From: an uncultured Lachnospiraceae bacterium
GTDB lineage: Bacteria; Bacillota; Clostridia; Lachnospirales; Lachnospiraceae
Reading direction: 5' to 3'
Length of the DNA stretch: 64,000 nucleotides
NCBI GenBank assembly: GCA_944380315.1
Contig: CALWHG010000002.1
Span: 51,498-115,497 of the forward strand
Shown piece by piece: positions 1 through 64,000 of the stretch. Every line of letters begins with the position of its first letter. The stretch's first letter is position 1. The notes beneath the pieces are model-generated. The model saw nothing but the letters and a program-made list of their open reading frames with translations. It did not search any database and had not been told where the DNA came from. A program made the position numbers and the translations under genes.

Positions 1-1
1 T

Positions 2-469
2 GAGACACCTGAGCATACCGAGGGCTACGAGGGCTTCTATCATATCACAGGCATCAGCGGAGACGTGGAGCAGGCCAGAGTGCATCTCATCATCCGCGAT
101 CATGACAGGGAGCATTTTGAGGCAAGGAAGCGCTACGTCATGGATGTGGCGGACATGCTGAACAAAAAGTATGGAGCCGGGACCGCTGAGCTTGAGCTCC
201 ATGATCAGTACCTCAACATGAGACAGATCATGGAGGAGCACATGGATATCATAGAGCTTGCAAAGTCATGTATGAAGGAGCTCTCCATCACTCCCCACAT
301 AAGCCCCATAAGAGGAGGCACTGACGGAGCCAGGCTGTCATACATGGGACTGCCCTGTCCCAATCTGGGCACAGGCAGCCGCTATCATCATGGTCGCTAT
401 GAGACAGCCTGCCTGGAGGACATGGAGCTTTCCGTAAAGCTGCTCCTGCGTATAGCCCTGTCAGTCTGA
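2..469 (+). CDS. pepT: Peptidase T (tripeptide aminopeptidase), C-terminal part
   Basis: Partial gene, cut by the window start; about 155 C-terminal residues of a usual length near 408. Peptidase T is a cytoplasmic M20 metallopeptidase that removes the N-terminal residue from tripeptides. The visible part starts with ETPEHTEGYEGF, a PepT family signature, and contains the dimerisation/catalytic region with GGTDGARLS and the C-terminal HHGRYE segment that carries a zinc-ligand His. The frame is open back to base 2 with no start needed. It ends about 20 bases before the thyA promoter, so it is probably the last gene of its own unit. The family call is firm; the N-terminal half cannot be judged. 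Confidence 0.93.
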   Translation, partial: ETPEHTEGYEGFYHITGISGDVEQARVHLIIRDHDREHFEARKRYVMDVADMLNKKYGAGTAELELHDQYLNMRQIMEEHMDIIELAKSCMKELSITPHISPIRGGTDGARLSYMGLPCPNLGTGSRYHHGRYETACLEDMELSVKLLLRIALSV

Positions 470-489
470 GCTTTTTCCTGAATCTCTGA

Positions 490-518
490 TTGATTCACAC
501 CTCCCCATCATATATAAT
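490..518 (+). promoter_or_regulatory. Sigma-A promoter for thyA-folA-MFS
   Basis: TTGATT at 490-495, a 17-base spacer and a perfect TATAAT at 513-518, about 33 bases before the thyA ATG. Seen directly; no other candidate lies between pepT and thyA. Confidence 0.75.
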
Positions 519-550
519 CTATCTTATATATGACGAGGAGGTATTTTTTT

Positions 551-1399
551 ATGGCTTATGCAGATGATGTATTCAAGGCCATGTGCCGCGATATCATAGA
601 CAACGGTACCGACACCAAGGGAGAAAAGGTCAGGCCTCACTGGCCCGACGGCACCCCGGCCTATACCATAAAGAAGTTCGGCGTGGTGAATCGCTACGAT
701 CTCAGGAAGGAATTTCCCATACTTACTCTCCGCAGCACCTCACTCAAGCTCTGTACCGATGAGCTTCTGTGGATCTGGCAGAAAAAGTCCAACAACATCC
801 ATGACCTGGGCAGCCATATCTGGGACGAATGGGCTGATGCTGACGGAAGCATAGGCAAGGCCTACGGCTACCAGATGCAGGTCAAGCACAAATATAAGGA
901 GGGCATGTTCGACATGGTGGACAGAGTGCTCTGGGACCTTAAAAACAATCCCTACAGCCGCCGCATCATGACAAACATCTATACCTTCTCAGACCTTTCC
1001 GAGATGAACCTTTATCCCTGTGCCTACAGTATGACCTTCAATGTGACCAAGGATAAGGAGAGCGGACGCCTGGTGCTGAACGCCATCCTCAATCAGCGCT
1101 CAAACGATGTCATGACAGCCAACAACTGGAACGTGGTCCAGTATGCGGTGCTGCTCCACATGATAGCTCAGGTATCCGGCATGATAGCAGGAGAGCTCGT
1201 GCATGTCATAGCTGATGCTCATATCTATGACAGACACATATCCATGATCGAGGAGATGCTGAGACGTGAGCCCTACCCTGCTCCCACCTTCTGGATCAAC
1301 CCTGACATCAAAAACTTCTACGATTTCACCGTGGATGACGTGAAGCTCGAAAACTATCAGCATCACGAGCAGATAAAGAACATCCCCGTAGCGATCTGA
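551..1399 (+). CDS. thyA: Thymidylate synthase (phi3T/B. subtilis ThyA type)
   Basis: Makes dTMP from dUMP with methylene-tetrahydrofolate, producing dihydrofolate. 282 aa. ATG at 551 is chosen because AGGAGG lies at 536-541 with a 9-base spacer; an in-frame start 21 bases upstream would place the ribosome site inside the gene. Catalytic Cys is in LYPCAYSMTFN, the dUMP-binding region in NQRSNDVM...NNWNVVQY, and the C-terminal NPDIKNFYDFTVDD segment closely follows the phage phi3T/B. subtilis ThyA subfamily rather than E. coli ThyA. folA starts 12 bases downstream, so the oxidised folate made here is recycled by the product of the next gene in the same transcript. Confidence 0.96.
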   Translation: MAYADDVFKAMCRDIIDNGTDTKGEKVRPHWPDGTPAYTIKKFGVVNRYDLRKEFPILTLRSTSLKLCTDELLWIWQKKSNNIHDLGSHIWDEWADADGSIGKAYGYQMQVKHKYKEGMFDMVDRVLWDLKNNPYSRRIMTNIYTFSDLSEMNLYPCAYSMTFNVTKDKESGRLVLNAILNQRSNDVMTANNWNVVQYAVLLHMIAQVSGMIAGELVHVIADAHIYDRHISMIEEMLRREPYPAPTFWINPDIKNFYDFTVDDVKLENYQHHEQIKNIPVAI

Positions 1400-1411
1400 T
1401 AAAGGAGCCAT

Positions 1412-1975
1412 ATGAATCAGATAGTCAATGTAAATGCCTCCTGGGGCATAGGCCGTGACGGAGACCTGCTCTGCCATATACCCGAGGATATGCGTTTCTT
1501 CAAAGACATGACCATGGGAAAGACCGTGGTCATGGGCAGGAAGACCCTTGAGTCATTTCCAGGAGGAAGGCCTCTCAAGGGCAGGAGAAACATAGTACTT
1601 ACCAGATCTCTTCAGAAAGCCCTTGAGAGCAGCCTTTCAGATGCCAGTTCAGCCATTACCGACCTTCTTGAGGGAAGGGAGCCGAAGGCCGATGAAGATA
1701 CGGAGCTCATATATGTGGACTCAGTGGAGAGACTCTTTGAGCTCCTTCCGGAGGACAGCTCAGATGTATTTGTCATAGGCGGTGAAAGCATCTACCGCCT
1801 GCTGCTGCCCTGCTGCGACACCTGCTATGTCACCAAAAATGACTGCAGCCTGGAGGCCGATACATTTTATCCTGACCTGGACTCCGATCCGGGATTTGAG
1901 CTCACATACAGGAGCGAGGTCAAAGAACACGATAGCATAAGGTACAGCTTCTGCACCTATAAAAGGAAGGAGTGA
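1412..1975 (+). CDS. folA: Dihydrofolate reductase
   Basis: Reduces dihydrofolate to tetrahydrofolate with NADPH. 187 aa against a usual 155-170. Visible motifs are the N-terminal NASWGIGRDGDLLCHIPEDM with the active-site acidic residue, VVMGRKTLESFPGGRPL (NADPH and folate contacts) and VIGGESIYRLLLP. The extra length is a polar, acidic stretch near residues 68-98, between the IVLTRS strand and YVDSVE. ATG at 1412 follows AAGGAG. Its stop overlaps the ribosome site of the following MFS gene, showing tight coupling in a thyA-folA operon. Function is firm; the insertion is unusual but need not affect catalysis. Confidence 0.95.
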   Translation: MNQIVNVNASWGIGRDGDLLCHIPEDMRFFKDMTMGKTVVMGRKTLESFPGGRPLKGRRNIVLTRSLQKALESSLSDASSAITDLLEGREPKADEDTELIYVDSVERLFELLPEDSSDVFVIGGESIYRLLLPCCDTCYVTKNDCSLEADTFYPDLDSDPGFELTYRSEVKEHDSIRYSFCTYKRKE

Positions 1976-1980
1976 TCCCA

Positions 1981-3216
1981 TTGAACCATAAGGGCATACA
2001 CAGGGCCTGGGTCATACTTGTGGCCATGACCATGATACATGCAGGTGTCATGGGCGTGCTTTTCAACTGCTGCGGCATAGTTTTTTCAGCCATACGAAAT
2101 GAGCTTGGCTTCAGAGCCGGCGATCTCTCAGTCTACTATATGCTGCGCTCTCTTACCACAGCGCTCATGGTAGGCTTTACCAGCAAGCTTTATTTCAGTT
2201 CAAACGCCAGAGTCGTCATGACCGTGCTTGGCACGCTTTATGTCGGTTCCTTTGCTGCCATGGCCTTTTTCAACAGCCTCTGGCAGTGGTACATAGCTGC
2301 AGTCATCTGCGGCATAGGCATGAGCTGCAACATGGTGGTCATACCTGCCACCCTCAACAACTGGTTCAAGGTCAGGAACGGCTTCGTCATAGGACTTACC
2401 ATGTCCTCGTCGGGGATCATAGGTGCCATATTCAGTCCCATATGCTCCAGCCTCATAACCATGTTTGGCTGGAGACAGACGGTGCTCATCATGGCTGTCA
2501 TCGGAGTGATACTGATCATACTTCCTGCAGCCTTCCTCCTGGTATCAGAGCCTGAAAAGGTGGGCCTTAAGCCCTACGGCTACGAAAAGGCAGCAGCCTC
2601 AGCATCTGATAAGGCTGAGACCCTGCGTCAGACTCCGCCTCATTTCATATTTCTGCTTACCATGATAGCTGCCATAGGCCCTGGATCACTGATACAGTTC
2701 AATGCACAGCTCCCCATATTTGCAGAATCCATAGGCTATACCATGGCGGTAGGCGCCATGTTCACCAGCCTCTCCATGGTCGGCAATCTTGCAGGAAAGC
2801 TCGGACTTGGAGCCCTTGCAGACAGGATAGGCATATATAAGAGCGGCCAGATATTTTTCCTGGCCATAGGACTGAGCATGGTCGGCATGCTGCTCGGACA
2901 GAGCCAGCTCATGGTCCTGAATGCCTCAACGCTGCTGTATGGAACAGTGTACTGTATAACCACCACTATGCCTGCCCTTCTTTATCTTGATCTTTACGGC
3001 AGCAAGGAGTACCGGAGCCGTGTCAGCAGGATGCAGGCCATAAGCGGAGGCATATCTGCCGTATTGAGCATAGTATTTCCCTATATCTATGACTTTACTG
3101 GCAGCTTCGATATAGTATTCGTATACGGAGCCATATCCGGCTTCCTGGCATTCGCCATATTTGTATATCTGATGCGCTATACTATGAGGAGAGACGTACA
3201 GGCCTCTGCCGGCTGA
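1981..3216 (+). CDS. MFS transporter, 12 predicted membrane spans
   Basis: 411 aa inner-membrane carrier of the major facilitator superfamily. The TTG at 1981 is preferred because AAGGAG (1967-1972) sits 8 bases upstream; a GTG at 1972 would overlap folA. N-terminal half starts with a long hydrophobic span, then the half-repeat loop around KVRNGFVIGLTMSSSGIIGA; the central cytoplasmic loop (residues about 195-220, rich in Ala/Lys) separates two six-helix bundles, with a second signature GALADRIGIYKSG. Organisation resembles the other MFS gene at 10050-11267. Lying behind thyA-folA might suggest a folate or nucleoside role, but that is inference only; the substrate cannot be read. Confidence 0.85.
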   Translation: MNHKGIHRAWVILVAMTMIHAGVMGVLFNCCGIVFSAIRNELGFRAGDLSVYYMLRSLTTALMVGFTSKLYFSSNARVVMTVLGTLYVGSFAAMAFFNSLWQWYIAAVICGIGMSCNMVVIPATLNNWFKVRNGFVIGLTMSSSGIIGAIFSPICSSLITMFGWRQTVLIMAVIGVILIILPAAFLLVSEPEKVGLKPYGYEKAAASASDKAETLRQTPPHFIFLLTMIAAIGPGSLIQFNAQLPIFAESIGYTMAVGAMFTSLSMVGNLAGKLGLGALADRIGIYKSGQIFFLAIGLSMVGMLLGQSQLMVLNASTLLYGTVYCITTTMPALLYLDLYGSKEYRSRVSRMQAISGGISAVLSIVFPYIYDFTGSFDIVFVYGAISGFLAFAIFVYLMRYTMRRDVQASAG

Positions 3217-3240
3217 TCACATATATCCGTACCCGGCAAA

Positions 3241-3291
3241 AGAGCAAAAGGTGAAGTTTTTGTAAATTACATCACCATTTGCTCTTTTTTT
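3241..3291 (+). terminator. Rho-independent terminator after the thyA operon
   Basis: Arms 3241-3254 and 3272-3285 pair over 14 positions with one mismatch around a 17-base loop, followed by a run of seven T. Confidence 0.85.
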
Positions 3292-3353
3292 GTGCTATAG
3301 TGTCAATATGATATATCTATTTCATTATTTCATCATTTTGACGGAGCCGGATC

Positions 3354-4886
3354 ATGGGCGGAGCAGCACACGGCGGGCATGACCTTAAAAGATATATAGC
3401 CATAGACCTCAAGTCCTTTTATGCCTCAGTGGAGTGCGTGGACAGAGGCCTGGATCCCCTGTACACCAACCTCATAGTGGCAGACCCCACAAGGAGCAAA
3501 AATACCATATGCCTGGCGGTCTCCCCTCCCCTCAAGGAGCTTGGTGTACCCGGCAGGCCCCGTTATCGTGAGGTCGAGGACAAGGTCGCTCATATAAATG
3601 CTGAGCGGCTCTCCCCCTTACATGGTCGGAAGGAAGCCGGGAGCTCTCATGACTACAAGGTGCTCCTTTCCCGCCCCGACTATAAGGTAGACTACATAGT
3701 AGCACCTCCCCGCATGGCCAGGTACATGGAGGTAAGCAGGGACATATACGAGGTATATCTGCGCTATATAGCCCCCGAGGACATACTTGTATACTCCATA
3801 GACGAGGTATTCATAGATGCTGGGCCCTACCTGTCCATGTACCGCATGTCCGCCCGGGAGCTGGCCATAAAGCTGATACTTGAGGTCCTTAAGTCCACCG
3901 GCATCACTGCCGCCGCAGGCATAGGCACCAATCTGTACCTCGCCAAGATAGCCATGGACATAAATGCCAAGCATATGAGGCCTGATGAAAACGGAGTACG
4001 CATAGCAGAGCTGGATGAGATGGATTACAGGCTTTCCCTGTGGGATCACAGGCCCATAACTGATTTCTGGATGATAGGCCGGGGCATAGCCCGGAGACTG
4101 CAGAGCGTAGGCCTTGTCACCATGGGAGACATAGCCCTCTGCTCAGAGGGCAAAAGCTCCGATTTTTACAACGAGGACCTGCTCTACCGCCTCTTCGGAG
4201 TCAATGCCGAGCTTCTCATAGACCATGCCTGGGGCCATGAGTCCTGTACCATGGCGGAGATCCGCGCCTATCATCCCAAAAGCCACAGTCTCTCAAACGG
4301 TCAGGTGCTCATGCGGCCCTACAGCTTCACCGAAGCCCGCAACGTCATAAGTGAGATGGCCGACACCCTCTCCCTGGATCTTACCTCCAAAGAGCTTGTC
4401 GCCGATCAGGTCACTGTCACCGTGGCCTTTGACAGCAAGAGCCTGGAGGATCCACAGAGCACCTATACTGGGGCTCTGTGCATTGACCGCTACGGAAAGC
4501 CTGCCCCCTCCCATGCCCATGGCAGCTTCAACCTTGCTGTCCCCACGGCCTCTGTCCGGGAGATCACCCATGCAGCCCTGTCCATATTCGATGCTCGGGT
4601 GGATCCTGCCTTTTACGCCCGGCATCTCTGGGTAGCTGCCTCCCATGTCCTGCCTGCAGCCGCATTTTTCGGATCCCAGTCTGACTGCTATCAGCTTGAG
4701 CTCTTCGAGGACGAAGGGGCCCGTGAGGCGCGTATGCTCCGCCAGGCCCGAGAGCAGCGGCTCCAGCGTGCCGTGCTCTCCATCAAGGGACGCTACGGCA
4801 AAAACGCCATACTCCGGGGCATCAACTTCCGTCCCGGAGCCACCGCCATGGAACGCAACAGACAGATAGGCGGGCACAGGGCATAG
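3354..4886 (+). CDS. Y-family DNA polymerase (UmuC/YqjW-like)
   Basis: Translesion DNA polymerase of the UmuC/DinB superfamily, 510 aa, resembling the longer Firmicutes UvrX/YqjW group. Palm motifs are seen: AIDLKSFYASVECV near residue 15 (first metal Asp and steric-gate aromatic) and YSIDEVFID near residue 147 (catalytic Asp-Glu). GIGTNLYLAKIAMD matches the palm/thumb segment, and the GIARRLQSVGLVTMGDIA region is the helix-hairpin-helix thumb; a little-finger domain and a charged tail (EQRLQRAVLSIKGRYG) follow. ATG at 3354 has GGAG 7 bases upstream. It stands alone between two terminators/promoters. No LexA/DinR operator (CGAAC-N4-GTTCG type) was found in the 137-base upstream gap, so damage induction is not evident. 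Confidence 0.88.
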   Translation: MGGAAHGGHDLKRYIAIDLKSFYASVECVDRGLDPLYTNLIVADPTRSKNTICLAVSPPLKELGVPGRPRYREVEDKVAHINAERLSPLHGRKEAGSSHDYKVLLSRPDYKVDYIVAPPRMARYMEVSRDIYEVYLRYIAPEDILVYSIDEVFIDAGPYLSMYRMSARELAIKLILEVLKSTGITAAAGIGTNLYLAKIAMDINAKHMRPDENGVRIAELDEMDYRLSLWDHRPITDFWMIGRGIARRLQSVGLVTMGDIALCSEGKSSDFYNEDLLYRLFGVNAELLIDHAWGHESCTMAEIRAYHPKSHSLSNGQVLMRPYSFTEARNVISEMADTLSLDLTSKELVADQVTVTVAFDSKSLEDPQSTYTGALCIDRYGKPAPSHAHGSFNLAVPTASVREITHAALSIFDARVDPAFYARHLWVAASHVLPAAAFFGSQSDCYQLELFEDEGAREARMLRQAREQRLQRAVLSIKGRYGKNAILRGINFRPGATAMERNRQIGGHRA

Positions 4887-4922
4887 TAATGTGTGAAATG
4901 CGTGATAGGGGACGCAAATTTA

Positions 4923-4951
4923 TTGATAATTCAGTATTCGCATGATAAAAT
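4923..4951 (+). promoter_or_regulatory. Promoter of the AAA/DUF4143 gene
   Basis: TTGATA at 4923-4928, 17-base spacer, TAAAAT at 4946-4951 preceded by TG at -14/-15 (extended -10). About 50 bases upstream of the GTG start. Confidence 0.65.
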
Positions 4952-5002
4952 ATAACAGAAAACTGTGTTAAGTTGCAAAAATCTTTTCTAGAGAGGTGTC
5001 AT

Positions 5003-6298
5003 GTGGAGATCCGAAGAGATTTTTATCTGGAAAAATTGATCAAAAGAAAAAATAACGGACTGATAAAGATCATCACCGGTATACGTCGATGTGGAAAGTC
5101 CTATCTTTTAAATAAGCTTTTTTACGACCATCTTATAGACTCCGGGATAAAGCCTGACCATATCATACGTTTTGCCTTTGATTCAGCAGATGATCTTCTT
5201 CTGATCGGCGAAGATCTGATCCAGATCGAAAAACAAGACCGCAATGTAGATCCGGAAAAGTTTATGGCCTATATCCGTTCTATGATCATTGATAACGATA
5301 TGTATTACCTGCTGCTGGATGAGGTCCAGATGCTGGACTGCTTTGAGGCAGTGCTCAATGGTTATCTGCGTAAAGATAACATGGATATATTTGTGACCGG
5401 CAGCAATGCAAGGTTTCTGTCCAGAGATATCGCCACTGAATTTGCCGGCCGTGGTGATGAGATACACATGTATCCCCTCAGCTTTGCAGAATTTATGAGT
5501 GTCTATTCAGGCGACAGATATATGGGGCTGTCTGAATACATGCTTTATGGAGGTATCCCACTTGTAGTGCTCAGAGATGGCACTTCTGACAAAGCCGCTT
5601 TTCTTCAGAATCTGTTTACAGAGATCTATGTACGTGACATCAAAAAAAGAAAACATATAAGAAATATCGGTGAGCTTGAAGAATTGCTGGATATCCTGTC
5701 TTCGGCCATCGGTTCCCTTACAAATCCAGAAAAGCTGAAGAACACCTTCCACAGTGTAAAAAGATCGAGGATCACTTCCAATACCATAAAGAAATATCTT
5801 GATCAATTGGAGGATTCCTTCCTGATAGAATCCGCCAGACGCTACGATATCAAGGGAAAAGCCTATATCGAAACTCCAAAGAAATACTACTTTACTGATC
5901 TTGGACTTAGAAATGCCCGAATCAATTTTCGCCAATTTGAACGTACCCATGCCATGGAAAATGTTATCTACAACGAATTGCGCATGAGAGGATATAATGT
6001 CGACGTGGGAGTCGTACCTATCACACAAAAGGATGACAATGGCAGGGTAACACGTAAACAGCTTGAGGTCGACTTTGTATGTAATCTTGGCTCATCACGT
6101 TACTATATACAGTCAGCCTATTTTCTTCCAGATAATGGAAAAAGGGAACAGGAGATACGCCCCTTCCGCAAGATAGACGATTCTTTCAAAAAGATCATTA
6201 TCACTGGTGATATCATTGCTCCTTATTATGATGATCACGGTATCCTGACCATGAATATATATGACTTTCTGCTGGATCAGAAAAGTCTGGAAAAATAA
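5003..6298 (+). CDS. AAA ATPase with DUF4143 (ATP-binding protein)
   Basis: 431 aa. Domain order: N-terminal AAA_14 ATPase with Walker A GIRRCGKS (about residues 28-35) and Walker B YLLLDEVQ; a TGSNARFLS sensor segment, an FAEFMSVY segment typical of the family, then a DUF4143 C-terminal half with a PD-(D/E)XK-like core (KKYYFTDLGLRNARI, LEVDFV). Such proteins are common and mostly uncharacterised in Clostridia and Bacteroides. GTG at 5003 is chosen since the protein then begins VEIRRDFYLEKL as in relatives; an upstream TTG at 4973 would precede the ribosome site GAGAGG. The gene is much AT-richer than its neighbours, stands alone with its own promoter and terminator, and looks laterally acquired. 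The molecular role is unknown. Confidence 0.88.
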   Translation: MEIRRDFYLEKLIKRKNNGLIKIITGIRRCGKSYLLNKLFYDHLIDSGIKPDHIIRFAFDSADDLLLIGEDLIQIEKQDRNVDPEKFMAYIRSMIIDNDMYYLLLDEVQMLDCFEAVLNGYLRKDNMDIFVTGSNARFLSRDIATEFAGRGDEIHMYPLSFAEFMSVYSGDRYMGLSEYMLYGGIPLVVLRDGTSDKAAFLQNLFTEIYVRDIKKRKHIRNIGELEELLDILSSAIGSLTNPEKLKNTFHSVKRSRITSNTIKKYLDQLEDSFLIESARRYDIKGKAYIETPKKYYFTDLGLRNARINFRQFERTHAMENVIYNELRMRGYNVDVGVVPITQKDDNGRVTRKQLEVDFVCNLGSSRYYIQSAYFLPDNGKREQEIRPFRKIDDSFKKIIITGDIIAPYYDDHGILTMNIYDFLLDQKSLEK

Positions 6299-6318
6299 AC
6301 TATAAAAGGAGGAGATCA

Positions 6319-6360
6319 ATCAGGAACAATGTCAAAAGCCTTGACATTGTTCCTGATCTT
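6319..6360. terminator. Hairpin terminator, possibly bidirectional
   Basis: Perfect 17-bp stem (6319-6335 with 6341-6357) and a 5-base loop, between the (+) ATPase gene and the (-) GNAT gene which converge here. The T-run is short on both sides. Confidence 0.75.
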
Positions 6361-6402
6361 ATCTCAATATGCTATTTTTCCTCCTGACAAAGCTTATTGA
6401 TC

Positions 6403-6882
6403 TCAGATCACATGATAAAAAAGATATATATTTTCATAATGTCCGTCCTTCATACGGAAGCCCTCCGGGATCATACCCAGGGGCTGGAAGCCCAGGCGCT
6501 CATAGAGATGCCTGGCGTGGATATTGCTTTCAACCACGGCGTTGAACTGCATGAGCCTGAAGCCCTTTTCCCTGGCCTTTTCAAGGGAATCCTTCACAAG
6601 CATCTCCCCGATGTGCTCTCCCCTACGGTCCTTCGATACTGCATAGCTTGTATTTGCTATATGTCCGCAGCGACCCACATTGTTGGGATGAAGTATGTAG
6701 AGCCCTACTACTTTGCCCTCGTCCTCCGCTACCGCCGTATGGCTCTGTCCTGCAAAAAACTCGTCAGCCATGTCAACCGTCAGCAGCTCCTCCTGGGGAA
6801 ATGCCTCTCCGTCCTCTATGACCTCGTTCCATATGGTCACCATGGCCTCCAGGTCATCCTTCCTGTATCCTCTGACTATCAT
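6403..6882 (-). CDS. GNAT-family N-acetyltransferase
   Basis: 159 aa single-domain acetyl-CoA-dependent acetyltransferase. Residues 1-60 form the N-terminal strand/helix region (MIVRGYRKDDLEAMVTIWNE); the acetyl-CoA-binding motif A is VSKDRRGEHIGEMLVKDSL (pyrophosphate loop RRGEHIG), and motif B is FNAVVESNIHARHLYERLGF, all in the usual order. Last gene of a three-gene (-) unit with deformylase and a flavin-binding protein; GGGAG lies 10 bases before the ATG. The acceptor may be a protein N-terminus, an amino acid or a small molecule; pairing with deformylase is suggestive of N-terminal processing but not proof. Confidence 0.88.
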   Translation of the reverse strand: MIVRGYRKDDLEAMVTIWNEVIEDGEAFPQEELLTVDMADEFFAGQSHTAVAEDEGKVVGLYILHPNNVGRCGHIANTSYAVSKDRRGEHIGEMLVKDSLEKAREKGFRLMQFNAVVESNIHARHLYERLGFQPLGMIPEGFRMKDGHYENIYLFYHVI

Positions 6883-6930
6883 CCTGTTTAAGCTCCCTCA
6901 TACGATAGTAATGCTGCTCCGTAAGCAGCT

Positions 6931-7416
6931 TCACCTGGCCTTTTTCATGACAAAGGCCTTGTCATCTATGGCTCTCATGGTGGCAAGTATGCCATCCAGA
7001 TGGTCGTACTCGTGCTGGATGAGCTCGGACATGTCATCGTCCATGCGCATCTCCTGCTCCTTCCAGTTCTCATCACGATACCTCAGTATACAGTGACGAT
7101 GCCTTCTTACCCTCACAAGCAGGTTTGGAAAGGACATGCAGTCATCCATAAGCTCCATCATCTCATCTCCCACAAACTCCAGTTTGGGGTTGATGATGAC
7201 GTAGGGCCTGTCCGTAAGGATGCATATCAGACGCTTCCTCACATCTATCTGAGGTGCAGCTATGGCCCTTCCAAATCCATAATCACGTCTTATGCCCCGG
7301 ATACAGTCAAACATATCCTCTATGACCGGCCTGAGCTCATCAAGCTCCTCCCGCCTTACCTCCTCCGATACCTCATAAAGCCTCGGATCTCCCAAAAGCA
7401 ATATCTCCCGTTCCAT
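6931..7416 (-). CDS. def: Peptide deformylase
   Basis: 161 aa metalloenzyme removing the formyl group from nascent protein N-termini at the ribosome. All three motifs are seen: motif I as FGRAIAAPQI, motif II as DDCMSFPNL carrying the metal-binding Cys, and motif III as QHEYDHLDG with the two His ligands and catalytic Glu. Motif II has DDCMS instead of the common EGCLS, as in a divergent group of Gram-positive deformylases, so it may be a second copy rather than the housekeeping one. Start follows AAAGGAGAAGGT. Middle gene of the (-) unit, 12 bases after the upstream gene. Confidence 0.93.
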   Translation of the reverse strand: MEREILLLGDPRLYEVSEEVRREELDELRPVIEDMFDCIRGIRRDYGFGRAIAAPQIDVRKRLICILTDRPYVIINPKLEFVGDEMMELMDDCMSFPNLLVRVRRHRHCILRYRDENWKEQEMRMDDDMSELIQHEYDHLDGILATMRAIDDKAFVMKKAR

Positions 7417-7428
7417 ACCTTCTCCTTT

Positions 7429-7905
7429 TTATCTCTCATGGACCAGCTTGCCCGTCATATGCTCGATATCGAGCCTGAGGACACATACACGATCAAGGGC
7501 GGCAGCGATCTCCTTCTCCACAAGCTCTTCCGAAGGATAATACCTTTGTCCCATCATCCTTAGACAGCTCTTCTTTTCCTCTCTGTCCTCTACCCTCGAA
7601 AGCCTTCCGAAGACCACCACGCTCCTTGCCGTATATGCCCAGTCTCCCGGAGCTATGAAGCCCTGCTCCCATACGCAGAAGGAAGCCTTCGGATCCCTCT
7701 CCATGGCATCCATCTTGTGACCTTCAGCCGCCCCATGAAAATAAATACAGCCCCTGTCACTATCATAGCTGTAATCCATGGGTATAGCATAGGGATAGCC
7801 TTCATCACCGTTGAGGGCCAGTGCCCCTCTCTTTTCATTTGAAAGCAGCTCCCTGCACTCGGCCTCCGTAAGCTGCTGCTTTGATCTTCGCATATCTCTG
7901 AACAT
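7429..7905 (-). CDS. Pyridoxamine 5'-phosphate oxidase-like (NimA/split-barrel) protein
   Basis: 158 aa flavin- or nucleotide-binding split-barrel protein. The pattern CRELLSNEKRGALALNGDEGYPYAIPMDY followed by IYFHGAAEGHKMDAM and ASFCVWE is typical of the NimA-like/PNPOx-related family, where the conserved His and Lys contact FMN. Some relatives reduce nitroimidazoles, others bind heme or F420; the substrate here is not readable. ATG at 7905 is preferred to the GTG at 7908 because GGGAGG then lies 7 bases upstream. First gene of the unit with def and the acetyltransferase. Confidence 0.85.
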   Translation of the reverse strand: MFRDMRRSKQQLTEAECRELLSNEKRGALALNGDEGYPYAIPMDYSYDSDRGCIYFHGAAEGHKMDAMERDPKASFCVWEQGFIAPGDWAYTARSVVVFGRLSRVEDREEKKSCLRMMGQRYYPSEELVEKEIAAALDRVCVLRLDIEHMTGKLVHER

Positions 7906-7935
7906 CACTGCGCCTCCCTGATACCTTCTCTGACC

Positions 7936-7964
7936 ATGATAGCACTAAAGAATGCTTGAGTAAA
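7936..7964 (-). promoter_or_regulatory. Promoter of the PNPOx-def-GNAT unit
   Basis: On the (-) strand TTTACT (7964-7959), 17-base spacer, TATCAT (7941-7936) with an extended TG. Its -35 overlaps that of the divergent tRNA-Leu promoter. Confidence 0.5.
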
Positions 7965-7984
7965 TGTCTCATAGATGATATGAT
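7956..7984 (+). promoter_or_regulatory. Promoter of tRNA-Leu
   Basis: TTGAGT at 7956-7961, 17-base spacer, TATGAT at 7979-7984; the mature tRNA starts 10 bases downstream. Confidence 0.6.
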
Positions 7985-7993
7985 ATAAAAGCT

Positions 7994-8073
<80 letters not shown>

Positions 8074-8102
8074 TTTGTTTTTGTCTAACTTCATCAGGCT
8101 TT

Positions 8103-8130
8103 AATAAGGCCTTCTAAAAGCCTTATTTTA
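8103..8130 (+). terminator. Terminator after tRNA-Leu
   Basis: AATAAGGC (8103-8110) pairs with GCCTTATT (8120-8127) around a 9-base loop, followed by TTT. Moderate strength. Confidence 0.6.
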
Positions 8131-8205
8131 AGCCATTCTGTGAACCCCTCTCTTTTTGACATACCCCGTCATACCTCATCATATTTCATCTTTTTTGAGA
8201 CAAAC

Positions 8206-8241
8206 TGTGGTCAAAACTGTGGTCAAAATTGTGGTCAAAAT
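8206..8241 (+). repeat. Three tandem 12-bp repeats TGTGGTCAAAAY
   Basis: Copies at 8206-8217, 8218-8229 and 8230-8241 differ only at the last base. They lie in the 321-base stretch (8074-8394) that has no convincing gene: it holds the tRNA terminator, these repeats and the hicB terminator. Short tandem repeats beside a tRNA 3' end resemble arm-type sites for tyrosine recombinases; no integrase gene is present in the window, so this would be a remnant. A small open frame crosses them but has no ribosome site. Confidence 0.8.
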
Positions 8242-8343
8242 CAGATCCCGACTTTTACCATCTTCATTTCACTTTCCTTGGTCTTTTCCATGACATGCAC
8301 AGAAACTCATCATCTGTATAAATATTTTCTATGCTGATTGCAC

Positions 8344-8366
8344 GAAAAAAGAAGCCCTGAGGCTCC
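8344..8366 (-). terminator. Terminator after hicB
   Basis: On the (-) strand GGAGCC and GGCTTC form a short stem (one mismatch) with loop TCAG, followed by six T. Confidence 0.6.
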
Positions 8367-8394
8367 TTTATTTCATAATAATATGTTTTAAATT

Positions 8395-8793
8395 TTAGCC
8401 AATCTGTAATTGCTTTTTTAACCCATCTTGAAGCACCTGTGAAAAATTAATTCCTGCATCTTTTGCAGCATCATTAAGCCATTCAGGTATGCTCAGAGTC
8501 TTTTTTACAGCCTTACCACTTACGCGTTTTTTATAGGCAAGCATGTCAAATTCTATTACCATCGTGAACTCACCTTTTTCCACATTGATCTCAGTCGGAT
8601 CGGTAGCATTAGGTATAGTTTCGTGTGACTCCTCTCTACTGGTTAAGGCAAGTCCAAGTGCATCTACAGCCATTTCATATGCTTCACTTATATTTTCGCC
8701 CTGAGTCATACACTCAGGCAGATCCGGAAAGGTCACATAAAATCCGCCTTCCTCTGCTGTATGGAATATAGCTGGATAAAAAAGTCTCTTCAT
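8395..8793 (-). CDS. hicB: HicB-family antitoxin
   Basis: 132 aa antitoxin of a type II toxin-antitoxin pair. N-terminal degenerate RNase H-like HicB fold: YPAIFHTAEEGGFYVTFPDLP, then CMTQGENISEAYEMAVDALG, a textbook HicB pattern. C-terminal residues about 97-130 (KKTLSIPEWLNDAAKDAGIN followed by FSQVLQDGL) form a ribbon-helix-helix DNA-binding domain, which would let it autoregulate the operon. It follows hicA by 28 bases and ends at its own terminator. AT-rich like the rest of this block, consistent with mobile origin. Confidence 0.93.
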   Translation of the reverse strand: MKRLFYPAIFHTAEEGGFYVTFPDLPECMTQGENISEAYEMAVDALGLALTSREESHETIPNATDPTEINVEKGEFTMVIEFDMLAYKKRVSGKAVKKTLSIPEWLNDAAKDAGINFSQVLQDGLKKQLQIG

Positions 8794-8821
8794 ATTTACC
8801 TCTTTTAGCTTGAAACAGGAT

Positions 8822-9010
8822 TTATTTTATACCTGCCTGCTTTAATATTCTCTGCTCCAGACCCTTTTTCAAGTCTTTTGCATGGTATGGAACTATAACG
8901 GATATATTTGTCTCATCATTTCTCATTTTAATGTGGGACCCATTTTGACTTAATTTTCTAAATCCATTATCTTCCAGTAGCCTTATCATCTCTTTCGGAG
9001 TGATCGGCAT
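8822..9010 (-). CDS. hicA: HicA-family mRNA interferase toxin
   Basis: 62 aa. HicA toxins are small dsRBD-fold ribonucleases that cleave mRNA when not bound by HicB. The pattern MIRLLEDNGFRKLSQNGSHIKM with the conserved catalytic His in GSH and the following VIVPYHAKDLKKGLEQRILKQAG is diagnostic. ATG at 9010 is used because AAAGGAG lies 9 bases upstream on the (-) strand; a longer frame to 9031 would include that ribosome site. First gene of hicAB, toxin before antitoxin as usual for this family. Confidence 0.93.
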   Translation of the reverse strand: MPITPKEMIRLLEDNGFRKLSQNGSHIKMRNDETNISVIVPYHAKDLKKGLEQRILKQAGIK

Positions 9011-9043
9011 TTCTGCGTCTCCTTTCTCCAATTAATTAGCCAT

Positions 9044-9072
9044 ATTATAATACGTATTATTACGTATGTCAA
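9044..9072 (-). promoter_or_regulatory. Consensus promoter and likely HicB operator
   Basis: On the (-) strand a perfect TTGACA (9072-9067), exactly 17 bases, and a perfect TATAAT (9049-9044). The spacer holds two TACGTA palindromes separated by four bases, a likely binding site for the HicB ribbon-helix-helix domain. Confidence 0.85.
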
Positions 9073-9275
9073 TATGTCAAAATGCATTTTTTTGAAATCG
9101 ATCACCATTCAGCAGACATTACCACATGGATATTTATCATACTTTGGTTATTGTACAGAAAATCATTTAAACTGCTTTTTCCTGTATGGTTGATCCACGA
9201 GTTCATGTCCAGATTAGCTTTAAGTGTTATAGCATTTCCACTCATTTGCCCCGAAGGTTTTTTGTTAAAATATCC

Positions 9276-9473
9276 TTAAACTGAGTAAGGAACTATAACG
9301 CCAAGGTATTCACTGATCTGTTCTGCTCTTTCCTCAGAGTAGTATCTACCAGTAACTACCACTGAAGCCATGGGAGGTGTAACTCTTATAGCCTTGGCAA
9401 GATCAATGTTTTTTACATTCTTGTCGATCATGGCCTTCATTACTTCCTTACACCAAAGTGAAGGTTCCCTCAT
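9276..9473 (-). CDS. Small helix-turn-helix protein (phage-repressor-like)
   Basis: 65 aa. The segment KNIDLAKAIRVTPPMASVVVTG reads as a lambda-repressor/Cro-type helix-turn-helix, followed by YYSEERAEQISEYLGV, as in small phage or mobile-element regulators. AAGGAGGAG lies just upstream of the ATG. The gene is divergent from the membrane-protein gene at 9612 and faces a palindrome in that gene's promoter, which it may bind. The 265 bases between hicA and this gene contain the hic promoter and nothing else I can support. Confidence 0.7.
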   Translation of the reverse strand: MREPSLWCKEVMKAMIDKNVKNIDLAKAIRVTPPMASVVVTGRYYSEERAEQISEYLGVIVPYSV

Positions 9474-9532
9474 GTATACTCCTCCTTGGAGTAAAGAAAT
9501 AATCCATATTCCCTCATATATATTGCTTCCAA

Positions 9533-9561
9533 TTTACTTTTACATCTGTAAATGTTAAAAT
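9533..9561 (+). promoter_or_regulatory. Promoter with internal palindrome for the 9612 gene
   Basis: TTTACT (9533-9538), 17-base spacer, TAAAAT (9556-9561). The spacer contains the 14-base perfect palindrome TTTACATCTGTAAA... read as TTTACA-TC-TGTAAA at 9539-9552 with one central mismatch pair, an operator-like site. Confidence 0.6.
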
Positions 9562-9611
9562 TCAGGCATTAAGTAAGTTGTTAAATAATTAATATTGGGA
9601 GAGGAATTGTT

Positions 9612-9947
9612 ATGAACAACGGAACTTCTTACTTTGATGGAGGACTTCTTCAGCTTATCGGATGGAGGATACTTGGGATCCTTATAACAGCATTTACCTT
9701 AGGTATATGCTATCCCTGGGCATGCTGCATGGTCTATGGATGGGAAACACGTCATACAGTTATAAACGGTCACAGACTTGAATTTGATGGAAAAGCCATC
9801 CAGCTCTTTGGGAACTGGATCAAATGGCTGCTGCTTTGCATAATCACTTTGGGGATCTATTCCTTCTGGCTTTCAATAGCCATGAAAAAATGGAAAACTA
9901 AGCATACATACTTTGCTGATGGATATTCAGGATCGATCACAGCATAA
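9612..9947 (+). CDS. Small DUF898/YjgN-like membrane protein
   Basis: 111 aa with two hydrophobic hairpin-like segments: residues about 12-43 (LLQLIGWRILGILITAFTLG, then ICYPWACCMVYGW) and about 66-90 (GNWIKWLLLCIITLGIYSFW). Each is followed by a similar polar stretch (WETRHTVI... and WKTKHTYF), so the protein is an internal duplication of the short module seen in YjgN/DUF898 proteins. Membrane location is clear; the function is unknown. Ribosome site GGGAGAGG precedes the ATG. It is single, with its own promoter and a strong terminator. Confidence 0.8.
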   Translation: MNNGTSYFDGGLLQLIGWRILGILITAFTLGICYPWACCMVYGWETRHTVINGHRLEFDGKAIQLFGNWIKWLLLCIITLGIYSFWLSIAMKKWKTKHTYFADGYSGSITA

Positions 9948-9953
9948 TAATAG

Positions 9954-9980
9954 AGCGGAGCACAAAGCTCCGCTTTTTAT
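9954..9980 (+). terminator. Rho-independent terminator
   Basis: AGCGGAGC (9954-9961) pairs perfectly with GCTCCGCT (9967-9974), 5-base loop, followed by a T-run. Confidence 0.9.
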
Positions 9981-10049
9981 ATGCTTGTCTCAAGCATCTA
10001 ATAATGATCTTCAAACAAAATCTAACCACATCACCGGCCTTTATCCATC

Positions 10050-11267
10050 TTACCTCTTTCCGGCACCACATGCCATCAGGAGGCATATGCCACAAAGGGC
10101 AGAGATGACTATGCATATGGCCCAGGCAAGGCTGTAGCTGCCGGTCGTGTCATACACGGCAGATATCAGCGGATTGCTTATACCGCTCGCCAGCATGGTA
10201 AAGACCGATATACGTCCATATATGATACTGTATCTTTCTGAGCCGTATATACCGCTTATGAGTGACGGCACGAACATGCTCTGTGTCGCAAGGCCTATAC
10301 CGAACATGAAGGAAAACAGCAGTATGAGCGGCGTTGCAGGGACAACAGAGGCAGCCAACATGAATATATAGCATCCGAGGGTACCCAGGACTCCCATCAG
10401 CACTCCTGCCCTAAGCCCGAGCCGGTCAAAGCTCACGCCCATGCCTATCTTAGAAAAGATATTTATGAAGCTGTAGAAGGACACCATGGCTGCCGCATAT
10501 CCCGCCGTATATCCTAGTGACTGTATGAATGCAGGTATATGATAAAGGGCCACACAGGCAAAGGAATTGAAGAACAGTCCTGCAGTCAGGAGCCAGAAGC
10601 GGCTCTCCTTATAGAGCGCTCTGTCAAAGACCGGCCTCTGACCTGCCGCAGCCCTCATGCCTCTCTTTTCAGCCTCATCCTCCATGCCCTCCGGATGCTC
10701 CCTGATCACCAGCATTCCCAGAGGTGCCACCAGGCACATGATCACGAGCCCTATGACCCTGTAGGCCATCCTCCAGCCTGCTGCTCCTATGAGCGCAGTA
10801 AGGGGTGATGCAAACAGCACGCCTCCCAGACTTATGCCCACAAATATCAGGCTCATGGCAAAGGAACTCCTCCTTCCGAACCACCTCAGCATAAGTATGG
10901 AAAATGGCAGTGCCAGTGCAAAGTTGGATGCAAGCTGAAGCAGTACTGTCAGCACACAGAGCTGCCAGACAGCCGTGGCAAAGCCCTCCAGGAATATGCT
11001 AAGTCCCGACACTATCATGCCAAGGATCATGCATCTTTTGACATTTTTATAAGCAAGCAGATCTCCCGTAAGCGGCGCAAACAGGAGACTTGCCACCGAG
11101 CCGCAGGTCATGGTCATGGAAAATGCCGCCCTGCTCACCGAAAGGCCCTCCGTCACAGGTACGACGAAGAGCCCGAAGCTGTTGAAGCAGGTATAATGCA
11201 GCGTGGACATGACCAGTGCACCATACAGCACTATCATCCATCCATAATTGAAATGCTTCTTTTCCAT
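10050..11267 (-). CDS. MFS transporter
   Basis: 405 aa, about 12 membrane spans, of the oxalate/formate-antiporter-like branch of the major facilitator superfamily (opening HFNYGWMIVLYGALVMSTLHY, a GWxxV start typical of that group). A central charged loop (REHPEGMEDEAEKRGMRA) separates the halves and KIGMGVSFDRLGLRAG is the second-half signature. It starts 6 bases after the SLC13-type permease gene and is the third gene of the M20 amidohydrolase unit, so it likely moves the substrate or a hydrolysis product of that pathway. Paralogous in style to the MFS gene at 1981. Confidence 0.86.
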   Translation of the reverse strand: MEKKHFNYGWMIVLYGALVMSTLHYTCFNSFGLFVVPVTEGLSVSRAAFSMTMTCGSVASLLFAPLTGDLLAYKNVKRCMILGMIVSGLSIFLEGFATAVWQLCVLTVLLQLASNFALALPFSILMLRWFGRRSSFAMSLIFVGISLGGVLFASPLTALIGAAGWRMAYRVIGLVIMCLVAPLGMLVIREHPEGMEDEAEKRGMRAAAGQRPVFDRALYKESRFWLLTAGLFFNSFACVALYHIPAFIQSLGYTAGYAAAMVSFYSFINIFSKIGMGVSFDRLGLRAGVLMGVLGTLGCYIFMLAASVVPATPLILLFSFMFGIGLATQSMFVPSLISGIYGSERYSIIYGRISVFTMLASGISNPLISAVYDTTGSYSLAWAICIVISALCGICLLMACGAGKR

Positions 11268-11273
11268 AGTTCC

Positions 11274-12560
11274 TCATGCCAGCGGGTACATGAAGTATAC
11301 CCAGGGTATCATGACTACAGTGGTCACGAGTGCAGGCAGCCAGCCCACTCTCAGAAGATCCTTCTGATCATAATGTCCCACGGACATCATAAGGGGCACG
11401 GCCACGGTTGAGAAGGGTGTCAGATAAGATACCCAGCAGGCCGCAAACAGCATGCTTATGAGACCTACAGGATTCCAGTCATATGCTGCACAGGTAAGCA
11501 GGGCCACAGGCACCAGGGTCTGATAAAGAGCCATGTTTGACATGAACTGAGTCACCACGAAGCCCACCATCCAGAATACCGCATATACAAAGAGCTGACT
11601 GGGATTGTCTCCGAGTATGCCGGTGACCAGACCGGAGATCAGGTCTCCCGCTCCCGTAGCCACCAGGGCATTGCCTATGCCGAGGGATGCCACGAAAAGG
11701 AAGATCGGCGGCATGTTGAGGGCCTGCATGGCCTCCTTTTCCGTAAGTACTCCGGTGATGATCTCAAGCAGGGCTCCAACTATACATACTATCCAGGTAG
11801 GTATGCCGATATAGGATGATACCAGTATGCCTATGACCACTCCCAGGAATATGCCATATCCCAGCACCTCTCTTACCGGGTCAAGGGGAGGCTTTTCCTG
11901 AAGCTTCCTCACCTCTTCGTCCGACTCGAAGGCACCCTTGTCCGGACAGAACCTGGGACATACGAAAGCACCCATTATGACGGCTATGAAAAGTATGGGC
12001 AGTCTGACTATAAAGGAATCAAACATACGTGCCTCATAGTTCAGTCCGTAGGTGGCAAAAAGCGCGTTGTTTGCTATATAGCCCGTAGCTCCCGAGCCTA
12101 TGGGGAATGCCGTCACCGTAGCTATGGATATAAGGGCTATGGAAAACATGGCCTTTGAAGGGCTGACCTCCATCTTCCGGCAGAAATCCATGACCAGCGG
12201 ATAGCATATGGAGAAGATCAATATGGCCGAGGGCGCCACCTGAGCTATGAGCAGGGTAGCTATGCAGTAGCCGATCATCCCCTTCGTAAAGGATCCTCCC
12301 GATACCTTATATATCAGGTTCGTCACCTTATGCACCATCTGGGTACGGTTCAGGCCTCCTGCTATGATGAACATGGAGCCCATGATGATGGCAGAGCTGT
12401 TTGAAAATGTAGCCAGGGCCGCATCTGGTGTCAGACAGCCCGTCAGAGTCAGCGCCACCATGGATGTCATGGACACCAGCGGAAGCGGAAACTTGTTTGA
12501 CATGTAAAATACCAGAGTTACAAGAAATATGGTGATACATATGATCTGCTGTGTAGTCAT
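11274..12560 (-). CDS. SLC13/DASS-family permease
   Basis: 428 aa polytopic membrane protein with about 11 spans. N-terminal half contains LATFSNSSAIIMGSMFIIAGG and the C-terminal half contains the matching TQFMSNMALYQTLVPVALLT, the paired SN-type cation/substrate motifs of divalent-anion:Na+ symporters. Substrates in the family include dicarboxylates and sulfate; here a carboxylated amide cleaved by the adjacent amidohydrolase is plausible (inference). It lies 39 bases after that gene and 6 bases before the MFS gene, all on one strand. Confidence 0.85.
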   Translation of the reverse strand: MTTQQIICITIFLVTLVFYMSNKFPLPLVSMTSMVALTLTGCLTPDAALATFSNSSAIIMGSMFIIAGGLNRTQMVHKVTNLIYKVSGGSFTKGMIGYCIATLLIAQVAPSAILIFSICYPLVMDFCRKMEVSPSKAMFSIALISIATVTAFPIGSGATGYIANNALFATYGLNYEARMFDSFIVRLPILFIAVIMGAFVCPRFCPDKGAFESDEEVRKLQEKPPLDPVREVLGYGIFLGVVIGILVSSYIGIPTWIVCIVGALLEIITGVLTEKEAMQALNMPPIFLFVASLGIGNALVATGAGDLISGLVTGILGDNPSQLFVYAVFWMVGFVVTQFMSNMALYQTLVPVALLTCAAYDWNPVGLISMLFAACWVSYLTPFSTVAVPLMMSVGHYDQKDLLRVGWLPALVTTVVMIPWVYFMYPLA

Positions 12561-12599
12561 CTCATCTTCCCCCTTGATAATATGCTTTTACTATATCTC

Positions 12600-14042
12600 T
12601 TATCTGCCCATGGGCGGCTTCACATCCGCAGGTATGGGAGATTCAAAGGCCTTTCCACCGGTCCTTCGGTCCATCTCCGCCTTTGCAGCCTTTACCCTGT
12701 CAGGATCCATAAGCAGGTCCATGGCAGCTCCTGCTATGACCTTGCCGGCCTGCAGCATGCCCTTGTGGGCCAGGCTGCTCTTGCCTACAGCCACCTCCTG
12801 CCAGGAGTGCATGGCCGTGCCCGCAGGCATGGTCGCCATGCTTATCTGTGCCGTGGGACATACCACGCTCACATCTCCCACATCCGAGGATGCAGCCGAG
12901 CTCCTTTCAACGGGTGACAGAGGCAGCACCAGCTCATGGAGAGGTGCCTCCGCATCCTTAAGGAGTGCCGCTCTTTCCGCCTCATCCGTCACATCATTTA
13001 TCAGACTCATGTAGTATGCGTTGCTCTTCAGCTCCATGGTGGTCCTGAAGCTCTCCGCATAGGCCTTTTCCTCATCGGTAAATACCGGAGCCCCAAGCTC
13101 ATCCATATTTGCCTGCAGCACCTGGCTGAGAGTCCTGTTGGGAAGTATGTTGGAGCAGGCCTTGACAAATTCTATGTCTACACTGGTGCCTGTCATGAGG
13201 GCTGCGCCTCTTGCTATATCGTCTATCCTCTCCCGCAGGTCCCGGGCCTCTGCAAGGTCTGGAGCACGCATGAGATAGAGCACATCAGCATTTGCCTGGA
13301 CTACTCCCGGGGCCCTGCCGCCAGTGTCAAGAATGGCATAATGTATACGGCACTGGGTCGATACATGCTCTCTCAAAAACTGTACGCCCACGTTCATGAG
13401 CTCGCAGGCATCAAGAGCGCTGCGTCCAAGCTCAGGTGATATGCCCGCATGGGAGGATCTGCCCTTGAAATGATAGCAGATCTGGTAGTTGGCAAGAGTG
13501 CTGCCGCTTGAGACCGCATTCATGTCACCCGGATGCCAGGTCAGTGCCGCATCAAGCTCATCAAAGGCTCCGTCTCTCGCCAGGAAGCCCTTTCCGGCTC
13601 CGCCCTCCTCTGCAGGGCAGCCATAAAATCTGACCGTACCCTCACAGCCTGAAAGCTCTATATACTGCTTCACTGCAAGTGCGGCTGCAAATGCTCCTGC
13701 TCCCAGCAGATTATGTCCGCAGCCATGTCCGGGGCCTCCGTCACATATGGCCTTCTTCTCAGTCAGATCCGCCTCCTGGGAAAGTCCTGACAGGGCATCG
13801 TATTCCGCAAGTATGCCTATGATAGGCCTGCCCTGTCCGTAGCTTGCGCAGAAGGCTGTGGGTATGCCTTTAAGGTCAGTCTCGACCTCAAAGCCCTCGG
13901 CTCTCAGCGTGTCCACATACAGTCCAGCCGCATGATCCTCATGATAGCCAAGCTCCGGATGATCCCATATGGAATCGCTGATGCCGCATATCAGATCCTT
14001 TTTCTTATCTATGATACCTATGGCTTCTGATTTAATGCTCAT
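12600..14042 (-). CDS. M20 family amidohydrolase (AbgB-like)
   Basis: 480 aa metal-dependent amidohydrolase resembling the p-aminobenzoyl-glutamate hydrolase subunit AbgB and related aminoacylases. Seen: ILAEYDAL, metal-site motif GHGCGHNLLGAG, acid cluster CPAEEGGAGKGF, dimerisation-domain GRSSHAGISPELGRSALDA and the C-terminal AGTAMHSW. ATG at 14042 gives AAAGGAG 5 bases upstream and MSIKSEAIGIIDKKKDLI, a usual family N-terminus; longer readings run into the promoter. First gene of an operon with two transporters. Cleavage of N-acyl or N-aryl amino acids is expected; the exact substrate is not readable. Confidence 0.9.
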   Translation of the reverse strand: MSIKSEAIGIIDKKKDLICGISDSIWDHPELGYHEDHAAGLYVDTLRAEGFEVETDLKGIPTAFCASYGQGRPIIGILAEYDALSGLSQEADLTEKKAICDGGPGHGCGHNLLGAGAFAAALAVKQYIELSGCEGTVRFYGCPAEEGGAGKGFLARDGAFDELDAALTWHPGDMNAVSSGSTLANYQICYHFKGRSSHAGISPELGRSALDACELMNVGVQFLREHVSTQCRIHYAILDTGGRAPGVVQANADVLYLMRAPDLAEARDLRERIDDIARGAALMTGTSVDIEFVKACSNILPNRTLSQVLQANMDELGAPVFTDEEKAYAESFRTTMELKSNAYYMSLINDVTDEAERAALLKDAEAPLHELVLPLSPVERSSAASSDVGDVSVVCPTAQISMATMPAGTAMHSWQEVAVGKSSLAHKGMLQAGKVIAGAAMDLLMDPDRVKAAKAEMDRRTGGKAFESPIPADVKPPMGR

Positions 14043-14073
14043 ATCTGCTCCTTTCCATATAAAAAACATATTT

Positions 14074-14102
14074 AATATATATTTTGTATATAATAAAGTC
14101 AA
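14074..14102 (-). promoter_or_regulatory. Promoter of the amidohydrolase operon
   Basis: On the (-) strand TTGACT (14102-14097), 17-base spacer, TATATT (14079-14074), about 30 bases from the ATG. Confidence 0.65.
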
Positions 14103-14135
14103 GCATATATTTGCATCGTACTTATATAAATACAA

Positions 14136-14164
14136 TTGACTTTTTCCCTGTTCTGTTGCAAAAT
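14136..14164 (+). promoter_or_regulatory. Possible rho promoter
   Basis: TTGACT (14136-14141), 17-base spacer, CAAAAT (14159-14164). It leaves a leader of about 140 bases before rho; no riboswitch was recognised in it. Confidence 0.4.
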
Positions 14165-14312
14165 ATAAAAGAGCAATTCCATGAATTTTACTTATCATCG
14201 CATTCTGCGGAGCGGACGCTATATGACCATATCGGTTTCCGATTCCCCGAATATGTAAAACCAAAAGGTAATATTCATAAGATCATATATATTTTTATAA
14301 GAGGATATTTAC

Positions 14313-15839
14313 ATGAGAGAAAAATTAGAAACTTTGTCCCTTGTCCAGCTGAGAGAGCTGTGCAAGGCCCAGGGCATAAAAGTCTCAGGACTCCGCAAGG
14401 CCCAGCTTATAGATCTGCTCTGTGAGATCGCAGATAAGCAGGATCAGCCCAGGGAGCGCCCTGCCCGTCAGTATCAGGAGCAGAGCTATCAGCAGCCTCA
14501 GGCGCCCTACGCTCAGGCCCAGCCTGCGCAGCAGTCGGCTCCTCAGGCACCGGTACAGCAGGTACAGTACCAGCCGGTGCAGCAACCCCAGTATCAGTCC
14601 ATGCAGGAGGCCCCCATACGCCAGTATCAGGATCAGGGCTATCAGCAGCCCCAGCAGTATGCTCCCATACAGCAGGGCCAGGGCGGCTATGGCCCCATGC
14701 AGCAGTATAACCCCCAGCCTCATAAGGTCACGGGCATACTTGAGGTCATGCCTGACGGCTTTGGCTTCATAAGAGGCGATAACTACCTGCCCTCAGATTC
14801 GGATGTATACGTGGCTCCCGGACAGATCAAGAAGTTCGGCCTCAAGACAGGTGATATCATAGGCGGAAGCTGTAAGCTCAAGTCCAGCTCAGAGAGATTT
14901 GCCGCCCTCATATATATCGACACGATCAACGGCACTCCTGCGGACCTCATGCCGAAGAGACATTCCTTCGAGTCCATGACTCCCATATTTCCCAATCAGC
15001 GCATACGCCTTGAGCTGAGCGGCAGACAGTATCTGCCCCTTCGGGTGCTTGATCTCCTCTGCCCCATAGGCAAGGGCCAGAGAGGCATGATAGTATCTCC
15101 TCCCAAGGCTGGAAAGACCACCCTCCTGAAGCAGGTGGCCAAGTCCATCATCCGGGACAAGGACATGCATCTGATCATATTGCTTATCGATGAGCGCCCC
15201 GAGGAGGTCACCGACATCAAGGAGGAGGTCACCGGTCCCAACGTGGAGGTCATCTATTCCACCTTCGATGAGCTTCCGGAGCGCCACAAGAGAGTTTCGG
15301 AGATGACCATAGAGAGGGCCAAGAGACTCGTGGAGGAGGGCAAGGACGTAGTCATCCTGCTGGATTCCATAACCAGACTTGCCAGGGCCTATAACCTGGT
15401 GGTACCGCCCTCAGGCAGGACTCTTTCCGGTGGACTGGATCCCAACGCGCTCCACATGCCCAAGCGATTCTTCGGCGCAGCCAGGAACATGCGTGAGGGA
15501 GGCTCCCTCACCATACTTGCCACAGCCCTTATAGATACGGGCAGCCGCATGGACGATGTCATATATGAGGAGTTCAAGGGCACAGGCAACATGGAGGTAG
15601 TCCTTGACCGCAAGCTTTCAGAAAAGCGTATATTCCCGGCCATAGACATACTCAAGAGCGGTACCAGGCGTGACGATCTGCTGCTTTCCGAGGAGGAGCA
15701 GAAGGCAGTGACAAACATCAGGAGAGCCTTCTCCAGCATGTCCAAGCCCGAGGAGGCAGTCGAGAAGGTACTGGATCTCTTCGACCGCACCAGGAACAAT
15801 GAGGAATTCATCCATTATTCGGAAAAGCTGAGATTCTGA
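14313..15839 (+). CDS. rho: Transcription termination factor Rho with Gln/Tyr-rich insert
   Basis: 508 aa hexameric RNA helicase ending Rho-dependent transcripts. Domain order: SAP-like N-terminal helices (residues 1-42), a disordered insert of about 94 residues (44-138) made mostly of Gln, Pro, Tyr and Ala, the cold-shock RNA-binding domain (GILEVMPDGFGFIRGDNYL), then the ATPase with Walker A SPPKAGKTTLLK, Walker B LIILLIDERPEEV, the Q- and R-loop region and the RRDDLLLS segment. The insert contains two near-copies of RQYQ(E/D)Q(S/G)YQQPQ. E. coli Rho has 419 aa and lacks this insert. Single gene with its own terminator; AGAGGA precedes the ATG. Confidence 0.96.
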   Translation: MREKLETLSLVQLRELCKAQGIKVSGLRKAQLIDLLCEIADKQDQPRERPARQYQEQSYQQPQAPYAQAQPAQQSAPQAPVQQVQYQPVQQPQYQSMQEAPIRQYQDQGYQQPQQYAPIQQGQGGYGPMQQYNPQPHKVTGILEVMPDGFGFIRGDNYLPSDSDVYVAPGQIKKFGLKTGDIIGGSCKLKSSSERFAALIYIDTINGTPADLMPKRHSFESMTPIFPNQRIRLELSGRQYLPLRVLDLLCPIGKGQRGMIVSPPKAGKTTLLKQVAKSIIRDKDMHLIILLIDERPEEVTDIKEEVTGPNVEVIYSTFDELPERHKRVSEMTIERAKRLVEEGKDVVILLDSITRLARAYNLVVPPSGRTLSGGLDPNALHMPKRFFGAARNMREGGSLTILATALIDTGSRMDDVIYEEFKGTGNMEVVLDRKLSEKRIFPAIDILKSGTRRDDLLLSEEEQKAVTNIRRAFSSMSKPEEAVEKVLDLFDRTRNNEEFIHYSEKLRF

Positions 15840-15899
15840 TACAGCGGTACAGACACAAAGACATACAGACATGTGCGCTCCCGGGCGCACCACAAAAAT

Positions 15900-15934
15900 A
15901 AGCACTGACCATCAAGGCCAGTGCTTTCTGTTTT
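15900..15934 (+). terminator. Terminator after rho
   Basis: AAGCACTG (15900-15907) pairs with CAGTGCTT (15919-15926), then TCTGTTTT. A GC-rich hairpin without T-run (GTGCGC/GCGCAC, 15873-15890) lies just upstream. Confidence 0.75.
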
Positions 15935-15992
15935 CCTGTATTGGGATCACCTTATGGTTTACTGTATGTCAGTTAACATCACAGTTCCTGCA

Positions 15993-16919
15993 TCATATGA
16001 TCATGACGCCCCTGTTGTCAAAAAAATGTCCCTCAGGTGTGTATCCATTTTCAAGTCTTGAGCCATCGGCTCCAAGGTAGTAGGTCAGGCCATCCACGGT
16101 CACATATCCCGTCTGCATGACACCGCTCTGATCCATATAGTACCATTTTCCGCTGATATAGTTCCAGCCTGTGGCCATATAGCCCTCGGGAACGCTGTAG
16201 TACCAGCTGTTGTTGTACCATATCCAGCCCGTCACCCTGTAGCCTGAAGCATCAAAATAATACCAATGTCCGTCCAGATAATGCCAGCCATTTGAAGGAT
16301 AGGTCCCGTTTGAGAACCTGTACCACCAGCCCTGGCTGTCCTGCATCCAGCCGGAGGTGCCTGCAGCGCCTGAGCCTGTCGATGCTCCGGGACCTGCTCC
16401 AGGTCCGGCACCGGGTCCGTAGGAGCTGCTGCTTCCTGGCCCGTTCATGGCATATCCGGGGCCATAGTTTCCGTAACGGTTGTTGTTGGCTATGATATCC
16501 TCTGCAGGATCCAGTCCGCCGCCGGACCAGTCTCCCACATCATCCCTGGTCACCGTCACCTCATTGCTGTATCCGGACCAGGCAGTCTCAGCACCGCCAT
16601 AGAATCTGGCTCTCACCTGTACCCTGTAAACTCCGGTAGAGCCGAAGTTGATGGTATAGGAGTCCTCATAGACATTTACGGATCTGTAGGTATTCCAGTT
16701 GCCGTTGCTCATGCGCTCCACCCTGAGCCTGTAGCATTCCACCTCACGGTCCTCAGGCTTACCTGTCAGGCTCCAGCTCACGGTACCGTCGCTCCGAAGC
16801 TCAACGTTCCCTACCTGGGCTCCTGCCACCGTCTCCTCCGCATAGGCCGTAAGACCCACGCTCATCATAAATACCAGGGTCATGATCAGGGCTGTACCCC
16901 TTTTTAAAATGCCTTTCAT
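15993..16919 (-). CDS. Secreted protein with fibronectin-like domain and wall-binding repeats
   Basis: 308 aa. Signal peptide (KRGTALIMTLVFMMSVGLTAYA, cleavage near AYA-EE) is followed by a beta-sandwich-like region of about 95 residues (VSWSLTGKPEDREVECYRLR ... YSNEVTVTRDD), a Gly/Pro/Ser linker, and at the C-terminus about five cell-wall/choline-binding-type repeats with W(Y/H)Y(F/L) pairs (GWHYLDGHWYYFDASGYRVT, GWNYISGKWYYMDQSG). It should attach non-covalently to wall polymers. ATG at 16919 has AAAGGA 8 bases upstream; the ATG at 16928 is too close to that site. Second gene after the subtilisin-like protease (32-base gap). Confidence 0.85.
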   Translation of the reverse strand: MKGILKRGTALIMTLVFMMSVGLTAYAEETVAGAQVGNVELRSDGTVSWSLTGKPEDREVECYRLRVERMSNGNWNTYRSVNVYEDSYTINFGSTGVYRVQVRARFYGGAETAWSGYSNEVTVTRDDVGDWSGGGLDPAEDIIANNNRYGNYGPGYAMNGPGSSSSYGPGAGPGAGPGASTGSGAAGTSGWMQDSQGWWYRFSNGTYPSNGWHYLDGHWYYFDASGYRVTGWIWYNNSWYYSVPEGYMATGWNYISGKWYYMDQSGVMQTGYVTVDGLTYYLGADGSRLENGYTPEGHFFDNRGVMII

Positions 16920-16951
16920 ATCACACATCCTTTTCTGTATTTGTTGATCTA

Positions 16952-18190
16952 TTATTGCCAGCCAAAGGTCATGGCTGCATACATATCGGGTATGCCCTCA
17001 GAGGCCACCAGACCCTTCAGGCTGTCCAGCTTTCTTGCTGAGGCAAGGACCGCAGTCCTGACCGCCGTAAGGTCATAGTCCGTTCTGAAGGAATATACCA
17101 TGGCACAGACACCGGTCACCATGGGAGCTGCCATGGAGGTCCCTGTGAGAAAATCAAACCTGTTTCCGGGTATGGTGCTCAGTATATATGTGCCAGGAGC
17201 GGCTATGTCCACTGATACAGCCCCATAGTTTGAGCTTTCAGCCAGAGCTCCTGTCAGGGAAAGGTTGGCCACTGATATGATATTTCCTGAGGCATAGGCC
17301 GCAGGATATACTGGCTGCAGATCTGTATTGATCCCCTTGCCTGTTTCGTCACCATTGCCTGCGGATATGACAAAAAGCATGGATGAGGAGGCTATGGTCT
17401 GGTCGAGCACAGGAAAATACTCATCTCCCCCAAGGCTCAGGTTACATATGTCGGCTCCATTGGCCTCTGCATACCTTATGGCCTCGACTATGGACTCCTC
17501 AGTGCCGCCTCCGTTCATGCCAAGGGCCTTCAGGACCATGATCTTTACATGCTCATTGTCCGTCAGTCCCGTCATGCCTCCGTTGCCCCTGGCTGCACCT
17601 ATGGTGCCTGCGGCGTGGGTGCCATGAATGTCAGCTATCCTGTTTGTCCTTATGACATTTGTATGATCATAAAAGTCATATCCATGCACATCATCGATAT
17701 AACCGTTTCCATCGTTGTCTATGCCATCGCCGGGGATCTCGTCCTCATTGACCCAGAGTGCGCTCTGAAGCTCAAGGTGAGAGGTATCCACACCCGTGTC
17801 TATGACAGCCACGGTCACATCTCTCATGCCATAGCCCTCAGCCTTTTTCTGGTCGTAAAGCTCCAGGGCCTTTACCACATTCATGTCCACTCCTGCAGCA
17901 GACTGTATGCGGGTATGCACTATGTCTCCGGGGCCTGGCCTCATGGGAGGCACTCCTATGCCGCCCCTGTCCACCCAATCAAGGAAGCTTTTGTACATGG
18001 CCTCGTATGCCTCTGTGCTTATGCTTGCACTGTCTATGACCAGTGAGCCGTCATTATAAAGTCCCCACTGATAGCCTGAGTAGCCATCGAGGGGAGACAA
18101 GACCGAAGCCGTATCCTGTGCTGCCATGGCCATGGCAGGCGAACTCAGGCAGAGAGCTCCGGACAGTAATATAATCATCATTTTTTTCAT
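16952..18190 (-). CDS. Secreted subtilisin-like serine protease (S8)
   Basis: 412 aa. N-terminal signal peptide (MMIILLSGALCLSSPAMAMA). Catalytic triad fully seen: Asp in VAVIDTGVDTSHLEL, His in DIHGTHAAGTIGA, Ser in LTGTSMAAPMVTG; the oxyanion Asn is in VISAGNGDE. A Ca-site-like acidic loop GDGIDNDGNGYIDD lies between Asp and His motifs. Residues about 26-115 form a pro-region. Expected to be exported and to act at the cell surface, perhaps processing the wall-binding protein encoded next. Located just beyond the tuf terminator and transcribed in the same direction. Confidence 0.92.
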   Translation of the reverse strand: MKKMMIILLSGALCLSSPAMAMAAQDTASVLSPLDGYSGYQWGLYNDGSLVIDSASISTEAYEAMYKSFLDWVDRGGIGVPPMRPGPGDIVHTRIQSAAGVDMNVVKALELYDQKKAEGYGMRDVTVAVIDTGVDTSHLELQSALWVNEDEIPGDGIDNDGNGYIDDVHGYDFYDHTNVIRTNRIADIHGTHAAGTIGAARGNGGMTGLTDNEHVKIMVLKALGMNGGGTEESIVEAIRYAEANGADICNLSLGGDEYFPVLDQTIASSSMLFVISAGNGDETGKGINTDLQPVYPAAYASGNIISVANLSLTGALAESSNYGAVSVDIAAPGTYILSTIPGNRFDFLTGTSMAAPMVTGVCAMVYSFRTDYDLTAVRTAVLASARKLDSLKGLVASEGIPDMYAAMTFGWQ

Positions 18191-18283
18191 GACATCAATT
18201 TACCACCCAAATGGCTCCTTGTATATAGTTTTTACGAAAATGTAAGATACTGTAAGGTTTGCTTCCAGCAGCATGGCCAACAC

Positions 18284-18310
18284 AAAAAGCCCGCAGCATA
18301 TGCTGCGGGC
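18284..18310 (-). terminator. Terminator of tuf
   Basis: GCCCGCAGCA pairs perfectly with TGCTGCGGGC (18289-18310, a 22-base palindrome), followed on the (-) strand by five T. Confidence 0.95.
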
Positions 18311-18344
18311 CCCTATAGGCTTGATATACTATCCTATACTAAGA

Positions 18345-19538
18345 TCACTCGATGATCTCGGTAACAGCGCCTGAACCTACGGTCCTGCCGCCCTCACGGA
18401 TAGCGAAACGAAGTCCCTTCTCCATAGCTACGGGATGGATAAGGTCTACCTCCATCTCTACGTTATCGCCAGGCATGCACATCTCTGTACCTGCAGGAAG
18501 TACGCACTCGCCGGTAACGTCAGTTGTTCTGAAATAGAACTGAGGTCTGTAGTTGTTGAAGAAAGGAGTATGACGGCCACCCTCGTCCTTGGTCAGTACG
18601 TATACCTGAGCCTTAAACTTCTTGTGGCAGGTAACTGAACCGGGCTTGCAGAGGACCTGTCCTCTCTCTATCTGATCTCTGGTGATACCACGAAGCAGAG
18701 CTCCGATGTTGTCTCCAGCCTGAGCCTCATCAAGAAGCTTACGGAACATCTCAACACCGGTAACAACTGTCTTCTTGGTCTCCTCCTTGATACCAACGAT
18801 CTCAACCTCGTCGTTGAGGTGAAGTACGCCACGCTCTACACGGCCTGTAGCAACGGTACCACGGCCAGTGATGGTGAATACGTCCTCGACGGGCATAAGG
18901 AAAGGCTTGTCGGTCTCACGCTGAGGATCAGGGATGTACTCATCAACTGCGTTCATGAGCTCAAGGATCTTGTCTCCCCAAGGTCCCATGGGATCCTCAA
19001 GAGCCTTAAGAGCTGAGCCTCTGATAACGGGGATGTCATCTCCGGGGAACTCATACTCGGAAAGGAGCTCTCTGATCTCCATCTCAACCAGCTCAAGGAG
19101 CTCATCATCGTCAACCATGTCGCACTTGTTCATGAATACTACGATGTAGGGAACGCCTACCTGACGAGCAAGCAGGATGTGCTCTCTGGTCTGAGCCATA
19201 ACTCCATCGGTAGCAGCAACAACGAGGATAGCGCCATCCATCTGTGCAGCTCCGGTGATCATGTTCTTAACGTAGTCAGCGTGACCAGGGCAGTCAACGT
19301 GTGCGTAGTGCCTCTTCTCAGTCTCGTACTCTACGTGTGCGGTAGAGATGGTTATACCTCTCTCTCTCTCCTCGGGTGCCTTATCGATATTTTCGAAAGC
19401 AACTGCCTCACCGGTACCAAGTCTCTCATGAAGAGTCTTTGTTATAGCAGCGGTAAGAGTTGTCTTACCATGGTCAACGTGACCGATGGTACCGATATTG
19501 CAGTGGGGTTTTGTTCTGTTAAACTTCTCCTTAGCCAT
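18345..19538 (-). CDS. tuf: Elongation factor Tu
   Basis: 397 aa GTPase delivering aminoacyl-tRNA to the ribosome. G1 [14 protein letters not shown], switch regions [16 protein letters not shown]3 [13 protein letters not shown]4 NKCDMVD and G5 SALKAL are all intact, followed by the two beta-barrel domains ([27 protein letters not shown]). Last gene of the ribosomal cluster; it has its own promoter 90 bases upstream and a strong terminator, as expected for very high expression. Codon use is more biased than in neighbouring ordinary genes. Confidence 0.99.
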
Positions 19539-19626
19539 TATAGCTTGTCCTCCTTAAAAGAATTCATCTCTCAGCTTAACAATATCTAATAGCATCTTAC
19601 AATAGGTTGTAGATAAAGCTTAGATT

Positions 19627-19655
19627 ATTATAAGGGAAATGCCCTTATTTTTCAA
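19627..19655 (-). promoter_or_regulatory. Promoter of tuf
   Basis: On the (-) strand TTGAAA (19655-19650), 17-base spacer, perfect TATAAT (19632-19627), in the 190-base fusA-tuf gap. Confidence 0.8.
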
Positions 19656-19728
19656 GTATTTTGCGAAGAGGCGACATCCTTATGGAATGCCGCTGCTCCC
19701 CGCAGCATATCTCAGCGATATGTATGAT

Positions 19729-21846
19729 TTACTTTCCCTTCTTTTCGTTCAGGACCTTCTCCTGTACGTTCTTGGGAACCTGCTCATAGTGATCGAAGAA
19801 CATGGAATAGTTACCACGTCCCTGGGTCCTTGAACGAAGGTCTGTAGAGTAGCCGAACATCTCAGCCAGAGGCACGTATGCCCTGACGATCTTTCCGCCT
19901 CCTACATCGTCCATACCCTCGATACGTCCACGTCTGGAGTTGATATCACCGATAACATCTCCCATGTAGTCCTCAGGCATGGTGACCTCGACCTTCATGA
20001 TGGGCTCAAGCAGTACGGGTGCACCCTTCTGCATAGCATCCTTGAGGGCCAGTGATCCGGAGATATGGAATGCCATCTCTGAGGAGTCGACCTCGTGGTA
20101 GGATCCGTCGTAGCAGTTTGCATGAATGCCTATAACGGGGAATCCGCCAAGGGTTCCGGCCTTCATGGCCTCCTGGATACCTTCGTCGACTGCAGGTATG
20201 TACTCCTTCGGTATAGCACCGCCCACAACTGTGGACTCGAAGCTGTATGTCTGCTCTCCGTTTGCATCCATGGGCTCGAACTTGACCTTACAGTGTCCGT
20301 ACTGTCCCTTACCACCTGACTGCTTGACATACTTGGACTCGATGTCAACAGGCTTTGTGATGGTCTCCTTGTAAGCAACCTGAGGTGCACCTACGTTTGC
20401 CTCAACGTTGAACTCACGGAGCAGACGGTCAACTATGATCTCCAGGTGAAGCTCACCCATACCGGAGATGATGGTCTGTCCAGTCTCAGGATCGGTCTTT
20501 GCGCGGAAGGTAGGATCCTCCTCTGCAAGCTTTGCAAGGGCCTCACCCATCTTACCCTGAGAAGCCTTGGTCTTGGGCTCGATAGCTACGTCGATAACGG
20601 GCTCAGGGAACTCCATGGACTCAAGGATAACGGGATGCTGCTCGTCACAGATGGTATCGCCGGTGCCGCTGAACTTGAAGCCTACGGCTGCTGCGATATC
20701 TCCTGAGTAGCACTTGTCTATCTCCTTACGCTTGTTGGCGTGCATCTGGAGTATACGTCCCACACGCTCCTTCTTGTTCTTGGTAGCGTTGAGCACATAG
20801 GAACCGGAGTTGACGGTTCCGGAATAAACTCTGAAGTATGCCAGCTTACCTACGAAGGGGTCTGTCATGATCTTGAATACCAGAGCTGAGAAAGGCTCAT
20901 CGTCAGATGAATGACGTACTACCTCGTTGCCGTCCTCGTCCACACCATCGATGGGAGGTATGTCAAGGGGTGAAGGCATGAAGTCTATGATAGCATCAAG
21001 GAGCTTCTGGATACCCTTGTTCCTGTAGGCTGATCCACAGCATACGGGAACCGCGGTACACTCGCAGGTGCCCTTCCTGAGGGCCTTCTTGAGCTGATCT
21101 ATAGAGGGCTCCTCACCCTCAAGATACATGGCAAGAAGATCATCATCAAGCTCGCAGACCTTCTCTACAAGCTCGGTGTGATACATCTCTGCATCGTCCT
21201 TCATGTCATCAGGGATATCTGTTATGCTGATGTCATCGCCCTTTTCATCGTTGTAGATGTAGGCACGCATCTCAAACAGATCTATGATACCCTTGAAGCT
21301 GTCCTCCTTGCCGATGGGCAGCTGGGTTATGATGGCATTCTTTCCAAGTCTGTCACGTATCTGGTCAACAGCACCATAGAAGTTTGCTCCGAGTATGTCC
21401 ATCTTGTTGATGAAAGCCATACGGGGAACATTGTAGGTATCTGCCTGTCTCCATACGTTCTCTGACTGAGGCTCAACACCGCCCTTTGCACAGAACACGC
21501 CTACGGCTCCGTCAAGGACACGGAGAGATCTCTCGACCTCTACGGTGAAGTCAACGTGGCCCGGGGTGTCTATGATGTTGATGCGGTGCTCAAGCTCGTT
21601 GGGATCGGGCTTGTTGTCCTTATGCTTTGTCCAGTGACAGGTGGTCGCAGCAGAGGTGATGGTTATGCCTCGCTCCTGCTCCTGAGCCATCCAGTCCATG
21701 GTAGCGGTACCCTCATGGGTATCGCCGATCTTGTAATTAATACCTGTGTAATAAAGAATACGTTCTGTCAATGTCGTCTTACCGGCATCGATGTGAGCCA
21801 TGATACCGATATTTCGAGTTCTCTCTAACGGATATTCTCTTCCCAT
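19729..21846 (-). CDS. fusA: Elongation factor G
   Basis: 705 aa translocation GTPase. G1 [20 protein letters not shown]2 region [14 protein letters not shown]3 [13 protein letters not shown]4 NKMD, then domains II-V including the domain IV loop ([17 protein letters not shown]) and [13 protein letters not shown]. Length and motifs match the canonical housekeeping EF-G. Follows rpsG by 19 bases in the str cluster. Confidence 0.99.
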
Positions 21847-21865
21847 CTTTTCCTCCTACAGGTAC

Positions 21866-22336
21866 TTAGAAACGATAGTGAGCAAATGCCTTGTTAGCCT
21901 CTGCCATCTTGTGCATTTCTTCTTTTCTCTTAACGGCTGCGCCAGTGTTGTTGGCTGCATCCATGATCTCGTTGGCAAGTCTCTCTACCTGTGTCTTCTC
22001 GCCTCTCTTACGTGAGAATGTCGTAAGCCAGCGAAGTCCGAGAGCCTGTCTCCTCTCAGGCTTAACCTCGATAGGTACCTGATAAGTAGCGCCGCCGATA
22101 CGCTTTGCCTTTACCTCAAGCACGGGCATGATGTTGTTCATGGCCTGCTCGAAGACCTCCATGGCGGGCTTGCCGGTCTTCTCAGAGACCTCATCGAAAG
22201 CGCCATATACTATCTTCTGTGCGACCCCACGCTTACCATCCATCATGATCTGATTGATAAGCTTGGTAACTATCTTGTTGCCGTAGATAGGGTCTGCCAG
22301 TACGTCTCTCTTTTGAGTATGTCCTTTACGTGGCAC
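21866..22336 (-). CDS. rpsG: 30S ribosomal protein S7
   Basis: 156 aa primary 16S rRNA-binding protein of the small-subunit head. Typical N-terminus [17 protein letters not shown], the QKIVYGAFD helix and the [19 protein letters not shown] segment are all seen. The start is a GTG preceded by AAGGAGG with a 9-base spacer. Lies between rpsL (124-base gap) and fusA. Confidence 0.98.
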
Positions 22337-22460
22337 AATACTTCCCTCCTTAATTATTTAACATTAGATCATCGGTACTCTCAGAATGTGAGACTAATAT
22401 GCGTTCAACCATATCAATATCACAAATCCGAATATGAATACTTCAATCGGAAGTAAGCGA

Positions 22461-22880
22461 TTACTTCTTATCTTTAGGTCTCTTGGCTCCGTACTTGGAA
22501 CGTGCCTGCTTGCGGTTGGCAACTCCGGCAGTATCCAGTGTGCCCCTTATGATGTGGTAACGTGTTCCGGGAAGATCCTTTACACGGCCGCCTCTGATAA
22601 GGACTACGCTATGCTCCTGGAGATTGTGTCCCTCTCCGGGGATATAGCTGGTAACCTCGATACCGTTGGAAAGACGAACTCTGGCGATCTTACGAAGTGC
22701 AGAATTAGGCTTTTTGGGTGTAGCGGTCTTAACAGCCGTACATACGCCTCTCTTCTGCGGTGAGGACTCGCTTATGGGCCTCTTCTTCAGGGAATTGAAG
22801 CCTCTCTGAAGAGCGGGAGCGCCTGACTTCTTTGCTGAAGTCTGTCTTCCTTTCCTGACCAGCTGGTTAAATGTGGGCAT
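22461..22880 (-). CDS. rpsL: 30S ribosomal protein S12
   Basis: 139 aa decoding-centre protein. [13 protein letters not shown] start, [24 protein letters not shown] with the Lys at which streptomycin-resistance substitutions arise, and the [17 protein letters not shown] loop are all wild-type in form. AAGGAGGTG precedes the ATG. First gene of the rpsL-rpsG-fusA unit with its own promoter. Confidence 0.98.
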
Positions 22881-22955
22881 CCTGTTTTCACCTCCTTGTG
22901 ATATTGATAGGTCGTTAAACTATAATATGACGCATGCCTAAGCACGCGCCATACT

Positions 22956-22984
22956 ATTTTATTATCTGTATATGCTGTTGTCAA
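22956..22984 (-). promoter_or_regulatory. Promoter of rpsL-rpsG-fusA
   Basis: On the (-) strand perfect TTGACA (22984-22979), 17-base spacer, TAAAAT (22961-22956), in the 136-base gap after rpoC. A 12-base palindrome CGGAAGCTTCCG (23004-23015) sits between the rpoC stop and this promoter. Confidence 0.82.
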
Positions 22985-23016
22985 GCTTTTCCTGATATTT
23001 TCCCGGAAGCTTCCGA

Positions 23017-26000
23017 TCAGTCATCGGCTCCGACAGGGACAGGCTCCTCAGCCGCATCATTTATGCGTACCATGTCATCCATGGGTACTGAGACAGTCTC
23101 GGGCCTGTCTGTGGAAAGCCTTATCTCCTGGTACTCCTTCATGCCTGTACCCGCAGGTATGAGCTTTCCTATAAGGACATTTTCCTTGAGTCCGCTCAGG
23201 TGGTCGACCTTGCCGTTTATGGCAGCCTCGGTCAGCACCTTGGTGGTCTCCTGGAAGGAAGCCGCTGACAGGAAGGAATCCGTAGCCAGTGAAGCCTTGG
23301 TTATACCAAGCATGACGGGATGTCCCTCTGCAGGCTGCTTGCCCTCGGCGATGAGTCTCTCGTTTTCCTCATTGTAGTCAAGCAGATTTACGGTCACGCC
23401 GGGAAGGAATTCTGAATCTCCCTCATTTTCTATCTTGACCTTCTTGAGCATCTGACGAACTATCATCTCTATGTGCTTGTCGTTGATCTCAACACCCTGC
23501 AGCCTGTAGACTCTCTGCACCTCGCGAAGCATGTAGTCCTGGACTGCACGGAGGCCCTTTATGCGGAGCAGATCGTGAGGATTGATGGATCCCTCAGTGA
23601 TCTCGTCTCCGGCCTCAAGCACCTGGCCGTCAGTGACCTTGAGCCTTGCGCCATAAGGTATAAGGTAGGTCTTTGAGTTTCCTGTCTCGTTGTCGGTGAC
23701 AGTGATCTCACGCTTCTTCTTGGTATCCTTGAATGCCACGACACCATTGATCTCGGAGATGATGGCAAGTCCCTTGGGCTTACGTGCCTCGAAAAGCTCC
23801 TCGACACGGGGAAGACCCTGAGTGATATCCTGGTTGGTAGCAACGCCACCGGTATGGAAGTTTCTCATGGTCAGCTGTGTACCGGGCTCTCCTATGGACT
23901 GAGCCGCTATGATGCCGACAGCCTCTCCCACCTGTACGGGCTGAGCAGTAGCCATGTTTGCACCGTAGCACTTTGCACATACTCCTGACTTTGCCTTGCA
24001 GGTAAGGACTGTACGGATCTTCACGGAATCCCTGCCCATCTTCTCCAGGGCTGCGACCACCTTCTTGGCCTTCTCTGAGTTGCACATATGGTTGGCCTTG
24101 ATCACGATCTCCTTGGTCTCGGGATCGATGATGGTCTCGGCTATGTATCTGCCTGTAAGCCTCTCCTGAAGCTCCTCTATGGTCTCGTTGCCGTCCCTGA
24201 AGGTCCTGATCTCCATGTAAGGGATCTCGTCCTTTCCGGCGCAGCAGTCTGTCTCCCTGATGATAAGATCCTGGGAAACGTCTACGAGACGTCTCGTAAG
24301 ATATCCTGAGTCTGCCGTACGGAGCGCCGTATCGGAAAGTCCCTTACGTGCTCCGTGAGCGGATATGAAGTACTCCAGTATATCCAGGCCTTCACGGAAG
24401 TTTGACTTGATGGGCAGCTCGATGGTATGTCCTGTGGTATCTGCCATCAGGCCTCTCATACCTGCCAGCTGCTTGATCTGCTTATCGGAACCACGGGCTC
24501 CGGAATCAGCCATCATCTTCAGGTTGTTGTAATCGCTGAGTCCGTCCAGCAGCTCTCTGGTCAGCTCGTCATCACATTCCTTCCATGCATTGATGACCTG
24601 CTTATAACGCTCCTCCTCGGTAAGGAGACCCATCTCCTTATCAAGCGCAAAGCTGTCTACTATCTTCTGGGTCTCATCCAGGAGGTTCTGCTTGTTCTCA
24701 GGCACCACCATGTCTGATATGGACACGGTCATGGCTGCTCTTGTGGAGTACTTGTAGCCTATGGCCTTTATGTTGTCCAGGGCCACGGCAGTCTCGGTAG
24801 CTCCGTGTATGCGCATGATCCTCTCCAGGATCTCCTTGAGTCCGCCCTTCTTTACCAGGAAGTCGATCTCGGGCAGGAATGCATTTTCAGGCTTGCTCCT
24901 GTCCACAAAGCCAAGATCCTGAGGGATGATCTCATTGAATATGAGCCTTCCTACAGTGGTCTCCACCACGCCGGATCTCTCTTCTCCGTCTATGGTCTTA
25001 TGTACCCTGGTCTTTACCTTGGAGTGAAGGGTCACCTCTCCGTTTTCGTAGGCAAGTATGGCCTCATTTATGGACTTGAAGGCCATGCCCTCGCCCTTTG
25101 AGCCGGGCCTCTCCTGGGTCAGATAATATATACCGAGGACCATATCCTGTGAAGGAACGGCCACGACTCCTCCGTCTGAGGGCTTCAGCAGGTTGTTGGG
25201 TGAGAGCAGCATGAATCTGCACTCTGCCTGCGCCTCTACTGACAGGGGAAGGTGTACGGCCATCTGGTCTCCGTCAAAGTCCGCGTTGAAGGCTGTACAT
25301 ACCAGTGGATGAAGCTTTATGGCCTTACCCTCTACAAGGATGGGCTCGAAGGCCTGTATGCCCAGTCTGTGAAGTGTAGGGGCACGGTTCAGCATGACGG
25401 GATGCTCCTTGATCACATCCTCCAGTACATCCCATACCTCGGGCTCCATGCGCTCCACCATCTTCTTGGCGGACTTGATGTTGTGGGCGGTACCGTTCTG
25501 CACCAGCTCCTTCATGACAAAGGGCTTGAACAGCTCTATGGCCATCTCCTTGGGGAGACCGCACTGATATATCTTGAGCTCAGGTCCAACGACTATAACA
25601 GAACGTCCGGAATAGTCGACACGCTTTCCGAGCAGGTTCTGACGGAAGCGTCCCTGCTTACCCTTAAGGAGATCCGAAAGGGACTTGAGGGCACGGTTTC
25701 CGGGGCCTGTCACGGGACGTCCGCGGCGTCCGTTATCGATCAGCGCATCCACGGCCTCCTGAAGCATACGCTTCTCGTTGCGGACGATGATCTCGGGAGC
25801 TCCCAGCTCAAGGAGCCTTGCAAGTCTGTTGTTCCTGTTTATGATCCTTCTGTACAGATCGTTGAGGTCTGAGGTGGCAAATCTGCCGCCGTCCAGCTGT
25901 ACCATGGGACGAAGGTCCGGAGGGATGACGGGGATGACCGTCATGATCATCCACTCGGGCTTGTTGCCTGAGCTTCTGAAGGCCTCCACTACCTCGAGCC

Positions 26001-26646
26001 TCTTTACTATACGGGCTCTCTTCTGGCCTGAGGAATCCTTGAGCTCCTTCTTGAGCTCCTCTGCATCCTTCTCAAGATCTATGGCCTTAAGGAGCTCCAG
26101 TACTGCCTCAGCGCCCATGCCTGCACGGAAGGCGTCGGAGCCGTACTTCTCTATGGCATCACGGTACTCCTTCTCAGAAAGCACCTCCTTGTACTGAAGT
26201 CCGGTATCTCCGGGATCCAGTACTATATAGGAAGCAAAGTAAAGCACCTTCTCCAGTACTCTGGGGGATATGTCAAGTATGAGTCCCATCCTTGAGGGTA
26301 TGCCCTTGAAGTACCAGATATGTGATACGGGAGCTGCCAGAGCGATGTGTCCCAGCCTTTCACGTCTTACGGAGGCCTTGGTCACCTCTACTCCGCATCG
26401 GTCGCAGACCACTCCCTTGAATCTTATCTTCTTGTATTTGCCGCAGTGACATTCCCAGTCCTTGGTAGGTCCGAAAATACGCTCGCAAAACAGTCCGTCC
26501 TTTTCCGGCTTGAGGGTCCTGTAGTTGATGGTCTCAGGCTTCTTTACCTCGCCGTGGGACCACTCCAGGATCTTCTCCGGAGATGCAAGTCCGATCCTGA
26601 TAGCGTCGAATGTCATAGGCTCATATGTGTCCTGCACTTGTGCCAT
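23017..26646 (-). CDS. rpoC: RNA polymerase subunit beta-prime
   Basis: 1209 aa. N-terminal zinc site ([20 protein letters not shown]), clamp helices, the catalytic [16 protein letters not shown] with three Mg-binding Asp, bridge helix/trigger loop region ([12 protein letters not shown]), and the second zinc cluster (CCAGKDE ... [13 protein letters not shown]). Length is usual for Firmicutes. Starts 17 bases after the rpoB stop with GGAGGT upstream. Confidence 0.99.
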
Positions 26647-26663
26647 TATCCGTCTACCTCCGT

Positions 26664-29600
26664 TTACTCTTCATAGGATGAATCGTCATCGAAATCGGCA
26701 TTTTCCTCATATACGGATCCGCCCATAAGGCTCTCCATATCCTCGTCTGAAGACTCATATCCATCGTTTACGGATACATCCTCCAGCTCTCCTGACTGGT
26801 TGAATTCCTGCTCTGTATAGCCGTAGCTGCCCAGATCCCTGCTGTCACGGTCACGATATCTGCGGTCTCCCTCCAGGAGCCTGTGCAGGTTCATGTCAGT
26901 ATCATCCAGGTTCTCCTTGAGCTCCACCTCGGTACCGTCATCCTTAAGCACCCTGATATCCAGTGCCAGGGACTGCAGCTCCTTGATGAGCACCTTGAAG
27001 GACTCGGGCGTGCCGGTCTTGGGTATGTTCTCTCCCTTGATGATGGCCTCGTAGGTCTTTACACGTCCTACCACGTCGTCCGACTTCACTGTTAGGATCT
27101 CCTGCAGTGTATAGGATGCGCCGTAGGCCTCCAGTGCCCAGACCTCCATCTCTCCGAAACGCTGTCCACCGAACTGGGCCTTGCCGCCGAGAGGCTGCTG
27201 GGTGACCAGTGAGTAAGGGCCGGTGGAACGTGCATGGATCTTATCGTCTACCAGGTGATGGAGCTTCAGGTAATGCATGTGTCCTATGGTTACGGGTGAA
27301 TCGAAGAACTCTCCCGTACGTCCGTCACGGAGCCTTACCTTTCCATCGCGGCTGATGGGCACTCCCTTCCAGAGGGCTCTGTGCTCCAGATGTGTACCAA
27401 GGTACTCCATGACCTCAGGCTTGAGCACGTCCCTGTATTTCTCCTGGAAGTCCTCCCAGCTGCCGTTTACATAGTCATTTGCCATCTCAAGGCAGTCCTG
27501 GATATCGTTCTCCCTTGCTCCCTCAAATATGGGGGTGGATATGTTGAATCCGAGGGCCTTGGCAGCCAGGCTCAGGTGCATCTCCAGGACCTGTCCTATG
27601 TTCATACGTGAAGGAACGCCCAGAGGGTTGAGCACTATGTCAAGGGGCCTTCCGTTGGGAAGATAGGGCATATCCTCCACGGGCAGTACTCTTGAAACGA
27701 CACCCTTGTTACCGTGACGTCCGGCCATCTTGTCGCCGACGCCTATCTTACGCTTCTGCGCTATGTATATCCTTACGGATTCGCTTACTCCAGGTGAGAG
27801 CTCATCGGAGTTCTCTCTGGTAAATACCTTGGCATCCACTACTATACCGTAGGCTCCGTGAGGTACCTTGAGGGAAGTGTCCCTTACCTCTCTTGCCTTC
27901 TCGCCGAAGATGGCGCGGAGCAGTCTCTCCTCGGGGGTGAGCTCTGTCTCTCCCTTGGGGGTCACCTTTCCTACGAGAATGTCTCCCGCACGGACCTCTG
28001 CACCTATGCGGATGATACCGCGGTCGTCCAGATCCTTGAGTGCATCGTCACCCACACCGGGCACGTCCCTTGTGATCTCCTCGGGGCCGAGCTTGGTGTC
28101 CCTGGCCTCACACTCATACTCCTCTATATGTATGGAGGTATATACATCATCCTGTACGAGCCTCTCTGAAAGGAGCACCGCGTCCTCGTAGTTGTAGCCT
28201 TCCCAGGTCATGAAGCCTATGAGAGGGTTCTTTCCGAGAGCCAGCTCTCCCTGAGAGGTTGAAGGTCCGTCAGCTATGATGTCTCCTGCCTTGATCTTGT
28301 CTCCGGCAAATACTATGGGCCTCTGGTTATAGCAGTTTGACTGGTTGGAGCGCATGAACTTGGTCAGCTTGTAGACCTCCAGTCCATCCTTGGTCTCCAC
28401 CTCTATGCGGTTGGAGGAAACGGTCTTAACCACTCCGTCTGACTTTGCGACTACGCATACGCCGGAGTCCCTTGCCACCTTGTCGTCTATACCTGTGCCT
28501 ATGACTGCCGCCTCCGTCTTAAGGAGAGGCACTGCCTGACGCTGCATGTTCGATCCCATGAGCGCACGGGTAGGGTCATCGTTCTCCAGGAAGGGTATCA
28601 TGGAGGTAGCTACGGAAAGCAGCATCTTGGGTGATACATCCATCAGGTCAACGTCTGATCTGTTGAAGCTGGTGGTCTCCTCACGATGACGGCCGGAAAC
28701 ATTTGTATGTATGAAATGTCCCGCCTCGTCCAGGGGCTCGTTTGCCTGAGCTACCCTGAAGTTGTCCTCCTCGTCGGCCGTCAGATACACGATGGTATCG
28801 GTGACCACGGGATCCTTGGGATCTGTCTTGTCAACCACCCTGTAGGGAGCCTCTATGAAGCCGTACTCATTTATACGGGCATAGGATGCCAGTGAGTTTA
28901 TGAGTCCGATGTTGGGTCCCTCGGGGGTCTCTATGGGACACATGCGTCCATAGTGGGTATAGTGTACGTCTCGTACCTCGAAGCCTGCACGGTCTCTTGA
29001 AAGTCCGCCGGGGCCCAGGGCTGAAAGACGTCTCTTGTGAGTCAGCTCTGACAGAGGGTTGTTCTGATCCATGAACTGTGAAAGCTGTGAGGATCCGAAG
29101 AACTCCTTGACCGCAGCAGTCACGGGCTTGATGTTGATCAGTGACTGGGGAGTGATCTCATCTATGTCCTGAGTGGACATGCGCTCCCTTACCACTCTCT
29201 CCATACGGGAAAGTCCTATACGGTACTGGTTCTGAAGGAGCTCTCCCACCGCCCTTATACGACGGTTGCCCAGGTGGTCTATGTCGTCAGAGGTGCCTAT
29301 GCCCTCTTCTATATGCATGTTGTAGTTGATGGAAGCAAGTATGTCATCCCTGGTGATATGCTTGGGCACCAGAGTATGGATGTTCTTGCGTATGATGGTC
29401 TTGAGCTCGTCCTCAGATCTTCCCTCTGCCTCAGAAAGCAGATCCACCAGTGCGGGATAGTATACCAGCTCGTGGATGCCTGCCTCTCTGGGATCGAAAT
29501 CCACATAGGCGGAAAGCTCTACCATGCGGTTGGAAAGTACCTTTACGTCCCTTCCCTCAGCATTTTCAGCATCGGGCCTGCCCTTTACGGTGACGGAAAC

Positions 29601-30587
29601 TATACCTGTGTTCTGTATCCTGTCGCAGAGCTCCTTGTTGAGGGTGTCGCCGGCTGAGGCTATGATCTCACCGGTGTTCATGTCGACTATGTCCTCTGCA
29701 AGGATCTTGCCGTCTATGCGGTTGCGGAGCAGGAGCTTCTTGTTGAACTTATAGCGTCCCACCTTGGCCAGGTCATATCTCCTGGGGTCGAAGAACATGC
29801 TGTTGAGCAGGCTCTGAGCCGAATCCACGGAAAGAGGCTCGCCGGGCCTGATCTTCTTGTAGAGCTCAAGGAGTCCGTCCTGATAGTTGTCGGTCGTATC
29901 CTTTGAAAGGGTATCTATGAGCTTGGGCTCCTCTCCGAAGAGCTCGGTGATCTCCCTGTTGGTACCGATGCCGAGGGCTCTGATGAGCACGGTCACGGGC
30001 ACCTTCCTGGTCCTGTCCACACGTGCCCAAAACACGTTGTTGGAGTCTGTCTCATACTCCAGCCATGCGCCTCTGTTGGGGATGACGGTACAGGAATAAA
30101 GCTCCTTTCCGAGCTTGTCATGACCTACCTCATAATAGATACCGGGGCTCCTTACGAGCTGAGAAACGATGACACGCTCTGCGCCGTTTATGACGAAGGA
30201 GCCTGTATCAGTCATAAGAGGAAGGTCTCCCATGAATATCTCATGCTCTTTGATCTCATCCTTGTCGTTGTTGATGAGCCTTACCTTGACCTTGAGCGGA
30301 GCAGCATATGTCGCATCTCTTTCCTTGCATTCCTCGATGGTATACTTCCTCTCATCCCTGCAAAGCTTGAAATCGACAAACTCCAGGCTCATATGGCCGG
30401 CAAAGTCTGCTATAGGTGAAATATCCTCAAAAACCTCCTTGAGTCCGTCCGTAAGAAACCAGTTGTAGGAATTCTTCTGGACCTCGATCAAGTTGGGCAT
30501 CTCCAGGACCTGCTTCTGCTCTGAAAAGTTCATCCTGATGCCCTTTCCGGCGGCTACCGGATGCATCCTGCTTTTTTGCATTGACAT
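26664..30587 (-). CDS. rpoB: RNA polymerase subunit beta
   Basis: 1307 aa. The frame stays open to 30695, but ATG at 30587 is chosen because AAGAGGTG lies just upstream and the upstream part has no family similarity. Rifampicin-pocket region reads [20 protein letters not shown] then [12 protein letters not shown], wild-type at the usual resistance positions. [15 protein letters not shown] and the C-terminal [17 protein letters not shown] are present, and an acidic tail ([12 protein letters not shown] ... [14 protein letters not shown]) ends the protein. Unlike many bacteria, rplJ-rplL do not precede it here; a divergent membrane-protein gene does. Confidence 0.99.
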
Positions 30588-30606
30588 TCCCCACCTCTTA
30601 TCTTTC

Positions 30607-30612
30607 ATTATA
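30607..30612 (-). promoter_or_regulatory. Candidate -10 element of rpoBC
   Basis: Perfect TATAAT on the (-) strand, but no good -35 (closest TTTCAC) and it would leave a leader of only about 13 bases. A promoter farther upstream is possible. Confidence 0.35.
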
Positions 30613-30747
30613 TAAAAATGCAGCGTTGTGAAATTAAGTTGCATTTTCAGCCGTTTTGTAATAAAATATATGGGCATTTGAACCCATGATGGCATAATAA
30701 TGCAACCTTAAAGATATCACAGGCTTGTCAAGGTGTCAAGTATTTCC

Positions 30748-30776
30748 TTGCTTTTATCGAGATCTGATGATATAAT
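30748..30776 (+). promoter_or_regulatory. Promoter of the 30808 gene
   Basis: TTGCTT (30748-30753), 17-base spacer, TATAAT (30771-30776). Confidence 0.65.
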
Positions 30777-30807
30777 TACTTGAATTGTCTTCGGAGGTAG
30801 TTCCAAC

Positions 30808-31284
30808 ATGAACACACTTACAACTGTATTGCTGGTCGTCCTCGTTATCGCGGCCGTAGCGCTTGGCGTCCTCTGGTATTTCGGAAGGAAGATCCAGACC
30901 AACCAGATCGAATCCCAAAAGCTCATCGAGCAGATGGCTCAGAACGTGACCATACTCGTCATCGACAAGAAAAAGATGAGAGTCAAGGACGCACCCCTTC
31001 CGAAGCAGGTATATGAACAGTCTCCCTTCTATATGAAGTGGGCAAAGGTCGGAGTAGTCAAGGCCAAGATCGGGCCCAAGGTATATAACCTGATCACCGA
31101 CGGCAGCGTATTCAATCAGCTTCCCGTCAAGAACGAGTGCAAGGTAAAGCTGAGCGGCCTCTACATCACCGAGGTGCTGAAGGGCGGAGTACTTGACGAG
31201 AAGACCCTGAAGAAGCGCCAGAAGGCCAAGGCCAAGGCAGCCAAAAAGGCTGAGAAGGAAGCAAAGAAGGCCGAAAAGGGCTGA
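30808..31284 (+). CDS. Single-span membrane protein of unknown function
   Basis: 158 aa. Residues 4-25 (TTVLLVVLVIAAVALGVLWY) form an N-terminal anchor; a mostly polar cytoplasmic domain follows (VTILVIDKKKMRVKDAPLPK ... KWAKVGVVKAKIGPKVYNLI) and ends in an Ala/Lys-rich tail (KAKAKAAKKAEKEAKKAEKG). I do not recognise a characterised family, though membrane-anchored small basic proteins of this kind are seen in Lachnospiraceae. GGAGG lies 10 bases before the ATG. The gene is alone, divergent from rpoB, and ends at a strong terminator. Confidence 0.75.
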   Translation: MNTLTTVLLVVLVIAAVALGVLWYFGRKIQTNQIESQKLIEQMAQNVTILVIDKKKMRVKDAPLPKQVYEQSPFYMKWAKVGVVKAKIGPKVYNLITDGSVFNQLPVKNECKVKLSGLYITEVLKGGVLDEKTLKKRQKAKAKAAKKAEKEAKKAEKG

Positions 31285-31349
31285 TGCCTCCTGTCAGCGC
31301 AGGGCGCTTGGCAAAGGGCACTGAGCACAGACACATATGACACAAAATG

Positions 31350-31386
31350 AAGCATCCGTGATCTCTCGATCAGCGGATGCTTTTTT
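31350..31386. terminator. Bidirectional terminator between the 30808 gene and ddl
   Basis: AAGCATCCG pairs with CGGATGCTT with further pairing TGATC/GATCA inside; T-run on (+) and AAAA on the left for (-). Confidence 0.85.
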
Positions 31387-31411
31387 ATGCCTTATCTCTC
31401 TTTATCTGTCT

Positions 31412-32497
31412 TTATCTCTCCGTCTCGCTGTATCTGTCAAAGGCATTGTCTATGAGCCTCTCCACCAGCTCCTGAGGCTTCACTCCTCTTGCCTCCCAGA
31501 GCTTGGGATACATGGATATGGCCGTAAAGCCAGGAAGAGTATTGATCTCGTTGAATATGACCTCTCCGTCTTCCTTTACAAAGAAATCCACTCTGGCAAG
31601 GCCGTAGCAGTCAAGGGCATTGAATATGCGCACGGCTGCTCTCCTTATGGTCTCTGTGGCACCTCCGGGAAGCTCAGGATCCGTGACGGTGACGGAATCC
31701 GGATTATTGTACTTGGCATCATAGTCATAGAACTCCGCTGCCGCAAGTATCTCTCCTACTCCCGAGGCTATGGGCTTCTGAGGGCCTCCGCCGAACACGG
31801 CGCACTCCACCTCATGTCCCCTTATGAACTCCTCCACCAGGACCTTTGAATCATACTCAAGCGCATGCTCTATGCCCTCCATGAGCTGGAATCTATCCAG
31901 AGCCTTGGTCACCCCGCAGGAGGATCCGGCTCTTGAGGGCTTGATAAATACGGGATAGCGGAGCTTTGCCTCCACCTTTGCCACCACTGCATTCATGTCT
32001 CTGGCCTCATATTCCCGAACGCCCACGAACTCAGCCTGTCTGACTCCAGCCTCATGGGCCATGGAATCAACTATGAGCTTCGTATAGAACTTGTCCATGC
32101 ATACGGCTGATGAAAGCACCCCACAGCCCACATAGGGAATGTCGGCCATCTCAAAGAGCCCCTGTATGGTACCGTCCTCTCCGTATTTTCCATGGAGGGC
32201 GGGAAAGATCACATCCACGGGCACGTCCGTCACCTCTCCCGAGGGTTCGGTCATGATGACGCTCTTCCTAGTGGCATCGGGACTGAGCTCTGCTGTGATC
32301 TTTGAATCCACCCAGCTTCCATCCCTAATGTCCTCCAGCTTTTCAGTATTGAGCCAGCGGCCATCCCTGGTTATGCCTATGGGTATTATGTTCCACCTGC
32401 TCTTGTCTATCCATGAGATGATGTTTGCTGCGGACATGCAGGATACCTCATGCTCTGAGCTCCTGCCTCCAAATATGACTGCTATGTTCCTTTTCAT
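31412..32497 (-). CDS. ddl: D-alanine--D-alanine ligase
   Basis: 361 aa ATP-grasp enzyme joining two D-Ala for peptidoglycan precursors. FGGRSSEHEVSCMSAANI start, HGKYGEDGTIQGLFEMADIP, the ATP-grasp core FIKPSRAGSSCGV, and RVDFFVKEDGEVIFNEINTLPGFT with Mg ligands are all seen. The omega loop reads EFYDYDAKY, which has the Tyr of D-Ala-D-Ala ligases and not the VanA-type D-lactate sequence, so vancomycin-susceptible precursors are predicted. GGAGGT precedes the ATG. It lies behind a hairpin that could be the upstream operon's terminator or an attenuator. Confidence 0.95.
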   Translation of the reverse strand: MKRNIAVIFGGRSSEHEVSCMSAANIISWIDKSRWNIIPIGITRDGRWLNTEKLEDIRDGSWVDSKITAELSPDATRKSVIMTEPSGEVTDVPVDVIFPALHGKYGEDGTIQGLFEMADIPYVGCGVLSSAVCMDKFYTKLIVDSMAHEAGVRQAEFVGVREYEARDMNAVVAKVEAKLRYPVFIKPSRAGSSCGVTKALDRFQLMEGIEHALEYDSKVLVEEFIRGHEVECAVFGGGPQKPIASGVGEILAAAEFYDYDAKYNNPDSVTVTDPELPGGATETIRRAAVRIFNALDCYGLARVDFFVKEDGEVIFNEINTLPGFTAISMYPKLWEARGVKPQELVERLIDNAFDRYSETER

Positions 32498-32575
32498 AGA
32501 TACCTCCGGCCGGTCTCCCGAAGGATCCGGCAGCTTAATATATGAAGTCCGGCTTTGCGGACGCTCTCTGCAACG

Positions 32576-32603
32576 AAAAAGGGAAAGCCCTGTCGGCTTT
32601 CCC
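32576..32603 (-). terminator. Terminator (or attenuator) between yajC and ddl
   Basis: GGGAAAGCC pairs perfectly with GGCTTTCCC (32581-32603), followed on the (-) strand by TTTTT. An extended -10 (TGGTATACT, 32662-32670) lies upstream of the hairpin and no clear promoter lies between it and ddl. The whole 266-base gap holds only these elements. Confidence 0.8.
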
Positions 32604-32763
32604 TGTGAAACTTATCTTGTAGGATTAAAAGGATGAAAGTGAATTCTTTTTTTATGGTTAGAGTATACCATAGTCCCACAGGAATAGTTTGAAGTAAGAT
32701 TAAATAAAGTATGAAGAAAGTCTTAACTTCCCTGAGTCCTCATACTGACAGGGAAATGCCTGT

Positions 32764-33081
32764 TTACTTGCTCTCCTTGGCCTCGTCAGAGGTGCCGTTC
32801 ATGACAGCATCTGCCTTCTCAATGCTCTGGATGGCGCTCTTCAGCATGGGGATGCGGCAGTTCTTGTTTCCGAACTCCACGATGACCATGTCGTTGGTTA
32901 TGTCGATGACCTGGCCGTACATGCCGCTGGTGGTCACGCAGTAATCTCCGATAGCCATCTTGCCCAGCATCTCATCGCGCTTCTTCTGCTCCTTCTTCTG
33001 GGGCCTTACGCCTATGAAATAAAATACTCCAAAGATAAATACAAAATAAATGACGATAGTAATGAGTTCCTGACTGCCCAT
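32764..33081 (-). CDS. yajC: Preprotein translocase subunit YajC
   Basis: 105 aa. One N-terminal membrane span (ITIVIYFVFIFGVFYFIGV), then the family signature RPQKKEQKKRDEML and a small KOW-like domain (IGDYCVTTSGMYGQVIDIT). YajC binds SecDF and assists protein export. It follows tgt by 41 bases, the classic tgt-yajC order; secDF is not next to it here. Confidence 0.95.
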   Translation of the reverse strand: MGSQELITIVIYFVFIFGVFYFIGVRPQKKEQKKRDEMLGKMAIGDYCVTTSGMYGQVIDITNDMVIVEFGNKNCRIPMLKSAIQSIEKADAVMNGTSDEAKESK

Positions 33082-33122
33082 CTTATAAGTTCCTCCAAAT
33101 CTGTAGCTTTGACCGGCCTCTC

Positions 33123-34262
33123 TTACCGGTCCTCCCCGCTTGAAAGCGAGTCCGTCATCTCCGCACGATACTTCTCAAAGCGTCCTTCCCTTATGGCCGC
33201 GCGGATATCAGACATCATTTTATTATAAAAATACAAATTATGCAAGGTGCAAAGTCTCATGCCCAGCATTTCCCCGGCCTTGAGCAGGTGCCTGATGTAG
33301 GCTCTGGAGTAATACCTGCAGGCAGGACAGTCGCAGCCCTCCTCTATGGGACGCATGTCCTTCTCAAACTTCTTGTTCAGCAGATTGAGCTTTCCGTATC
33401 TTGTGTATACATGGCCGTGACGTCCGTTGCGGCTGGGATATACACAGTCAAAGAAATCCACTCCTCTGTATACGCCCTCGATGATATTTTGTGGAGTACC
33501 CACACCCATAAGGTATATGGGCCTGTCCTGAGGAAGGTAGGGCACCACCTCATCAAGGACCCCGTACATCTGCTCATGGGTCTCACCCACGGCCAGGCCA
33601 CCTATGGCATAGCCGTCACAGTCCAGCTCCCTTATGGTCTTGGCATGCTCTATCCTTACGTCATGGAGCACTCCTCCCTGATTTATGCCGAAAAGGAGCT
33701 GCTCATGATTCAGAGTATCAGGAAGGCCGTTGAGCCTGGTGAGCTCAGTCTTACAGCGCTTCAGCCATCTGGCCGTCCTGGCTACCGACTGCTCTATGTA
33801 ACTCCGATCCGCAAGGGCCGGCGGACACTCATCGAAGGCCATGGCTATGGTGGAGCCCAGGTTTGACTGTATGCGCATGCTCTCCTCCGGACCCATAAAT
33901 ATCTTACGGCCGTCTATATGGGAGTTGAAATATACCCCCTCCTCCTTTATCTTCCGAAGCGAGGTGAGGGAAAACACCTGGAATCCACCGGAGTCCGTAA
34001 GTATGGGCCTGTGCCAGTCCATGAAGCGATGCAGGCCCCCAAGCTCCTTTATGAGCTCATCTCCTGTCCTGACATGGAGATGATAGGTGTTTGAAAGCTC
34101 TACCTGGCAGCCTATGTCCTCCAGATCCCTGGTGGATACGGCTCCCTTTATGGCCCCTACAGTGCCAACATTCATGAACACGGGAGTCTCTATGGTCCCA
34201 TGGACCGTCTCCATATGTGCGGATCTGGCTCTGCCCTCCGTAGCAACTATCTCGTATCTCAA
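33123..34262 (-). CDS. tgt: tRNA-guanine transglycosylase
   Basis: 379 aa. Swaps guanine-34 for queuine or preQ1 in GU(N) anticodon tRNAs. Seen: SNTYHLHVRTG, catalytic Asp in ILTDSGGFQVFSL, LLFGINQGG, the second Asp in DCVYPSRNGRHG, and zinc ligands CDCPACRYYSRAYIRH with a distal His. The TTG at 34262 is preferred: GGGAGAG lies 5 bases upstream and the protein then starts (M)RYEIVATEGRARSA as in relatives. A longer GTG frame from 34289 overlaps the preceding permease gene. Confidence 0.95.
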   Translation of the reverse strand: MRYEIVATEGRARSAHMETVHGTIETPVFMNVGTVGAIKGAVSTRDLEDIGCQVELSNTYHLHVRTGDELIKELGGLHRFMDWHRPILTDSGGFQVFSLTSLRKIKEEGVYFNSHIDGRKIFMGPEESMRIQSNLGSTIAMAFDECPPALADRSYIEQSVARTARWLKRCKTELTRLNGLPDTLNHEQLLFGINQGGVLHDVRIEHAKTIRELDCDGYAIGGLAVGETHEQMYGVLDEVVPYLPQDRPIYLMGVGTPQNIIEGVYRGVDFFDCVYPSRNGRHGHVYTRYGKLNLLNKKFEKDMRPIEEGCDCPACRYYSRAYIRHLLKAGEMLGMRLCTLHNLYFYNKMMSDIRAAIREGRFEKYRAEMTDSLSSGEDR

Positions 34263-34278
34263 AATGTCTCTCCCTTCA

Positions 34279-35184
34279 TCAGGCGTCACCTATGCCAAGC
34301 AGTATGATACCTGCCACTGCTGTGGCTATGGCTGCATACTGGCTCTTCGTCAGCTTTTCCTTAAGGAATATCCTGCTCCATACCATGGAAAGCACGCAGT
34401 AAGCAGATATAAGAGGCGCTGAAAGTATGGCATTTGCAGACAGGGCATAGATATATGCAAACTGTCCGGCGGTCTCTGATATGGCCGCCATGAGCTTCGG
34501 GGCCTCAAGCCTGCGAAGATCGGACATGCCCGTATAAAGCTTTTGTTTCTTTATGATCACCACATATATGAAGGCAAATACAGCCATGCCAAGGAAGGTG
34601 AGCTCATAGGCTATGTTGGCAGGGCCCTCCTCTATGTGTCCATCCAGGAGCCATGCATCTGCAAAGGTGCCTATACCGTCTATGGCGCAGTAAAGCAGGG
34701 GATAGATGATGGCCTTGGCGGACCTGGTATATCTGGGATCCGCATGCTTTCTTTCATCGTCCAGCCTTATGTCGACGCCCTGCAGGGCTATGATGCCCGC
34801 GGTTATGAGCACTACTCCTATGAGCTGATAGCCCAGCAGCCTCTGTCCCAGGAATATGGCGCAGAGCACTGCAGTCACTGCTCCAGAGGAATTGCATATG
34901 GGTGAGGATATGGAGAGCTCTATGTATCTGAGTCCCGCATAGCCTATGATCATGGAGAGTATGTAGCAGAAGGATGCAGGCAGATATACTATGAAATCCC
35001 TGCCGGTCACGCTCTCTCCTCCGAAGATCAGCATATAGGCTGCATGGAGTCCCATGACGAGGCCCACTGCCATGACCATCTTCCAGTGGCTGTAGCTGTC
35101 AGATGCCGGTGATCCAAGCTTTGAAAAGAAGTCTGATCCCGACCAGAAAAATATGGTTATAAGTGATAATACGAACCAGGTCAT
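34279..35184 (-). CDS. EamA/DMT-family permease
   Basis: 301 aa with ten predicted spans in two EamA-like halves (first half FFWSGSDFFSKLG ... LLGYQLIGVVLITAGIIAL; second half ETAGQFAYIYALSANAILSA). Ends 16 bases before tgt and starts 3 bases after the lspA-like gene, so it is co-transcribed with both. Drug/metabolite transporters of this type export amino acids or other small molecules; a link to queuosine or precursor uptake via tgt is speculation. Confidence 0.85.
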   Translation of the reverse strand: MTWFVLSLITIFFWSGSDFFSKLGSPASDSYSHWKMVMAVGLVMGLHAAYMLIFGGESVTGRDFIVYLPASFCYILSMIIGYAGLRYIELSISSPICNSSGAVTAVLCAIFLGQRLLGYQLIGVVLITAGIIALQGVDIRLDDERKHADPRYTRSAKAIIYPLLYCAIDGIGTFADAWLLDGHIEEGPANIAYELTFLGMAVFAFIYVVIIKKQKLYTGMSDLRRLEAPKLMAAISETAGQFAYIYALSANAILSAPLISAYCVLSMVWSRIFLKEKLTKSQYAAIATAVAGIILLGIGDA

Positions 35185-35187
35185 ATC

Positions 35188-35730
35188 TTAATGTTTTCCT
35201 TTCTTTGATCCAGTCATGTCCTGGAGGATGCTTCCTGCGGTATACAAAAGTGAACCCGCGAAGATCGCTGCGTCCCCAAGGTTTATGACTATACGGTCCA
35301 GAGGCTTTTTCTTTATGATCATATAATCTACCACATAGCCTCTGATGATACGGTCATACAGATTTGAGAGGGCCCCGCCAAGAGTCAGAGCCAGTCCAAG
35401 CTGCTTTGCCAGGCCTTCCTTCTTATATACGGATCTGCAGAGAGCGGCAAGCACGGTCCCGGAGCCAAGAGCTCCTATGCCCCTGACCAGCTCCTGCCTG
35501 TCTCTGAACCTGCCCATGGCAAGCCCCCTGTTATGATAGCGGGCAAAGCTCACATGAGATAGCAGGCCTCCGGTGCCGTCTCTGGGAAAGGTACCTGCAG
35601 GCTCCTGATCTATGCGCTCCTTTATGGCCTGATCCACATAGAAAACTGCTCCTGCAGTCATGGCAAGGGCAGCCGGTCTGCTTAGCAGCAGTTCCATATC
35701 ATTTTTACTTTTCCTTGTGCCTATCTTCAT
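35188..35730 (-). CDS. lspA: Signal peptidase II (LspA)-like, divergent
   Basis: 180 aa. Family landmarks are visible though weak: an N-terminal span with VDQAIKERI, the HNRGLAMG segment matching NxGAxF, GGALSNLYDRIIRGYVVDYM and NLGDAAIFAGS. The two catalytic Asp map to VVDY and NLGD and both are present. LspA cleaves signal peptides of lipoproteins in the membrane. The usual NxADxxI signature is altered and the N-terminus is extended, so it could be a second paralogue or a specialised variant. One base after the thioesterase stop. Confidence 0.72.
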   Translation of the reverse strand: MKIGTRKSKNDMELLLSRPAALAMTAGAVFYVDQAIKERIDQEPAGTFPRDGTGGLLSHVSFARYHNRGLAMGRFRDRQELVRGIGALGSGTVLAALCRSVYKKEGLAKQLGLALTLGGALSNLYDRIIRGYVVDYMIIKKKPLDRIVINLGDAAIFAGSLLYTAGSILQDMTGSKKGKH

Positions 35731-35731
35731 A

Positions 35732-36454
35732 TCATGCCCTCAGCTCTGCGACCGCATAGATGCCCCCGTCCCTGTCCTTGAGACCGACGGTGCAGCAGTC
35801 GTCCTTTCTGACTATCACGGGTATGATGATATCTCCGAGCACCGCTGCCCTTCGATACTCCACCCGAAGGGAGGAGGGATGCTCTATGCCTGCGGCCTCA
35901 GAGGCTATGTCCACATACCATGCATTGTTCATATGATCGTTTGAATCCAGGAGATGTCTGGTCACACAAAGCTCACCCATGACATCCCCTCCCTCAGGCA
36001 TGGGGATCTTCCTTTTTATGGGAGGGAGCCCCAGCTCGAGAGACAGCTTGTCCGCATCCTCCTCCATATATGGCTCTATGTCCTCAGCAAGAGGCTTGCA
36101 GGGAGCCCTGAGCACCGTGTCGAAGCAGAACCAGATGGAGTCTGCCCTGACTGCCAGTCTGCCGTCGCCTCCCTTTATATAAAAATGTCTGTAGCCATAT
36201 ATGCCTGAAAAGCCATGGGCAAAGGTGCCAGTCTCGATCTCCTCTCCCAGCACGGGATAGCGGTCAAAGCTTATGGACCAGGAGTTGAGGAACCAGGCCC
36301 TCTTCCTGTCAGCAAGATGCTCTATCCCCACACCCAGTCTCTCTGACTGAAACGTGGAGCAGTCCTGAAAATAATTTATGACGGAAAAGGGAGTGAGGGC
36401 CCCCTCACTGTCACACTCCGAATATCTGACCTTTGAACCAAACGTATATGGCAT
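35732..36454 (-). CDS. Acyl-ACP thioesterase
   Basis: 240 aa double hot-dog protein. The first half starts TFGSKVRYSECDSEGALTPF and has NSWSISFDRYPVLGEEI and RADSIWFCFD; the second half contains LDSNDHMNNAWYVDIA with the Asn-His motif of FatA/B-type thioesterases. It should release free fatty acids from acyl carrier protein. ATG at 36454 has AAAGGAAG 6 bases upstream; an upstream ATG would lie in the leader. First gene of a unit with lspA, a permease, tgt and yajC. Confidence 0.9.
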   Translation of the reverse strand: MPYTFGSKVRYSECDSEGALTPFSVINYFQDCSTFQSERLGVGIEHLADRKRAWFLNSWSISFDRYPVLGEEIETGTFAHGFSGIYGYRHFYIKGGDGRLAVRADSIWFCFDTVLRAPCKPLAEDIEPYMEEDADKLSLELGLPPIKRKIPMPEGGDVMGELCVTRHLLDSNDHMNNAWYVDIASEAAGIEHPSSLRVEYRRAAVLGDIIIPVIVRKDDCCTVGLKDRDGGIYAVAELRA

Positions 36455-36526
36455 GATGACTTCCTTTTTATCCTGATATATCCTGACCACGGGCACTATG
36501 CCAAAGGCCATGGAAAACAATTCTTT

Positions 36527-36556
36527 ATACTATCACAAAATGACTGTCCTTGACAA
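36527..36556 (-). promoter_or_regulatory. Promoter of the thioesterase-lspA-EamA-tgt-yajC unit
   Basis: On the (-) strand TTGTCA (36556-36551), 18-base spacer, TAGTAT (36532-36527). Confidence 0.5.
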
Positions 36557-36576
36557 TATTACTTGTGACAAATAGC

Positions 36577-36607
36577 GCAAAAAACAGGGGACGCAAGTCG
36601 CGTCCCC
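36577..36607 (-). terminator. Terminator of the 36649 gene
   Basis: GGGGACGC pairs with GCGTCCCC (36587-36607) around a 5-base loop, followed on the (-) strand by TGTTTTTT. Confidence 0.88.
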
Positions 36608-36648
36608 CTTCATTCATCCTTTTATCCTTTTATATGTGAAGATCTGGC

Positions 36649-37602
36649 TTAAGCCATCTTCTTCATGGTGCTGAGTGCAGAAGAGAAGTCCTCAGAGGAT
36701 CCGTTCTGCCTGATGATGATCACCTGTACATAGCCTGTGCCATCCATGAGTCTCATGTAAGCACGGTCATACATCTCCTGTGTAGGGTTGGGCATCTTTA
36801 CCCTTACCTGCTTGAAGGTGAAGTCTCCGAAGGTGACATCTGAGCTGATGGCAGCTCCCATAAGTCCGTCACGGCCATCCTTGATGAAGCCTGCAACGAA
36901 GCTGTCTATGGTAGATCCGCCGTACTGTGTAACAGGCACGTATCTGATGGTGAGCTGAGCATCATTTGTAAGGTTCTGGATATCGAAGCCCTCATCTACT
37001 CCGCCGACAGTCACTGTACCTGAGGTAGCAGGGAAGGTCATGGTGAAGTTAGCCCATGCGTTTGATACGGTCTTGCCGTTTACGGTGGATATGGTGTATC
37101 CAAGAGGTGCTGCCTCTGCAAGTGAAGGATCATCGCCCTTTCCGGAGCTCTTTACAGCACCGTTGTTACCGGTGGTGGAGCCTGCGGGAGCCTGAGTGTT
37201 TCCTGCAGGAGCCTGCTGCTGAGCTGAGGAGATGAAGCTTGCGTTGTGTGTGTAATAATCCTTCGTGCCGGTGGTATCTGTCTGGACTACTCCATTTACT
37301 ACCCAGCGTCCGTCAGCATCTACCTGATTGCCGTCTATGGTGGTGTTTGTAACTACCCAGCCCTCAGCATCGAAATAATAGCATCTTACCACACCGTCAG
37401 TATCCTTTATCCACATCCAGGTATTGGCTACGCAGCGTGATCCGTCGGGCTCAAGGGTGAACCAGTACCTTGTGGCATCAGCGCCTGTGCCTGTGCACCA
37501 CTGTCCATCTGCCATGGAAGCTGCATTTGCTGTCAGCATGGTAGCTGCTGCAATGCCTGCTGCCAGGAAAGCTGCGGTGAGCATCTTAGTTCTTGATCTC
37601 AT
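36649..37602 (-). CDS. Secreted protein with N-terminal wall-binding-like repeats
   Basis: 317 aa. Signal peptide MLTAAFLAAGIAAATMLTANA (residues 7-27), then about 80 residues of Trp/Tyr repeats (RYWFTLEPDGSRCVANTW, VRCYYFDAEGWVVTNTTI) like cell-wall-binding modules, an Ala/Gly/Pro/Gln linker, and a C-terminal domain of about 155 residues with no recognised family (VNGKTVSNAWANFTMTFP ... IIIRQNGSSEDFSSAL). Order is reversed relative to the protein at 15993, where repeats are C-terminal. AGGAGG precedes the ATG by 8 bases. Own promoter-like element and terminator; downstream of the polysaccharide run but separate. Confidence 0.82.
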   Translation of the reverse strand: MRSRTKMLTAAFLAAGIAAATMLTANAASMADGQWCTGTGADATRYWFTLEPDGSRCVANTWMWIKDTDGVVRCYYFDAEGWVVTNTTIDGNQVDADGRWVVNGVVQTDTTGTKDYYTHNASFISSAQQQAPAGNTQAPAGSTTGNNGAVKSSGKGDDPSLAEAAPLGYTISTVNGKTVSNAWANFTMTFPATSGTVTVGGVDEGFDIQNLTNDAQLTIRYVPVTQYGGSTIDSFVAGFIKDGRDGLMGAAISSDVTFGDFTFKQVRVKMPNPTQEMYDRAYMRLMDGTGYVQVIIIRQNGSSEDFSSALSTMKKMA

Positions 37603-37668
37603 ATTGATAACCTCCTAAAACTTATATCCCACAAAATAAATTTATGCCGCTTTTCATTTCACACTAAG

Positions 37669-37677
37669 ACTATAGCA
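37669..37677 (-). promoter_or_regulatory. Extended -10 element for the 36649 gene
   Basis: TGCTATAGT on the (-) strand; no clear -35. It lies in the 160-base gap after the aminotransferase gene, in which I see no certain terminator. Confidence 0.4.
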
Positions 37678-37762
37678 TTTTTTCCGGGATAAGTTTTGAA
37701 TATTATCTTACACAAATTTGAAAATTTTCCAGTTTTCAGGCTGTTTTCCTTCATAATTGGGG

Positions 37763-38887
37763 TCAGAGCAGCCTTTTGAGCACTGAGCATATCCTCTCCA
37801 CCTCTGAAAGAGGCAGCTCAGGGTATATGGGAAGGGTCAGTACGCTCTCCGACATGCGCTTTGCCACAGGCGTATCATCAGGATCCATCTGTCCCCTGTA
37901 GCATGCAAATGCATTTATGCAGGGATAAAAATACTTCCTGGGATATATGCCTTCTGCACAGAGGCCATCATAGATCCTGTCCCTTGCAGACATGCCCTCC
38001 TCAAATATGACCGGCATGTAAGCATAGTTGAAGCGTACATTTGATGGCTCGCTCAGGAGCCTTACTCCCGGGACGTCTCCAAGAAGCGCCTTGTACTGTA
38101 GATATACATCCCTTCTCATGTCTATCCACTGATCCACATGTCTCAGGTTGCATATACCCATGATCGCGCAGAATTCATTGAGCTTGGCATTGCCGCCTAC
38201 GTATTCCACGCTCTCCTTGCCGGTTATGCCAAAGTTCTTGAGCTTATAGAGCCTGTCTCCCAGCCATGAGAGCTCAGGATCCTCCGCATTCCAGGTCACT
38301 GCTCCCCCCTCTATGGTATTGAAGACCTTGGTGGCATGAAAGCTGAAGATGGAGGCATCTCCAAGTGCAGCCACGCCCCTGCCGTCCACGGTCTCTCCAA
38401 AGGTGTGGGCAGCATCGTATATGACCCTGAGTCCATGCTTCCTGGCTATGTCCTCTATGGCCTTATAATCGCATATATGTCCGTACACATGAACAGGCAC
38501 TATGGCACAGGTCCTGTCAGTTATGAGCTCCTCAAGCCTGCCGGGATCCAGGGTACAGTCCTCCTCCCTTATGTCGCACATGACAGGCCGAAGCCCGTTG
38601 CGTACTATGGCATGAGTTGTAGAGGCAAAGGTAAAGGGCGTGGTTATGACCTCCCCCTCAAGCTCAAAGGCCTGAAGCACCATCTCAAGGGAAAGATGCC
38701 CGTTGGTGAAAAGCTCAAGGCCCGATGTTCCCAGATAGTCCTTAAGCTGTCCCTTAAGGATCTCATGGTACTTTCCCATGTTCGTAAGGCCATGGGTCAC
38801 CCATATGTCCTTCATCAGCTCCTCAAATTCCTCCATGGGAGGAAGGGATGCCCTTGTCACATATATATCTTCCCTTTTGTCCATCAT
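37763..38887 (-). CDS. DegT/DnrJ/EryC1-type nucleotide-sugar aminotransferase
   Basis: 374 aa PLP enzyme transferring an amino group to a keto-sugar nucleotide. Fold type I landmarks: LELFTNGHLSLEMVLQAFEL, VITTPFTFASTTHA, YDAAHTFGE (Asp to the PLP ring nitrogen) and SFHATKVFNTIEGGAV with the Schiff-base Lys. It resembles VioA/RffA-like 4-keto-sugar aminotransferases, but position specificity cannot be read. ATG at 38887 has GGAGG 6 bases upstream; an ATG at 38905 overlaps the preceding stop as TGATG. Last gene of the polysaccharide run. Confidence 0.9.
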   Translation of the reverse strand: MMDKREDIYVTRASLPPMEEFEELMKDIWVTHGLTNMGKYHEILKGQLKDYLGTSGLELFTNGHLSLEMVLQAFELEGEVITTPFTFASTTHAIVRNGLRPVMCDIREEDCTLDPGRLEELITDRTCAIVPVHVYGHICDYKAIEDIARKHGLRVIYDAAHTFGETVDGRGVAALGDASIFSFHATKVFNTIEGGAVTWNAEDPELSWLGDRLYKLKNFGITGKESVEYVGGNAKLNEFCAIMGICNLRHVDQWIDMRRDVYLQYKALLGDVPGVRLLSEPSNVRFNYAYMPVIFEEGMSARDRIYDGLCAEGIYPRKYFYPCINAFACYRGQMDPDDTPVAKRMSESVLTLPIYPELPLSEVERICSVLKRLL

Positions 38888-38904
38888 ACTTGTCCTCCGA
38901 TACA

Positions 38905-39981
38905 TCAGAGCTCCCAGATACCGGACTCCAGATGCTTCTGTATGTCTGCAAGCTCGCTGTCACTGAGCTCTCCCTCATTCTCTGCGCTGGGGGTCTCAGC
39001 CGCCTTCACGGGAGCCTCGGTCTTATCCTCTTTCAGCTCCTTCCCGCCTTCCGGCTTCCTGACCGTTATATCCTCTCTCTTGGGAAGCCTCATGAGCAGC
39101 TTGTGGAGTGGCAGCACTCTTTCCTTTTTAAGCAGGAGCCTGAGGACCAGATCTTCTGCCCTTTCCGGAGTGCTCTGCGCAAGGAGCTCCTTAAGCTCCC
39201 CGTGCCTCGCCATGCCGGTAAGCATACAGAGACTTTCCGTATCTGTGGTCTGAGTGCTCTGATAATATCTCTTTATGCTGTCAGCACACAGTCTCAGCAT
39301 ACGATTGTTCATGTCATTTATGACATCATCGTCCACATCCAGCCTGTCAAACAGCTCATTGTAAGCGGCTATGACCCTTATGCAGGCCTCTGGATCGGTA
39401 CGGCTCACGGTCTCATCCTTCACCCTGAGGAGGGCAGATCCTGCAAGGCTTATATTGCTGCAGTGCCTCATGTATCTGAAGCAGAATTCCATCTCTGCAT
39501 ACTCGGCCATGTCCTCCCTGTAGGCAAGGCCTGCCTTGCTTATGAGCTCCCTGTCGTAGAGCTTGTTTCCGCATATACGGAAAAGCCCCTTGTCAAATAC
39601 ATCCTGAAAGCAGGCATTGAGGAAGAGCTCCGGCTCGGCGGTAAATCTGTCCACCGGTCTTATGGTCTCCTTTTTTCCAAGCCTGCCTTCCTTTACATAT
39701 CCGCTTATGCAAAGCTCAGAGCCCTGGAGGGTACAGGTATCCAGCAGCCTTCCCAGAGCTCCTCTAAGGAGCTCCTGTCCCTCTGCCAGCATGAGCACCC
39801 ATCGGCCGGAGGCCTGCCTCAGGCCTTTATTCATGGCTTCAGCCCATGTGCCCTCCCTGATCACACATATCTCAGGTCCGGGACCCTGGGCCTTGATGGA
39901 ATCCATGATGATCTGAAGCTCCTCGCACTCCTCGGGAGCATACACTATGACACTTATAGATCTGTCCTTTACATCACTCAT
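38905..39981 (-). CDS. GT2-like glycosyltransferase, divergent
   Basis: 358 aa. The first 220 residues follow a GT-A pattern (SISVIVYAPEECEELQIIMD, AMNKGLRQASGRWVLMLAEG, MEFCFRYMRHC), weaker than a typical GT2: the DxD position reads as AEGQE. A helical region follows, and the last 60 residues are charged and low complexity (KPEGGKELKEDKTEAPVKAA ... ENEGELSDSELAD). It is 31 bases downstream of a clear GT2 gene. Likely adds a sugar to the surface polymer, or is a non-catalytic relative. Confidence 0.72.
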   Translation of the reverse strand: MSDVKDRSISVIVYAPEECEELQIIMDSIKAQGPGPEICVIREGTWAEAMNKGLRQASGRWVLMLAEGQELLRGALGRLLDTCTLQGSELCISGYVKEGRLGKKETIRPVDRFTAEPELFLNACFQDVFDKGLFRICGNKLYDRELISKAGLAYREDMAEYAEMEFCFRYMRHCSNISLAGSALLRVKDETVSRTDPEACIRVIAAYNELFDRLDVDDDVINDMNNRMLRLCADSIKRYYQSTQTTDTESLCMLTGMARHGELKELLAQSTPERAEDLVLRLLLKKERVLPLHKLLMRLPKREDITVRKPEGGKELKEDKTEAPVKAAETPSAENEGELSDSELADIQKHLESGIWEL

Positions 39982-40012
39982 AAAAGCTTTCTATCTCCCT
40001 GCCCCTGTCCTT

Positions 40013-40942
40013 TTATCCTTTCCTGCCCAGCCGCTCCACAAGCTCCAGCGCCAGAGTCTCCAGAAGCACTGCCCACTGGAAGAGCCTGACGGCTGCCATG
40101 CTTATGGGTCCAGCGGACAGATAATGCCTGTAATAATATCTCTCCGAACGCTGTCGAAGCCGCTGTCTCCTGAGAGCCCCAAGCCCTGCATGCTTTATGG
40201 AGCTTCCGCCTGCATGGGCATAGCTCCTTCCTGTCACCAGCACGGTACGATAGCCCGAGTCCTTCAGCCTGCGTGCCAGTACCGTCTCCTCACAGTAAAG
40301 GAATATGCCCTCGTCATAGCCTCCTGCTGCCAGCACCTTTTCCGTATCCAGCATGACCAGAGAGCCATGGACACAGTCAGCCGCCACCTCTCTCCGGGCT
40401 CCCGTCTCCTGAAAATGTCTCCTGCCATAGTCGAGCCTGCTTCCAAACAGTCTCCTGCATATGGGCCCTGAGGCGAGCACCTCCCAAAGAAGGCTCCTGA
40501 GAGGCCAGGCCGAGGCTCTGAGATCTCCATATGTCATGCTGCTGCCGCTCCTTATGACGGCTCCAGCCGCAGCCACCTCCTCGTCCTCAAAGCAGCTCTT
40601 CATGGCACCCACCAGCCCCTCATCAAATACCGAGTCCGGATTTGCTATAAGACAGAGCGCTGAGCCTGTTATCTCACAGGCATATCGAAGGCCTATGTTG
40701 TTGCCGTAGCCGTAGCCGCCGTTCCTGTCAGACAGCACCAGAGTATATCTGTCCGGCCCACCATCCGCATCCTCTGCATTTATCCTTTTAAGATAGCTGC
40801 CTAATTTACGGGCACTGTCATCGGTGGAGGCATTGTCCACCACGATGACATCATCGATGGCTCTGAAATGCCTCAGCCTTTCCACAGCGCCCTTGGTGGC
40901 CTCAGGATCATTGTAATTGAGTATGACCGCCGCAGTCTTCAT
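40013..40942 (-). CDS. GT2 glycosyltransferase (rhamnosyltransferase-like)
   Basis: 309 aa. AVILNYNDPEATKGAVERL, VVDNASTDDS, the LCLIANPDSVF nucleotide/metal motif and VHGSLVMLDTEKV with EGIFLYCEET follow WbbL-type dTDP-rhamnosyltransferases. A C-terminal amphipathic/hydrophobic stretch (SMAAVRLFQWAVLLETLALE) may touch the membrane. Overlaps the GT8 gene by 4 bases (coupled translation). With rfbABD on the same strand, rhamnose transfer is a reasonable inference. Confidence 0.88.
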   Translation of the reverse strand: MKTAAVILNYNDPEATKGAVERLRHFRAIDDVIVVDNASTDDSARKLGSYLKRINAEDADGGPDRYTLVLSDRNGGYGYGNNIGLRYACEITGSALCLIANPDSVFDEGLVGAMKSCFEDEEVAAAGAVIRSGSSMTYGDLRASAWPLRSLLWEVLASGPICRRLFGSRLDYGRRHFQETGARREVAADCVHGSLVMLDTEKVLAAGGYDEGIFLYCEETVLARRLKDSGYRTVLVTGRSYAHAGGSSIKHAGLGALRRQRLRQRSERYYYRHYLSAGPISMAAVRLFQWAVLLETLALELVERLGRKG

Positions 40943-41952
40943 CTTTCCGTTCTTTTTCTTATCCTTGCCATATAGTATACATGTGATATGCCGTACCTGA
41001 GCTCCGGTGCTGCCAGAGTGATCAGGTCCACCATATGATAGAACAGCATGTAAAATCTCTTCCCTTTTACCTTTGGTTTGTCCTTCCAGGGAGTCAGGCT
41101 CTGATAGCTCCTATACAGCTTCCTTCCGGGGCATAGGCTGCCTGCAAACCAGGGCCTCTCATCTCCCGCAAAATGCAGTATGGCAGGATGCTTCCTTGCT
41201 CTCTCAAAGCCCTCTCTGCCTCCTGGAGGCTCAAACCAGGGAGCATGCCTTCTGAGCACCTCATAGCTCTGGTATGTATATCCCGACATAAAATTGTATC
41301 TCTGGGGCATGGGGCTCACCCATCCTCTGAGTATGATATTGAGCACGTCCTGATCCGGAAAGCTGAGGTCTCCCTCCGAGCTCCCCATATATGTGACTGC
41401 CCTTTCAAAGATGCGCTCCTTCCTCCAGGCAGCCGCATCCATCAGTATGACTCCTGAGTTGTAGTAGGGCTCACTGTCAGAAAGGCCTATGCTCCTCTTT
41501 ATCTCAGGATATATGGTGGGCTCCATGGCCATGGAGGCCAGGCTCCCGCTTTTCAGTCCCTGCTGCCAAAGCCTCCTGAGGCTGCCAATGACCAGGGTGT
41601 CTCCATCTATATAAAGCAGCCTGTCTGCCTCCCCTATGAGCTCGGGAGCAAGTATGCGTCCAAAGGCCACCGCCCCGAAGCGTCCCAGGCTAAGCTCCCG
41701 TCCTGTGAGCCCCCTGAGCCTCTGCTCCATATCGGATATGTCCACGAGCTCAAGTCTCCTTGTGGGACCATAGGTATCCACCATGGAGCTGAGCAACTCT
41801 CCCGTCTTTTTACTGAGCCCGCTTTCCAGCAGATGTATATGTATGCCTTCTGCATCCCTGTTGTTTTCCAGCAGGGACACCATGCTCACAGCCACATAAG
41901 GGGCAAAGCCCTCGTCGCAGTTATAGACTATATGCATGTCCTCATTTGCCAT
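40939..41952 (-). CDS. GT8 glycosyltransferase
   Basis: 337 aa. MHIVYNCDEGFAPYVAVSMV start, the DxD motif in LLYIDGDTLVIG, NSGVILMDAAAW, FPDQDVLNIIL and the C-terminal HFAGDERPW are the classic GT8 series (LgtC/WaaJ type, retaining). UDP-glucose or UDP-galactose are usual donors. It overlaps leuA by 11 bases and the next GT2 by 4. Confidence 0.9.
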   Translation of the reverse strand: MANEDMHIVYNCDEGFAPYVAVSMVSLLENNRDAEGIHIHLLESGLSKKTGELLSSMVDTYGPTRRLELVDISDMEQRLRGLTGRELSLGRFGAVAFGRILAPELIGEADRLLYIDGDTLVIGSLRRLWQQGLKSGSLASMAMEPTIYPEIKRSIGLSDSEPYYNSGVILMDAAAWRKERIFERAVTYMGSSEGDLSFPDQDVLNIILRGWVSPMPQRYNFMSGYTYQSYEVLRRHAPWFEPPGGREGFERARKHPAILHFAGDERPWFAGSLCPGRKLYRSYQSLTPWKDKPKVKGKRFYMLFYHMVDLITLAAPELRYGISHVYYMARIRKRTER

Positions 41953-43642
41953 CTTTTCCTGTCTCCTCAGGGAAGTAGAGCCTGTTTATGGCTGAGAAGA
42001 GTCCTCGTATGGAGGCCCTCATGGTATTTGAGGAGCGTCCCACTCCAAAGGTCAGCCTTCCTGTCTCCTGATCCAGCAGCTGTATGTAAGCTACCGCGTC
42101 TGCAGAGGAGCCTGATGACAGGGCATGCTCCGTATAGTCCATGATACGCATGTGTACATGGAGCGCCTCCTCCAGGGCCTGCTGGGTAGCATCCAGAGGT
42201 CCGTGGGCAAGTCCCGACACCTCCAGCTCCTCTCCTCTGAGCCTGAAGCGGAGCTTTACCAGGGTGTTGCGTTCTCCATGATCGAAGGCTGTGTCCGCTA
42301 TGTCTATGCCGAGGAACTCCACCGGTCCTTTGGCATTTATATAATTGTCCTCAAGAGCTCCAAGGACCTCCGAGGGCTGTATCTCTCCCTTATGCTCACT
42401 GATGGCCTGTATGATGGCCGCGAATTCCCTGTGCATGGCCTTGGGCATCCTGTAGCCATAGTGGCTCTCCAGCACGAAGGCCACACCGCCCTTGCCGGAC
42501 TGGGAGTTGATCCTGACTATGGGCTCGTAGCTGCGTCCTATGTCAGCCGGATCTATGGGCAGATAGGGTACCTGCCAGGTCTCTGAGCCGGTCTTCTTCA
42601 TCATATGCATGCCCTTGTTTATGGCATCCTGATGGGACCCGGAAAATGCAGTGAATACCAGCTTTCCCGCATAGGGATGGCGGTCATCCACCTTCATGCC
42701 GGTGCATCTCTCGTAGACCTCCTGTATGTGAGGCTCATCCTCCAGTGCGAGCCCCGGGTCGAGGCCCTGGGAAAACATGTTGTAGGCCACGTTGAGCAGA
42801 TCCACATTTCCGGAGCGCTCACCGTTTCCGAACAGCGTGCCCTCTATCCTGTCGGCCCCTGCCAGCAGTCCCAGCTCAGCCGCAGCCGTGCCCGTGCCCC
42901 TGTCGTTATGGGGATGTATGCTCAGGCAAAAGCTGTCCCTGTTTGAAAGATTGGCCCCCATCCACTCTATCATGTCTGCGTAGACATGAGGCATGTGATC
43001 CTCCATGGTAGCCGGCAGATTTATGATCATGGGGTTAAACTCGCTGGGGCTCCAGATCTCCTTTACGGCCTCGCATACGTCCAGGGCAAACTTCATGTCC
43101 GCCCCAGTAAAGGATTCAGCAGTGTATTCGTAGACGAACTCGCCCGCAAATTCCCTCTCCCACCGAAGCTCCTTCACGAGCTTGGCCGCGCTTGTAGCTA
43201 TATATTTCACAGCTCCTGAGTCCTTGTGGTATACCACGTCCCTCTGAAGCCTCGATATGGGGTTATAGACATTGAATATGACCCTGGGCATGTCCTCCAC
43301 GGCCTCAAAGGTCTTTATGATCTGTTCTCTCCTGGCCTGGGTTATGACCTGTATATATACATCATCCGGTATGAGCTTCCTGTCCGAAAGCTGCCTTATA
43401 AAATCAAATTCCACCCTGGAGGCAGCAGGGAAGCCAACCTCTATCTCCTTAAAGCCCAGGTCGCAGAGCAGCTTGAAGAACTCCAGCTTCTCCTCCACGT
43501 TCATGGGCTTGATCAGGGCCTGGTTGCCATCCCGAAGATCAACAGAGCACCACCTGGGAGCCCGATCGAGCTTCCTGTTTATCCATGTCCTGTCCTTGTA
43601 TTCAAATGGCTCCTGTGGAGCATAACGTCTGTAATTAAGCAT
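41942..43642 (-). CDS. leuA: 2-isopropylmalate synthase (type 2)
   Basis: 566 aa. First committed step of leucine synthesis, condensing acetyl-CoA with 2-oxoisovalerate. WCSVDLRDGNQAL catalytic loop, EVGFPAASRVEFDF, SIHPHNDRGTGTAAAELGL with metal His ligands, GNGERSGNVDLLN, and a C-terminal regulatory domain (residues about 430-545) that normally binds leucine. The type 2 form is usual in actinobacteria and some Clostridia. No T-box leader: only 82 bases separate it from glmM, holding an imperfect hairpin at 43669-43698. Its place inside a polysaccharide run is odd and it overlaps a GT gene. Confidence 0.95.
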   Translation of the reverse strand: MLNYRRYAPQEPFEYKDRTWINRKLDRAPRWCSVDLRDGNQALIKPMNVEEKLEFFKLLCDLGFKEIEVGFPAASRVEFDFIRQLSDRKLIPDDVYIQVITQARREQIIKTFEAVEDMPRVIFNVYNPISRLQRDVVYHKDSGAVKYIATSAAKLVKELRWEREFAGEFVYEYTAESFTGADMKFALDVCEAVKEIWSPSEFNPMIINLPATMEDHMPHVYADMIEWMGANLSNRDSFCLSIHPHNDRGTGTAAAELGLLAGADRIEGTLFGNGERSGNVDLLNVAYNMFSQGLDPGLALEDEPHIQEVYERCTGMKVDDRHPYAGKLVFTAFSGSHQDAINKGMHMMKKTGSETWQVPYLPIDPADIGRSYEPIVRINSQSGKGGVAFVLESHYGYRMPKAMHREFAAIIQAISEHKGEIQPSEVLGALEDNYINAKGPVEFLGIDIADTAFDHGERNTLVKLRFRLRGEELEVSGLAHGPLDATQQALEEALHVHMRIMDYTEHALSSGSSADAVAYIQLLDQETGRLTFGVGRSSNTMRASIRGLFSAINRLYFPEETGKDGK

Positions 43643-43724
43643 CTCCTCACCCTGATTCCTAAACCAATACGCAGACGAAGCCTTCGCCTCGTCCGCGTCT
43701 ACTCTCTTTCTATGGCAGAAGGCC

Positions 43725-45083
43725 TCAGCCCTCTGCAGAAAGGCCCCTCTGTCTTATGACCTCCAGGACCCGATCCACCAGCATCTCGCACTGCTCCTCC
43801 GTAGGAGCCTCGACCATGACCCTGATGAGGGGCTCAGTGCCTGATCCCCTGACCAGTATGCGTCCTGTATCTCCAAGCTCCTCTGCCACCCTGTCCACGG
43901 CCTCCTGGACCTCCGGATCCTCCATGGCAGTCTGCTTGTCAGTGACTCTGATGTTTTTCAGGCACTGAGGGTACATGGGGCACTCCTCCCAGAGCTTTGA
44001 GGCCTCGCACTTCCTTGCCAGCATGACCTCCATGAGCCTGAGAGAGGTAAGTATGCCATCTCCCGTAGTAGCCAGCTTGGAAAATATGATATGGCCTGAC
44101 TGCTCGCCTCCAAGGCTGTAGCCCTTCTGAGACATGCATTCGTAAACGAAGCGGTCTCCTACCTGAGTCTTTTCGTAGCCTATGCCCTCTCTGTCAAAGG
44201 CCTTGAAGAGTCCAAAGTTGGACATGACGGTGACTACCACCGTATCATCCCTGAGCTCTCCATCCTCCTTCATGAGCTTTCCACAGGCATACATGATCTG
44301 ATCGCCGTTTATGACATTGCCCTTTTCATCGACTGCCAGGCACCTGTCTGCATCTCCGTCATAGGCAAAGCCTATATGACAGCCCTCCCTGAGCACGAAC
44401 TCTCTCAGGCTGTCTATGTGAGTGGAGCCGACTCCGTCATTTATATTGGTGCCGTTTGGCTCGCAGGCCATGACATGGGTCCTGGCTCCCAGCGCGTCAA
44501 ATACAGGCTTGGCTATGGATGAGGCTGAGCCATTTGCACAGTCAAGTGCCACATCCACTCCCTTAAAGGATCTGTCTGCTATGGATATGAGATATCCGAT
44601 ATAGCGGTTCCTTCCTGCTGCATAGTCTACGGTGCGTCCTATGTCGTCCCTGAGGGCCAGAGGTATGTCTCCCGACCTTCCGTCGAGATAGTCCTCTATG
44701 AGCTCTATGGTCCTGTCATCTATCTTTTCTCCGCTTCCGCTTATGACCTTAATGCCGTTGTCATAATAGGGATTGTGGGAGGCTGAGATCATGATGCCGC
44801 AGTCAAAGCCGTCCACCCTTACTATATACTCAACTGAAGGCGTGGTGGTCACATGCATGAGATATACGTCCGCTCCAGAAGCAGTGATGCCCGAAGAAAG
44901 TGCATCCTCAAACATGTATGAGGACCTCCTGGTATCCTTGCCTATGACTATGCGGCAGCGCTTTTCGGGGTGCTGATCCTTATAGTACCAGCCCAGGAAG
45001 CGTCCCACCTTGAAGGCATCCTCTACCCGAAGATCCACATTGGCCTCTCCACGAAAGCCATCTGTACCGAAATATTTTCCCAT
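43725..45083 (-). CDS. glmM: Phosphoglucosamine mutase
   Basis: 452 aa. Converts glucosamine-6-P to glucosamine-1-P for UDP-GlcNAc. FGTDGFRGEAN start, catalytic serine loop MISASHNPYYDNGIK, metal loop AYDGDADRCLAVDE, sugar loop GGEQSGHIIF and phosphate site RGSGTEPLIRVMVEA are all intact. GGGAGGA precedes the ATG. It sits 18 bases after rfbD, supplying amino-sugar precursor beside the dTDP-rhamnose genes. Confidence 0.96.
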   Translation of the reverse strand: MGKYFGTDGFRGEANVDLRVEDAFKVGRFLGWYYKDQHPEKRCRIVIGKDTRRSSYMFEDALSSGITASGADVYLMHVTTTPSVEYIVRVDGFDCGIMISASHNPYYDNGIKVISGSGEKIDDRTIELIEDYLDGRSGDIPLALRDDIGRTVDYAAGRNRYIGYLISIADRSFKGVDVALDCANGSASSIAKPVFDALGARTHVMACEPNGTNINDGVGSTHIDSLREFVLREGCHIGFAYDGDADRCLAVDEKGNVINGDQIMYACGKLMKEDGELRDDTVVVTVMSNFGLFKAFDREGIGYEKTQVGDRFVYECMSQKGYSLGGEQSGHIIFSKLATTGDGILTSLRLMEVMLARKCEASKLWEECPMYPQCLKNIRVTDKQTAMEDPEVQEAVDRVAEELGDTGRILVRGSGTEPLIRVMVEAPTEEQCEMLVDRVLEVIRQRGLSAEG

Positions 45084-45101
45084 AATACTGTCCTCCCGTC
45101 C

Positions 45102-45953
45102 TCAGGCCTCTGAAAGCTCCTTCAGATAGCGTCTCAGTGCGTCCTCCCAGTCCGGGAGATCCGAAAATCCGTTTTTGATGAGCTTGGATGTATCCATGCG
45201 TGAGTTGTGGGGCCTGGGTGCCTTTGCTCCGTATTCCTCCGTGGATACGGGTATGACCCTCACATCCCTGCCTGCAAGCTCAAATATCTTTACCGCAAAA
45301 TCGTACCAGGAGCAGTAGCCCTTGTTGGCGGCATGGTATATGCCATATCTGTCCGTAAGTATCATATCCACTGCAAGCTTTGCTATGTCCGGAGTGTAGC
45401 TGGGCCCGCCTATCTGGTCATCCACTACCCTAAGCTCCTTGTGGGTCTCTGAAAGCTTCAGCATGGTCTTTACGAAGTTCCTTCCGTTTATGCCGTACAC
45501 CCACTGGATACGGATGATGAAGAACTTCTCGGGCACATATCTCCTGAGCGCCAGCTCTCCCTCGTACTTGGTCCTTCCGTAGGCTCCCAGAGGCTCAGCC
45601 TCGTCATCGGGCTCCCAGGGGCGCTCTCCCTGTCCGTTGAATACATAGTCGGTGGAGAAATACATCATGGGGATGTCCAGCTCTCCGCATACCCTGGCTA
45701 TGTTTTCAGTGCCAAGGGCATTGACTGCCCTGCAGGCCTCCTCCTGGTCCTCAGCTGAATCCACCGCCGTCCATGCGGCGCAATGGATCATGGCAGTAGG
45801 GGCCTCCTTCATGATCAAGGCCCTGACGGCTTCAGGATCGGTGATGTCCATCTCCTCCTTGTCCACGCCTACTGCCTCTATGCCTCTCCTGGCCAGCTCC
45901 AGCATGATGTCATGCCCCAGCTGTCCTCTTACTCCTGTAACAAATATCTTCAT
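45102..45953 (-). CDS. rfbD: dTDP-4-dehydrorhamnose reductase
   Basis: 283 aa short-chain dehydrogenase making dTDP-L-rhamnose with NAD(P)H. Rossmann motif TGVRGQLGHDI, MIHCAAWTAVDSAED, YFSTDYVFNGQGERP, active-site YGRTKYEGE and the RIQWVYG segment are diagnostic. Not fused to an epimerase domain. Follows rfbB by 24 bases. Confidence 0.95.
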   Translation of the reverse strand: MKIFVTGVRGQLGHDIMLELARRGIEAVGVDKEEMDITDPEAVRALIMKEAPTAMIHCAAWTAVDSAEDQEEACRAVNALGTENIARVCGELDIPMMYFSTDYVFNGQGERPWEPDDEAEPLGAYGRTKYEGELALRRYVPEKFFIIRIQWVYGINGRNFVKTMLKLSETHKELRVVDDQIGGPSYTPDIAKLAVDMILTDRYGIYHAANKGYCSWYDFAVKIFELAGRDVRVIPVSTEEYGAKAPRPHNSRMDTSKLIKNGFSDLPDWEDALRRYLKELSEA

Positions 45954-45977
45954 ATGTCAGTCTGTCGCTCCGCTCTG

Positions 45978-47006
45978 TCAGTCCTGGACCCTGTCCTTGT
46001 ACATCTCCCTGAAGTAGTTCTGATACTCTCCGGAGATGATCCTCTCCCACCAGTCCTGGTTGTTGAGATACCACTGTATGGTCTGCTTTATGCCCGTGTC
46101 AAAGTTATATACGGGCTCCCAGCCCAGCTCCTCCTCGAGCTTGGCGGGATCTATGGCATATCTGCGGTCATGTCCAGGCCTGTCCTTAACGTACTTAATA
46201 AGTGACTCAGGCTTGCCGAGAGCCTCAAGGATGGTCTTTACCACCTGAAGATTGGTCCTCTCATTGTGACCGCCTATATTGTATATCTCTCCCTCTCTGC
46301 CATGTCTGACTATGAGATCTATGGCCTTGCAGTGATCCTCCACATGGAGCCAGTCTCGCACATTTGCTCCGTCTCCGTATACCGGAAGCTCCTGATCATT
46401 GAGGGCCCTGCTGATCATGAGGGGTATCAGCTTCTCGGGGAACTGATACTGTCCGTAGTTGTTTGAGCAGCGGGATATGGTCACCGGCAGTCCGAAGGTC
46501 CTGTGGTAGGCCATGACGAACATGTCCGCAGAGGCCTTGGCAGCCGAATAGGGGCTGGAGGCATGCAGCGGAGTGGTCTCCGTAAAGAAAAGATCAGGCC
46601 TGTCCAGAGGCAGATCTCCGTATACCTCATCAGTGGATACCTGGTGATAACGTCCTATGCCGAAGGTGCGGCAGGCATCCATGAGTGTGGTGGTTCCTAC
46701 CACGTTCGTCCTGACGAACTCCTCAGGGTGCTCCACTGAACGGTCTACATGGGATTCAGCAGCAAAGTTTATGATCACATCGGGCTTTTCCTGCTCAAAG
46801 AGGCTGAATATGAAATCCCTGTCAGCTATGTCTCCCTTTATGAATCTGTAGTTCTTTTCATGCTCCACTGACTTGAGGTTTTCAAGGTTTCCTGCATAGG
46901 TCAGCTTGTCCAGGTTTATGATCTCATCCTGGGGGTACTCCTTTACCAGGTACTGGACCATGACGCTTCCTATAAATCCGGCTCCGCCGGTAACTATGAT
47001 CTTCAT
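45978..47006 (-). CDS. rfbB: dTDP-glucose 4,6-dehydratase
   Basis: 342 aa. Makes dTDP-4-keto-6-deoxyglucose, branch point for rhamnose and many deoxyaminosugars. GGAGFIGSVMVQYL, AAESHVDRS, STDEVYGDLPL with the DE pair of the dehydratase, YSAAKASADMFV and NNYGQYQFPEKLIPLMI are present. The product could feed both RfbD and the DegT aminotransferase at 37763. Confidence 0.97.
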   Translation of the reverse strand: MKIIVTGGAGFIGSVMVQYLVKEYPQDEIINLDKLTYAGNLENLKSVEHEKNYRFIKGDIADRDFIFSLFEQEKPDVIINFAAESHVDRSVEHPEEFVRTNVVGTTTLMDACRTFGIGRYHQVSTDEVYGDLPLDRPDLFFTETTPLHASSPYSAAKASADMFVMAYHRTFGLPVTISRCSNNYGQYQFPEKLIPLMISRALNDQELPVYGDGANVRDWLHVEDHCKAIDLIVRHGREGEIYNIGGHNERTNLQVVKTILEALGKPESLIKYVKDRPGHDRRYAIDPAKLEEELGWEPVYNFDTGIKQTIQWYLNNQDWWERIISGEYQNYFREMYKDRVQD

Positions 47007-47057
47007 ATCGAGCTGCGCCTCATATGGCGCCTTCCTTTCATAATATTATGTAAATGC

Positions 47058-47234
47058 TTAAGAAAAGCAGTTGTGCTCCTCATCATAGACAAAGCCTGCA
47101 CGGCTCAGTCTGTCCTTGAGCTCATCCATGTCCACGTCCTCGCAGCAGCAGAGCTCAGAAAGCTTCACGCCCTCGTCCCTGAGCCTCATGTTTATGACCG
47201 ACATGAGCATGACAGGATCCTCCGGAAGATGCAT
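47058..47234 (-). CDS. DUF4250 small protein
   Basis: 58 aa, starting 4 bases after the rfbA stop. The translation begins MHLPEDPVMLMSVINMRLRD, continues with LSELCCCEDVDMDELK and RLSRAGFVYDEEHNCF, and matches the DUF4250 pattern (PxDPxMLxSxxNxxLRD ... GxxYDxxxNxF) known from Clostridia. No function is established for the family. It is kept between rfbA and rfbB in the same transcript, so it is a translated gene, not spacer. Confidence 0.82.
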   Translation of the reverse strand: MHLPEDPVMLMSVINMRLRDEGVKLSELCCCEDVDMDELKDRLSRAGFVYDEEHNCFS

Positions 47235-47238
47235 ATGC

Positions 47239-48144
47239 TCACTTCCCTTCCTGCTTCTCTGAAAGCTTGTCCACGTACTTGCCGTCCAGCACGTCCTTCA
47301 GATACTTGCCGTACTGGTTCTTCTTGTATATCTCATAGGACTCAAGCACCTGCTCCCTGGTGATCCAGCCGTTGAGATAGGCTATCTCCTCCAGGCAGGC
47401 TATCTTCCTGTGCTGATGAGTCTCCACTGTCCTGACGAAGTTGCCCGCATCCATGAGGGACTCATGGGTACCTGTATCCAGCCAGGTAAAGCCCTGTCCC
47501 AGGAGCTCCACTTCCAGCTCTCCGCTCTCCAGATACATACGGTTGAGATCCGTGATCTCCAGCTCACCGCGCTTTGAGGGCTTCAGGCTCTTTGCATAGC
47601 CTACGACCCTGTTGTCGTAGAAATACAGTCCGGTGACACAGTAGTTTGACTTGGGGTGCTCCGGCTTCTCCTCTATGGATATGGCCTTGCCCTTTTCGTC
47701 GAATTCAACTATGCCGAAGCGCTCCGGATCATCCACATAATATCCGAATACCGTGGCTCCGCTCTTTTTCTCGGCTGCCCTGCGGAGCCTCTTTGTAAAG
47801 CCATGTCCATGGAAGATGTTGTCTCCCAGTATCATGGCTACATTGTCATCGCCTATGAAATCCGCGCCTATGATGAAGGCCTGGGCCAGTCCGTCCGGTG
47901 AGGGCTGCACCCTGTAGCTCAGCCTTATGCCGAACTGGCTTCCATCACCCAGGAGCTCCTCAAATCTGGGAGTATCCAGGGGAGTGGATATGATGAGTAT
48001 ATCCTGTATGCCGGCATTCATGAGCACCGACAGAGGATAATATATCATGGGTTTATCGTATATAGGAAGAAGCTGCTTAGATGTGACCTTGGTCAGGGGA
48101 TAAAGCCTGGTCCCTGATCCTCCTGCAAGTATGATCCCTTTCAC
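47239..48144 (-). CDS. rfbA: Glucose-1-phosphate thymidylyltransferase
   Basis: 301 aa. Makes dTDP-glucose. [14 protein letters not shown] nucleotide loop, [26 protein letters not shown] metal Asp, and [20 protein letters not shown] are diagnostic. GTG start with AAAGGAG 8 bases upstream. First gene of the rfbA-DUF4250-rfbB-rfbD-glmM block, which has its own strong promoter. Confidence 0.97.
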
Positions 48145-48176
48145 GTGCCTGACTCCTTTTCTTTTGGTTTTACATT

Positions 48177-48205
48177 ATTATAAGTACAGCGGGCTCTCGA
48201 GTCAA
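48177..48205 (-). promoter_or_regulatory. Strong promoter upstream of rfbA
   Basis: On the (-) strand TTGACT (48205-48200), 17-base spacer, perfect TATAAT (48182-48177). It splits the long (-) run into an upstream modification part and a downstream precursor/glycosyltransferase part. Confidence 0.82.
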
Positions 48206-48232
48206 CCTTGGCAGTCGCCTGTGATGCGCTCC

Positions 48233-49423
48233 TTAAGCCCAGGGCATGGGTTCCGTATTATAGCCCTCTATCTCAGGAAGCTCGTGCAGATAGCGTTCTG
48301 CTATCTCATATACAAATACATCCGGCTGCCGCTGTCTCACATCATCAAAGTTCAGATAATGCCTGTCGGCCACCACGGAGCTCTTATTTGCCTCCATGAT
48401 ATAAGCCAATGAGGTATTTTTGAAGGAATCCCCGCAAAAATACAGATATATGGGCAGGCTGTCAGGATCAAGGCTGTTTCCTTCATAGATGACAGTCTCT
48501 CCCGTGGCAGCTGAGACCGTGGTGCCTGTCAGCGCAAATTGGGGGGATCTCAGATATCCATACTCCACCCTGTCAAAGCTCTCAGGTAAAAGTGCCAGCT
48601 TCTGAAGGTCTCCTTCCGCCCTTCCCGCATCAAAAAACTCGGTATCCTTAAACGTATAGGTCGTATCGTAAAGCTCTGCGACCTCCTCCATAAGAGCTTC
48701 CATCCCCACAAGAGCTCCCACCTGATTCCAGTGGGTATCTGATTTGTAATAAAGGGTCTCCACTCCTTCAAATCTTCCCTCGGATGAAAGCATATGCTCT
48801 ACGGGATAGACCACATGTACATCGGGATAGTTCTCCTCGATATATCTGATAAGCTGGACCGTGCTGCTTTCCCTGTCTGCCCTTTTTATGTACCCTGGCA
48901 TATAGCGCTCGCCATATATGGTCTCCTTGTCCGGAGCGATATACAGGATGAATTCATCGACCCCAAGCTCCTCAAGGCTGATCCTCATATCGTCTATGGC
49001 CTTTGCCGCTTCCGAAAGCTCAGTCTCGCTGAAAGGGATGATGCGCTTATAGGTCTCCAGGGAAAGGCCATCGTCATCTCTCTGGTAAAACAGCCAGGGC
49101 TCTTCACTTCCAAGTATGACGCTGCTGCTCTGAAGCTCGTCAAAAAGAGCCAGCTCCGTCCCGGTCTTGGCCTTTACGAAGGTGGACTTGAAGAACAAAT
49201 GGTCTGAAAGCCAGGTCTCAAATTCTGCCGGAAATGAAAACACATCCTCCAGGCTCTCTATCCTGGGCCTGGCCGCCATGGTCCTGTTTTCAGAGGAAAA
49301 TACCTGGAACCCCATAAGGTATCCCAGGACTCCCGCAGCAGGCACTCCGCAGCAGAGGAGCAGGAAGGCTGCGCAGAGTATGTATCTGGCTATGCGATTC
49401 TTTGTCTTATCATGCTCAGGCAT
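48233..49423 (-). CDS. DHHW/AlgX-like SGNH protein (acylation partner)
   Basis: 396 aa. One N-terminal membrane span (YILCAAFLLLCCGVPAAGVL), then an extracellular SGNH-hydrolase-like domain: DEFILYIAPDKETIY, the Asp-His pair in YYKSDTHWNQVGAL and the nucleophile-type FCGDSFKN. Such proteins take acetyl groups passed across the membrane by an MBOAT protein and put them on extracellular polysaccharide. Catalytic residues are intact here. It follows the MBOAT gene by 23 bases; the ATG at 49423 has GAGGAGA upstream, and a longer frame would overlap the MBOAT gene. Confidence 0.87.
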   Translation of the reverse strand: MPEHDKTKNRIARYILCAAFLLLCCGVPAAGVLGYLMGFQVFSSENRTMAARPRIESLEDVFSFPAEFETWLSDHLFFKSTFVKAKTGTELALFDELQSSSVILGSEEPWLFYQRDDDGLSLETYKRIIPFSETELSEAAKAIDDMRISLEELGVDEFILYIAPDKETIYGERYMPGYIKRADRESSTVQLIRYIEENYPDVHVVYPVEHMLSSEGRFEGVETLYYKSDTHWNQVGALVGMEALMEEVAELYDTTYTFKDTEFFDAGRAEGDLQKLALLPESFDRVEYGYLRSPQFALTGTTVSAATGETVIYEGNSLDPDSLPIYLYFCGDSFKNTSLAYIMEANKSSVVADRHYLNFDDVRQRQPDVFVYEIAERYLHELPEIEGYNTEPMPWA

Positions 49424-49446
49424 ATATGCCGGTCTCCTCTCTGCGC

Positions 49447-50856
49447 TTAAAAGCGGAAATAGATAAAGGGATTGTAGCTTCCTGATATGAGGAAGCATAC
49501 CCCGAAGAAAAATATGATCGGAAGCACCACTGACTTGAACAGTGCACTCTCCCTGATCTTAAGCTGCACTGCGGGAGATATGACTCCGCAGAGCAGTATG
49601 CCCACTATGGAAAATGCTATGCATTCCCGGTCAAATATCTCAAGGAAGCCGTAGCTCATGCTCTCTCTCAGGCTGAACATGGTGCCATAGTAGCTCATGG
49701 CCAGGCCCAGATCCTCCGCACGGAAGAGGACCCAGCTGAGCCCTACCACTATCAGGCAGTATACATGGCTCAGATATCTCATGGCCCCGCCCTTATCAAG
49801 CACCTTTCCGAGGAACAGCCTCTCCAGTATGCTGAAGGCCCCATGTATGAGCCCCCAGAGCACGAAGCTCCAGCCTGCCCCATGCCAGAAGCCCGTGGCA
49901 AAAAATACTATGATCAGATTGATGTAGGTGCGCAGCTTCCCCTTCCTGTTGCCTCCAAGGGGTATGTAAAGGTACTCCTTGAACCAGGTGGAGAGGGATA
50001 TGTGCCAGCGTCTCCAGAACTCCCTTATGGAGGCTGACAGATATGGAAAGTCAAAGTTTTCAAGGAAATCGAAGCCGAACATCTTGCCCAGGCCTATGGC
50101 CATGTCCGAATATCCGCTGAAATCAAAATATATCTGCATGGAATACAGCAGCATGCCGTACCAGGCCATGGCTGTGGATATGTCGAGCCCCGGTATGGAA
50201 AACACCTTGTCCACGGCCTCCGCAAAGGTATTTGCAAGCAGCACCTTCTTGCCAAATCCCACCATGAACCTGGTCACTCCCAGGGCAAACTTGTCAAAGT
50301 CCACATGTCTCTCATCTATCTGCTCTGCCACATCCCGATAGCGGACTATGGGGCCTGCTATGAGCTGAGGGAAAAACATGATATAAAGGAGCAGCTTCCA
50401 GAAGGACCTCTGCAGGAGACATTTTCCCCTGTACAGGTCTATGACATAGGACATGGCCTGGAAGGTATAGAAGGATATGCCTATGGGCAGCACTATGTCC
50501 CTGACGGGGATGAGCTCTCCTCCGAGCAGCCCGTTTATATTGTCCGCAAAGAAATTGTAGTATTTGAAGTAGCCAAGCAGCAGGAGGTTCAGGAGCACCG
50601 TCACGAAAAGCGCCGCCTTCCTCGCTCCGCTGTTTTCTCCGGCCCAGGCTATGCCAAGGCCGCCCGTATAGTTTATGGCTACGGATATGAAAAGCAGGAC
50701 CACATATTTGGGCTCTCCCCAGGCGTAAAACAGTATGCTCACCAAAAGAAGCAGGAGGTTTTTAAGCACCTGCTTCTTTGTCAACGATAAAAGATAGTAG
50801 AGCACCAGCGTCACCGGAAGGAACAGCCAGATGAACAGCATAGATGCAAAGACCAT
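49447..50856 (-). CDS. MBOAT-family O-acyltransferase
   Basis: 469 aa, about 11 spans. ILPIGISFYTFQAMSYVIDLY-type segment, FPQLIAGPIVRYRD, YSMQIYFDFSGYSDMAIGLG, REFWRRWHISLSTWFKEYLY and the catalytic His in GFWHGAGW are all diagnostic of AlgI/DltB/PatA-type proteins that move acyl groups to the cell surface. Pairs with the DHHW gene downstream. About 22 bases after the phosphofructokinase gene. Homologous along its length to the MBOAT at 59809. Confidence 0.94.
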   Translation of the reverse strand: MVFASMLFIWLFLPVTLVLYYLLSLTKKQVLKNLLLLLVSILFYAWGEPKYVVLLFISVAINYTGGLGIAWAGENSGARKAALFVTVLLNLLLLGYFKYYNFFADNINGLLGGELIPVRDIVLPIGISFYTFQAMSYVIDLYRGKCLLQRSFWKLLLYIMFFPQLIAGPIVRYRDVAEQIDERHVDFDKFALGVTRFMVGFGKKVLLANTFAEAVDKVFSIPGLDISTAMAWYGMLLYSMQIYFDFSGYSDMAIGLGKMFGFDFLENFDFPYLSASIREFWRRWHISLSTWFKEYLYIPLGGNRKGKLRTYINLIIVFFATGFWHGAGWSFVLWGLIHGAFSILERLFLGKVLDKGGAMRYLSHVYCLIVVGLSWVLFRAEDLGLAMSYYGTMFSLRESMSYGFLEIFDRECIAFSIVGILLCGVISPAVQLKIRESALFKSVVLPIIFFFGVCFLISGSYNPFIYFRF

Positions 50857-50878
50857 AGGCTAAAACTCCAATATCGAT

Positions 50879-52105
50879 TTAATCTCTGTATACGTATTCC
50901 GGCATGCCGTCCCGGAAGCGCATCTCACATTCTCCCTCTATGAGGGGCCTTACATAGTCAAGGAATTCCTCGGTCACATCGGTGCCTTCCTTGGTTATCC
51001 ACCAGGAGGGGATCATTTTTTCCTTATTGCCTATGTCGGCGACCTCCTTGAGGACATAATCTATCCTGTAGGACTCTCCCTCAGCACGCTCCATGCATAC
51101 CATCTGGTGGCTCTCTCCGTTTACGGCGGACTTCACCGCGAAGCGTCCTACCTGCTCTGCCTCCTCTCTGTCCCTGCCTGAGGCCAGGACTGAGGAGCTC
51201 CTCTGCAGCAGGCTAAGCTCTATGGAGCGGCACTTGACTCCAGGGATATTGGCCATGACGGCGGCCTCCAGGAGCTTGGCGGCTCCCGTCAGCTTCTTGT
51301 GTCCGAAGCCGTCCACATCGGCCTTGCCCTTGTATTCGCATATGAGGTTGTGGTCCTCGTCTCTTATACCCTCGCTGACGCAGACCACCACATTGCTCTC
51401 CTTTTCCAGGGCCTCCCTGACATTTTCCACGAACCTGTCCATATGGAAGGGGGACTCGGGAAGGTATATGAGCATGGGATTATGCACGTGCTCATTCCTG
51501 GCAAGGGCCGAAGCCGCGCAGAGCCAGCCGGCATGTCTGCCCATGATCTCCACTATGGTCACGGATTTGAGATCATATACTCCTGCATCTATGGAAATGT
51601 CTCTTACCGTGGAGGCTATGTACTTTGCCGCAGAGCCGTAGCCCGGGGTATGGTCCGTGCCCACCAGATCGTTATCTATGGTCTTGGGCACTCCCAGGAA
51701 ACAGATGTCCGAGCCATGACGCCTTGCATAGGCCGAGAGCTTGCCGGCCGTATCCATGGAATCGTTGCCCCCTATATAGAGGAAGGCTCCTATGCCGTAC
51801 TGTCTGAATTTGTCAAACATCTCCTCATATATCTCTGTCTCGTCTATGGGAGGAAGCTTGTAGCGGCATGAGCCGAGATAGGCCGCAGGGGTCTGCTTCA
51901 AAAGCTCCAGTCTGTCAGGATCTGAAAATGCTTCTCCCAGGTCCATGATCTCTCCCCGAAGGAAGCCCTCTATACCGTTTTTCATGCCATAGACCTTGTC
52001 GATCTGCTCTGACTCCAGGGCCTCCTTTATGACGCCGTAAAGGGAGCAGTTGATGACTGCCGTAGGTCCTCCTGATTGTCCCACAAGGATGTTGAATTTC
52101 TGCAT
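50879..52105 (-). CDS. pfp: PPi-type 6-phosphofructokinase
   Basis: 408 aa. Phosphorylates fructose-6-P, by motif with pyrophosphate: GGNDSMDT has Asp where ATP enzymes have Gly, and PKTIDNDL has Lys in place of Gly of PGTIDND. GQSGGPTAVIN start and EIMGRHAGWL (substrate loop) agree. Length fits the group of about 400-420 aa. A glycolytic enzyme inside a polysaccharide run is unexpected; it may be co-expressed by chance or secure hexose-phosphate balance. Confidence 0.92.
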   Translation of the reverse strand: MQKFNILVGQSGGPTAVINCSLYGVIKEALESEQIDKVYGMKNGIEGFLRGEIMDLGEAFSDPDRLELLKQTPAAYLGSCRYKLPPIDETEIYEEMFDKFRQYGIGAFLYIGGNDSMDTAGKLSAYARRHGSDICFLGVPKTIDNDLVGTDHTPGYGSAAKYIASTVRDISIDAGVYDLKSVTIVEIMGRHAGWLCAASALARNEHVHNPMLIYLPESPFHMDRFVENVREALEKESNVVVCVSEGIRDEDHNLICEYKGKADVDGFGHKKLTGAAKLLEAAVMANIPGVKCRSIELSLLQRSSSVLASGRDREEAEQVGRFAVKSAVNGESHQMVCMERAEGESYRIDYVLKEVADIGNKEKMIPSWWITKEGTDVTEEFLDYVRPLIEGECEMRFRDGMPEYVYRD

Positions 52106-52126
52106 ACCGTCCTCCTTAAGCTGCTG

Positions 52127-52144
52127 TGCCGGAAGCTTCCGGCA
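52127..52144. other. 18-base perfect palindrome between methyltransferase and pfp
   Basis: TGCCGGAAGCTTCCGGCA; no T-run follows, so a processing or stabilising hairpin is more likely than a terminator. Confidence 0.7.
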
Positions 52145-52153
52145 TAGTATGCA

Positions 52154-53410
52154 TCACAGTCCTTCCTGGCCGTGATGCAGGATACTGAGGATGTCCGTGA
52201 TCTCAGGGAGCGGGGCTCCGCTGCTTGCGCACAGATCCTCTATGGATCGCTTTATCTCCTTTACATAACCCGGGGCAGTGATCATGATCACATCCACAGG
52301 GTCCGTAAGAAAATACCCGGGGGCAACTATGGGCAGATGGCTGGCCGGAGCATAAAGCCCCTGCTTGAAGGCTGCCGAGTCCAGTATATACTCTGCCTCA
52401 TCCCTCAGCACTGTGGTGGAGGCTATGGTAAAGCCCTGATGCCCCGCACCCCAGAGAGCCAGTCTTTTGCCTGATTTTTTCAAATTTTCTGTGTATATTT
52501 TAATGTTGTATCCTATATTTTCTTTATTTGTCTTTATTTTTTCAAATCCAGCCTTTATAGCTTCAGGATCTCCGTGAGGATCCCTGATGCTCTCTGCAGT
52601 CTCCCGACTGCCGCAGGCGGCCTTCCTGACCACCACTCTCAGGGTATCTCCTATGCCTATCCTGCCAGACTCCAGCACCTCAAATCCACACCTTCTGCAG
52701 AGGCCTGAAAGGGAATCCAGGTCATAATTGGCTATATGATCCCTGATGAATTCATAATAATAGCCCTCTTCCAGTATGTATTCCAGCGAAGGCACGGTTA
52801 TGAGGCCGTAGCCCCCATCCCTGAGGTTTGCATGCATAGCCTCAAGCATGGCCACGGGATCCGGCTGATGCTCAAGGAAGTTGAAGCTCAGGAAGCAGTC
52901 AAAGGGAGCTCCGGGTATGACCGCATCGCTTCCCTCTGGAAACATATTGACTATGCCATCGCCGAGACGTTCTGCGGCTATGGCTGCATTTGCCGGGTCT
53001 GCCTCGGTGCCGTATATCTCCACCGGGAACTCGGTAAGCACCTCCAGGAACTCTCCCCTTCCGCAGCCGCACTCCAGGAACCTTCCGCCTGTCAGGCCAT
53101 AGGTCTCTGTCATGTGTCTGTAGTCCCTGCGTCTCAGCTCTCTCATGGTCTCCGAAAGGCCCACGGCCCTGATCACCTCAGGATAGTAGGACACAGGCTC
53201 GCAGTCAAACTGGCAAAGCCCGCAGTCAGGACATATATACAGGGAAAGCCCAAGGCCTTTGTCCTCTGAAAGCTCATCAGCAGAGGGGATGTCCTGGGCA
53301 GAGGCTGGCATGTCGGAAAGCCTGAGCACCGGCTCCCGGCCAAGCTCTGCGCCGCAGATCATGCAGCGTCCCCTTTCCCCTGACTTATGCATCCTTCTTA
53401 TCCGGCTCAT
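52154..53410 (-). CDS. Sugar C-methyltransferase (NovU/TylC3-like, two-domain)
   Basis: 418 aa. N-terminal zinc-binding segment (CMICGAEL ... YICPDCGLCQF), a class I SAM-binding core (FLECGCGRGEFLEVL, EIYGTEADP, FNFLEHQPDP), and a C-terminal Rossmann-like domain (RLALWGAGHQGFTIAS) typical of Methyltransf_13/14 proteins that methylate a carbon of keto-deoxysugars. A methyl-branched sugar is therefore likely. The short linker between the two halves (52480-52555) is strikingly AT-rich. ATG at 53410 overlaps the preceding GT gene by 26 bases and uses its AAAGGA. Confidence 0.83.
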   Translation of the reverse strand: MSRIRRMHKSGERGRCMICGAELGREPVLRLSDMPASAQDIPSADELSEDKGLGLSLYICPDCGLCQFDCEPVSYYPEVIRAVGLSETMRELRRRDYRHMTETYGLTGGRFLECGCGRGEFLEVLTEFPVEIYGTEADPANAAIAAERLGDGIVNMFPEGSDAVIPGAPFDCFLSFNFLEHQPDPVAMLEAMHANLRDGGYGLITVPSLEYILEEGYYYEFIRDHIANYDLDSLSGLCRRCGFEVLESGRIGIGDTLRVVVRKAACGSRETAESIRDPHGDPEAIKAGFEKIKTNKENIGYNIKIYTENLKKSGKRLALWGAGHQGFTIASTTVLRDEAEYILDSAAFKQGLYAPASHLPIVAPGYFLTDPVDVIMITAPGYVKEIKRSIEDLCASSGAPLPEITDILSILHHGQEGL

Positions 53411-54341
53411 CAAAATTGATCCTTTCCTCCTCTACCACCAGCGGCCTGTGCATGACACGCTGGTTGATGCTGAGTATGTATTCCCCCAGGAGCCCCAGGA
53501 AAAATATCTGCACGCTCCCTATGAAGAGCATGCCTATGAGCAGGGGTGCCATACCTGCGCTAAAGCGGTCCCACCATATCAGCTTCATGATCAGATATAT
53601 GAGTGCCGCTGCAAGGCATATGAAGGAGCATATGGCTCCTGCAAAGGTGGCTATGCGCAGGCCCACCTTGGTATAGGAGGTAAAGCCCAGCATGGCTGCA
53701 TCGTACAGGGTGTAGAAATTGTTGTGTGTCTTTCCTGCCCTGCGCAGAGGCTGCTCATAGGGTATCTCCTTACGGGCAAAGCCAAACTCGGCCACCATGC
53801 CCCTAAGGAAGGGCGTGGGATCGTCCATCCTGCGGAGCACCTCTATAAATGCTCTGTCATAGAGTCCGGACCCGGTAAAATTCTCTATCTGATCCACGTT
53901 TGAAAACTTCTTTATCAGCTTATAGTACAGCTTCCTTATGCTGTACATCACCGGATTTTCCTTGCTTCCGCTCTTGACTCCTATGACTATCTTGTAGCCA
54001 TTTTCCCACTCCTTTACATAGCGGGGGATGAGCTCCACAGGATCCTGAAAATCAGCCACCATCTCTATGACACAGTCTCCGGTGACCTGAAGCATGCCAT
54101 AATAGGGCGAGTTGAACTGTCCAAAGTTCTTGGCATTGAAGATCGCCTTGATCTTTTTGTTTTCAGCGCAGAGACCTCTGATGATGTCTCTGGTCCCATC
54201 CGTGGAATCATTGTCTATGAAAACGAGCTCATAATCATACTGTGGCAGCTCCTTTTCCAGGATGTCCGTCACAGCCCTGCTTATGGGCCCCACATTGTCT
54301 TTTTCATTGTAACAGGGTATCAATACACTGATCTTTTTCAT
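53385..54341 (-). CDS. Membrane GT2 glycosyltransferase (GtrB/DPM1-like)
   Basis: 318 aa. GT-A domain with SVLIPCYNEKDNVGPIS, FIDNDSTDGTRDII and the DFQDP metal motif, then AEFGFARKEIPYEQPLRRAG-type segment and two C-terminal spans (TFAGAICSFICLAAALIYLI and PLLIGMLFIGSVQIFFLGLL). Proteins of this build link sugar to undecaprenyl phosphate. It may load a sugar for extracellular side-chain addition. 13 bases after the epimerase gene. Confidence 0.9.
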   Translation of the reverse strand: MKKISVLIPCYNEKDNVGPISRAVTDILEKELPQYDYELVFIDNDSTDGTRDIIRGLCAENKKIKAIFNAKNFGQFNSPYYGMLQVTGDCVIEMVADFQDPVELIPRYVKEWENGYKIVIGVKSGSKENPVMYSIRKLYYKLIKKFSNVDQIENFTGSGLYDRAFIEVLRRMDDPTPFLRGMVAEFGFARKEIPYEQPLRRAGKTHNNFYTLYDAAMLGFTSYTKVGLRIATFAGAICSFICLAAALIYLIMKLIWWDRFSAGMAPLLIGMLFIGSVQIFFLGLLGEYILSINQRVMHRPLVVEEERINFDEPDKKDA

Positions 54342-54354
54342 GTCTGTCCTGTCC

Positions 54355-55416
54355 TTAGGTATCTTGTCTTTCCGCTTCAGCTGCGGCTATGAGCTCTGCA
54401 GCTCCCCGGGAAAAGGGTATCTCCTCTCTGAACTCTCCTCCAGTCATTGCAAAGAGCCTGTCCGTGACCGGACATATGGAGAGGGCTCCCTCCTTTGCCT
54501 GCTGGAAGCTTCCATAGCAGAGCTCTCCTCTCCTGCCGGAAAGCTCATATATCTCCTCCACGAAGCCTTTGAGCACCCTGGTATCTTTTGAGGCCACATT
54601 GACTATGCTGTCCTCCCCGGGCTGCTCGTCAGCATGCTTATACAACAGCAGCACGGCCCTGGCCGCATCCCTTACCTCCATGAAGTTCCAGCGATGCCTG
54701 CAGGCGCTGAGGCTTACGCTGTGCCCCGCAGGAAGCTCTCTTGTGAGGGTGGATATGATGGACCAGGGGTGGTCTCCCCTGCCATATACGCTGAAGAAGC
54801 GCAGATGTATATAGCGCATGGACAGCTTCCTGCAGAGGCTTTCAGCCTCCTGGCCAAAGAGGAGCTTATTCCTCCCATAGGCATTTACCGGATCGCAGTC
54901 CATGGATTCCTCCATGATCCCGTCCTCCTTTATGCCATATTCCACCCTGGAGCCCGCATCCATGAAAACTCTGGCTCCAAGCTCCGATGCAAGCCTTATG
55001 CAGTCCAGTGAGGCCCTGCGGCTCCTCTCATGTATGGCATCATCATCTATGTCCCTGCGGTTGACCCCGTCCCAGGCAAAATGCAGGAAAGCATCCGCAT
55101 GCCGTGGAAGCCCCTCCGCGCTCCTGATATGCTCCAGATCTCCTGTCATATAGTGGAGCCTTTGCAGGAGCTCCTCAGTCGTCAGAGCCGTGGCCGCTTC
55201 GCCACAGGATCCAGGTGCACCTAGTCCAGAGACACCGGATCCAGATGCGCTAAGGCCAAGTATGTCAGATATACGGCCCTCTGCTTTATGAAGGGATCCG
55301 GGTCTCACAAGTCCATATACCCTGGCACCGGCCTTCAGAAATTCTGCTGCCACATAGCTGCCGATAAATCCTGATATACCCGTAATGATAATATTTTTAT
55401 CCTTTATGTCGATCAT
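54355..55416 (-). CDS. NAD-dependent epimerase/dehydratase
   Basis: 353 aa extended short-chain dehydrogenase. NIIITGISGFIGSYVAAEF, FLHFAWDG, VFMDAGSRVEYGI and catalytic Tyr/Lys in NAYGRNKLLFGQE. Residues about 52-78 hold a Gly/Ser/Ala-rich insertion (SASGSGVSGLGAPGS) absent from the neighbouring paralogue. It shares with that gene the LSAC...WN.M.V.DAA and DTR.L pattern, so the two arose by duplication. Likely reduces or epimerises a keto-sugar nucleotide; partial resemblance to CDP-abequose/paratose synthases (inference). Confidence 0.85.
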   Translation of the reverse strand: MIDIKDKNIIITGISGFIGSYVAAEFLKAGARVYGLVRPGSLHKAEGRISDILGLSASGSGVSGLGAPGSCGEAATALTTEELLQRLHYMTGDLEHIRSAEGLPRHADAFLHFAWDGVNRRDIDDDAIHERSRRASLDCIRLASELGARVFMDAGSRVEYGIKEDGIMEESMDCDPVNAYGRNKLLFGQEAESLCRKLSMRYIHLRFFSVYGRGDHPWSIISTLTRELPAGHSVSLSACRHRWNFMEVRDAARAVLLLYKHADEQPGEDSIVNVASKDTRVLKGFVEEIYELSGRRGELCYGSFQQAKEGALSICPVTDRLFAMTGGEFREEIPFSRGAAELIAAAEAERQDT

Positions 55417-55431
55417 AGTCGACCTTTCTGC

Positions 55432-56337
55432 TTATTTTAACTTTCTGTTCTCCAGCATCTCCCGGATGCCCCGGGCAAAGCTGTAGCTCTCCCGAAAGCC
55501 TCTGGCTTCCAGCTTCGATATGTCAGGAGCAAGATCAGAGGGTCCTTCCAGGTTTGAGCCCCTGCTGCCGAACCTGAGCTCAGAGCTGCTCCCAAGAAGC
55601 TCATGAAGCTCCTCCACATAGCTTCGCAGAGGCCTGGTGTCCCTGCCTGCTATGTTTATGATCTCAGCAGACGGCATACCATCCTGCAGCTCCTGCTCCA
55701 CGTCCCGCTCAGCCTCCTGCATGGCTATGTGGCCTATGGCTGCCGCAGCATCCTCCACATACATGTAGTTCCAGAGCTGGGTACAGGCTGAGAGGTCCAT
55801 GGGCTGATCCTTCATAAAGCAGCTTATGGCTGAGCTTATGAGTGAATCCTCCCTGTCCTCAGGCCCATATACGGAAAATATGCGCAGGTGTATGAACCTC
55901 ATGGGATCTGTATCGTCGTCCTCCCCGGCCAGGGACCTTGTCCAGGCTGAGGCCATGTCGCCAAAGGCCTTCTTGGCCCTGCCATATTCGCTTACAGGCC
56001 TGCACATACTGTCTTCTCTTATGGGCACTGTCCTCTGGGGCCCATATTCAGCCTGGGAGCCTGCAAATATAAATGCCTTTGCCGAAAGCTCCTGAGCCTT
56101 TTTGAGGGCAGCCATGGACATCTCCATGTTGTAGGCCTGTATGTCTTTGTTTGCGCGACCCTCAGGCCCTCTCCCTGCCCAGGCAAAATGCACCCATACG
56201 TCGGCAGAGCCAGGAAGAGCCTCCGGCTCCTCCTCAAAGCTGTGCCTGAGGCAGAACACCTCCATGCCCAGCTTCCTGAGGGCCTCTACCGTATGCTGTC
56301 CCAGAAAGCTCCGGGAGCCGGTGACTACGGCTCTCAT
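55432..56337 (-). CDS. NAD-dependent epimerase/dehydratase, paralogue
   Basis: 301 aa. Opening RAVVTGSRSFLGQHTVEALR is a slightly altered GxxGxxG, VHFAWAGRG, FAGSQAEYGP and active-site Tyr/Lys in SEYGRAKKAFGDM; LSACTQLWNYMYVEDAAAA and GRDTRPLRSYVEELHELL match the downstream paralogue. Starts inside the ThDP gene stop (TGATG overlap), so the two are translationally coupled. Presumed keto-sugar reductase or epimerase acting beside the ThDP enzyme. Confidence 0.85.
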   Translation of the reverse strand: MRAVVTGSRSFLGQHTVEALRKLGMEVFCLRHSFEEEPEALPGSADVWVHFAWAGRGPEGRANKDIQAYNMEMSMAALKKAQELSAKAFIFAGSQAEYGPQRTVPIREDSMCRPVSEYGRAKKAFGDMASAWTRSLAGEDDDTDPMRFIHLRIFSVYGPEDREDSLISSAISCFMKDQPMDLSACTQLWNYMYVEDAAAAIGHIAMQEAERDVEQELQDGMPSAEIINIAGRDTRPLRSYVEELHELLGSSSELRFGSRGSNLEGPSDLAPDISKLEARGFRESYSFARGIREMLENRKLK

Positions 56338-58565
56338 CAGCTCTTGACCCTCTTTACTATCATGTTGGCATCCATCTCCTCCTCGGGAAGGAAGGGAGCC
56401 ATGTCCTCAAGGGGAGGGCTCGAAAGGCTGCCGTCAGGATTCTTTTTAGTAGCGGATCTGGGCTCGAAGGGCTGGTCTATGGATACGAATACCTCACAGA
56501 GCACGGGGCCCTTGAGCTTGAGGGTCCTGCTTATGGCCTCCGCCAGATCAGTGTTGTGCTCCGCTCTTACATAGCTTATGCCAAAGGCTCCGACTATGCG
56601 TTCAAAATCAGGAAATGCCAGGTCGTGGCTGTCGCAGCCCACTCCTACCAGAGGCTCGTCAGAAAACAGATTCTGCTGGGTCTGGCGTATGCTGTGATAT
56701 CCTCCGTTGTTGATGAGGAACATCTTTATGGGCATGCGGTGGCTGGCTATGGTCTCCAGCTCCTGCAGGTTCATCATGATGGAGCCGTCTCCCGTATGAC
56801 ATATGACGTCATGCTCATGATATGCAGGATAATGCTCCTTTATGCCCTTCCAGTAAGGATCCTTCCTTGCGGCCTCCAGCTGTCCCAGAGCATAGGCCTT
56901 ATCTGTCAGCTGTCTTTCGGTCCTTTCCTCTGTGGTCTCGTATGCAGGCTCCGCATCCAAGGGCTGGGCATGTACCCTTCCCGTCACCTCATGACAGGCC
57001 ACGTAGGCGCCTATGGCAGCAGGCAGATCATAGCCCATGCTGGCTATGGCATCCTGGGAGATGAACCGGCTGCCATCCTTTATGATATAGGCCTGTGCTC
57101 CTGCCACGCAGGGGGTGCCGTTTCCGACTACCGTGATCTGGTCCTCACTGAGGGCGCGGCTGAGCACATTGTAAAATTCATAGACATTTACAGGCTCGTC
57201 TGAGCCATGAGCTGCAAACTCGTCCCGATATACTCCGTACCGTGACTTCCAGTAGCTGCTGGTCTCCCACCAGTTCATGCCGGGCAGTCCCTTGCCGCCC
57301 TTGAATACTATGGCATCGGAGGCGCTGTAGCCAAGCCTCCTGAGCTTGTCGCTGTCATCATAGTCATAGCCATGGCCAGTGTAGCCGAGCTCATCCAGCT
57401 TTTCAAGCAGTGCGCTCAGCAGATCGTAGGCATCGGCGTGTATGGGCACATCCACATGAAGCGAGGGCTTCTTGAGCTCCTCCTCATCTATGTCGCATAC
57501 CATGGTATAGGCCTCTCTGGCCCAGGTGGTGAAATTGTAGCCCACCTGTCTGATATTGAGCCTGGAGCCTACAGACAGTATGAAGTCCGCATTTTGTACG
57601 GTAAAGTTGCCCACCCGGTCTCCACGTCCTCCAGGCTGTCCCGAATAGAGAGGATGTATGGTGGGGATGATGTCTATACCGTTCCAGCCTACCACCACGG
57701 GTATGCCGAGCCTGTCCGCCACTCTGAGGAACAGATCCTCTGCCCCAGCTATGCGGAGTCCGTTTCCGGTGTAAAATACAGGCCTTTCAGCCGCCTCTAT
57801 ACGATTTATGATCTCCATGACCACAGGGCTGTCCTTGGTTATGAGCTCATAGGGATTCTGCCAGCGCTGCTTCAGGAATGAGACATTGAGCAGTCCGTCC
57901 CTCATGTCCGAAAAGGCATAGCGGTCCCTCTCCACGAGGCTCTCCTGATCCTCCATATCCTCTATCTCGTGAAGACGGTGGTTCCTTTCAAGCTCATACT
58001 CAGTCACATCAAAGGGCTCCAGGTCCTTGTCGTCTATAGTCATGCCCTGTATGTCAACGGGTATGTCCAGCCAGCAGGGACCAGGTCTGCCCGTCTGGGA
58101 CAGATAGATGCACTTTTCCAGCTCATAGCGGATGCTCATGGGATCCAGCACCATCTTGCTGTATTTGGTCATACAGTCTATGCTCCTGGTGATGTCGAAT
58201 TCCTGATCTCCCATGGACCTGATGCCCACGCCAGACCATCTGGCAGTGTTATCGTATCTGACCTGTCCGGATATGACTATCATGGGTATGGAATCCAGCC
58301 AGGCTCCCACCACGCCGGTGATGGCGTTCGTCCCTCCGGGGCCAGTGGTCACGCAGAGACAGGCCGGTCTGTTGTATATCCGGGCATAGCTCTCTGCCGC
58401 TATGGCGCAGGCCTGCTCGTGATGCATATAAAGCACATGCATGCCCGGATCATGGCCGAAGCCATCATTGAGATGCATGGCACCTCCGCCGGTGACGGAA
58501 AAGCACTGGGTTATGCCGTTTGCCACCAGCAGCTTAGCTACGTATTTTGCAAGTTTGATCTTCAT
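56337..58565 (-). CDS. Thiamine-diphosphate enzyme, acetolactate-synthase-like, with insertion
   Basis: 742 aa against about 560-590 for typical relatives. PYR domain with catalytic Glu in YMHHEQACAIAAESYAR and TTGPGGTNAITGVVGAWLDS; central domain (VVMEIINRIEAAERPVFYTG); PP domain with CHTGDGSIMMNLQELETI and LINNGGYHSIRQTQ, Mg/ThDP motif GDG-N intact. An insertion of about 50 residues (525-587; AEPAYETTEERTERQLTD ... KGIKEHYPAYH) precedes the ThDP motif. The C-terminus SSPPLEDMAPFLPEEE is typical of homologues in polysaccharide loci, such as YerE-like enzymes adding two-carbon units to keto-sugars. First gene of the (-) run; almost leaderless. Confidence 0.85.
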   Translation of the reverse strand: MKIKLAKYVAKLLVANGITQCFSVTGGGAMHLNDGFGHDPGMHVLYMHHEQACAIAAESYARIYNRPACLCVTTGPGGTNAITGVVGAWLDSIPMIVISGQVRYDNTARWSGVGIRSMGDQEFDITRSIDCMTKYSKMVLDPMSIRYELEKCIYLSQTGRPGPCWLDIPVDIQGMTIDDKDLEPFDVTEYELERNHRLHEIEDMEDQESLVERDRYAFSDMRDGLLNVSFLKQRWQNPYELITKDSPVVMEIINRIEAAERPVFYTGNGLRIAGAEDLFLRVADRLGIPVVVGWNGIDIIPTIHPLYSGQPGGRGDRVGNFTVQNADFILSVGSRLNIRQVGYNFTTWAREAYTMVCDIDEEELKKPSLHVDVPIHADAYDLLSALLEKLDELGYTGHGYDYDDSDKLRRLGYSASDAIVFKGGKGLPGMNWWETSSYWKSRYGVYRDEFAAHGSDEPVNVYEFYNVLSRALSEDQITVVGNGTPCVAGAQAYIIKDGSRFISQDAIASMGYDLPAAIGAYVACHEVTGRVHAQPLDAEPAYETTEERTERQLTDKAYALGQLEAARKDPYWKGIKEHYPAYHEHDVICHTGDGSIMMNLQELETIASHRMPIKMFLINNGGYHSIRQTQQNLFSDEPLVGVGCDSHDLAFPDFERIVGAFGISYVRAEHNTDLAEAISRTLKLKGPVLCEVFVSIDQPFEPRSATKKNPDGSLSSPPLEDMAPFLPEEEMDANMIVKRVKS

Positions 58566-58573
58566 AATAAATC

Positions 58574-58602
58574 ATTATACCGTTTAGGAAGGCTTTACTC
58601 AA
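58574..58602 (-). promoter_or_regulatory. Promoter of the ThDP-led (-) operon
   Basis: On the (-) strand TTGAGT (58602-58597), 17-base spacer, perfect TATAAT (58579-58574). Its -35 overlaps the -35 of the divergent (+) promoter. Confidence 0.75.
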
Positions 58603-58622
58603 CAAAATGTTTGTTGTATTAT
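58594..58622 (+). promoter_or_regulatory. Divergent promoter of the second DHHW/MBOAT pair with spacer palindrome
   Basis: TTTACT (58594-58599), 17-base spacer, TATTAT (58617-58622). The spacer is exactly an inverted repeat, CAACAAA-ATG-TTTGTTG (58600-58616), an operator-like site that also abuts the (-) promoter. Confidence 0.65.
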
Positions 58623-58659
58623 CATTATCAGTGATTTTTAGGATATAGGACAAATTTTG

Positions 58660-59805
58660 ATGAAACATTTCAGAAATATACTGCTTATACTGGGTTTTGG
58701 AGCCATACTGCTCATGCCACTTCCCATGGAGCTGCTGTCCAGACACGCAGGCATAGGGCTCTCGGGAGTGACAAAGGAGGCTGCACCGCCTTCCATGGAT
58801 ACTGAGGCTCTCATGGACGGCAGCCTTCAGTCCGGCCTCGATTCCTATGTGAGCTCCGAGCTTCCCGGCAGGGATCTTATGATAAAGCTTAGGAATCAGG
58901 CTCTTTTTTCCGTCTTTGACATCTCCCCCAACAGCAACATCATCATAGGAAAGGATCATGATCTTTTTGAGGAGGAATATATATCCAAATATGAAAAGGT
59001 CTATCCCCCTGCAGAGGAGAGCTATGTGCGTGAGCTCTGTGATGATCTTACCTATATAAGGGACAGGCTGGAGGAGCAGGGCAAGGAGCTCTATATCTTC
59101 ATAACTCCCACCAAGGTAAGATACTATGAGGAGGATGTGCCCGACACCTTCAGGGCAGGCGCAGCCTTTACTGACATGCCTGGAAATCATGAGATATTTA
59201 CGAAGGTCCTTTCGGAATATGATCTCAAGGTCTATGACTCCATAGCCTATATCGACACCATAAAGGAGGGCTTTGACTACCCTCTCTACTACAGGACCGG
59301 CACTCACTGGAGCTGGCCCCTGGCTACAGCAGTCACCATCGACCTGACTGCCTGGCTTGATGAGCAGAGCTCCTACAGCTTCACTCCCGGTAGCATGGAG
59401 TGCAGGGAGGTGTCGGCGCCCGTATATCCGGATGCGGACATCTTTGACTCCCTCAATCTTTTTGAGGAGCCCTACGACCGCCCCTACTATGAGGCCGTAT
59501 TTTCTGCAGCTCCCCAGGAAGGTGAAAGGCCTTCCCTTTTCTGCCGTGGAGGCAGCTTCATGGGCCAGTCCCTGACCACTCTCATAAACAGCGGCTATTT
59601 TGACAGCTTCACCTATGTGGAAAATACCAATGCATTCAGGAACGACCTGACGGCCCCGGTGACATTTTCCGATTACTCGGAGCTTGATCTGGCTGCAGCC
59701 CTTGAGGAGGCAGACATAGTCATACTTGAGGTCAATGAGGCCCACATACCTACCATGAGCTTCGGCCTCATCGAATATATCATGGAACATCCGGAGGTGC
59801 TCTGA
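58660..59805 (+). CDS. DHHW-like protein with altered catalytic motifs
   Basis: 381 aa. N-terminal membrane anchor (NILLILGFGAILLMPLPMEL), then an SGNH-like extracellular domain. It aligns with the DHHW protein at 48233 in order (ELYIFITPTKVRYY, then YYRTGTHWSWPLA, then LFCRGGSFMG), but the Asp of DTHW is Gly (GTHW) and GDSF reads GGSF. It may be a weak or non-hydrolytic partner, or a subfamily using other residues. ATG at 58660; the TTG just before it lacks better support. The MBOAT gene starts 3 bases downstream, so they are coupled. Confidence 0.82.
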   Translation: MKHFRNILLILGFGAILLMPLPMELLSRHAGIGLSGVTKEAAPPSMDTEALMDGSLQSGLDSYVSSELPGRDLMIKLRNQALFSVFDISPNSNIIIGKDHDLFEEEYISKYEKVYPPAEESYVRELCDDLTYIRDRLEEQGKELYIFITPTKVRYYEEDVPDTFRAGAAFTDMPGNHEIFTKVLSEYDLKVYDSIAYIDTIKEGFDYPLYYRTGTHWSWPLATAVTIDLTAWLDEQSSYSFTPGSMECREVSAPVYPDADIFDSLNLFEEPYDRPYYEAVFSAAPQEGERPSLFCRGGSFMGQSLTTLINSGYFDSFTYVENTNAFRNDLTAPVTFSDYSELDLAAALEEADIVILEVNEAHIPTMSFGLIEYIMEHPEVL

Positions 59806-59808
59806 GCT

Positions 59809-61227
59809 ATGGTTTTCGTATCCCCCATATTTGTATTTTTATTCCTGCCTGGCACCTTCCTGCTCTATATGCTGGCAGGACTGAGCCGCAGGATGGCACC
59901 GAAAAACCTGGCCCTCCTGCTCTGCTCCCTTATATTTTACGCCTGGGGAGGCGTAAGGTATTTCATACTGCTCATGATCTCCACCTGTGCAAACTACCTG
60001 TTCGGCAGACTGCTTGAGACTGAGGATGAAGGAAGGCGCCGCCTTGTGCTCATACTCTCTGTCATATGGAACATAGGCATACTTTTCATCTTCAAATACT
60101 TCAACTTTTTTGCGGAAAACCTCTTTTCCCTCCTGGGCCTTGCAGGCATCAGGCCGGAGGTGGAGCTTCCGTATATCACGCTGCCCATAGGCATATCCTT
60201 CTTTACCTTCCAGATCATGTCCTATGTCATAGACGTATACTGGCGCAAGGTGCCGGTGCAGAGGAGCCTGCCTGATCTGGCCCTCTATATCATGCTCTTT
60301 CCTCAGCTCATAGCGGGCCCCATAGTCAGATACATAGATGTGGAGCGTGAGATCAGCCAGAGGAAGGCGGATCCTGTCATGATACACGACGGCATATCCA
60401 GGTTCATAGTCGGCTTTGCAAAGAAGATACTGCTGGCAAACTCCATGGGCTATGTGGCAGATGCGGTATTTGCACAGCAGAGCATAAACACGGCCTATGC
60501 CTGGCTTGGTGTCATCTGCTATGCCCTTCAGATATACATGGACTTTTCATCCTATTCTGACATGGCCATAGGCATGGGCAAGATGTTCGGCTTCCGCTTC
60601 CTTGAAAACTTCGACTATCCCTATATAGCCAGATCCATAAGAGAATTCTGGAGGCGCTGGCACATATCCCTGTCTACCTGGTTCAGGGACTATGTATACA
60701 TCCCTCTGGGAGGGAGCCGCTGCGGCAGGTGGAAGACCTACAGAAATCAGATCATCATCTTCCTGCTGACCGGCTTCTGGCACGGAGCCAGCTGGAATTT
60801 CGTCATATGGGGACTCTACTATGGCATATTTCTGGTGCTGGAAAGGGCCTTCCTTGGCAAATGGCTCGAAAGGCTGCCATCCTGGATAAGACATGTCTAC
60901 ACTCTGGTGGTAGTGCTGGTAGGCTGGGTATTTTTCCGCTGTGAGACCCTCCCTCAGGCCATGTCTTACATAGGCTCCATGTTTTCCTTTGACTTCACGA
61001 ACTTCAACGTGATCAGCATCCTCCGCTGCTTCAACAGGGAGTTCTACCTTATGCTGGCCATCTCCCTGATCGGGAGCTGTCCGGTAGTGCCCAGGCTCAA
61101 GTCCCTCACGGGACGCTCCCAAACACTGGGGCTCATGACCGATGTGCTGCTCCTGCTGCTCTTCTTCTACAGCGTATGCTACATGATGGGAGCGGACTTC
61201 AATCCGTTTATATATTTCCGCTTTTGA
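59809..61227 (+). CDS. MBOAT-family O-acyltransferase, second copy
   Basis: 472 aa, about 11 spans. Same landmarks as the first copy: LPIGISFFTFQIMSYVIDVY, FPQLIAGPIVRYIDVE, QIYMDFSSYSDMAIGMG, REFWRRWHISLSTWFRDYVY and catalytic GFWHGASW; both end in NPFIYFRF. Predicted to export acyl groups to the DHHW partner. Its stop abuts the stop of the convergent gene at 61228, with no visible terminator between. Confidence 0.93.
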   Translation: MVFVSPIFVFLFLPGTFLLYMLAGLSRRMAPKNLALLLCSLIFYAWGGVRYFILLMISTCANYLFGRLLETEDEGRRRLVLILSVIWNIGILFIFKYFNFFAENLFSLLGLAGIRPEVELPYITLPIGISFFTFQIMSYVIDVYWRKVPVQRSLPDLALYIMLFPQLIAGPIVRYIDVEREISQRKADPVMIHDGISRFIVGFAKKILLANSMGYVADAVFAQQSINTAYAWLGVICYALQIYMDFSSYSDMAIGMGKMFGFRFLENFDYPYIARSIREFWRRWHISLSTWFRDYVYIPLGGSRCGRWKTYRNQIIIFLLTGFWHGASWNFVIWGLYYGIFLVLERAFLGKWLERLPSWIRHVYTLVVVLVGWVFFRCETLPQAMSYIGSMFSFDFTNFNVISILRCFNREFYLMLAISLIGSCPVVPRLKSLTGRSQTLGLMTDVLLLLLFFYSVCYMMGADFNPFIYFRF

Positions 61228-62265
61228 TCAGTAATAGGATTCGGTCGTGTTTATGATTATCTCAAATCGGTCAAAGGGAACGGGCTGGTACTCCTCATCA
61301 TAGGGCGGAAAGAACTCGATAAGGACTTTTTCCTCAAATGAGGGGCTGACCTTATTTGCTATCCCTACAACCTCATCTCCGTTATAGAAGATGCAGGCCA
61401 GGGTCATACAGTCAAAGGCAAGTCCTGTGGGATTGCCGATATCAGCCAAGACCGTGCCATCAACTCCCACATTTGCCTCTATCGTAAACTGATCTCCATA
61501 ATATTTATAGCCTTCCCTCTTCTCCCGTACTTCTATTTCGGGCATGATCTCATAATGATCATATGGTATGTATTTTCCTGATCTGTCCCGAGGAGCCAGG
61601 ATATATCCTGCACGTCTCTGGCCCGGAGCCCAATCGCTGACATAGGCATGCTCCATGTCCATCATTTTGCCGTCCGCATCATAATAAACAGCCTGAAAAG
61701 TACCATAGAGATATGAGTCAGAGTTATTCGTCACGATCAGCACCATGTCCCTTGAGGTCTGGTAGGTCTCGATCGTAACCTGTTCTTCTATAGAGATGGT
61801 CTCCGGCTCAGTTTCCGTCTCTGTCTCAATCTCTGCTTCAGTCATGTGCTCTGTCTCCGGTACAGCGGCAGTCTCCTCGGTGCAGAGCCCGTCATCACCG
61901 TCCCCTGTATCCTCCTCCTGATCAGCATCCAGGCTACCCAGAAACAGCACCTTGTCCACTATCTCTGAAAGCTCCGTATGATCAGAATTCCTGGTCCTAA
62001 AAAAAATGCTCGAGGCCCCGAAGCCCACCAGCAACAGTAAAGCAGCTATATATGCCTTTATATTGAGTCTGCGTGTATCCTTCTCCTCGATCAGGCCATA
62101 GTCCCTGTCTTTTAGCTCAGTGCCATTCAGGTAAGTCTTTCTATCATGTCCGTGATCCGGCTTTGCATCCTTCCAGGGATCTCTCCAGTCCTCATGTACA
62201 TAATCATCAGAATCGTCCTTACAAACATATATGCTTTCATCCCATTTTTCTTTATCAGCGCTCAT
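61228..62265 (-). CDS. Single-span membrane protein with acidic linker and FxLYD-like domain
   Basis: 345 aa. A charged N-terminal part (residues 1-68, predicted cytoplasmic), one span (IKAYIAALLLLVGFGASSIF), a Glu/Thr-rich linker (EAEIETETETEPETI), and a C-terminal beta-rich domain (VLIVTNNSDSYLYGTFQAVY ... FEIIINTTESYY) resembling FxLYD-type extracellular modules. Function unknown; outside the cell is likely for the C-terminal part. GGAGGAGATC precedes the ATG. Single gene, convergent to MBOAT. Confidence 0.75.
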   Translation of the reverse strand: MSADKEKWDESIYVCKDDSDDYVHEDWRDPWKDAKPDHGHDRKTYLNGTELKDRDYGLIEEKDTRRLNIKAYIAALLLLVGFGASSIFFRTRNSDHTELSEIVDKVLFLGSLDADQEEDTGDGDDGLCTEETAAVPETEHMTEAEIETETETEPETISIEEQVTIETYQTSRDMVLIVTNNSDSYLYGTFQAVYYDADGKMMDMEHAYVSDWAPGQRRAGYILAPRDRSGKYIPYDHYEIMPEIEVREKREGYKYYGDQFTIEANVGVDGTVLADIGNPTGLAFDCMTLACIFYNGDEVVGIANKVSPSFEEKVLIEFFPPYDEEYQPVPFDRFEIIINTTESYY

Positions 62266-62427
62266 GATCTCCTCCGATCACCTGATGTTCATATAAGCAG
62301 GTGCCTGTGTTTCTTACATGAAAAGTTTATCATGGGCCTGGCGGATGAGCTATCATTTAATACCGTCCAAATGTAATGATTGTGTAAAAAGGCCGGACAA
62401 TGGATCTCATGCATTGGAAATTTCCCG

Positions 62428-62457
62428 TTGACACGATGTCAGCGCAGGAGATATATT
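62428..62457 (+). promoter_or_regulatory. Promoter of the DUF362-TetR pair
   Basis: TTGACA (62428-62433), 18-base spacer, TATATT (62452-62457); leader of about 70 bases. The rest of the 269-base gap 62266-62534 shows a weak CACCTG/CAGGTG inverted repeat (62280-62304) only. Confidence 0.65.
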
Positions 62458-62534
62458 GTAATCATGATAGCTGTATCCTGCCGTCTGTTCCAGGCAGGTA
62501 TGATCTCCGTCATAAAAGAAAGCGAGGAAATTAT

Positions 62535-63425
62535 ATGAAGGCAAAGGTATATTTTACCCGTGAGATCACTCCGGAAAAGGTAGTGGAGATGTATCATAAG
62601 CTTGGCATCGAGCTCCCCGGTAAGGTGGCAGTCAAGGTCCACTCCGGAGAAAAGGGCAATCAGAACTATCTTCACCCTGAGTTCTGGAAGCCCATGGTTG
62701 AGGACGTTCATGGCAGGATCGTGGAATGCAACACGGCTTACGGCGACGCCTCGGGCGGAGTAAGAGACAATACGGAATCTCACTGGAAGCTCATGAGGGC
62801 CCATGGCTGGACCAAATACTTTGATGTGGACATCATGGATGCAGAGGGTCCCGATATCGAATGGGACATACCTGACGGCAAGGTGCTCAAGAAGGATGTG
62901 CTTGGAAAGAACATACTCAATTATGACTCCATGCTGGTACTGGCTCATTTTAAGGGACACCCCGCAGGAGGCTACGGCGGAGCCCTGAAGCAGCTCTCCA
63001 TAGGCTGCGCCTCAAGGGCAGGCAAGGCCCTGATCCACTCAGCAGGTAAGACTGATGACCGCTATGAGACCTGGAAGCAGCATGCAGATCATGTACAGTT
63101 CCCTGAGGCCATGGCAGATACGGCTGCTGCGGTATACAGACATTTTGAAGGAAAGATAGCATTTATAAATGTCATGAAGAACCTTTCCGTAGACTGTGAC
63201 TGCTGCGTGGTGGCCGAGGATCCCTGCATGGCAGATATAGGCATACTTGCATCCCTCGATCCCGTGGCCATAGACCAGGCCTGCATGGATCTGATCATCA
63301 AGTCCGATGACCCCGGCCGCGATCACTTCATGGAGCGTGTCAACAGCCGCAACGGCATACACACCATAGAGGCCGCCGCAGAGCTTGGCATCGGTACCAG
63401 GGAGTACGAGCTCATAGAGGTATGA
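62535..63425 (+). CDS. DUF362 domain protein
   Basis: 296 aa. KVYFTREITPEKVVEMYHKL start, VAVKVHSGEKGNQNYLHPEF, a conserved HFKGHPAGGYGGALKQLSIG core, then CASRAGK and SVDCDCCVVAEDP with a Cys cluster, and a C-terminal LDPVAIDQACMDLI. DUF362 proteins are iron-sulfur-linked or metal-associated; many carry a ferredoxin-like tail, which is missing here, leaving only the core. ATG at 62535 has GAGG 7 bases upstream; upstream in-frame ATGs are in the leader. The TetR gene follows 10 bases downstream. Confidence 0.88.
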   Translation: MKAKVYFTREITPEKVVEMYHKLGIELPGKVAVKVHSGEKGNQNYLHPEFWKPMVEDVHGRIVECNTAYGDASGGVRDNTESHWKLMRAHGWTKYFDVDIMDAEGPDIEWDIPDGKVLKKDVLGKNILNYDSMLVLAHFKGHPAGGYGGALKQLSIGCASRAGKALIHSAGKTDDRYETWKQHADHVQFPEAMADTAAAVYRHFEGKIAFINVMKNLSVDCDCCVVAEDPCMADIGILASLDPVAIDQACMDLIIKSDDPGRDHFMERVNSRNGIHTIEAAAELGIGTREYELIEV

Positions 63426-63435
63426 TAAGGGGCAT

Positions 63436-64000
63436 ATGAAGGTCATAGCTTCAGAAGAGCTTACCAGGACAAGGCGTAAGGAGATCATAGATGCATGCAG
63501 ACGGCTCTATGAAAGGATGAGCTTCCGTGACATAACCATCAAAGACATAGGGGCCGAGACATCCTTTACCCGTACGTCCATCTACAATTATTTTCAGACC
63601 AGGGAGGAGATCTTCCTTGGTCTGTTAAAGCAGGAATTTGATGACTGGTGCAAAGATCTGGAGTCCCTTTCCTCCCCTGGCTCTCCCCTTACGGCTCAGG
63701 CATTTGCGGAAAGGCTTTCGGACAGTCTGGAAAGGCGCAGCACCATGCTGAAGCTGCTCTCCATGAACCTTTATGACATGGAGGCAAACAGCAGGCTCGA
63801 GGAGCTCACCTCCTTCAAGCTTTCCTATGGGGAGTCCATGAAGCTCCTGAGATCAGGCTTGAAAAGCTTGTCTCCGGGGATCTCGCCGGAAGCTGAGGAA
63901 GGTTTCATCTATGCCTTCTATCCATTCCTGTTTGGCATATATCCGTATACAAACGCCACGCAAAAGCAGCAGGAGGCCATGAGGCTTGCGGGCATCAAGT
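63436..64000 (+). CDS. TetR-family transcriptional regulator (3' end missing)
   Basis: 188 residues visible, cut by the window end. N-terminal TetR helix-turn-helix: RKEIIDACRRLYERMSFRD, ITIKDIGAETSFTRTSIYNY and FQTREEIFLGLL. The ligand domain begins afterward and shows no readable specificity. Starts 10 bases after the DUF362 gene, so it may regulate that gene and itself. AAGGGG lies a few bases before the ATG, a somewhat short spacing. Confidence 0.88.
   Translation, partial: MKVIASEELTRTRRKEIIDACRRLYERMSFRDITIKDIGAETSFTRTSIYNYFQTREEIFLGLLKQEFDDWCKDLESLSSPGSPLTAQAFAERLSDSLERRSTMLKLLSMNLYDMEANSRLEELTSFKLSYGESMKLLRSGLKSLSPGISPEAEEGFIYAFYPFLFGIYPYTNATQKQQEAMRLAGIK

Follow-up and report, generated by a model that had tools for sequence, protein, structure and literature searches.

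A stretch of 64,000 nucleotides from an uncultured Lachnospiraceae bacterium (the window) carries a set of five genes whose products very probably make a rare, carbon-branched sugar for the surface coat, perhaps with an extra methyl on the branched sugar. The genes form a core operon on the minus strand (52154-58565) and encode a ThDP enzyme, two short-chain dehydrogenases (SDR1 and SDR2), a PgfS/GtrB-like glycosyltransferase and a sugar C-methyltransferase (C-MT). Our best reading is a Lachnospiraceae variant of YerE-type branching, whose product would bear both a two-carbon branch and a C-methyl. The guess at the heart of the original prediction, that a YerE-type ThDP enzyme and a NovU/TylC3-type methyltransferase together give a branched deoxysugar, is well supported.

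Organisation of the region

The core operon lies in a 23-kb region first described as a single sugar locus. The conserved unit is 52154-58565 and not the whole 23 kb. leuA (41942-43642), glmM (43725-45083) and a gene for a diphosphate-dependent phosphofructokinase (50879-52105, minus strand; NF010675 over cut-off) are interspersed in the region and the neighbours of the core differ between genomes, so a single 23-kb pathway is rejected; the phosphofructokinase is probably a neighbour outside the pathway. Most of the predicted gene inventory stands. The dTDP-rhamnose genes encode RmlA (47239-48144; TIGR01207), which would belong to a separate dTDP branch, RmlB (45978-47006; TIGR01181), the dTDP-glucose 4,6-dehydratase, and RmlD (45102-45953; TIGR01214), the dTDP-4-dehydrorhamnose reductase, all on the minus strand and each above the NCBIfam equivalog cut-off; RmlA is the glucose-1-phosphate thymidylyltransferase. 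Among the 33 window ORFs scanned with Pfam, rmlC was not found, and no flippase or polymerase profile was seen, as had been stated. The DegT/DnrJ sugar aminotransferase (37763-38905, minus strand) matches its Pfam profile and has the lysine of the PLP motif; its best NCBIfam match is DesI (264 bits against a cut-off of 650). Four glycosyltransferases had been named. A GT2 (40013-40942, minus strand), a GT8 (40939-41952, minus strand) and the PgfS-like GT2 of the operon are above the Pfam cut-off; the weak GT2 at 38905-39981 (minus strand) scores only 19.2 bits, below its cut-off of 23.3.

Both predicted MBOAT/DHHW pairs are present. MBOAT O-acyltransferase 1 (49447-50856, minus strand; PF03062), an accessory protein, adjoins an AlgX/DHHW-like partner (48233-49498, minus strand; PF16822). 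MBOAT 2 (59809-61227, plus strand; PF03062) is 51% identical to MBOAT 1 and adjoins a similar partner (58660-59805, plus strand; PF16822 over cut-off, DHHW below), the pair being divergent from the core operon. The ATG of this partner is at 58660, and the ORF list has a TTG at 58657. An ORF on the minus strand (58534-59790), antisense to the plus-strand pair, has no Pfam match. Close MBOAT/DHHW homologues (at least 47% identity) adjoin the core only in L040 and L041 of 20 relative neighbourhoods; L056, L098 and one stretch of G316 have distant MBOATs (30–33%) in the vicinity of a ThDP gene. We found no evidence that ties the aminotransferase or the O-acylation pairs to the branched sugar.

The ThDP enzyme

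The YerE-like ThDP carboligase (742 residues; 56337-58565, minus strand) is encoded by the first gene of the operon. All three TPP domains (TPP_enzyme_N/M/C; PF02776, PF00205 and PF02775) are above the Pfam cut-off, the three-domain architecture of the ThDP decarboxylase superfamily, which confirms the predicted ThDP enzyme. The closest PDB relative is 8rph (E 2.3e-106), which is JanthE (PMC12188165). The runner-up, AHAS, is at 1e-49, and the last 66 residues match 8rph alone in the PDB (E limit 1). In the 15-row alignment A1, E50, G592, G594, N619 and N620 are invariant and D593 is conserved in at least 90%; we take E50 and G592-G594/N619-N620 to be the active-site Glu and the GDG...NN cofactor motif. 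By sequence, the enzyme groups with the YerE-like sugar-branching enzymes and not with acetolactate synthase. No homologue with a demonstrated role outside sugar metabolism was met closer than JanthE, whose own activity is known from work in vitro.

Clade-specific inserts are located at residues 190-233, 399-417, 422-427 and 527-584 and track the C-MT-bearing clade. The search for group-specific residues was uninformative, with only positions 114, 115 and 611 separating the two sets; L078 was left out of these two-set comparisons and L053 was counted with the C-MT set. The 80 loci used below, from named genomes, are the best 80 of at least 591 relatives, drawn from at least 597 pattern stretches. 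L052 and L060 have identical ThDP enzymes and are duplicates, as are L057 and L074, and ThDP lengths in the 80-locus set count from the first possible start, some being too long (e.g. L088 and L110). In a plasmid collection, 1060 records gave distant matches only, all below 60% identity; the ten listed share 26–30% identity, and the annotated ones among them are mostly acetolactate synthases.

The C-methyltransferase and its coupling to the ThDP gene

The C-MT gene (52154-53413, minus strand) has a TTG start and its frame overlaps that of the GT2 gene. The predicted assignment holds: Methyltransf_23 and Methyltransf_14 are above cut-off and Methyltransf_13 is below (20.4 against 31.3 bits), the best PDB match is the TylC3-type 4rv9 (E 7.1e-22) and the protein aligns over its full length with TylC3 and TcaB9. 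Cys17, Cys20, Cys61, Cys64 and Asp225-His226 are conserved. In the NovU/TylC3 C-methyltransferases the active-site residues are Tyr, Glu and His. The His is kept, Glu is replaced by Asp in 22/22 rows, and Tyr by Ile, Leu or Val; because these two residues beside the conserved His differ, the acceptor may differ from that of TylC3/TcaB9. PHROGs gave no match for C-MT.

C-MT is tied to the YerE-like ThDP enzyme. Across 392 genomes of the order, a C-MT homologue occurs in 13 and a ThDP match in at least 45, a lower bound because two candidates were scored per genome; for both genes the counts rest on the candidates scored, which in some genomes were a part of those present. The two genes are on one contig, 0.9–2.9 kb apart, in 11 of the 13; the remaining two (G062 and G258) have no ThDP match and their homologues are weaker (45% and 36% identity). 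In the set of relatives, C-MT stands without a ThDP gene in 1 of 20 C-MT genomes. G004 (87% complete) has C-MT and no ThDP match, and G014 and G022 have the ThDP gene and no C-MT. Twelve of the best 80 loci carry C-MT, leaving out a cut copy in L060. On the ThDP tree, the C-MT-linked enzymes cluster, with 3 label changes against about 24 in shuffles (0/500 as low); C-MT was set as present by hand for L040, L042, L051, L052 and L060, where it is on another contig, outside the stretch or cut. The clustering may reflect one gain kept by descent.

Reductases and glycosyltransferase of the operon

SDR2 (55432-56337, minus strand) is an extended short-chain dehydrogenase (PF01370) with the motifs TGxxxFxG and YxxxK. 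SDR1 (54355-55416, minus strand; PF01370) occupies a position that we term slot B. The two had been called paralogous epimerases. The paralogy stands (37% identity over 260 residues), and the term epimerase, which is also the PHROGs label ("nucleotide-sugar epimerase") for both, is too narrow; both retain the nucleotide-binding and YxxxK motifs and may be ketoreductases. SDR2 adjoins the ThDP gene in 14/15 same-genus neighbourhoods (L040-L053; not L055, whose ThDP enzyme is of another branch). In other genomes an MDR of the secondary-alcohol-dehydrogenase type takes the place of SDR1 in slot B. Of 30 loci, 10 have SDR1, 12 the MDR, 8 neither and none both. The one MDR compared, from L051, is nearest to NADP-dependent secondary alcohol dehydrogenases (E 1.2e-71), which would suit a ketone branch. 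The slot-B reductase mostly accompanies C-MT; L068 and L095 have C-MT yet neither slot-B type, and L078, L099 and L107 have ThDP-SDR2-PgfS without C-MT and without slot B. In G391 the gene adjoining the ThDP gene best matches SDR1 (37%), and an MDR is also present. With two reductases for one remaining ketone, one reductase is left unexplained.

The PgfS/GtrB-like GT2 (53385-54341, minus strand; PF00535) shares with GtrB/PgfS/ArnC-type enzymes the GT2 domain and two C-terminal hydrophobic helices (from hydropathy), and is a candidate for transferring the sugar to undecaprenyl phosphate. Its NCBIfam scores, 164.6 bits for PgfS (cut-off 500) and 116.3 bits for the ArnC-type model (cut-off 529), are so far under the cut-offs that the sugar is probably another one.

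Probable supply of the acceptor

The genome of the window has rfbF, rfbG and rfbH on other contigs, unlinked to the core operon, all above the NCBIfam cut-offs. RfbH matches the CDP-4-keto-6-deoxyglucose-3-dehydrase 3bcx (E 5.3e-150) and RfbG the CDP-glucose 4,6-dehydratase 1wvg. PF01370 is matched seven times in the genome, by RmlB, RmlD, RfbG, SDR1, SDR2, one protein read as GalE and one weak match. Because the three rfb genes are present, the acceptor of the ThDP enzyme is probably CDP-4-keto-3,6-dideoxyglucose and not a dTDP sugar; it is the known YerE acceptor (PMC12247030). The proposal that the neighbouring dTDP-rhamnose genes supply the branched sugar is probably incorrect.

Among 61 relatives, RfbG and RfbH are both present in 26/26 ThDP-positive genomes, and RfbH in 9/35 ThDP-negative ones. 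This association is largely shared ancestry, as RfbG/H are universal in the genus of the window (25/25). In the 12 genomes of the family outside the genus, RfbG/H are found in 5/5 ThDP-positive against 2/7 negative genomes (p 0.027). In 42 of the best 80 loci at least one of rfbF, rfbG and rfbH is found no more than 11 kb from the ThDP gene and in its orientation; in 20 loci all three are. None of the three was found in the fetched flanks of 21 C-MT-bearing loci, or in stretches of 20–80 kb around the cassette in seven genomes, which may overlap those of the 80 loci.

Proposed pathway and alternatives

We infer the following path for the core operon and regard it as somewhat favoured. RfbF, RfbG and RfbH would make CDP-4-keto-3,6-dideoxyglucose. 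The ThDP enzyme would decarboxylate pyruvate (or another 2-oxo acid) and join the resulting acyl carbanion to C4 at its keto group, so that C4 becomes a tertiary alcohol carrying a two-carbon acyl branch; we consider it likely that this step uses a CDP-4-keto-3,6-dideoxy sugar. One reductase, either SDR2 or the slot-B SDR1/MDR, would reduce the branch ketone. C-MT would methylate the same sugar at an enolisable carbon; the simplest choice is C3, beside the C4 ketone, with methylation preceding the ThDP step. Whether the methyl and the two-carbon branch share one sugar is evenly balanced. The slot-B reductase that accompanies C-MT would fix the product. The PgfS/GtrB-like transferase would then attach the sugar to undecaprenyl phosphate, to be exported and added to a surface glycan.

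The operon could instead serve two sugars, with the ThDP enzyme and SDR2 making a yersiniose-like sugar and C-MT and the slot-B reductase turning CDP- or dTDP-4-keto-6-deoxyglucose into a second product, a C-methyl-6-deoxysugar akin to virenose or noviose. This would explain the presence of two reductases, and since L078, L099 and L107 lack both C-MT and slot B, these two look like an added module. TylC3-type C-3 methylation of NDP-4-keto-6-deoxyhexoses is also a step of the in silico virenose route (PMC3539893). However, the operon has a single loading glycosyltransferase, C-MT seldom stands without the ThDP gene and the ThDP inserts follow the C-MT-bearing clade, and we consider two sugars unlikely. 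It is improbable that C-MT methylates the acyl branch at the methyl ketone carbon, so that a longer branch and not a second one results. The branch ketone would be the sole ketone left after the ThDP step, the relationship of the L051 MDR to secondary alcohol dehydrogenases agrees with such a role, and the active-site residues of C-MT are changed, but characterised members of the NovU/TylC3 family methylate ring carbons adjoining a ring ketone.

The route of the original prediction, on dTDP-4-keto-6-deoxyglucose from the adjacent rmlA/rmlB, has in its favour that rmlA is about 4 kb downstream of the core, that the close relative G003 has rmlA in the same order (L041) and that C-MT-bearing loci have no linked rfbFGH. 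A clear rmlA near the ThDP gene is otherwise seen only in L087 and L124 of the best 80 loci, whereas the rfb genes are near it in over half of these and present in every ThDP-positive relative; we judge the dTDP route improbable. For the ThDP gene we also considered, and rejected, the usual acetolactate synthase role in branched-chain amino acid synthesis. Such a synthase is the best NCBIfam match and leuA is nearby, but the score (278.9 bits) is well under the cut-off of 538.35, and the operon context and the tail shared with JanthE alone also speak against it. As ilvC (PF01450) was not found in the window's 95%-complete genome, with 14/14 control genomes positive, this role can hardly apply.

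Relation to known systems

The yersiniose A pathway consists of RfbF, RfbG, RfbH, YerE and YerF, and an E3 reductase serves RfbH. rfbF, rfbG, rfbH and a YerE-like gene are likewise all in the genome studied here, but on three contigs (C2, C14 and C27), with an extra C-MT, a second reductase and the PgfS-like glycosyltransferase in the operon. The YerE-like lyases (YpYerE of yersiniose A, ErwE of erwiniose and JanthE) belong to the same family by sequence; the C-terminal tail is common to JanthE and our enzyme, and relatives of the latter accompany rfbF/G/H. Our enzyme is longer than JanthE (742 against 619 residues) and has inserts, and the operon here adds C-MT and the slot-B reductase. C-MT shares the four Cys and the active-site His with NovU/TylC3/TcaB9 and differs in the Tyr and Glu positions and in being partnered with a YerE-like enzyme. 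In the accessible text of PMC12247030, sources of YerE-like enzymes are Gram-negative, spirochaete and mycobacterial, unlike the Lachnospiraceae here; the words "Firmicutes", "Gram-positive" and "methyltransferase" are absent from that text, which counts more than 200 predicted enzymes, the product structure being unknown for the vast majority. None of the titles and abstract openings among the literature matches listed concerns a YerE-like/C-MT pairing, the survey of YerE-like clusters by Krug et al. 2024 (Angew. Chem. e202403535), as cited in PMC12247030, lying outside this scope. Branching enzymes of this type are already known, and what looks new is the regular pairing with C-MT. For glycans of the family, the Eubacterium saburreum T15 polysaccharide contains D-fucofuranose and xylulose (PMC10888714, PMC8707391), and the T15 passages of these papers mention no branched sugar.

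Few glycans are known to contain C-branched sugars made by ThDP enzymes. The cassette described here, compact and conserved in Lachnospiraceae of the gut and mouth, offers a handful of enzymes for assay and a defined sugar as target. It may also be a source of ThDP enzymes that accept ketones, of use in tertiary alcohol synthesis. If one sugar bears both branches, two C–C-forming chemistries would meet on one nucleotide sugar. Tentatively, this Lachnospiraceae clade may make a hexose not described before, whose ring is branched twice, with a two-carbon unit at C4 from the enlarged YerE-like enzyme and a C-methyl from a partner methyltransferase with an altered catalytic site. Commensals of the mouth and gut would load this hexose on undecaprenyl phosphate and display it.

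Organisation of the cassette

The core of the locus is a tight operon of five genes on the minus strand of the window (contig C2, 51498-115497), in a source genome of 2.19 Mb (95% complete). It encodes a YerE-like ThDP-dependent carboligase (56337-58565), two paralogous short-chain dehydrogenases, SDR2 (55432-56337) and SDR1 (54355-55416), a PgfS-like GT2 glycosyltransferase (53385-54341) and a sugar C-methyltransferase, C-MT (52154-53413). Downstream lie a diphosphate-dependent phosphofructokinase, an MBOAT/DHHW-like pair, rmlA, rmlB, rmlD, glmM and leuA, followed by three glycosyltransferases and a DegT aminotransferase. A second MBOAT/DHHW pair is divergent from the operon on the plus strand, and the two MBOATs are 51% identical; the minus-strand ORF antisense to this pair (58534-59790) has no Pfam match. 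The original prediction took the whole 23 kb (37763-61227) as a surface-polysaccharide locus for a possibly branched deoxysugar. The sugar-branching cassette is real, but the limits of the locus were misjudged and the likely substrate genes, rfbF, rfbG and rfbH, were overlooked. Elsewhere in the window, choline-binding-type repeats in two proteins (15993-16928, over the Pfam cut-off; 36649-37602, below it) hint at wall-bound surface proteins.

The ThDP enzyme

The closest solved structure to the ThDP enzyme is 8rph (E 2.3e-106), followed by an acetolactate synthase (1e-49). 8rph is JanthE, a YerE-like enzyme that couples 2-oxo acids to ketones (PMC12188165). A PDB search with the C-terminal 66 residues gives 8rph as its single match (E limit 1). 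Within the limits of a draft genome, acetolactate synthase can be ruled out, because the NCBIfam score is 278.9 bits against a cut-off of 538, the genome has a single PF02776 protein, and IlvC was not found in the draft (control genomes positive in 14/14). The ThDP step is chemistry of a known kind. The genome has a second leuA (contig C17, 28259-29851), 49% identical to that of the window (41942-43642); two leuA genes occur where neither ilvC nor a second acetolactate-synthase-like protein was found.

Segments 190-233, 399-417, 422-427 and 527-584 of the window enzyme are missing from at least 80% of the set without C-MT. Enzymes with a C-MT nearby on the same strand (n = 20) have 644-761 aa; among the other 80, 68 have 586-645 aa and 12 are longer. 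Seven of these 12 come from loci of the same genus, and six of the seven have a C-MT elsewhere. The ThDP proteins of loci L052 (genus member) and L060 are identical, as are those of L057 (family member) and L074.

Coupling of the C-methyltransferase

C-MT is tied to the ThDP enzyme. Among 392 genomes of the order (C-MT E up to 1e-30, ThDP E up to 1e-60), 13 have a C-MT homologue and at least 45 a ThDP match, with both in 11 (p 9e-10); in all 11, the two genes share a contig, 0.9-2.9 kb apart. The two homologues lacking a ThDP match are weaker (45% and 36% identity). In 61 relatives, C-MT is found in 20 genomes, every one in the genus, 19 with the ThDP enzyme and one (G004) without; C-MT is missing from seven ThDP-positive relatives, of which G014 and G022 belong to the genus. 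Mapped on a ThDP tree of 101 rows, built by a quick method under the plain LG model, the C-MT label requires three changes as compared to about 24 when shuffled, and none of 500 shuffles was as low. Pairwise distances of the two proteins correlate (Mantel r 0.82, 20 rows), which could be explained by descent alone. C-MT retains the four cysteines and the active-site histidine of its family; unlike TylC3 and TcaB9, it has Asp in place of the Glu beside the His in 22/22 rows, and Ile, Leu or Val in place of the Tyr.

The slot between SDR2 and the PgfS-like gene (slot B) holds either SDR1 or an MDR; the MDR of L051, the only one compared, has NADP-dependent secondary alcohol dehydrogenases as its closest matches (E 1.2e-71). 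Of 30 loci, 10 contain SDR1, 12 contain the MDR and eight contain neither, some of these eight being truncated at the end of a contig; no locus contains both. Genome G391, judged by best match, has an SDR1-like gene next to ThDP and an MDR in slot B. C-MT and slot B seem to form a single module, because three loci with ThDP-SDR2-PgfS and no C-MT (L078, L107 and L099, the last from the culturable Clostridium fessum) also lack slot B; however, L068 and L095 carry C-MT without SDR1 or MDR. The usual order in other genera is ThDP-SDR2-C-MT-slot B-PgfS. In L063, more GT2 genes and a priming sugar transferase (PF02397) come next, placing that cassette in a polysaccharide locus. In the same genus, the ThDP-SDR2 pair is separate from PgfS/C-MT in L049, and in L053 the stretch fetched holds the pair and no PgfS/C-MT; its neighbours in both, read from sequence, are hydrogenase-subunit-like genes and a PHP-domain protein.

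Candidate substrate genes

Contig C14 carries both rfbF and rfbG, close together; rfbH is on contig C27. All three pass the NCBIfam equivalog cut-offs (371 over 300, 391 over 278 and 702 over 423, respectively), and RfbH aligns over nearly its full length with CDP-4-keto-6-deoxyglucose-3-dehydrase (3bcx, E 5.3e-150). RfbH has His-His at the position of the PLP-lysine of aminotransferases and a CxCx7C group. The neighbours of rfbF/rfbG (11970-18752 of locus L017) are a GT2, a SIS-domain protein that resembles GmhA on visual inspection, and two membrane proteins with multiple helices and no Pfam match; these last two could be lipid-linked-sugar glycosyltransferases. Directly adjoining rfbH is a gene that we take to be LicD-like (14986-15834 of L018); L055 and L058 have BLAST relatives of this gene in the vicinity of ThDP.

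In the 61 relatives (E up to 1e-60 for ThDP, 1e-100 for RfbH and 1e-60 for RfbG), ThDP is found in 26 genomes, RfbH in 35 and RfbG in 37. All 26 ThDP-positive genomes have both RfbG and RfbH, as compared to RfbH in 9/35 ThDP-negative genomes (Fisher p 6e-10). This association is partly due to shared ancestry, since all 25 genus members hold both; in the 12 family members outside the genus, RfbG/H accompany ThDP in 5/5 and occur in 2/7 without it (p 0.027). Among named-genome loci (the best 80 of at least 591 relatives), 42 have rfbF, rfbG or rfbH at most 11 kb from ThDP and on its strand, and 20 have all three nearby. The PF01370 proteins of the source genome number seven; as those other than SDR1 and SDR2 are RmlB, RmlD, RfbG, a GalE read from sequence and one weak match, SDR1 and SDR2 are the members of this superfamily that probably act on the RfbH product.

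In 19 of the same best 80 loci, the YerE-like gene has an HMGL-like gene on its own strand no more than 3.5 kb away (for example, L098:7691-9295 and L058:10213-11808). The L098 protein is nearest to 4-hydroxy-2-oxovalerate aldolase, at 78 bits, below the cut-off of 229. The HMGL-like protein may produce hydroxylated 2-oxo acids from which longer branches could be built; ErwE uses such donors (PMC12247030).

Proposed pathway

We infer the substrates, step order, carrier and product as follows. RfbF would form CDP-glucose, RfbG would convert it to the 4-keto-6-deoxy sugar, and RfbH would remove the 3-hydroxyl, giving CDP-4-keto-3,6-dideoxyglucose, the known acceptor of YerE (PMC12247030). The ThDP enzyme would then attach a two-carbon branch to C4, a reductase would convert the branch ketone to an alcohol, C-MT would add a methyl group beside a ketone, and the PgfS-like enzyme would transfer the sugar to undecaprenyl phosphate. 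Counting against the CDP-sugar pathway, rfb genes are absent near C-MT-bearing cassettes (0/21 loci vs 44/80 of the remaining loci); the stretches around the cassette in seven other genome records, which may overlap with these, also hold none. The main rival is that two separate sugars are made rather than one, which we consider the less likely reading. What is observed directly is the set of genes and its conservation.

Titles and abstract openings in the literature, a scope that excludes the survey of YerE-like clusters by Krug et al. (2024), show no pairing of C-MT with a YerE-like enzyme. As far as these listings go, the stable pairing, in the Lachnospiraceae, of a ThDP enzyme with C-MT and a second reductase is a new variation on this known chemistry.
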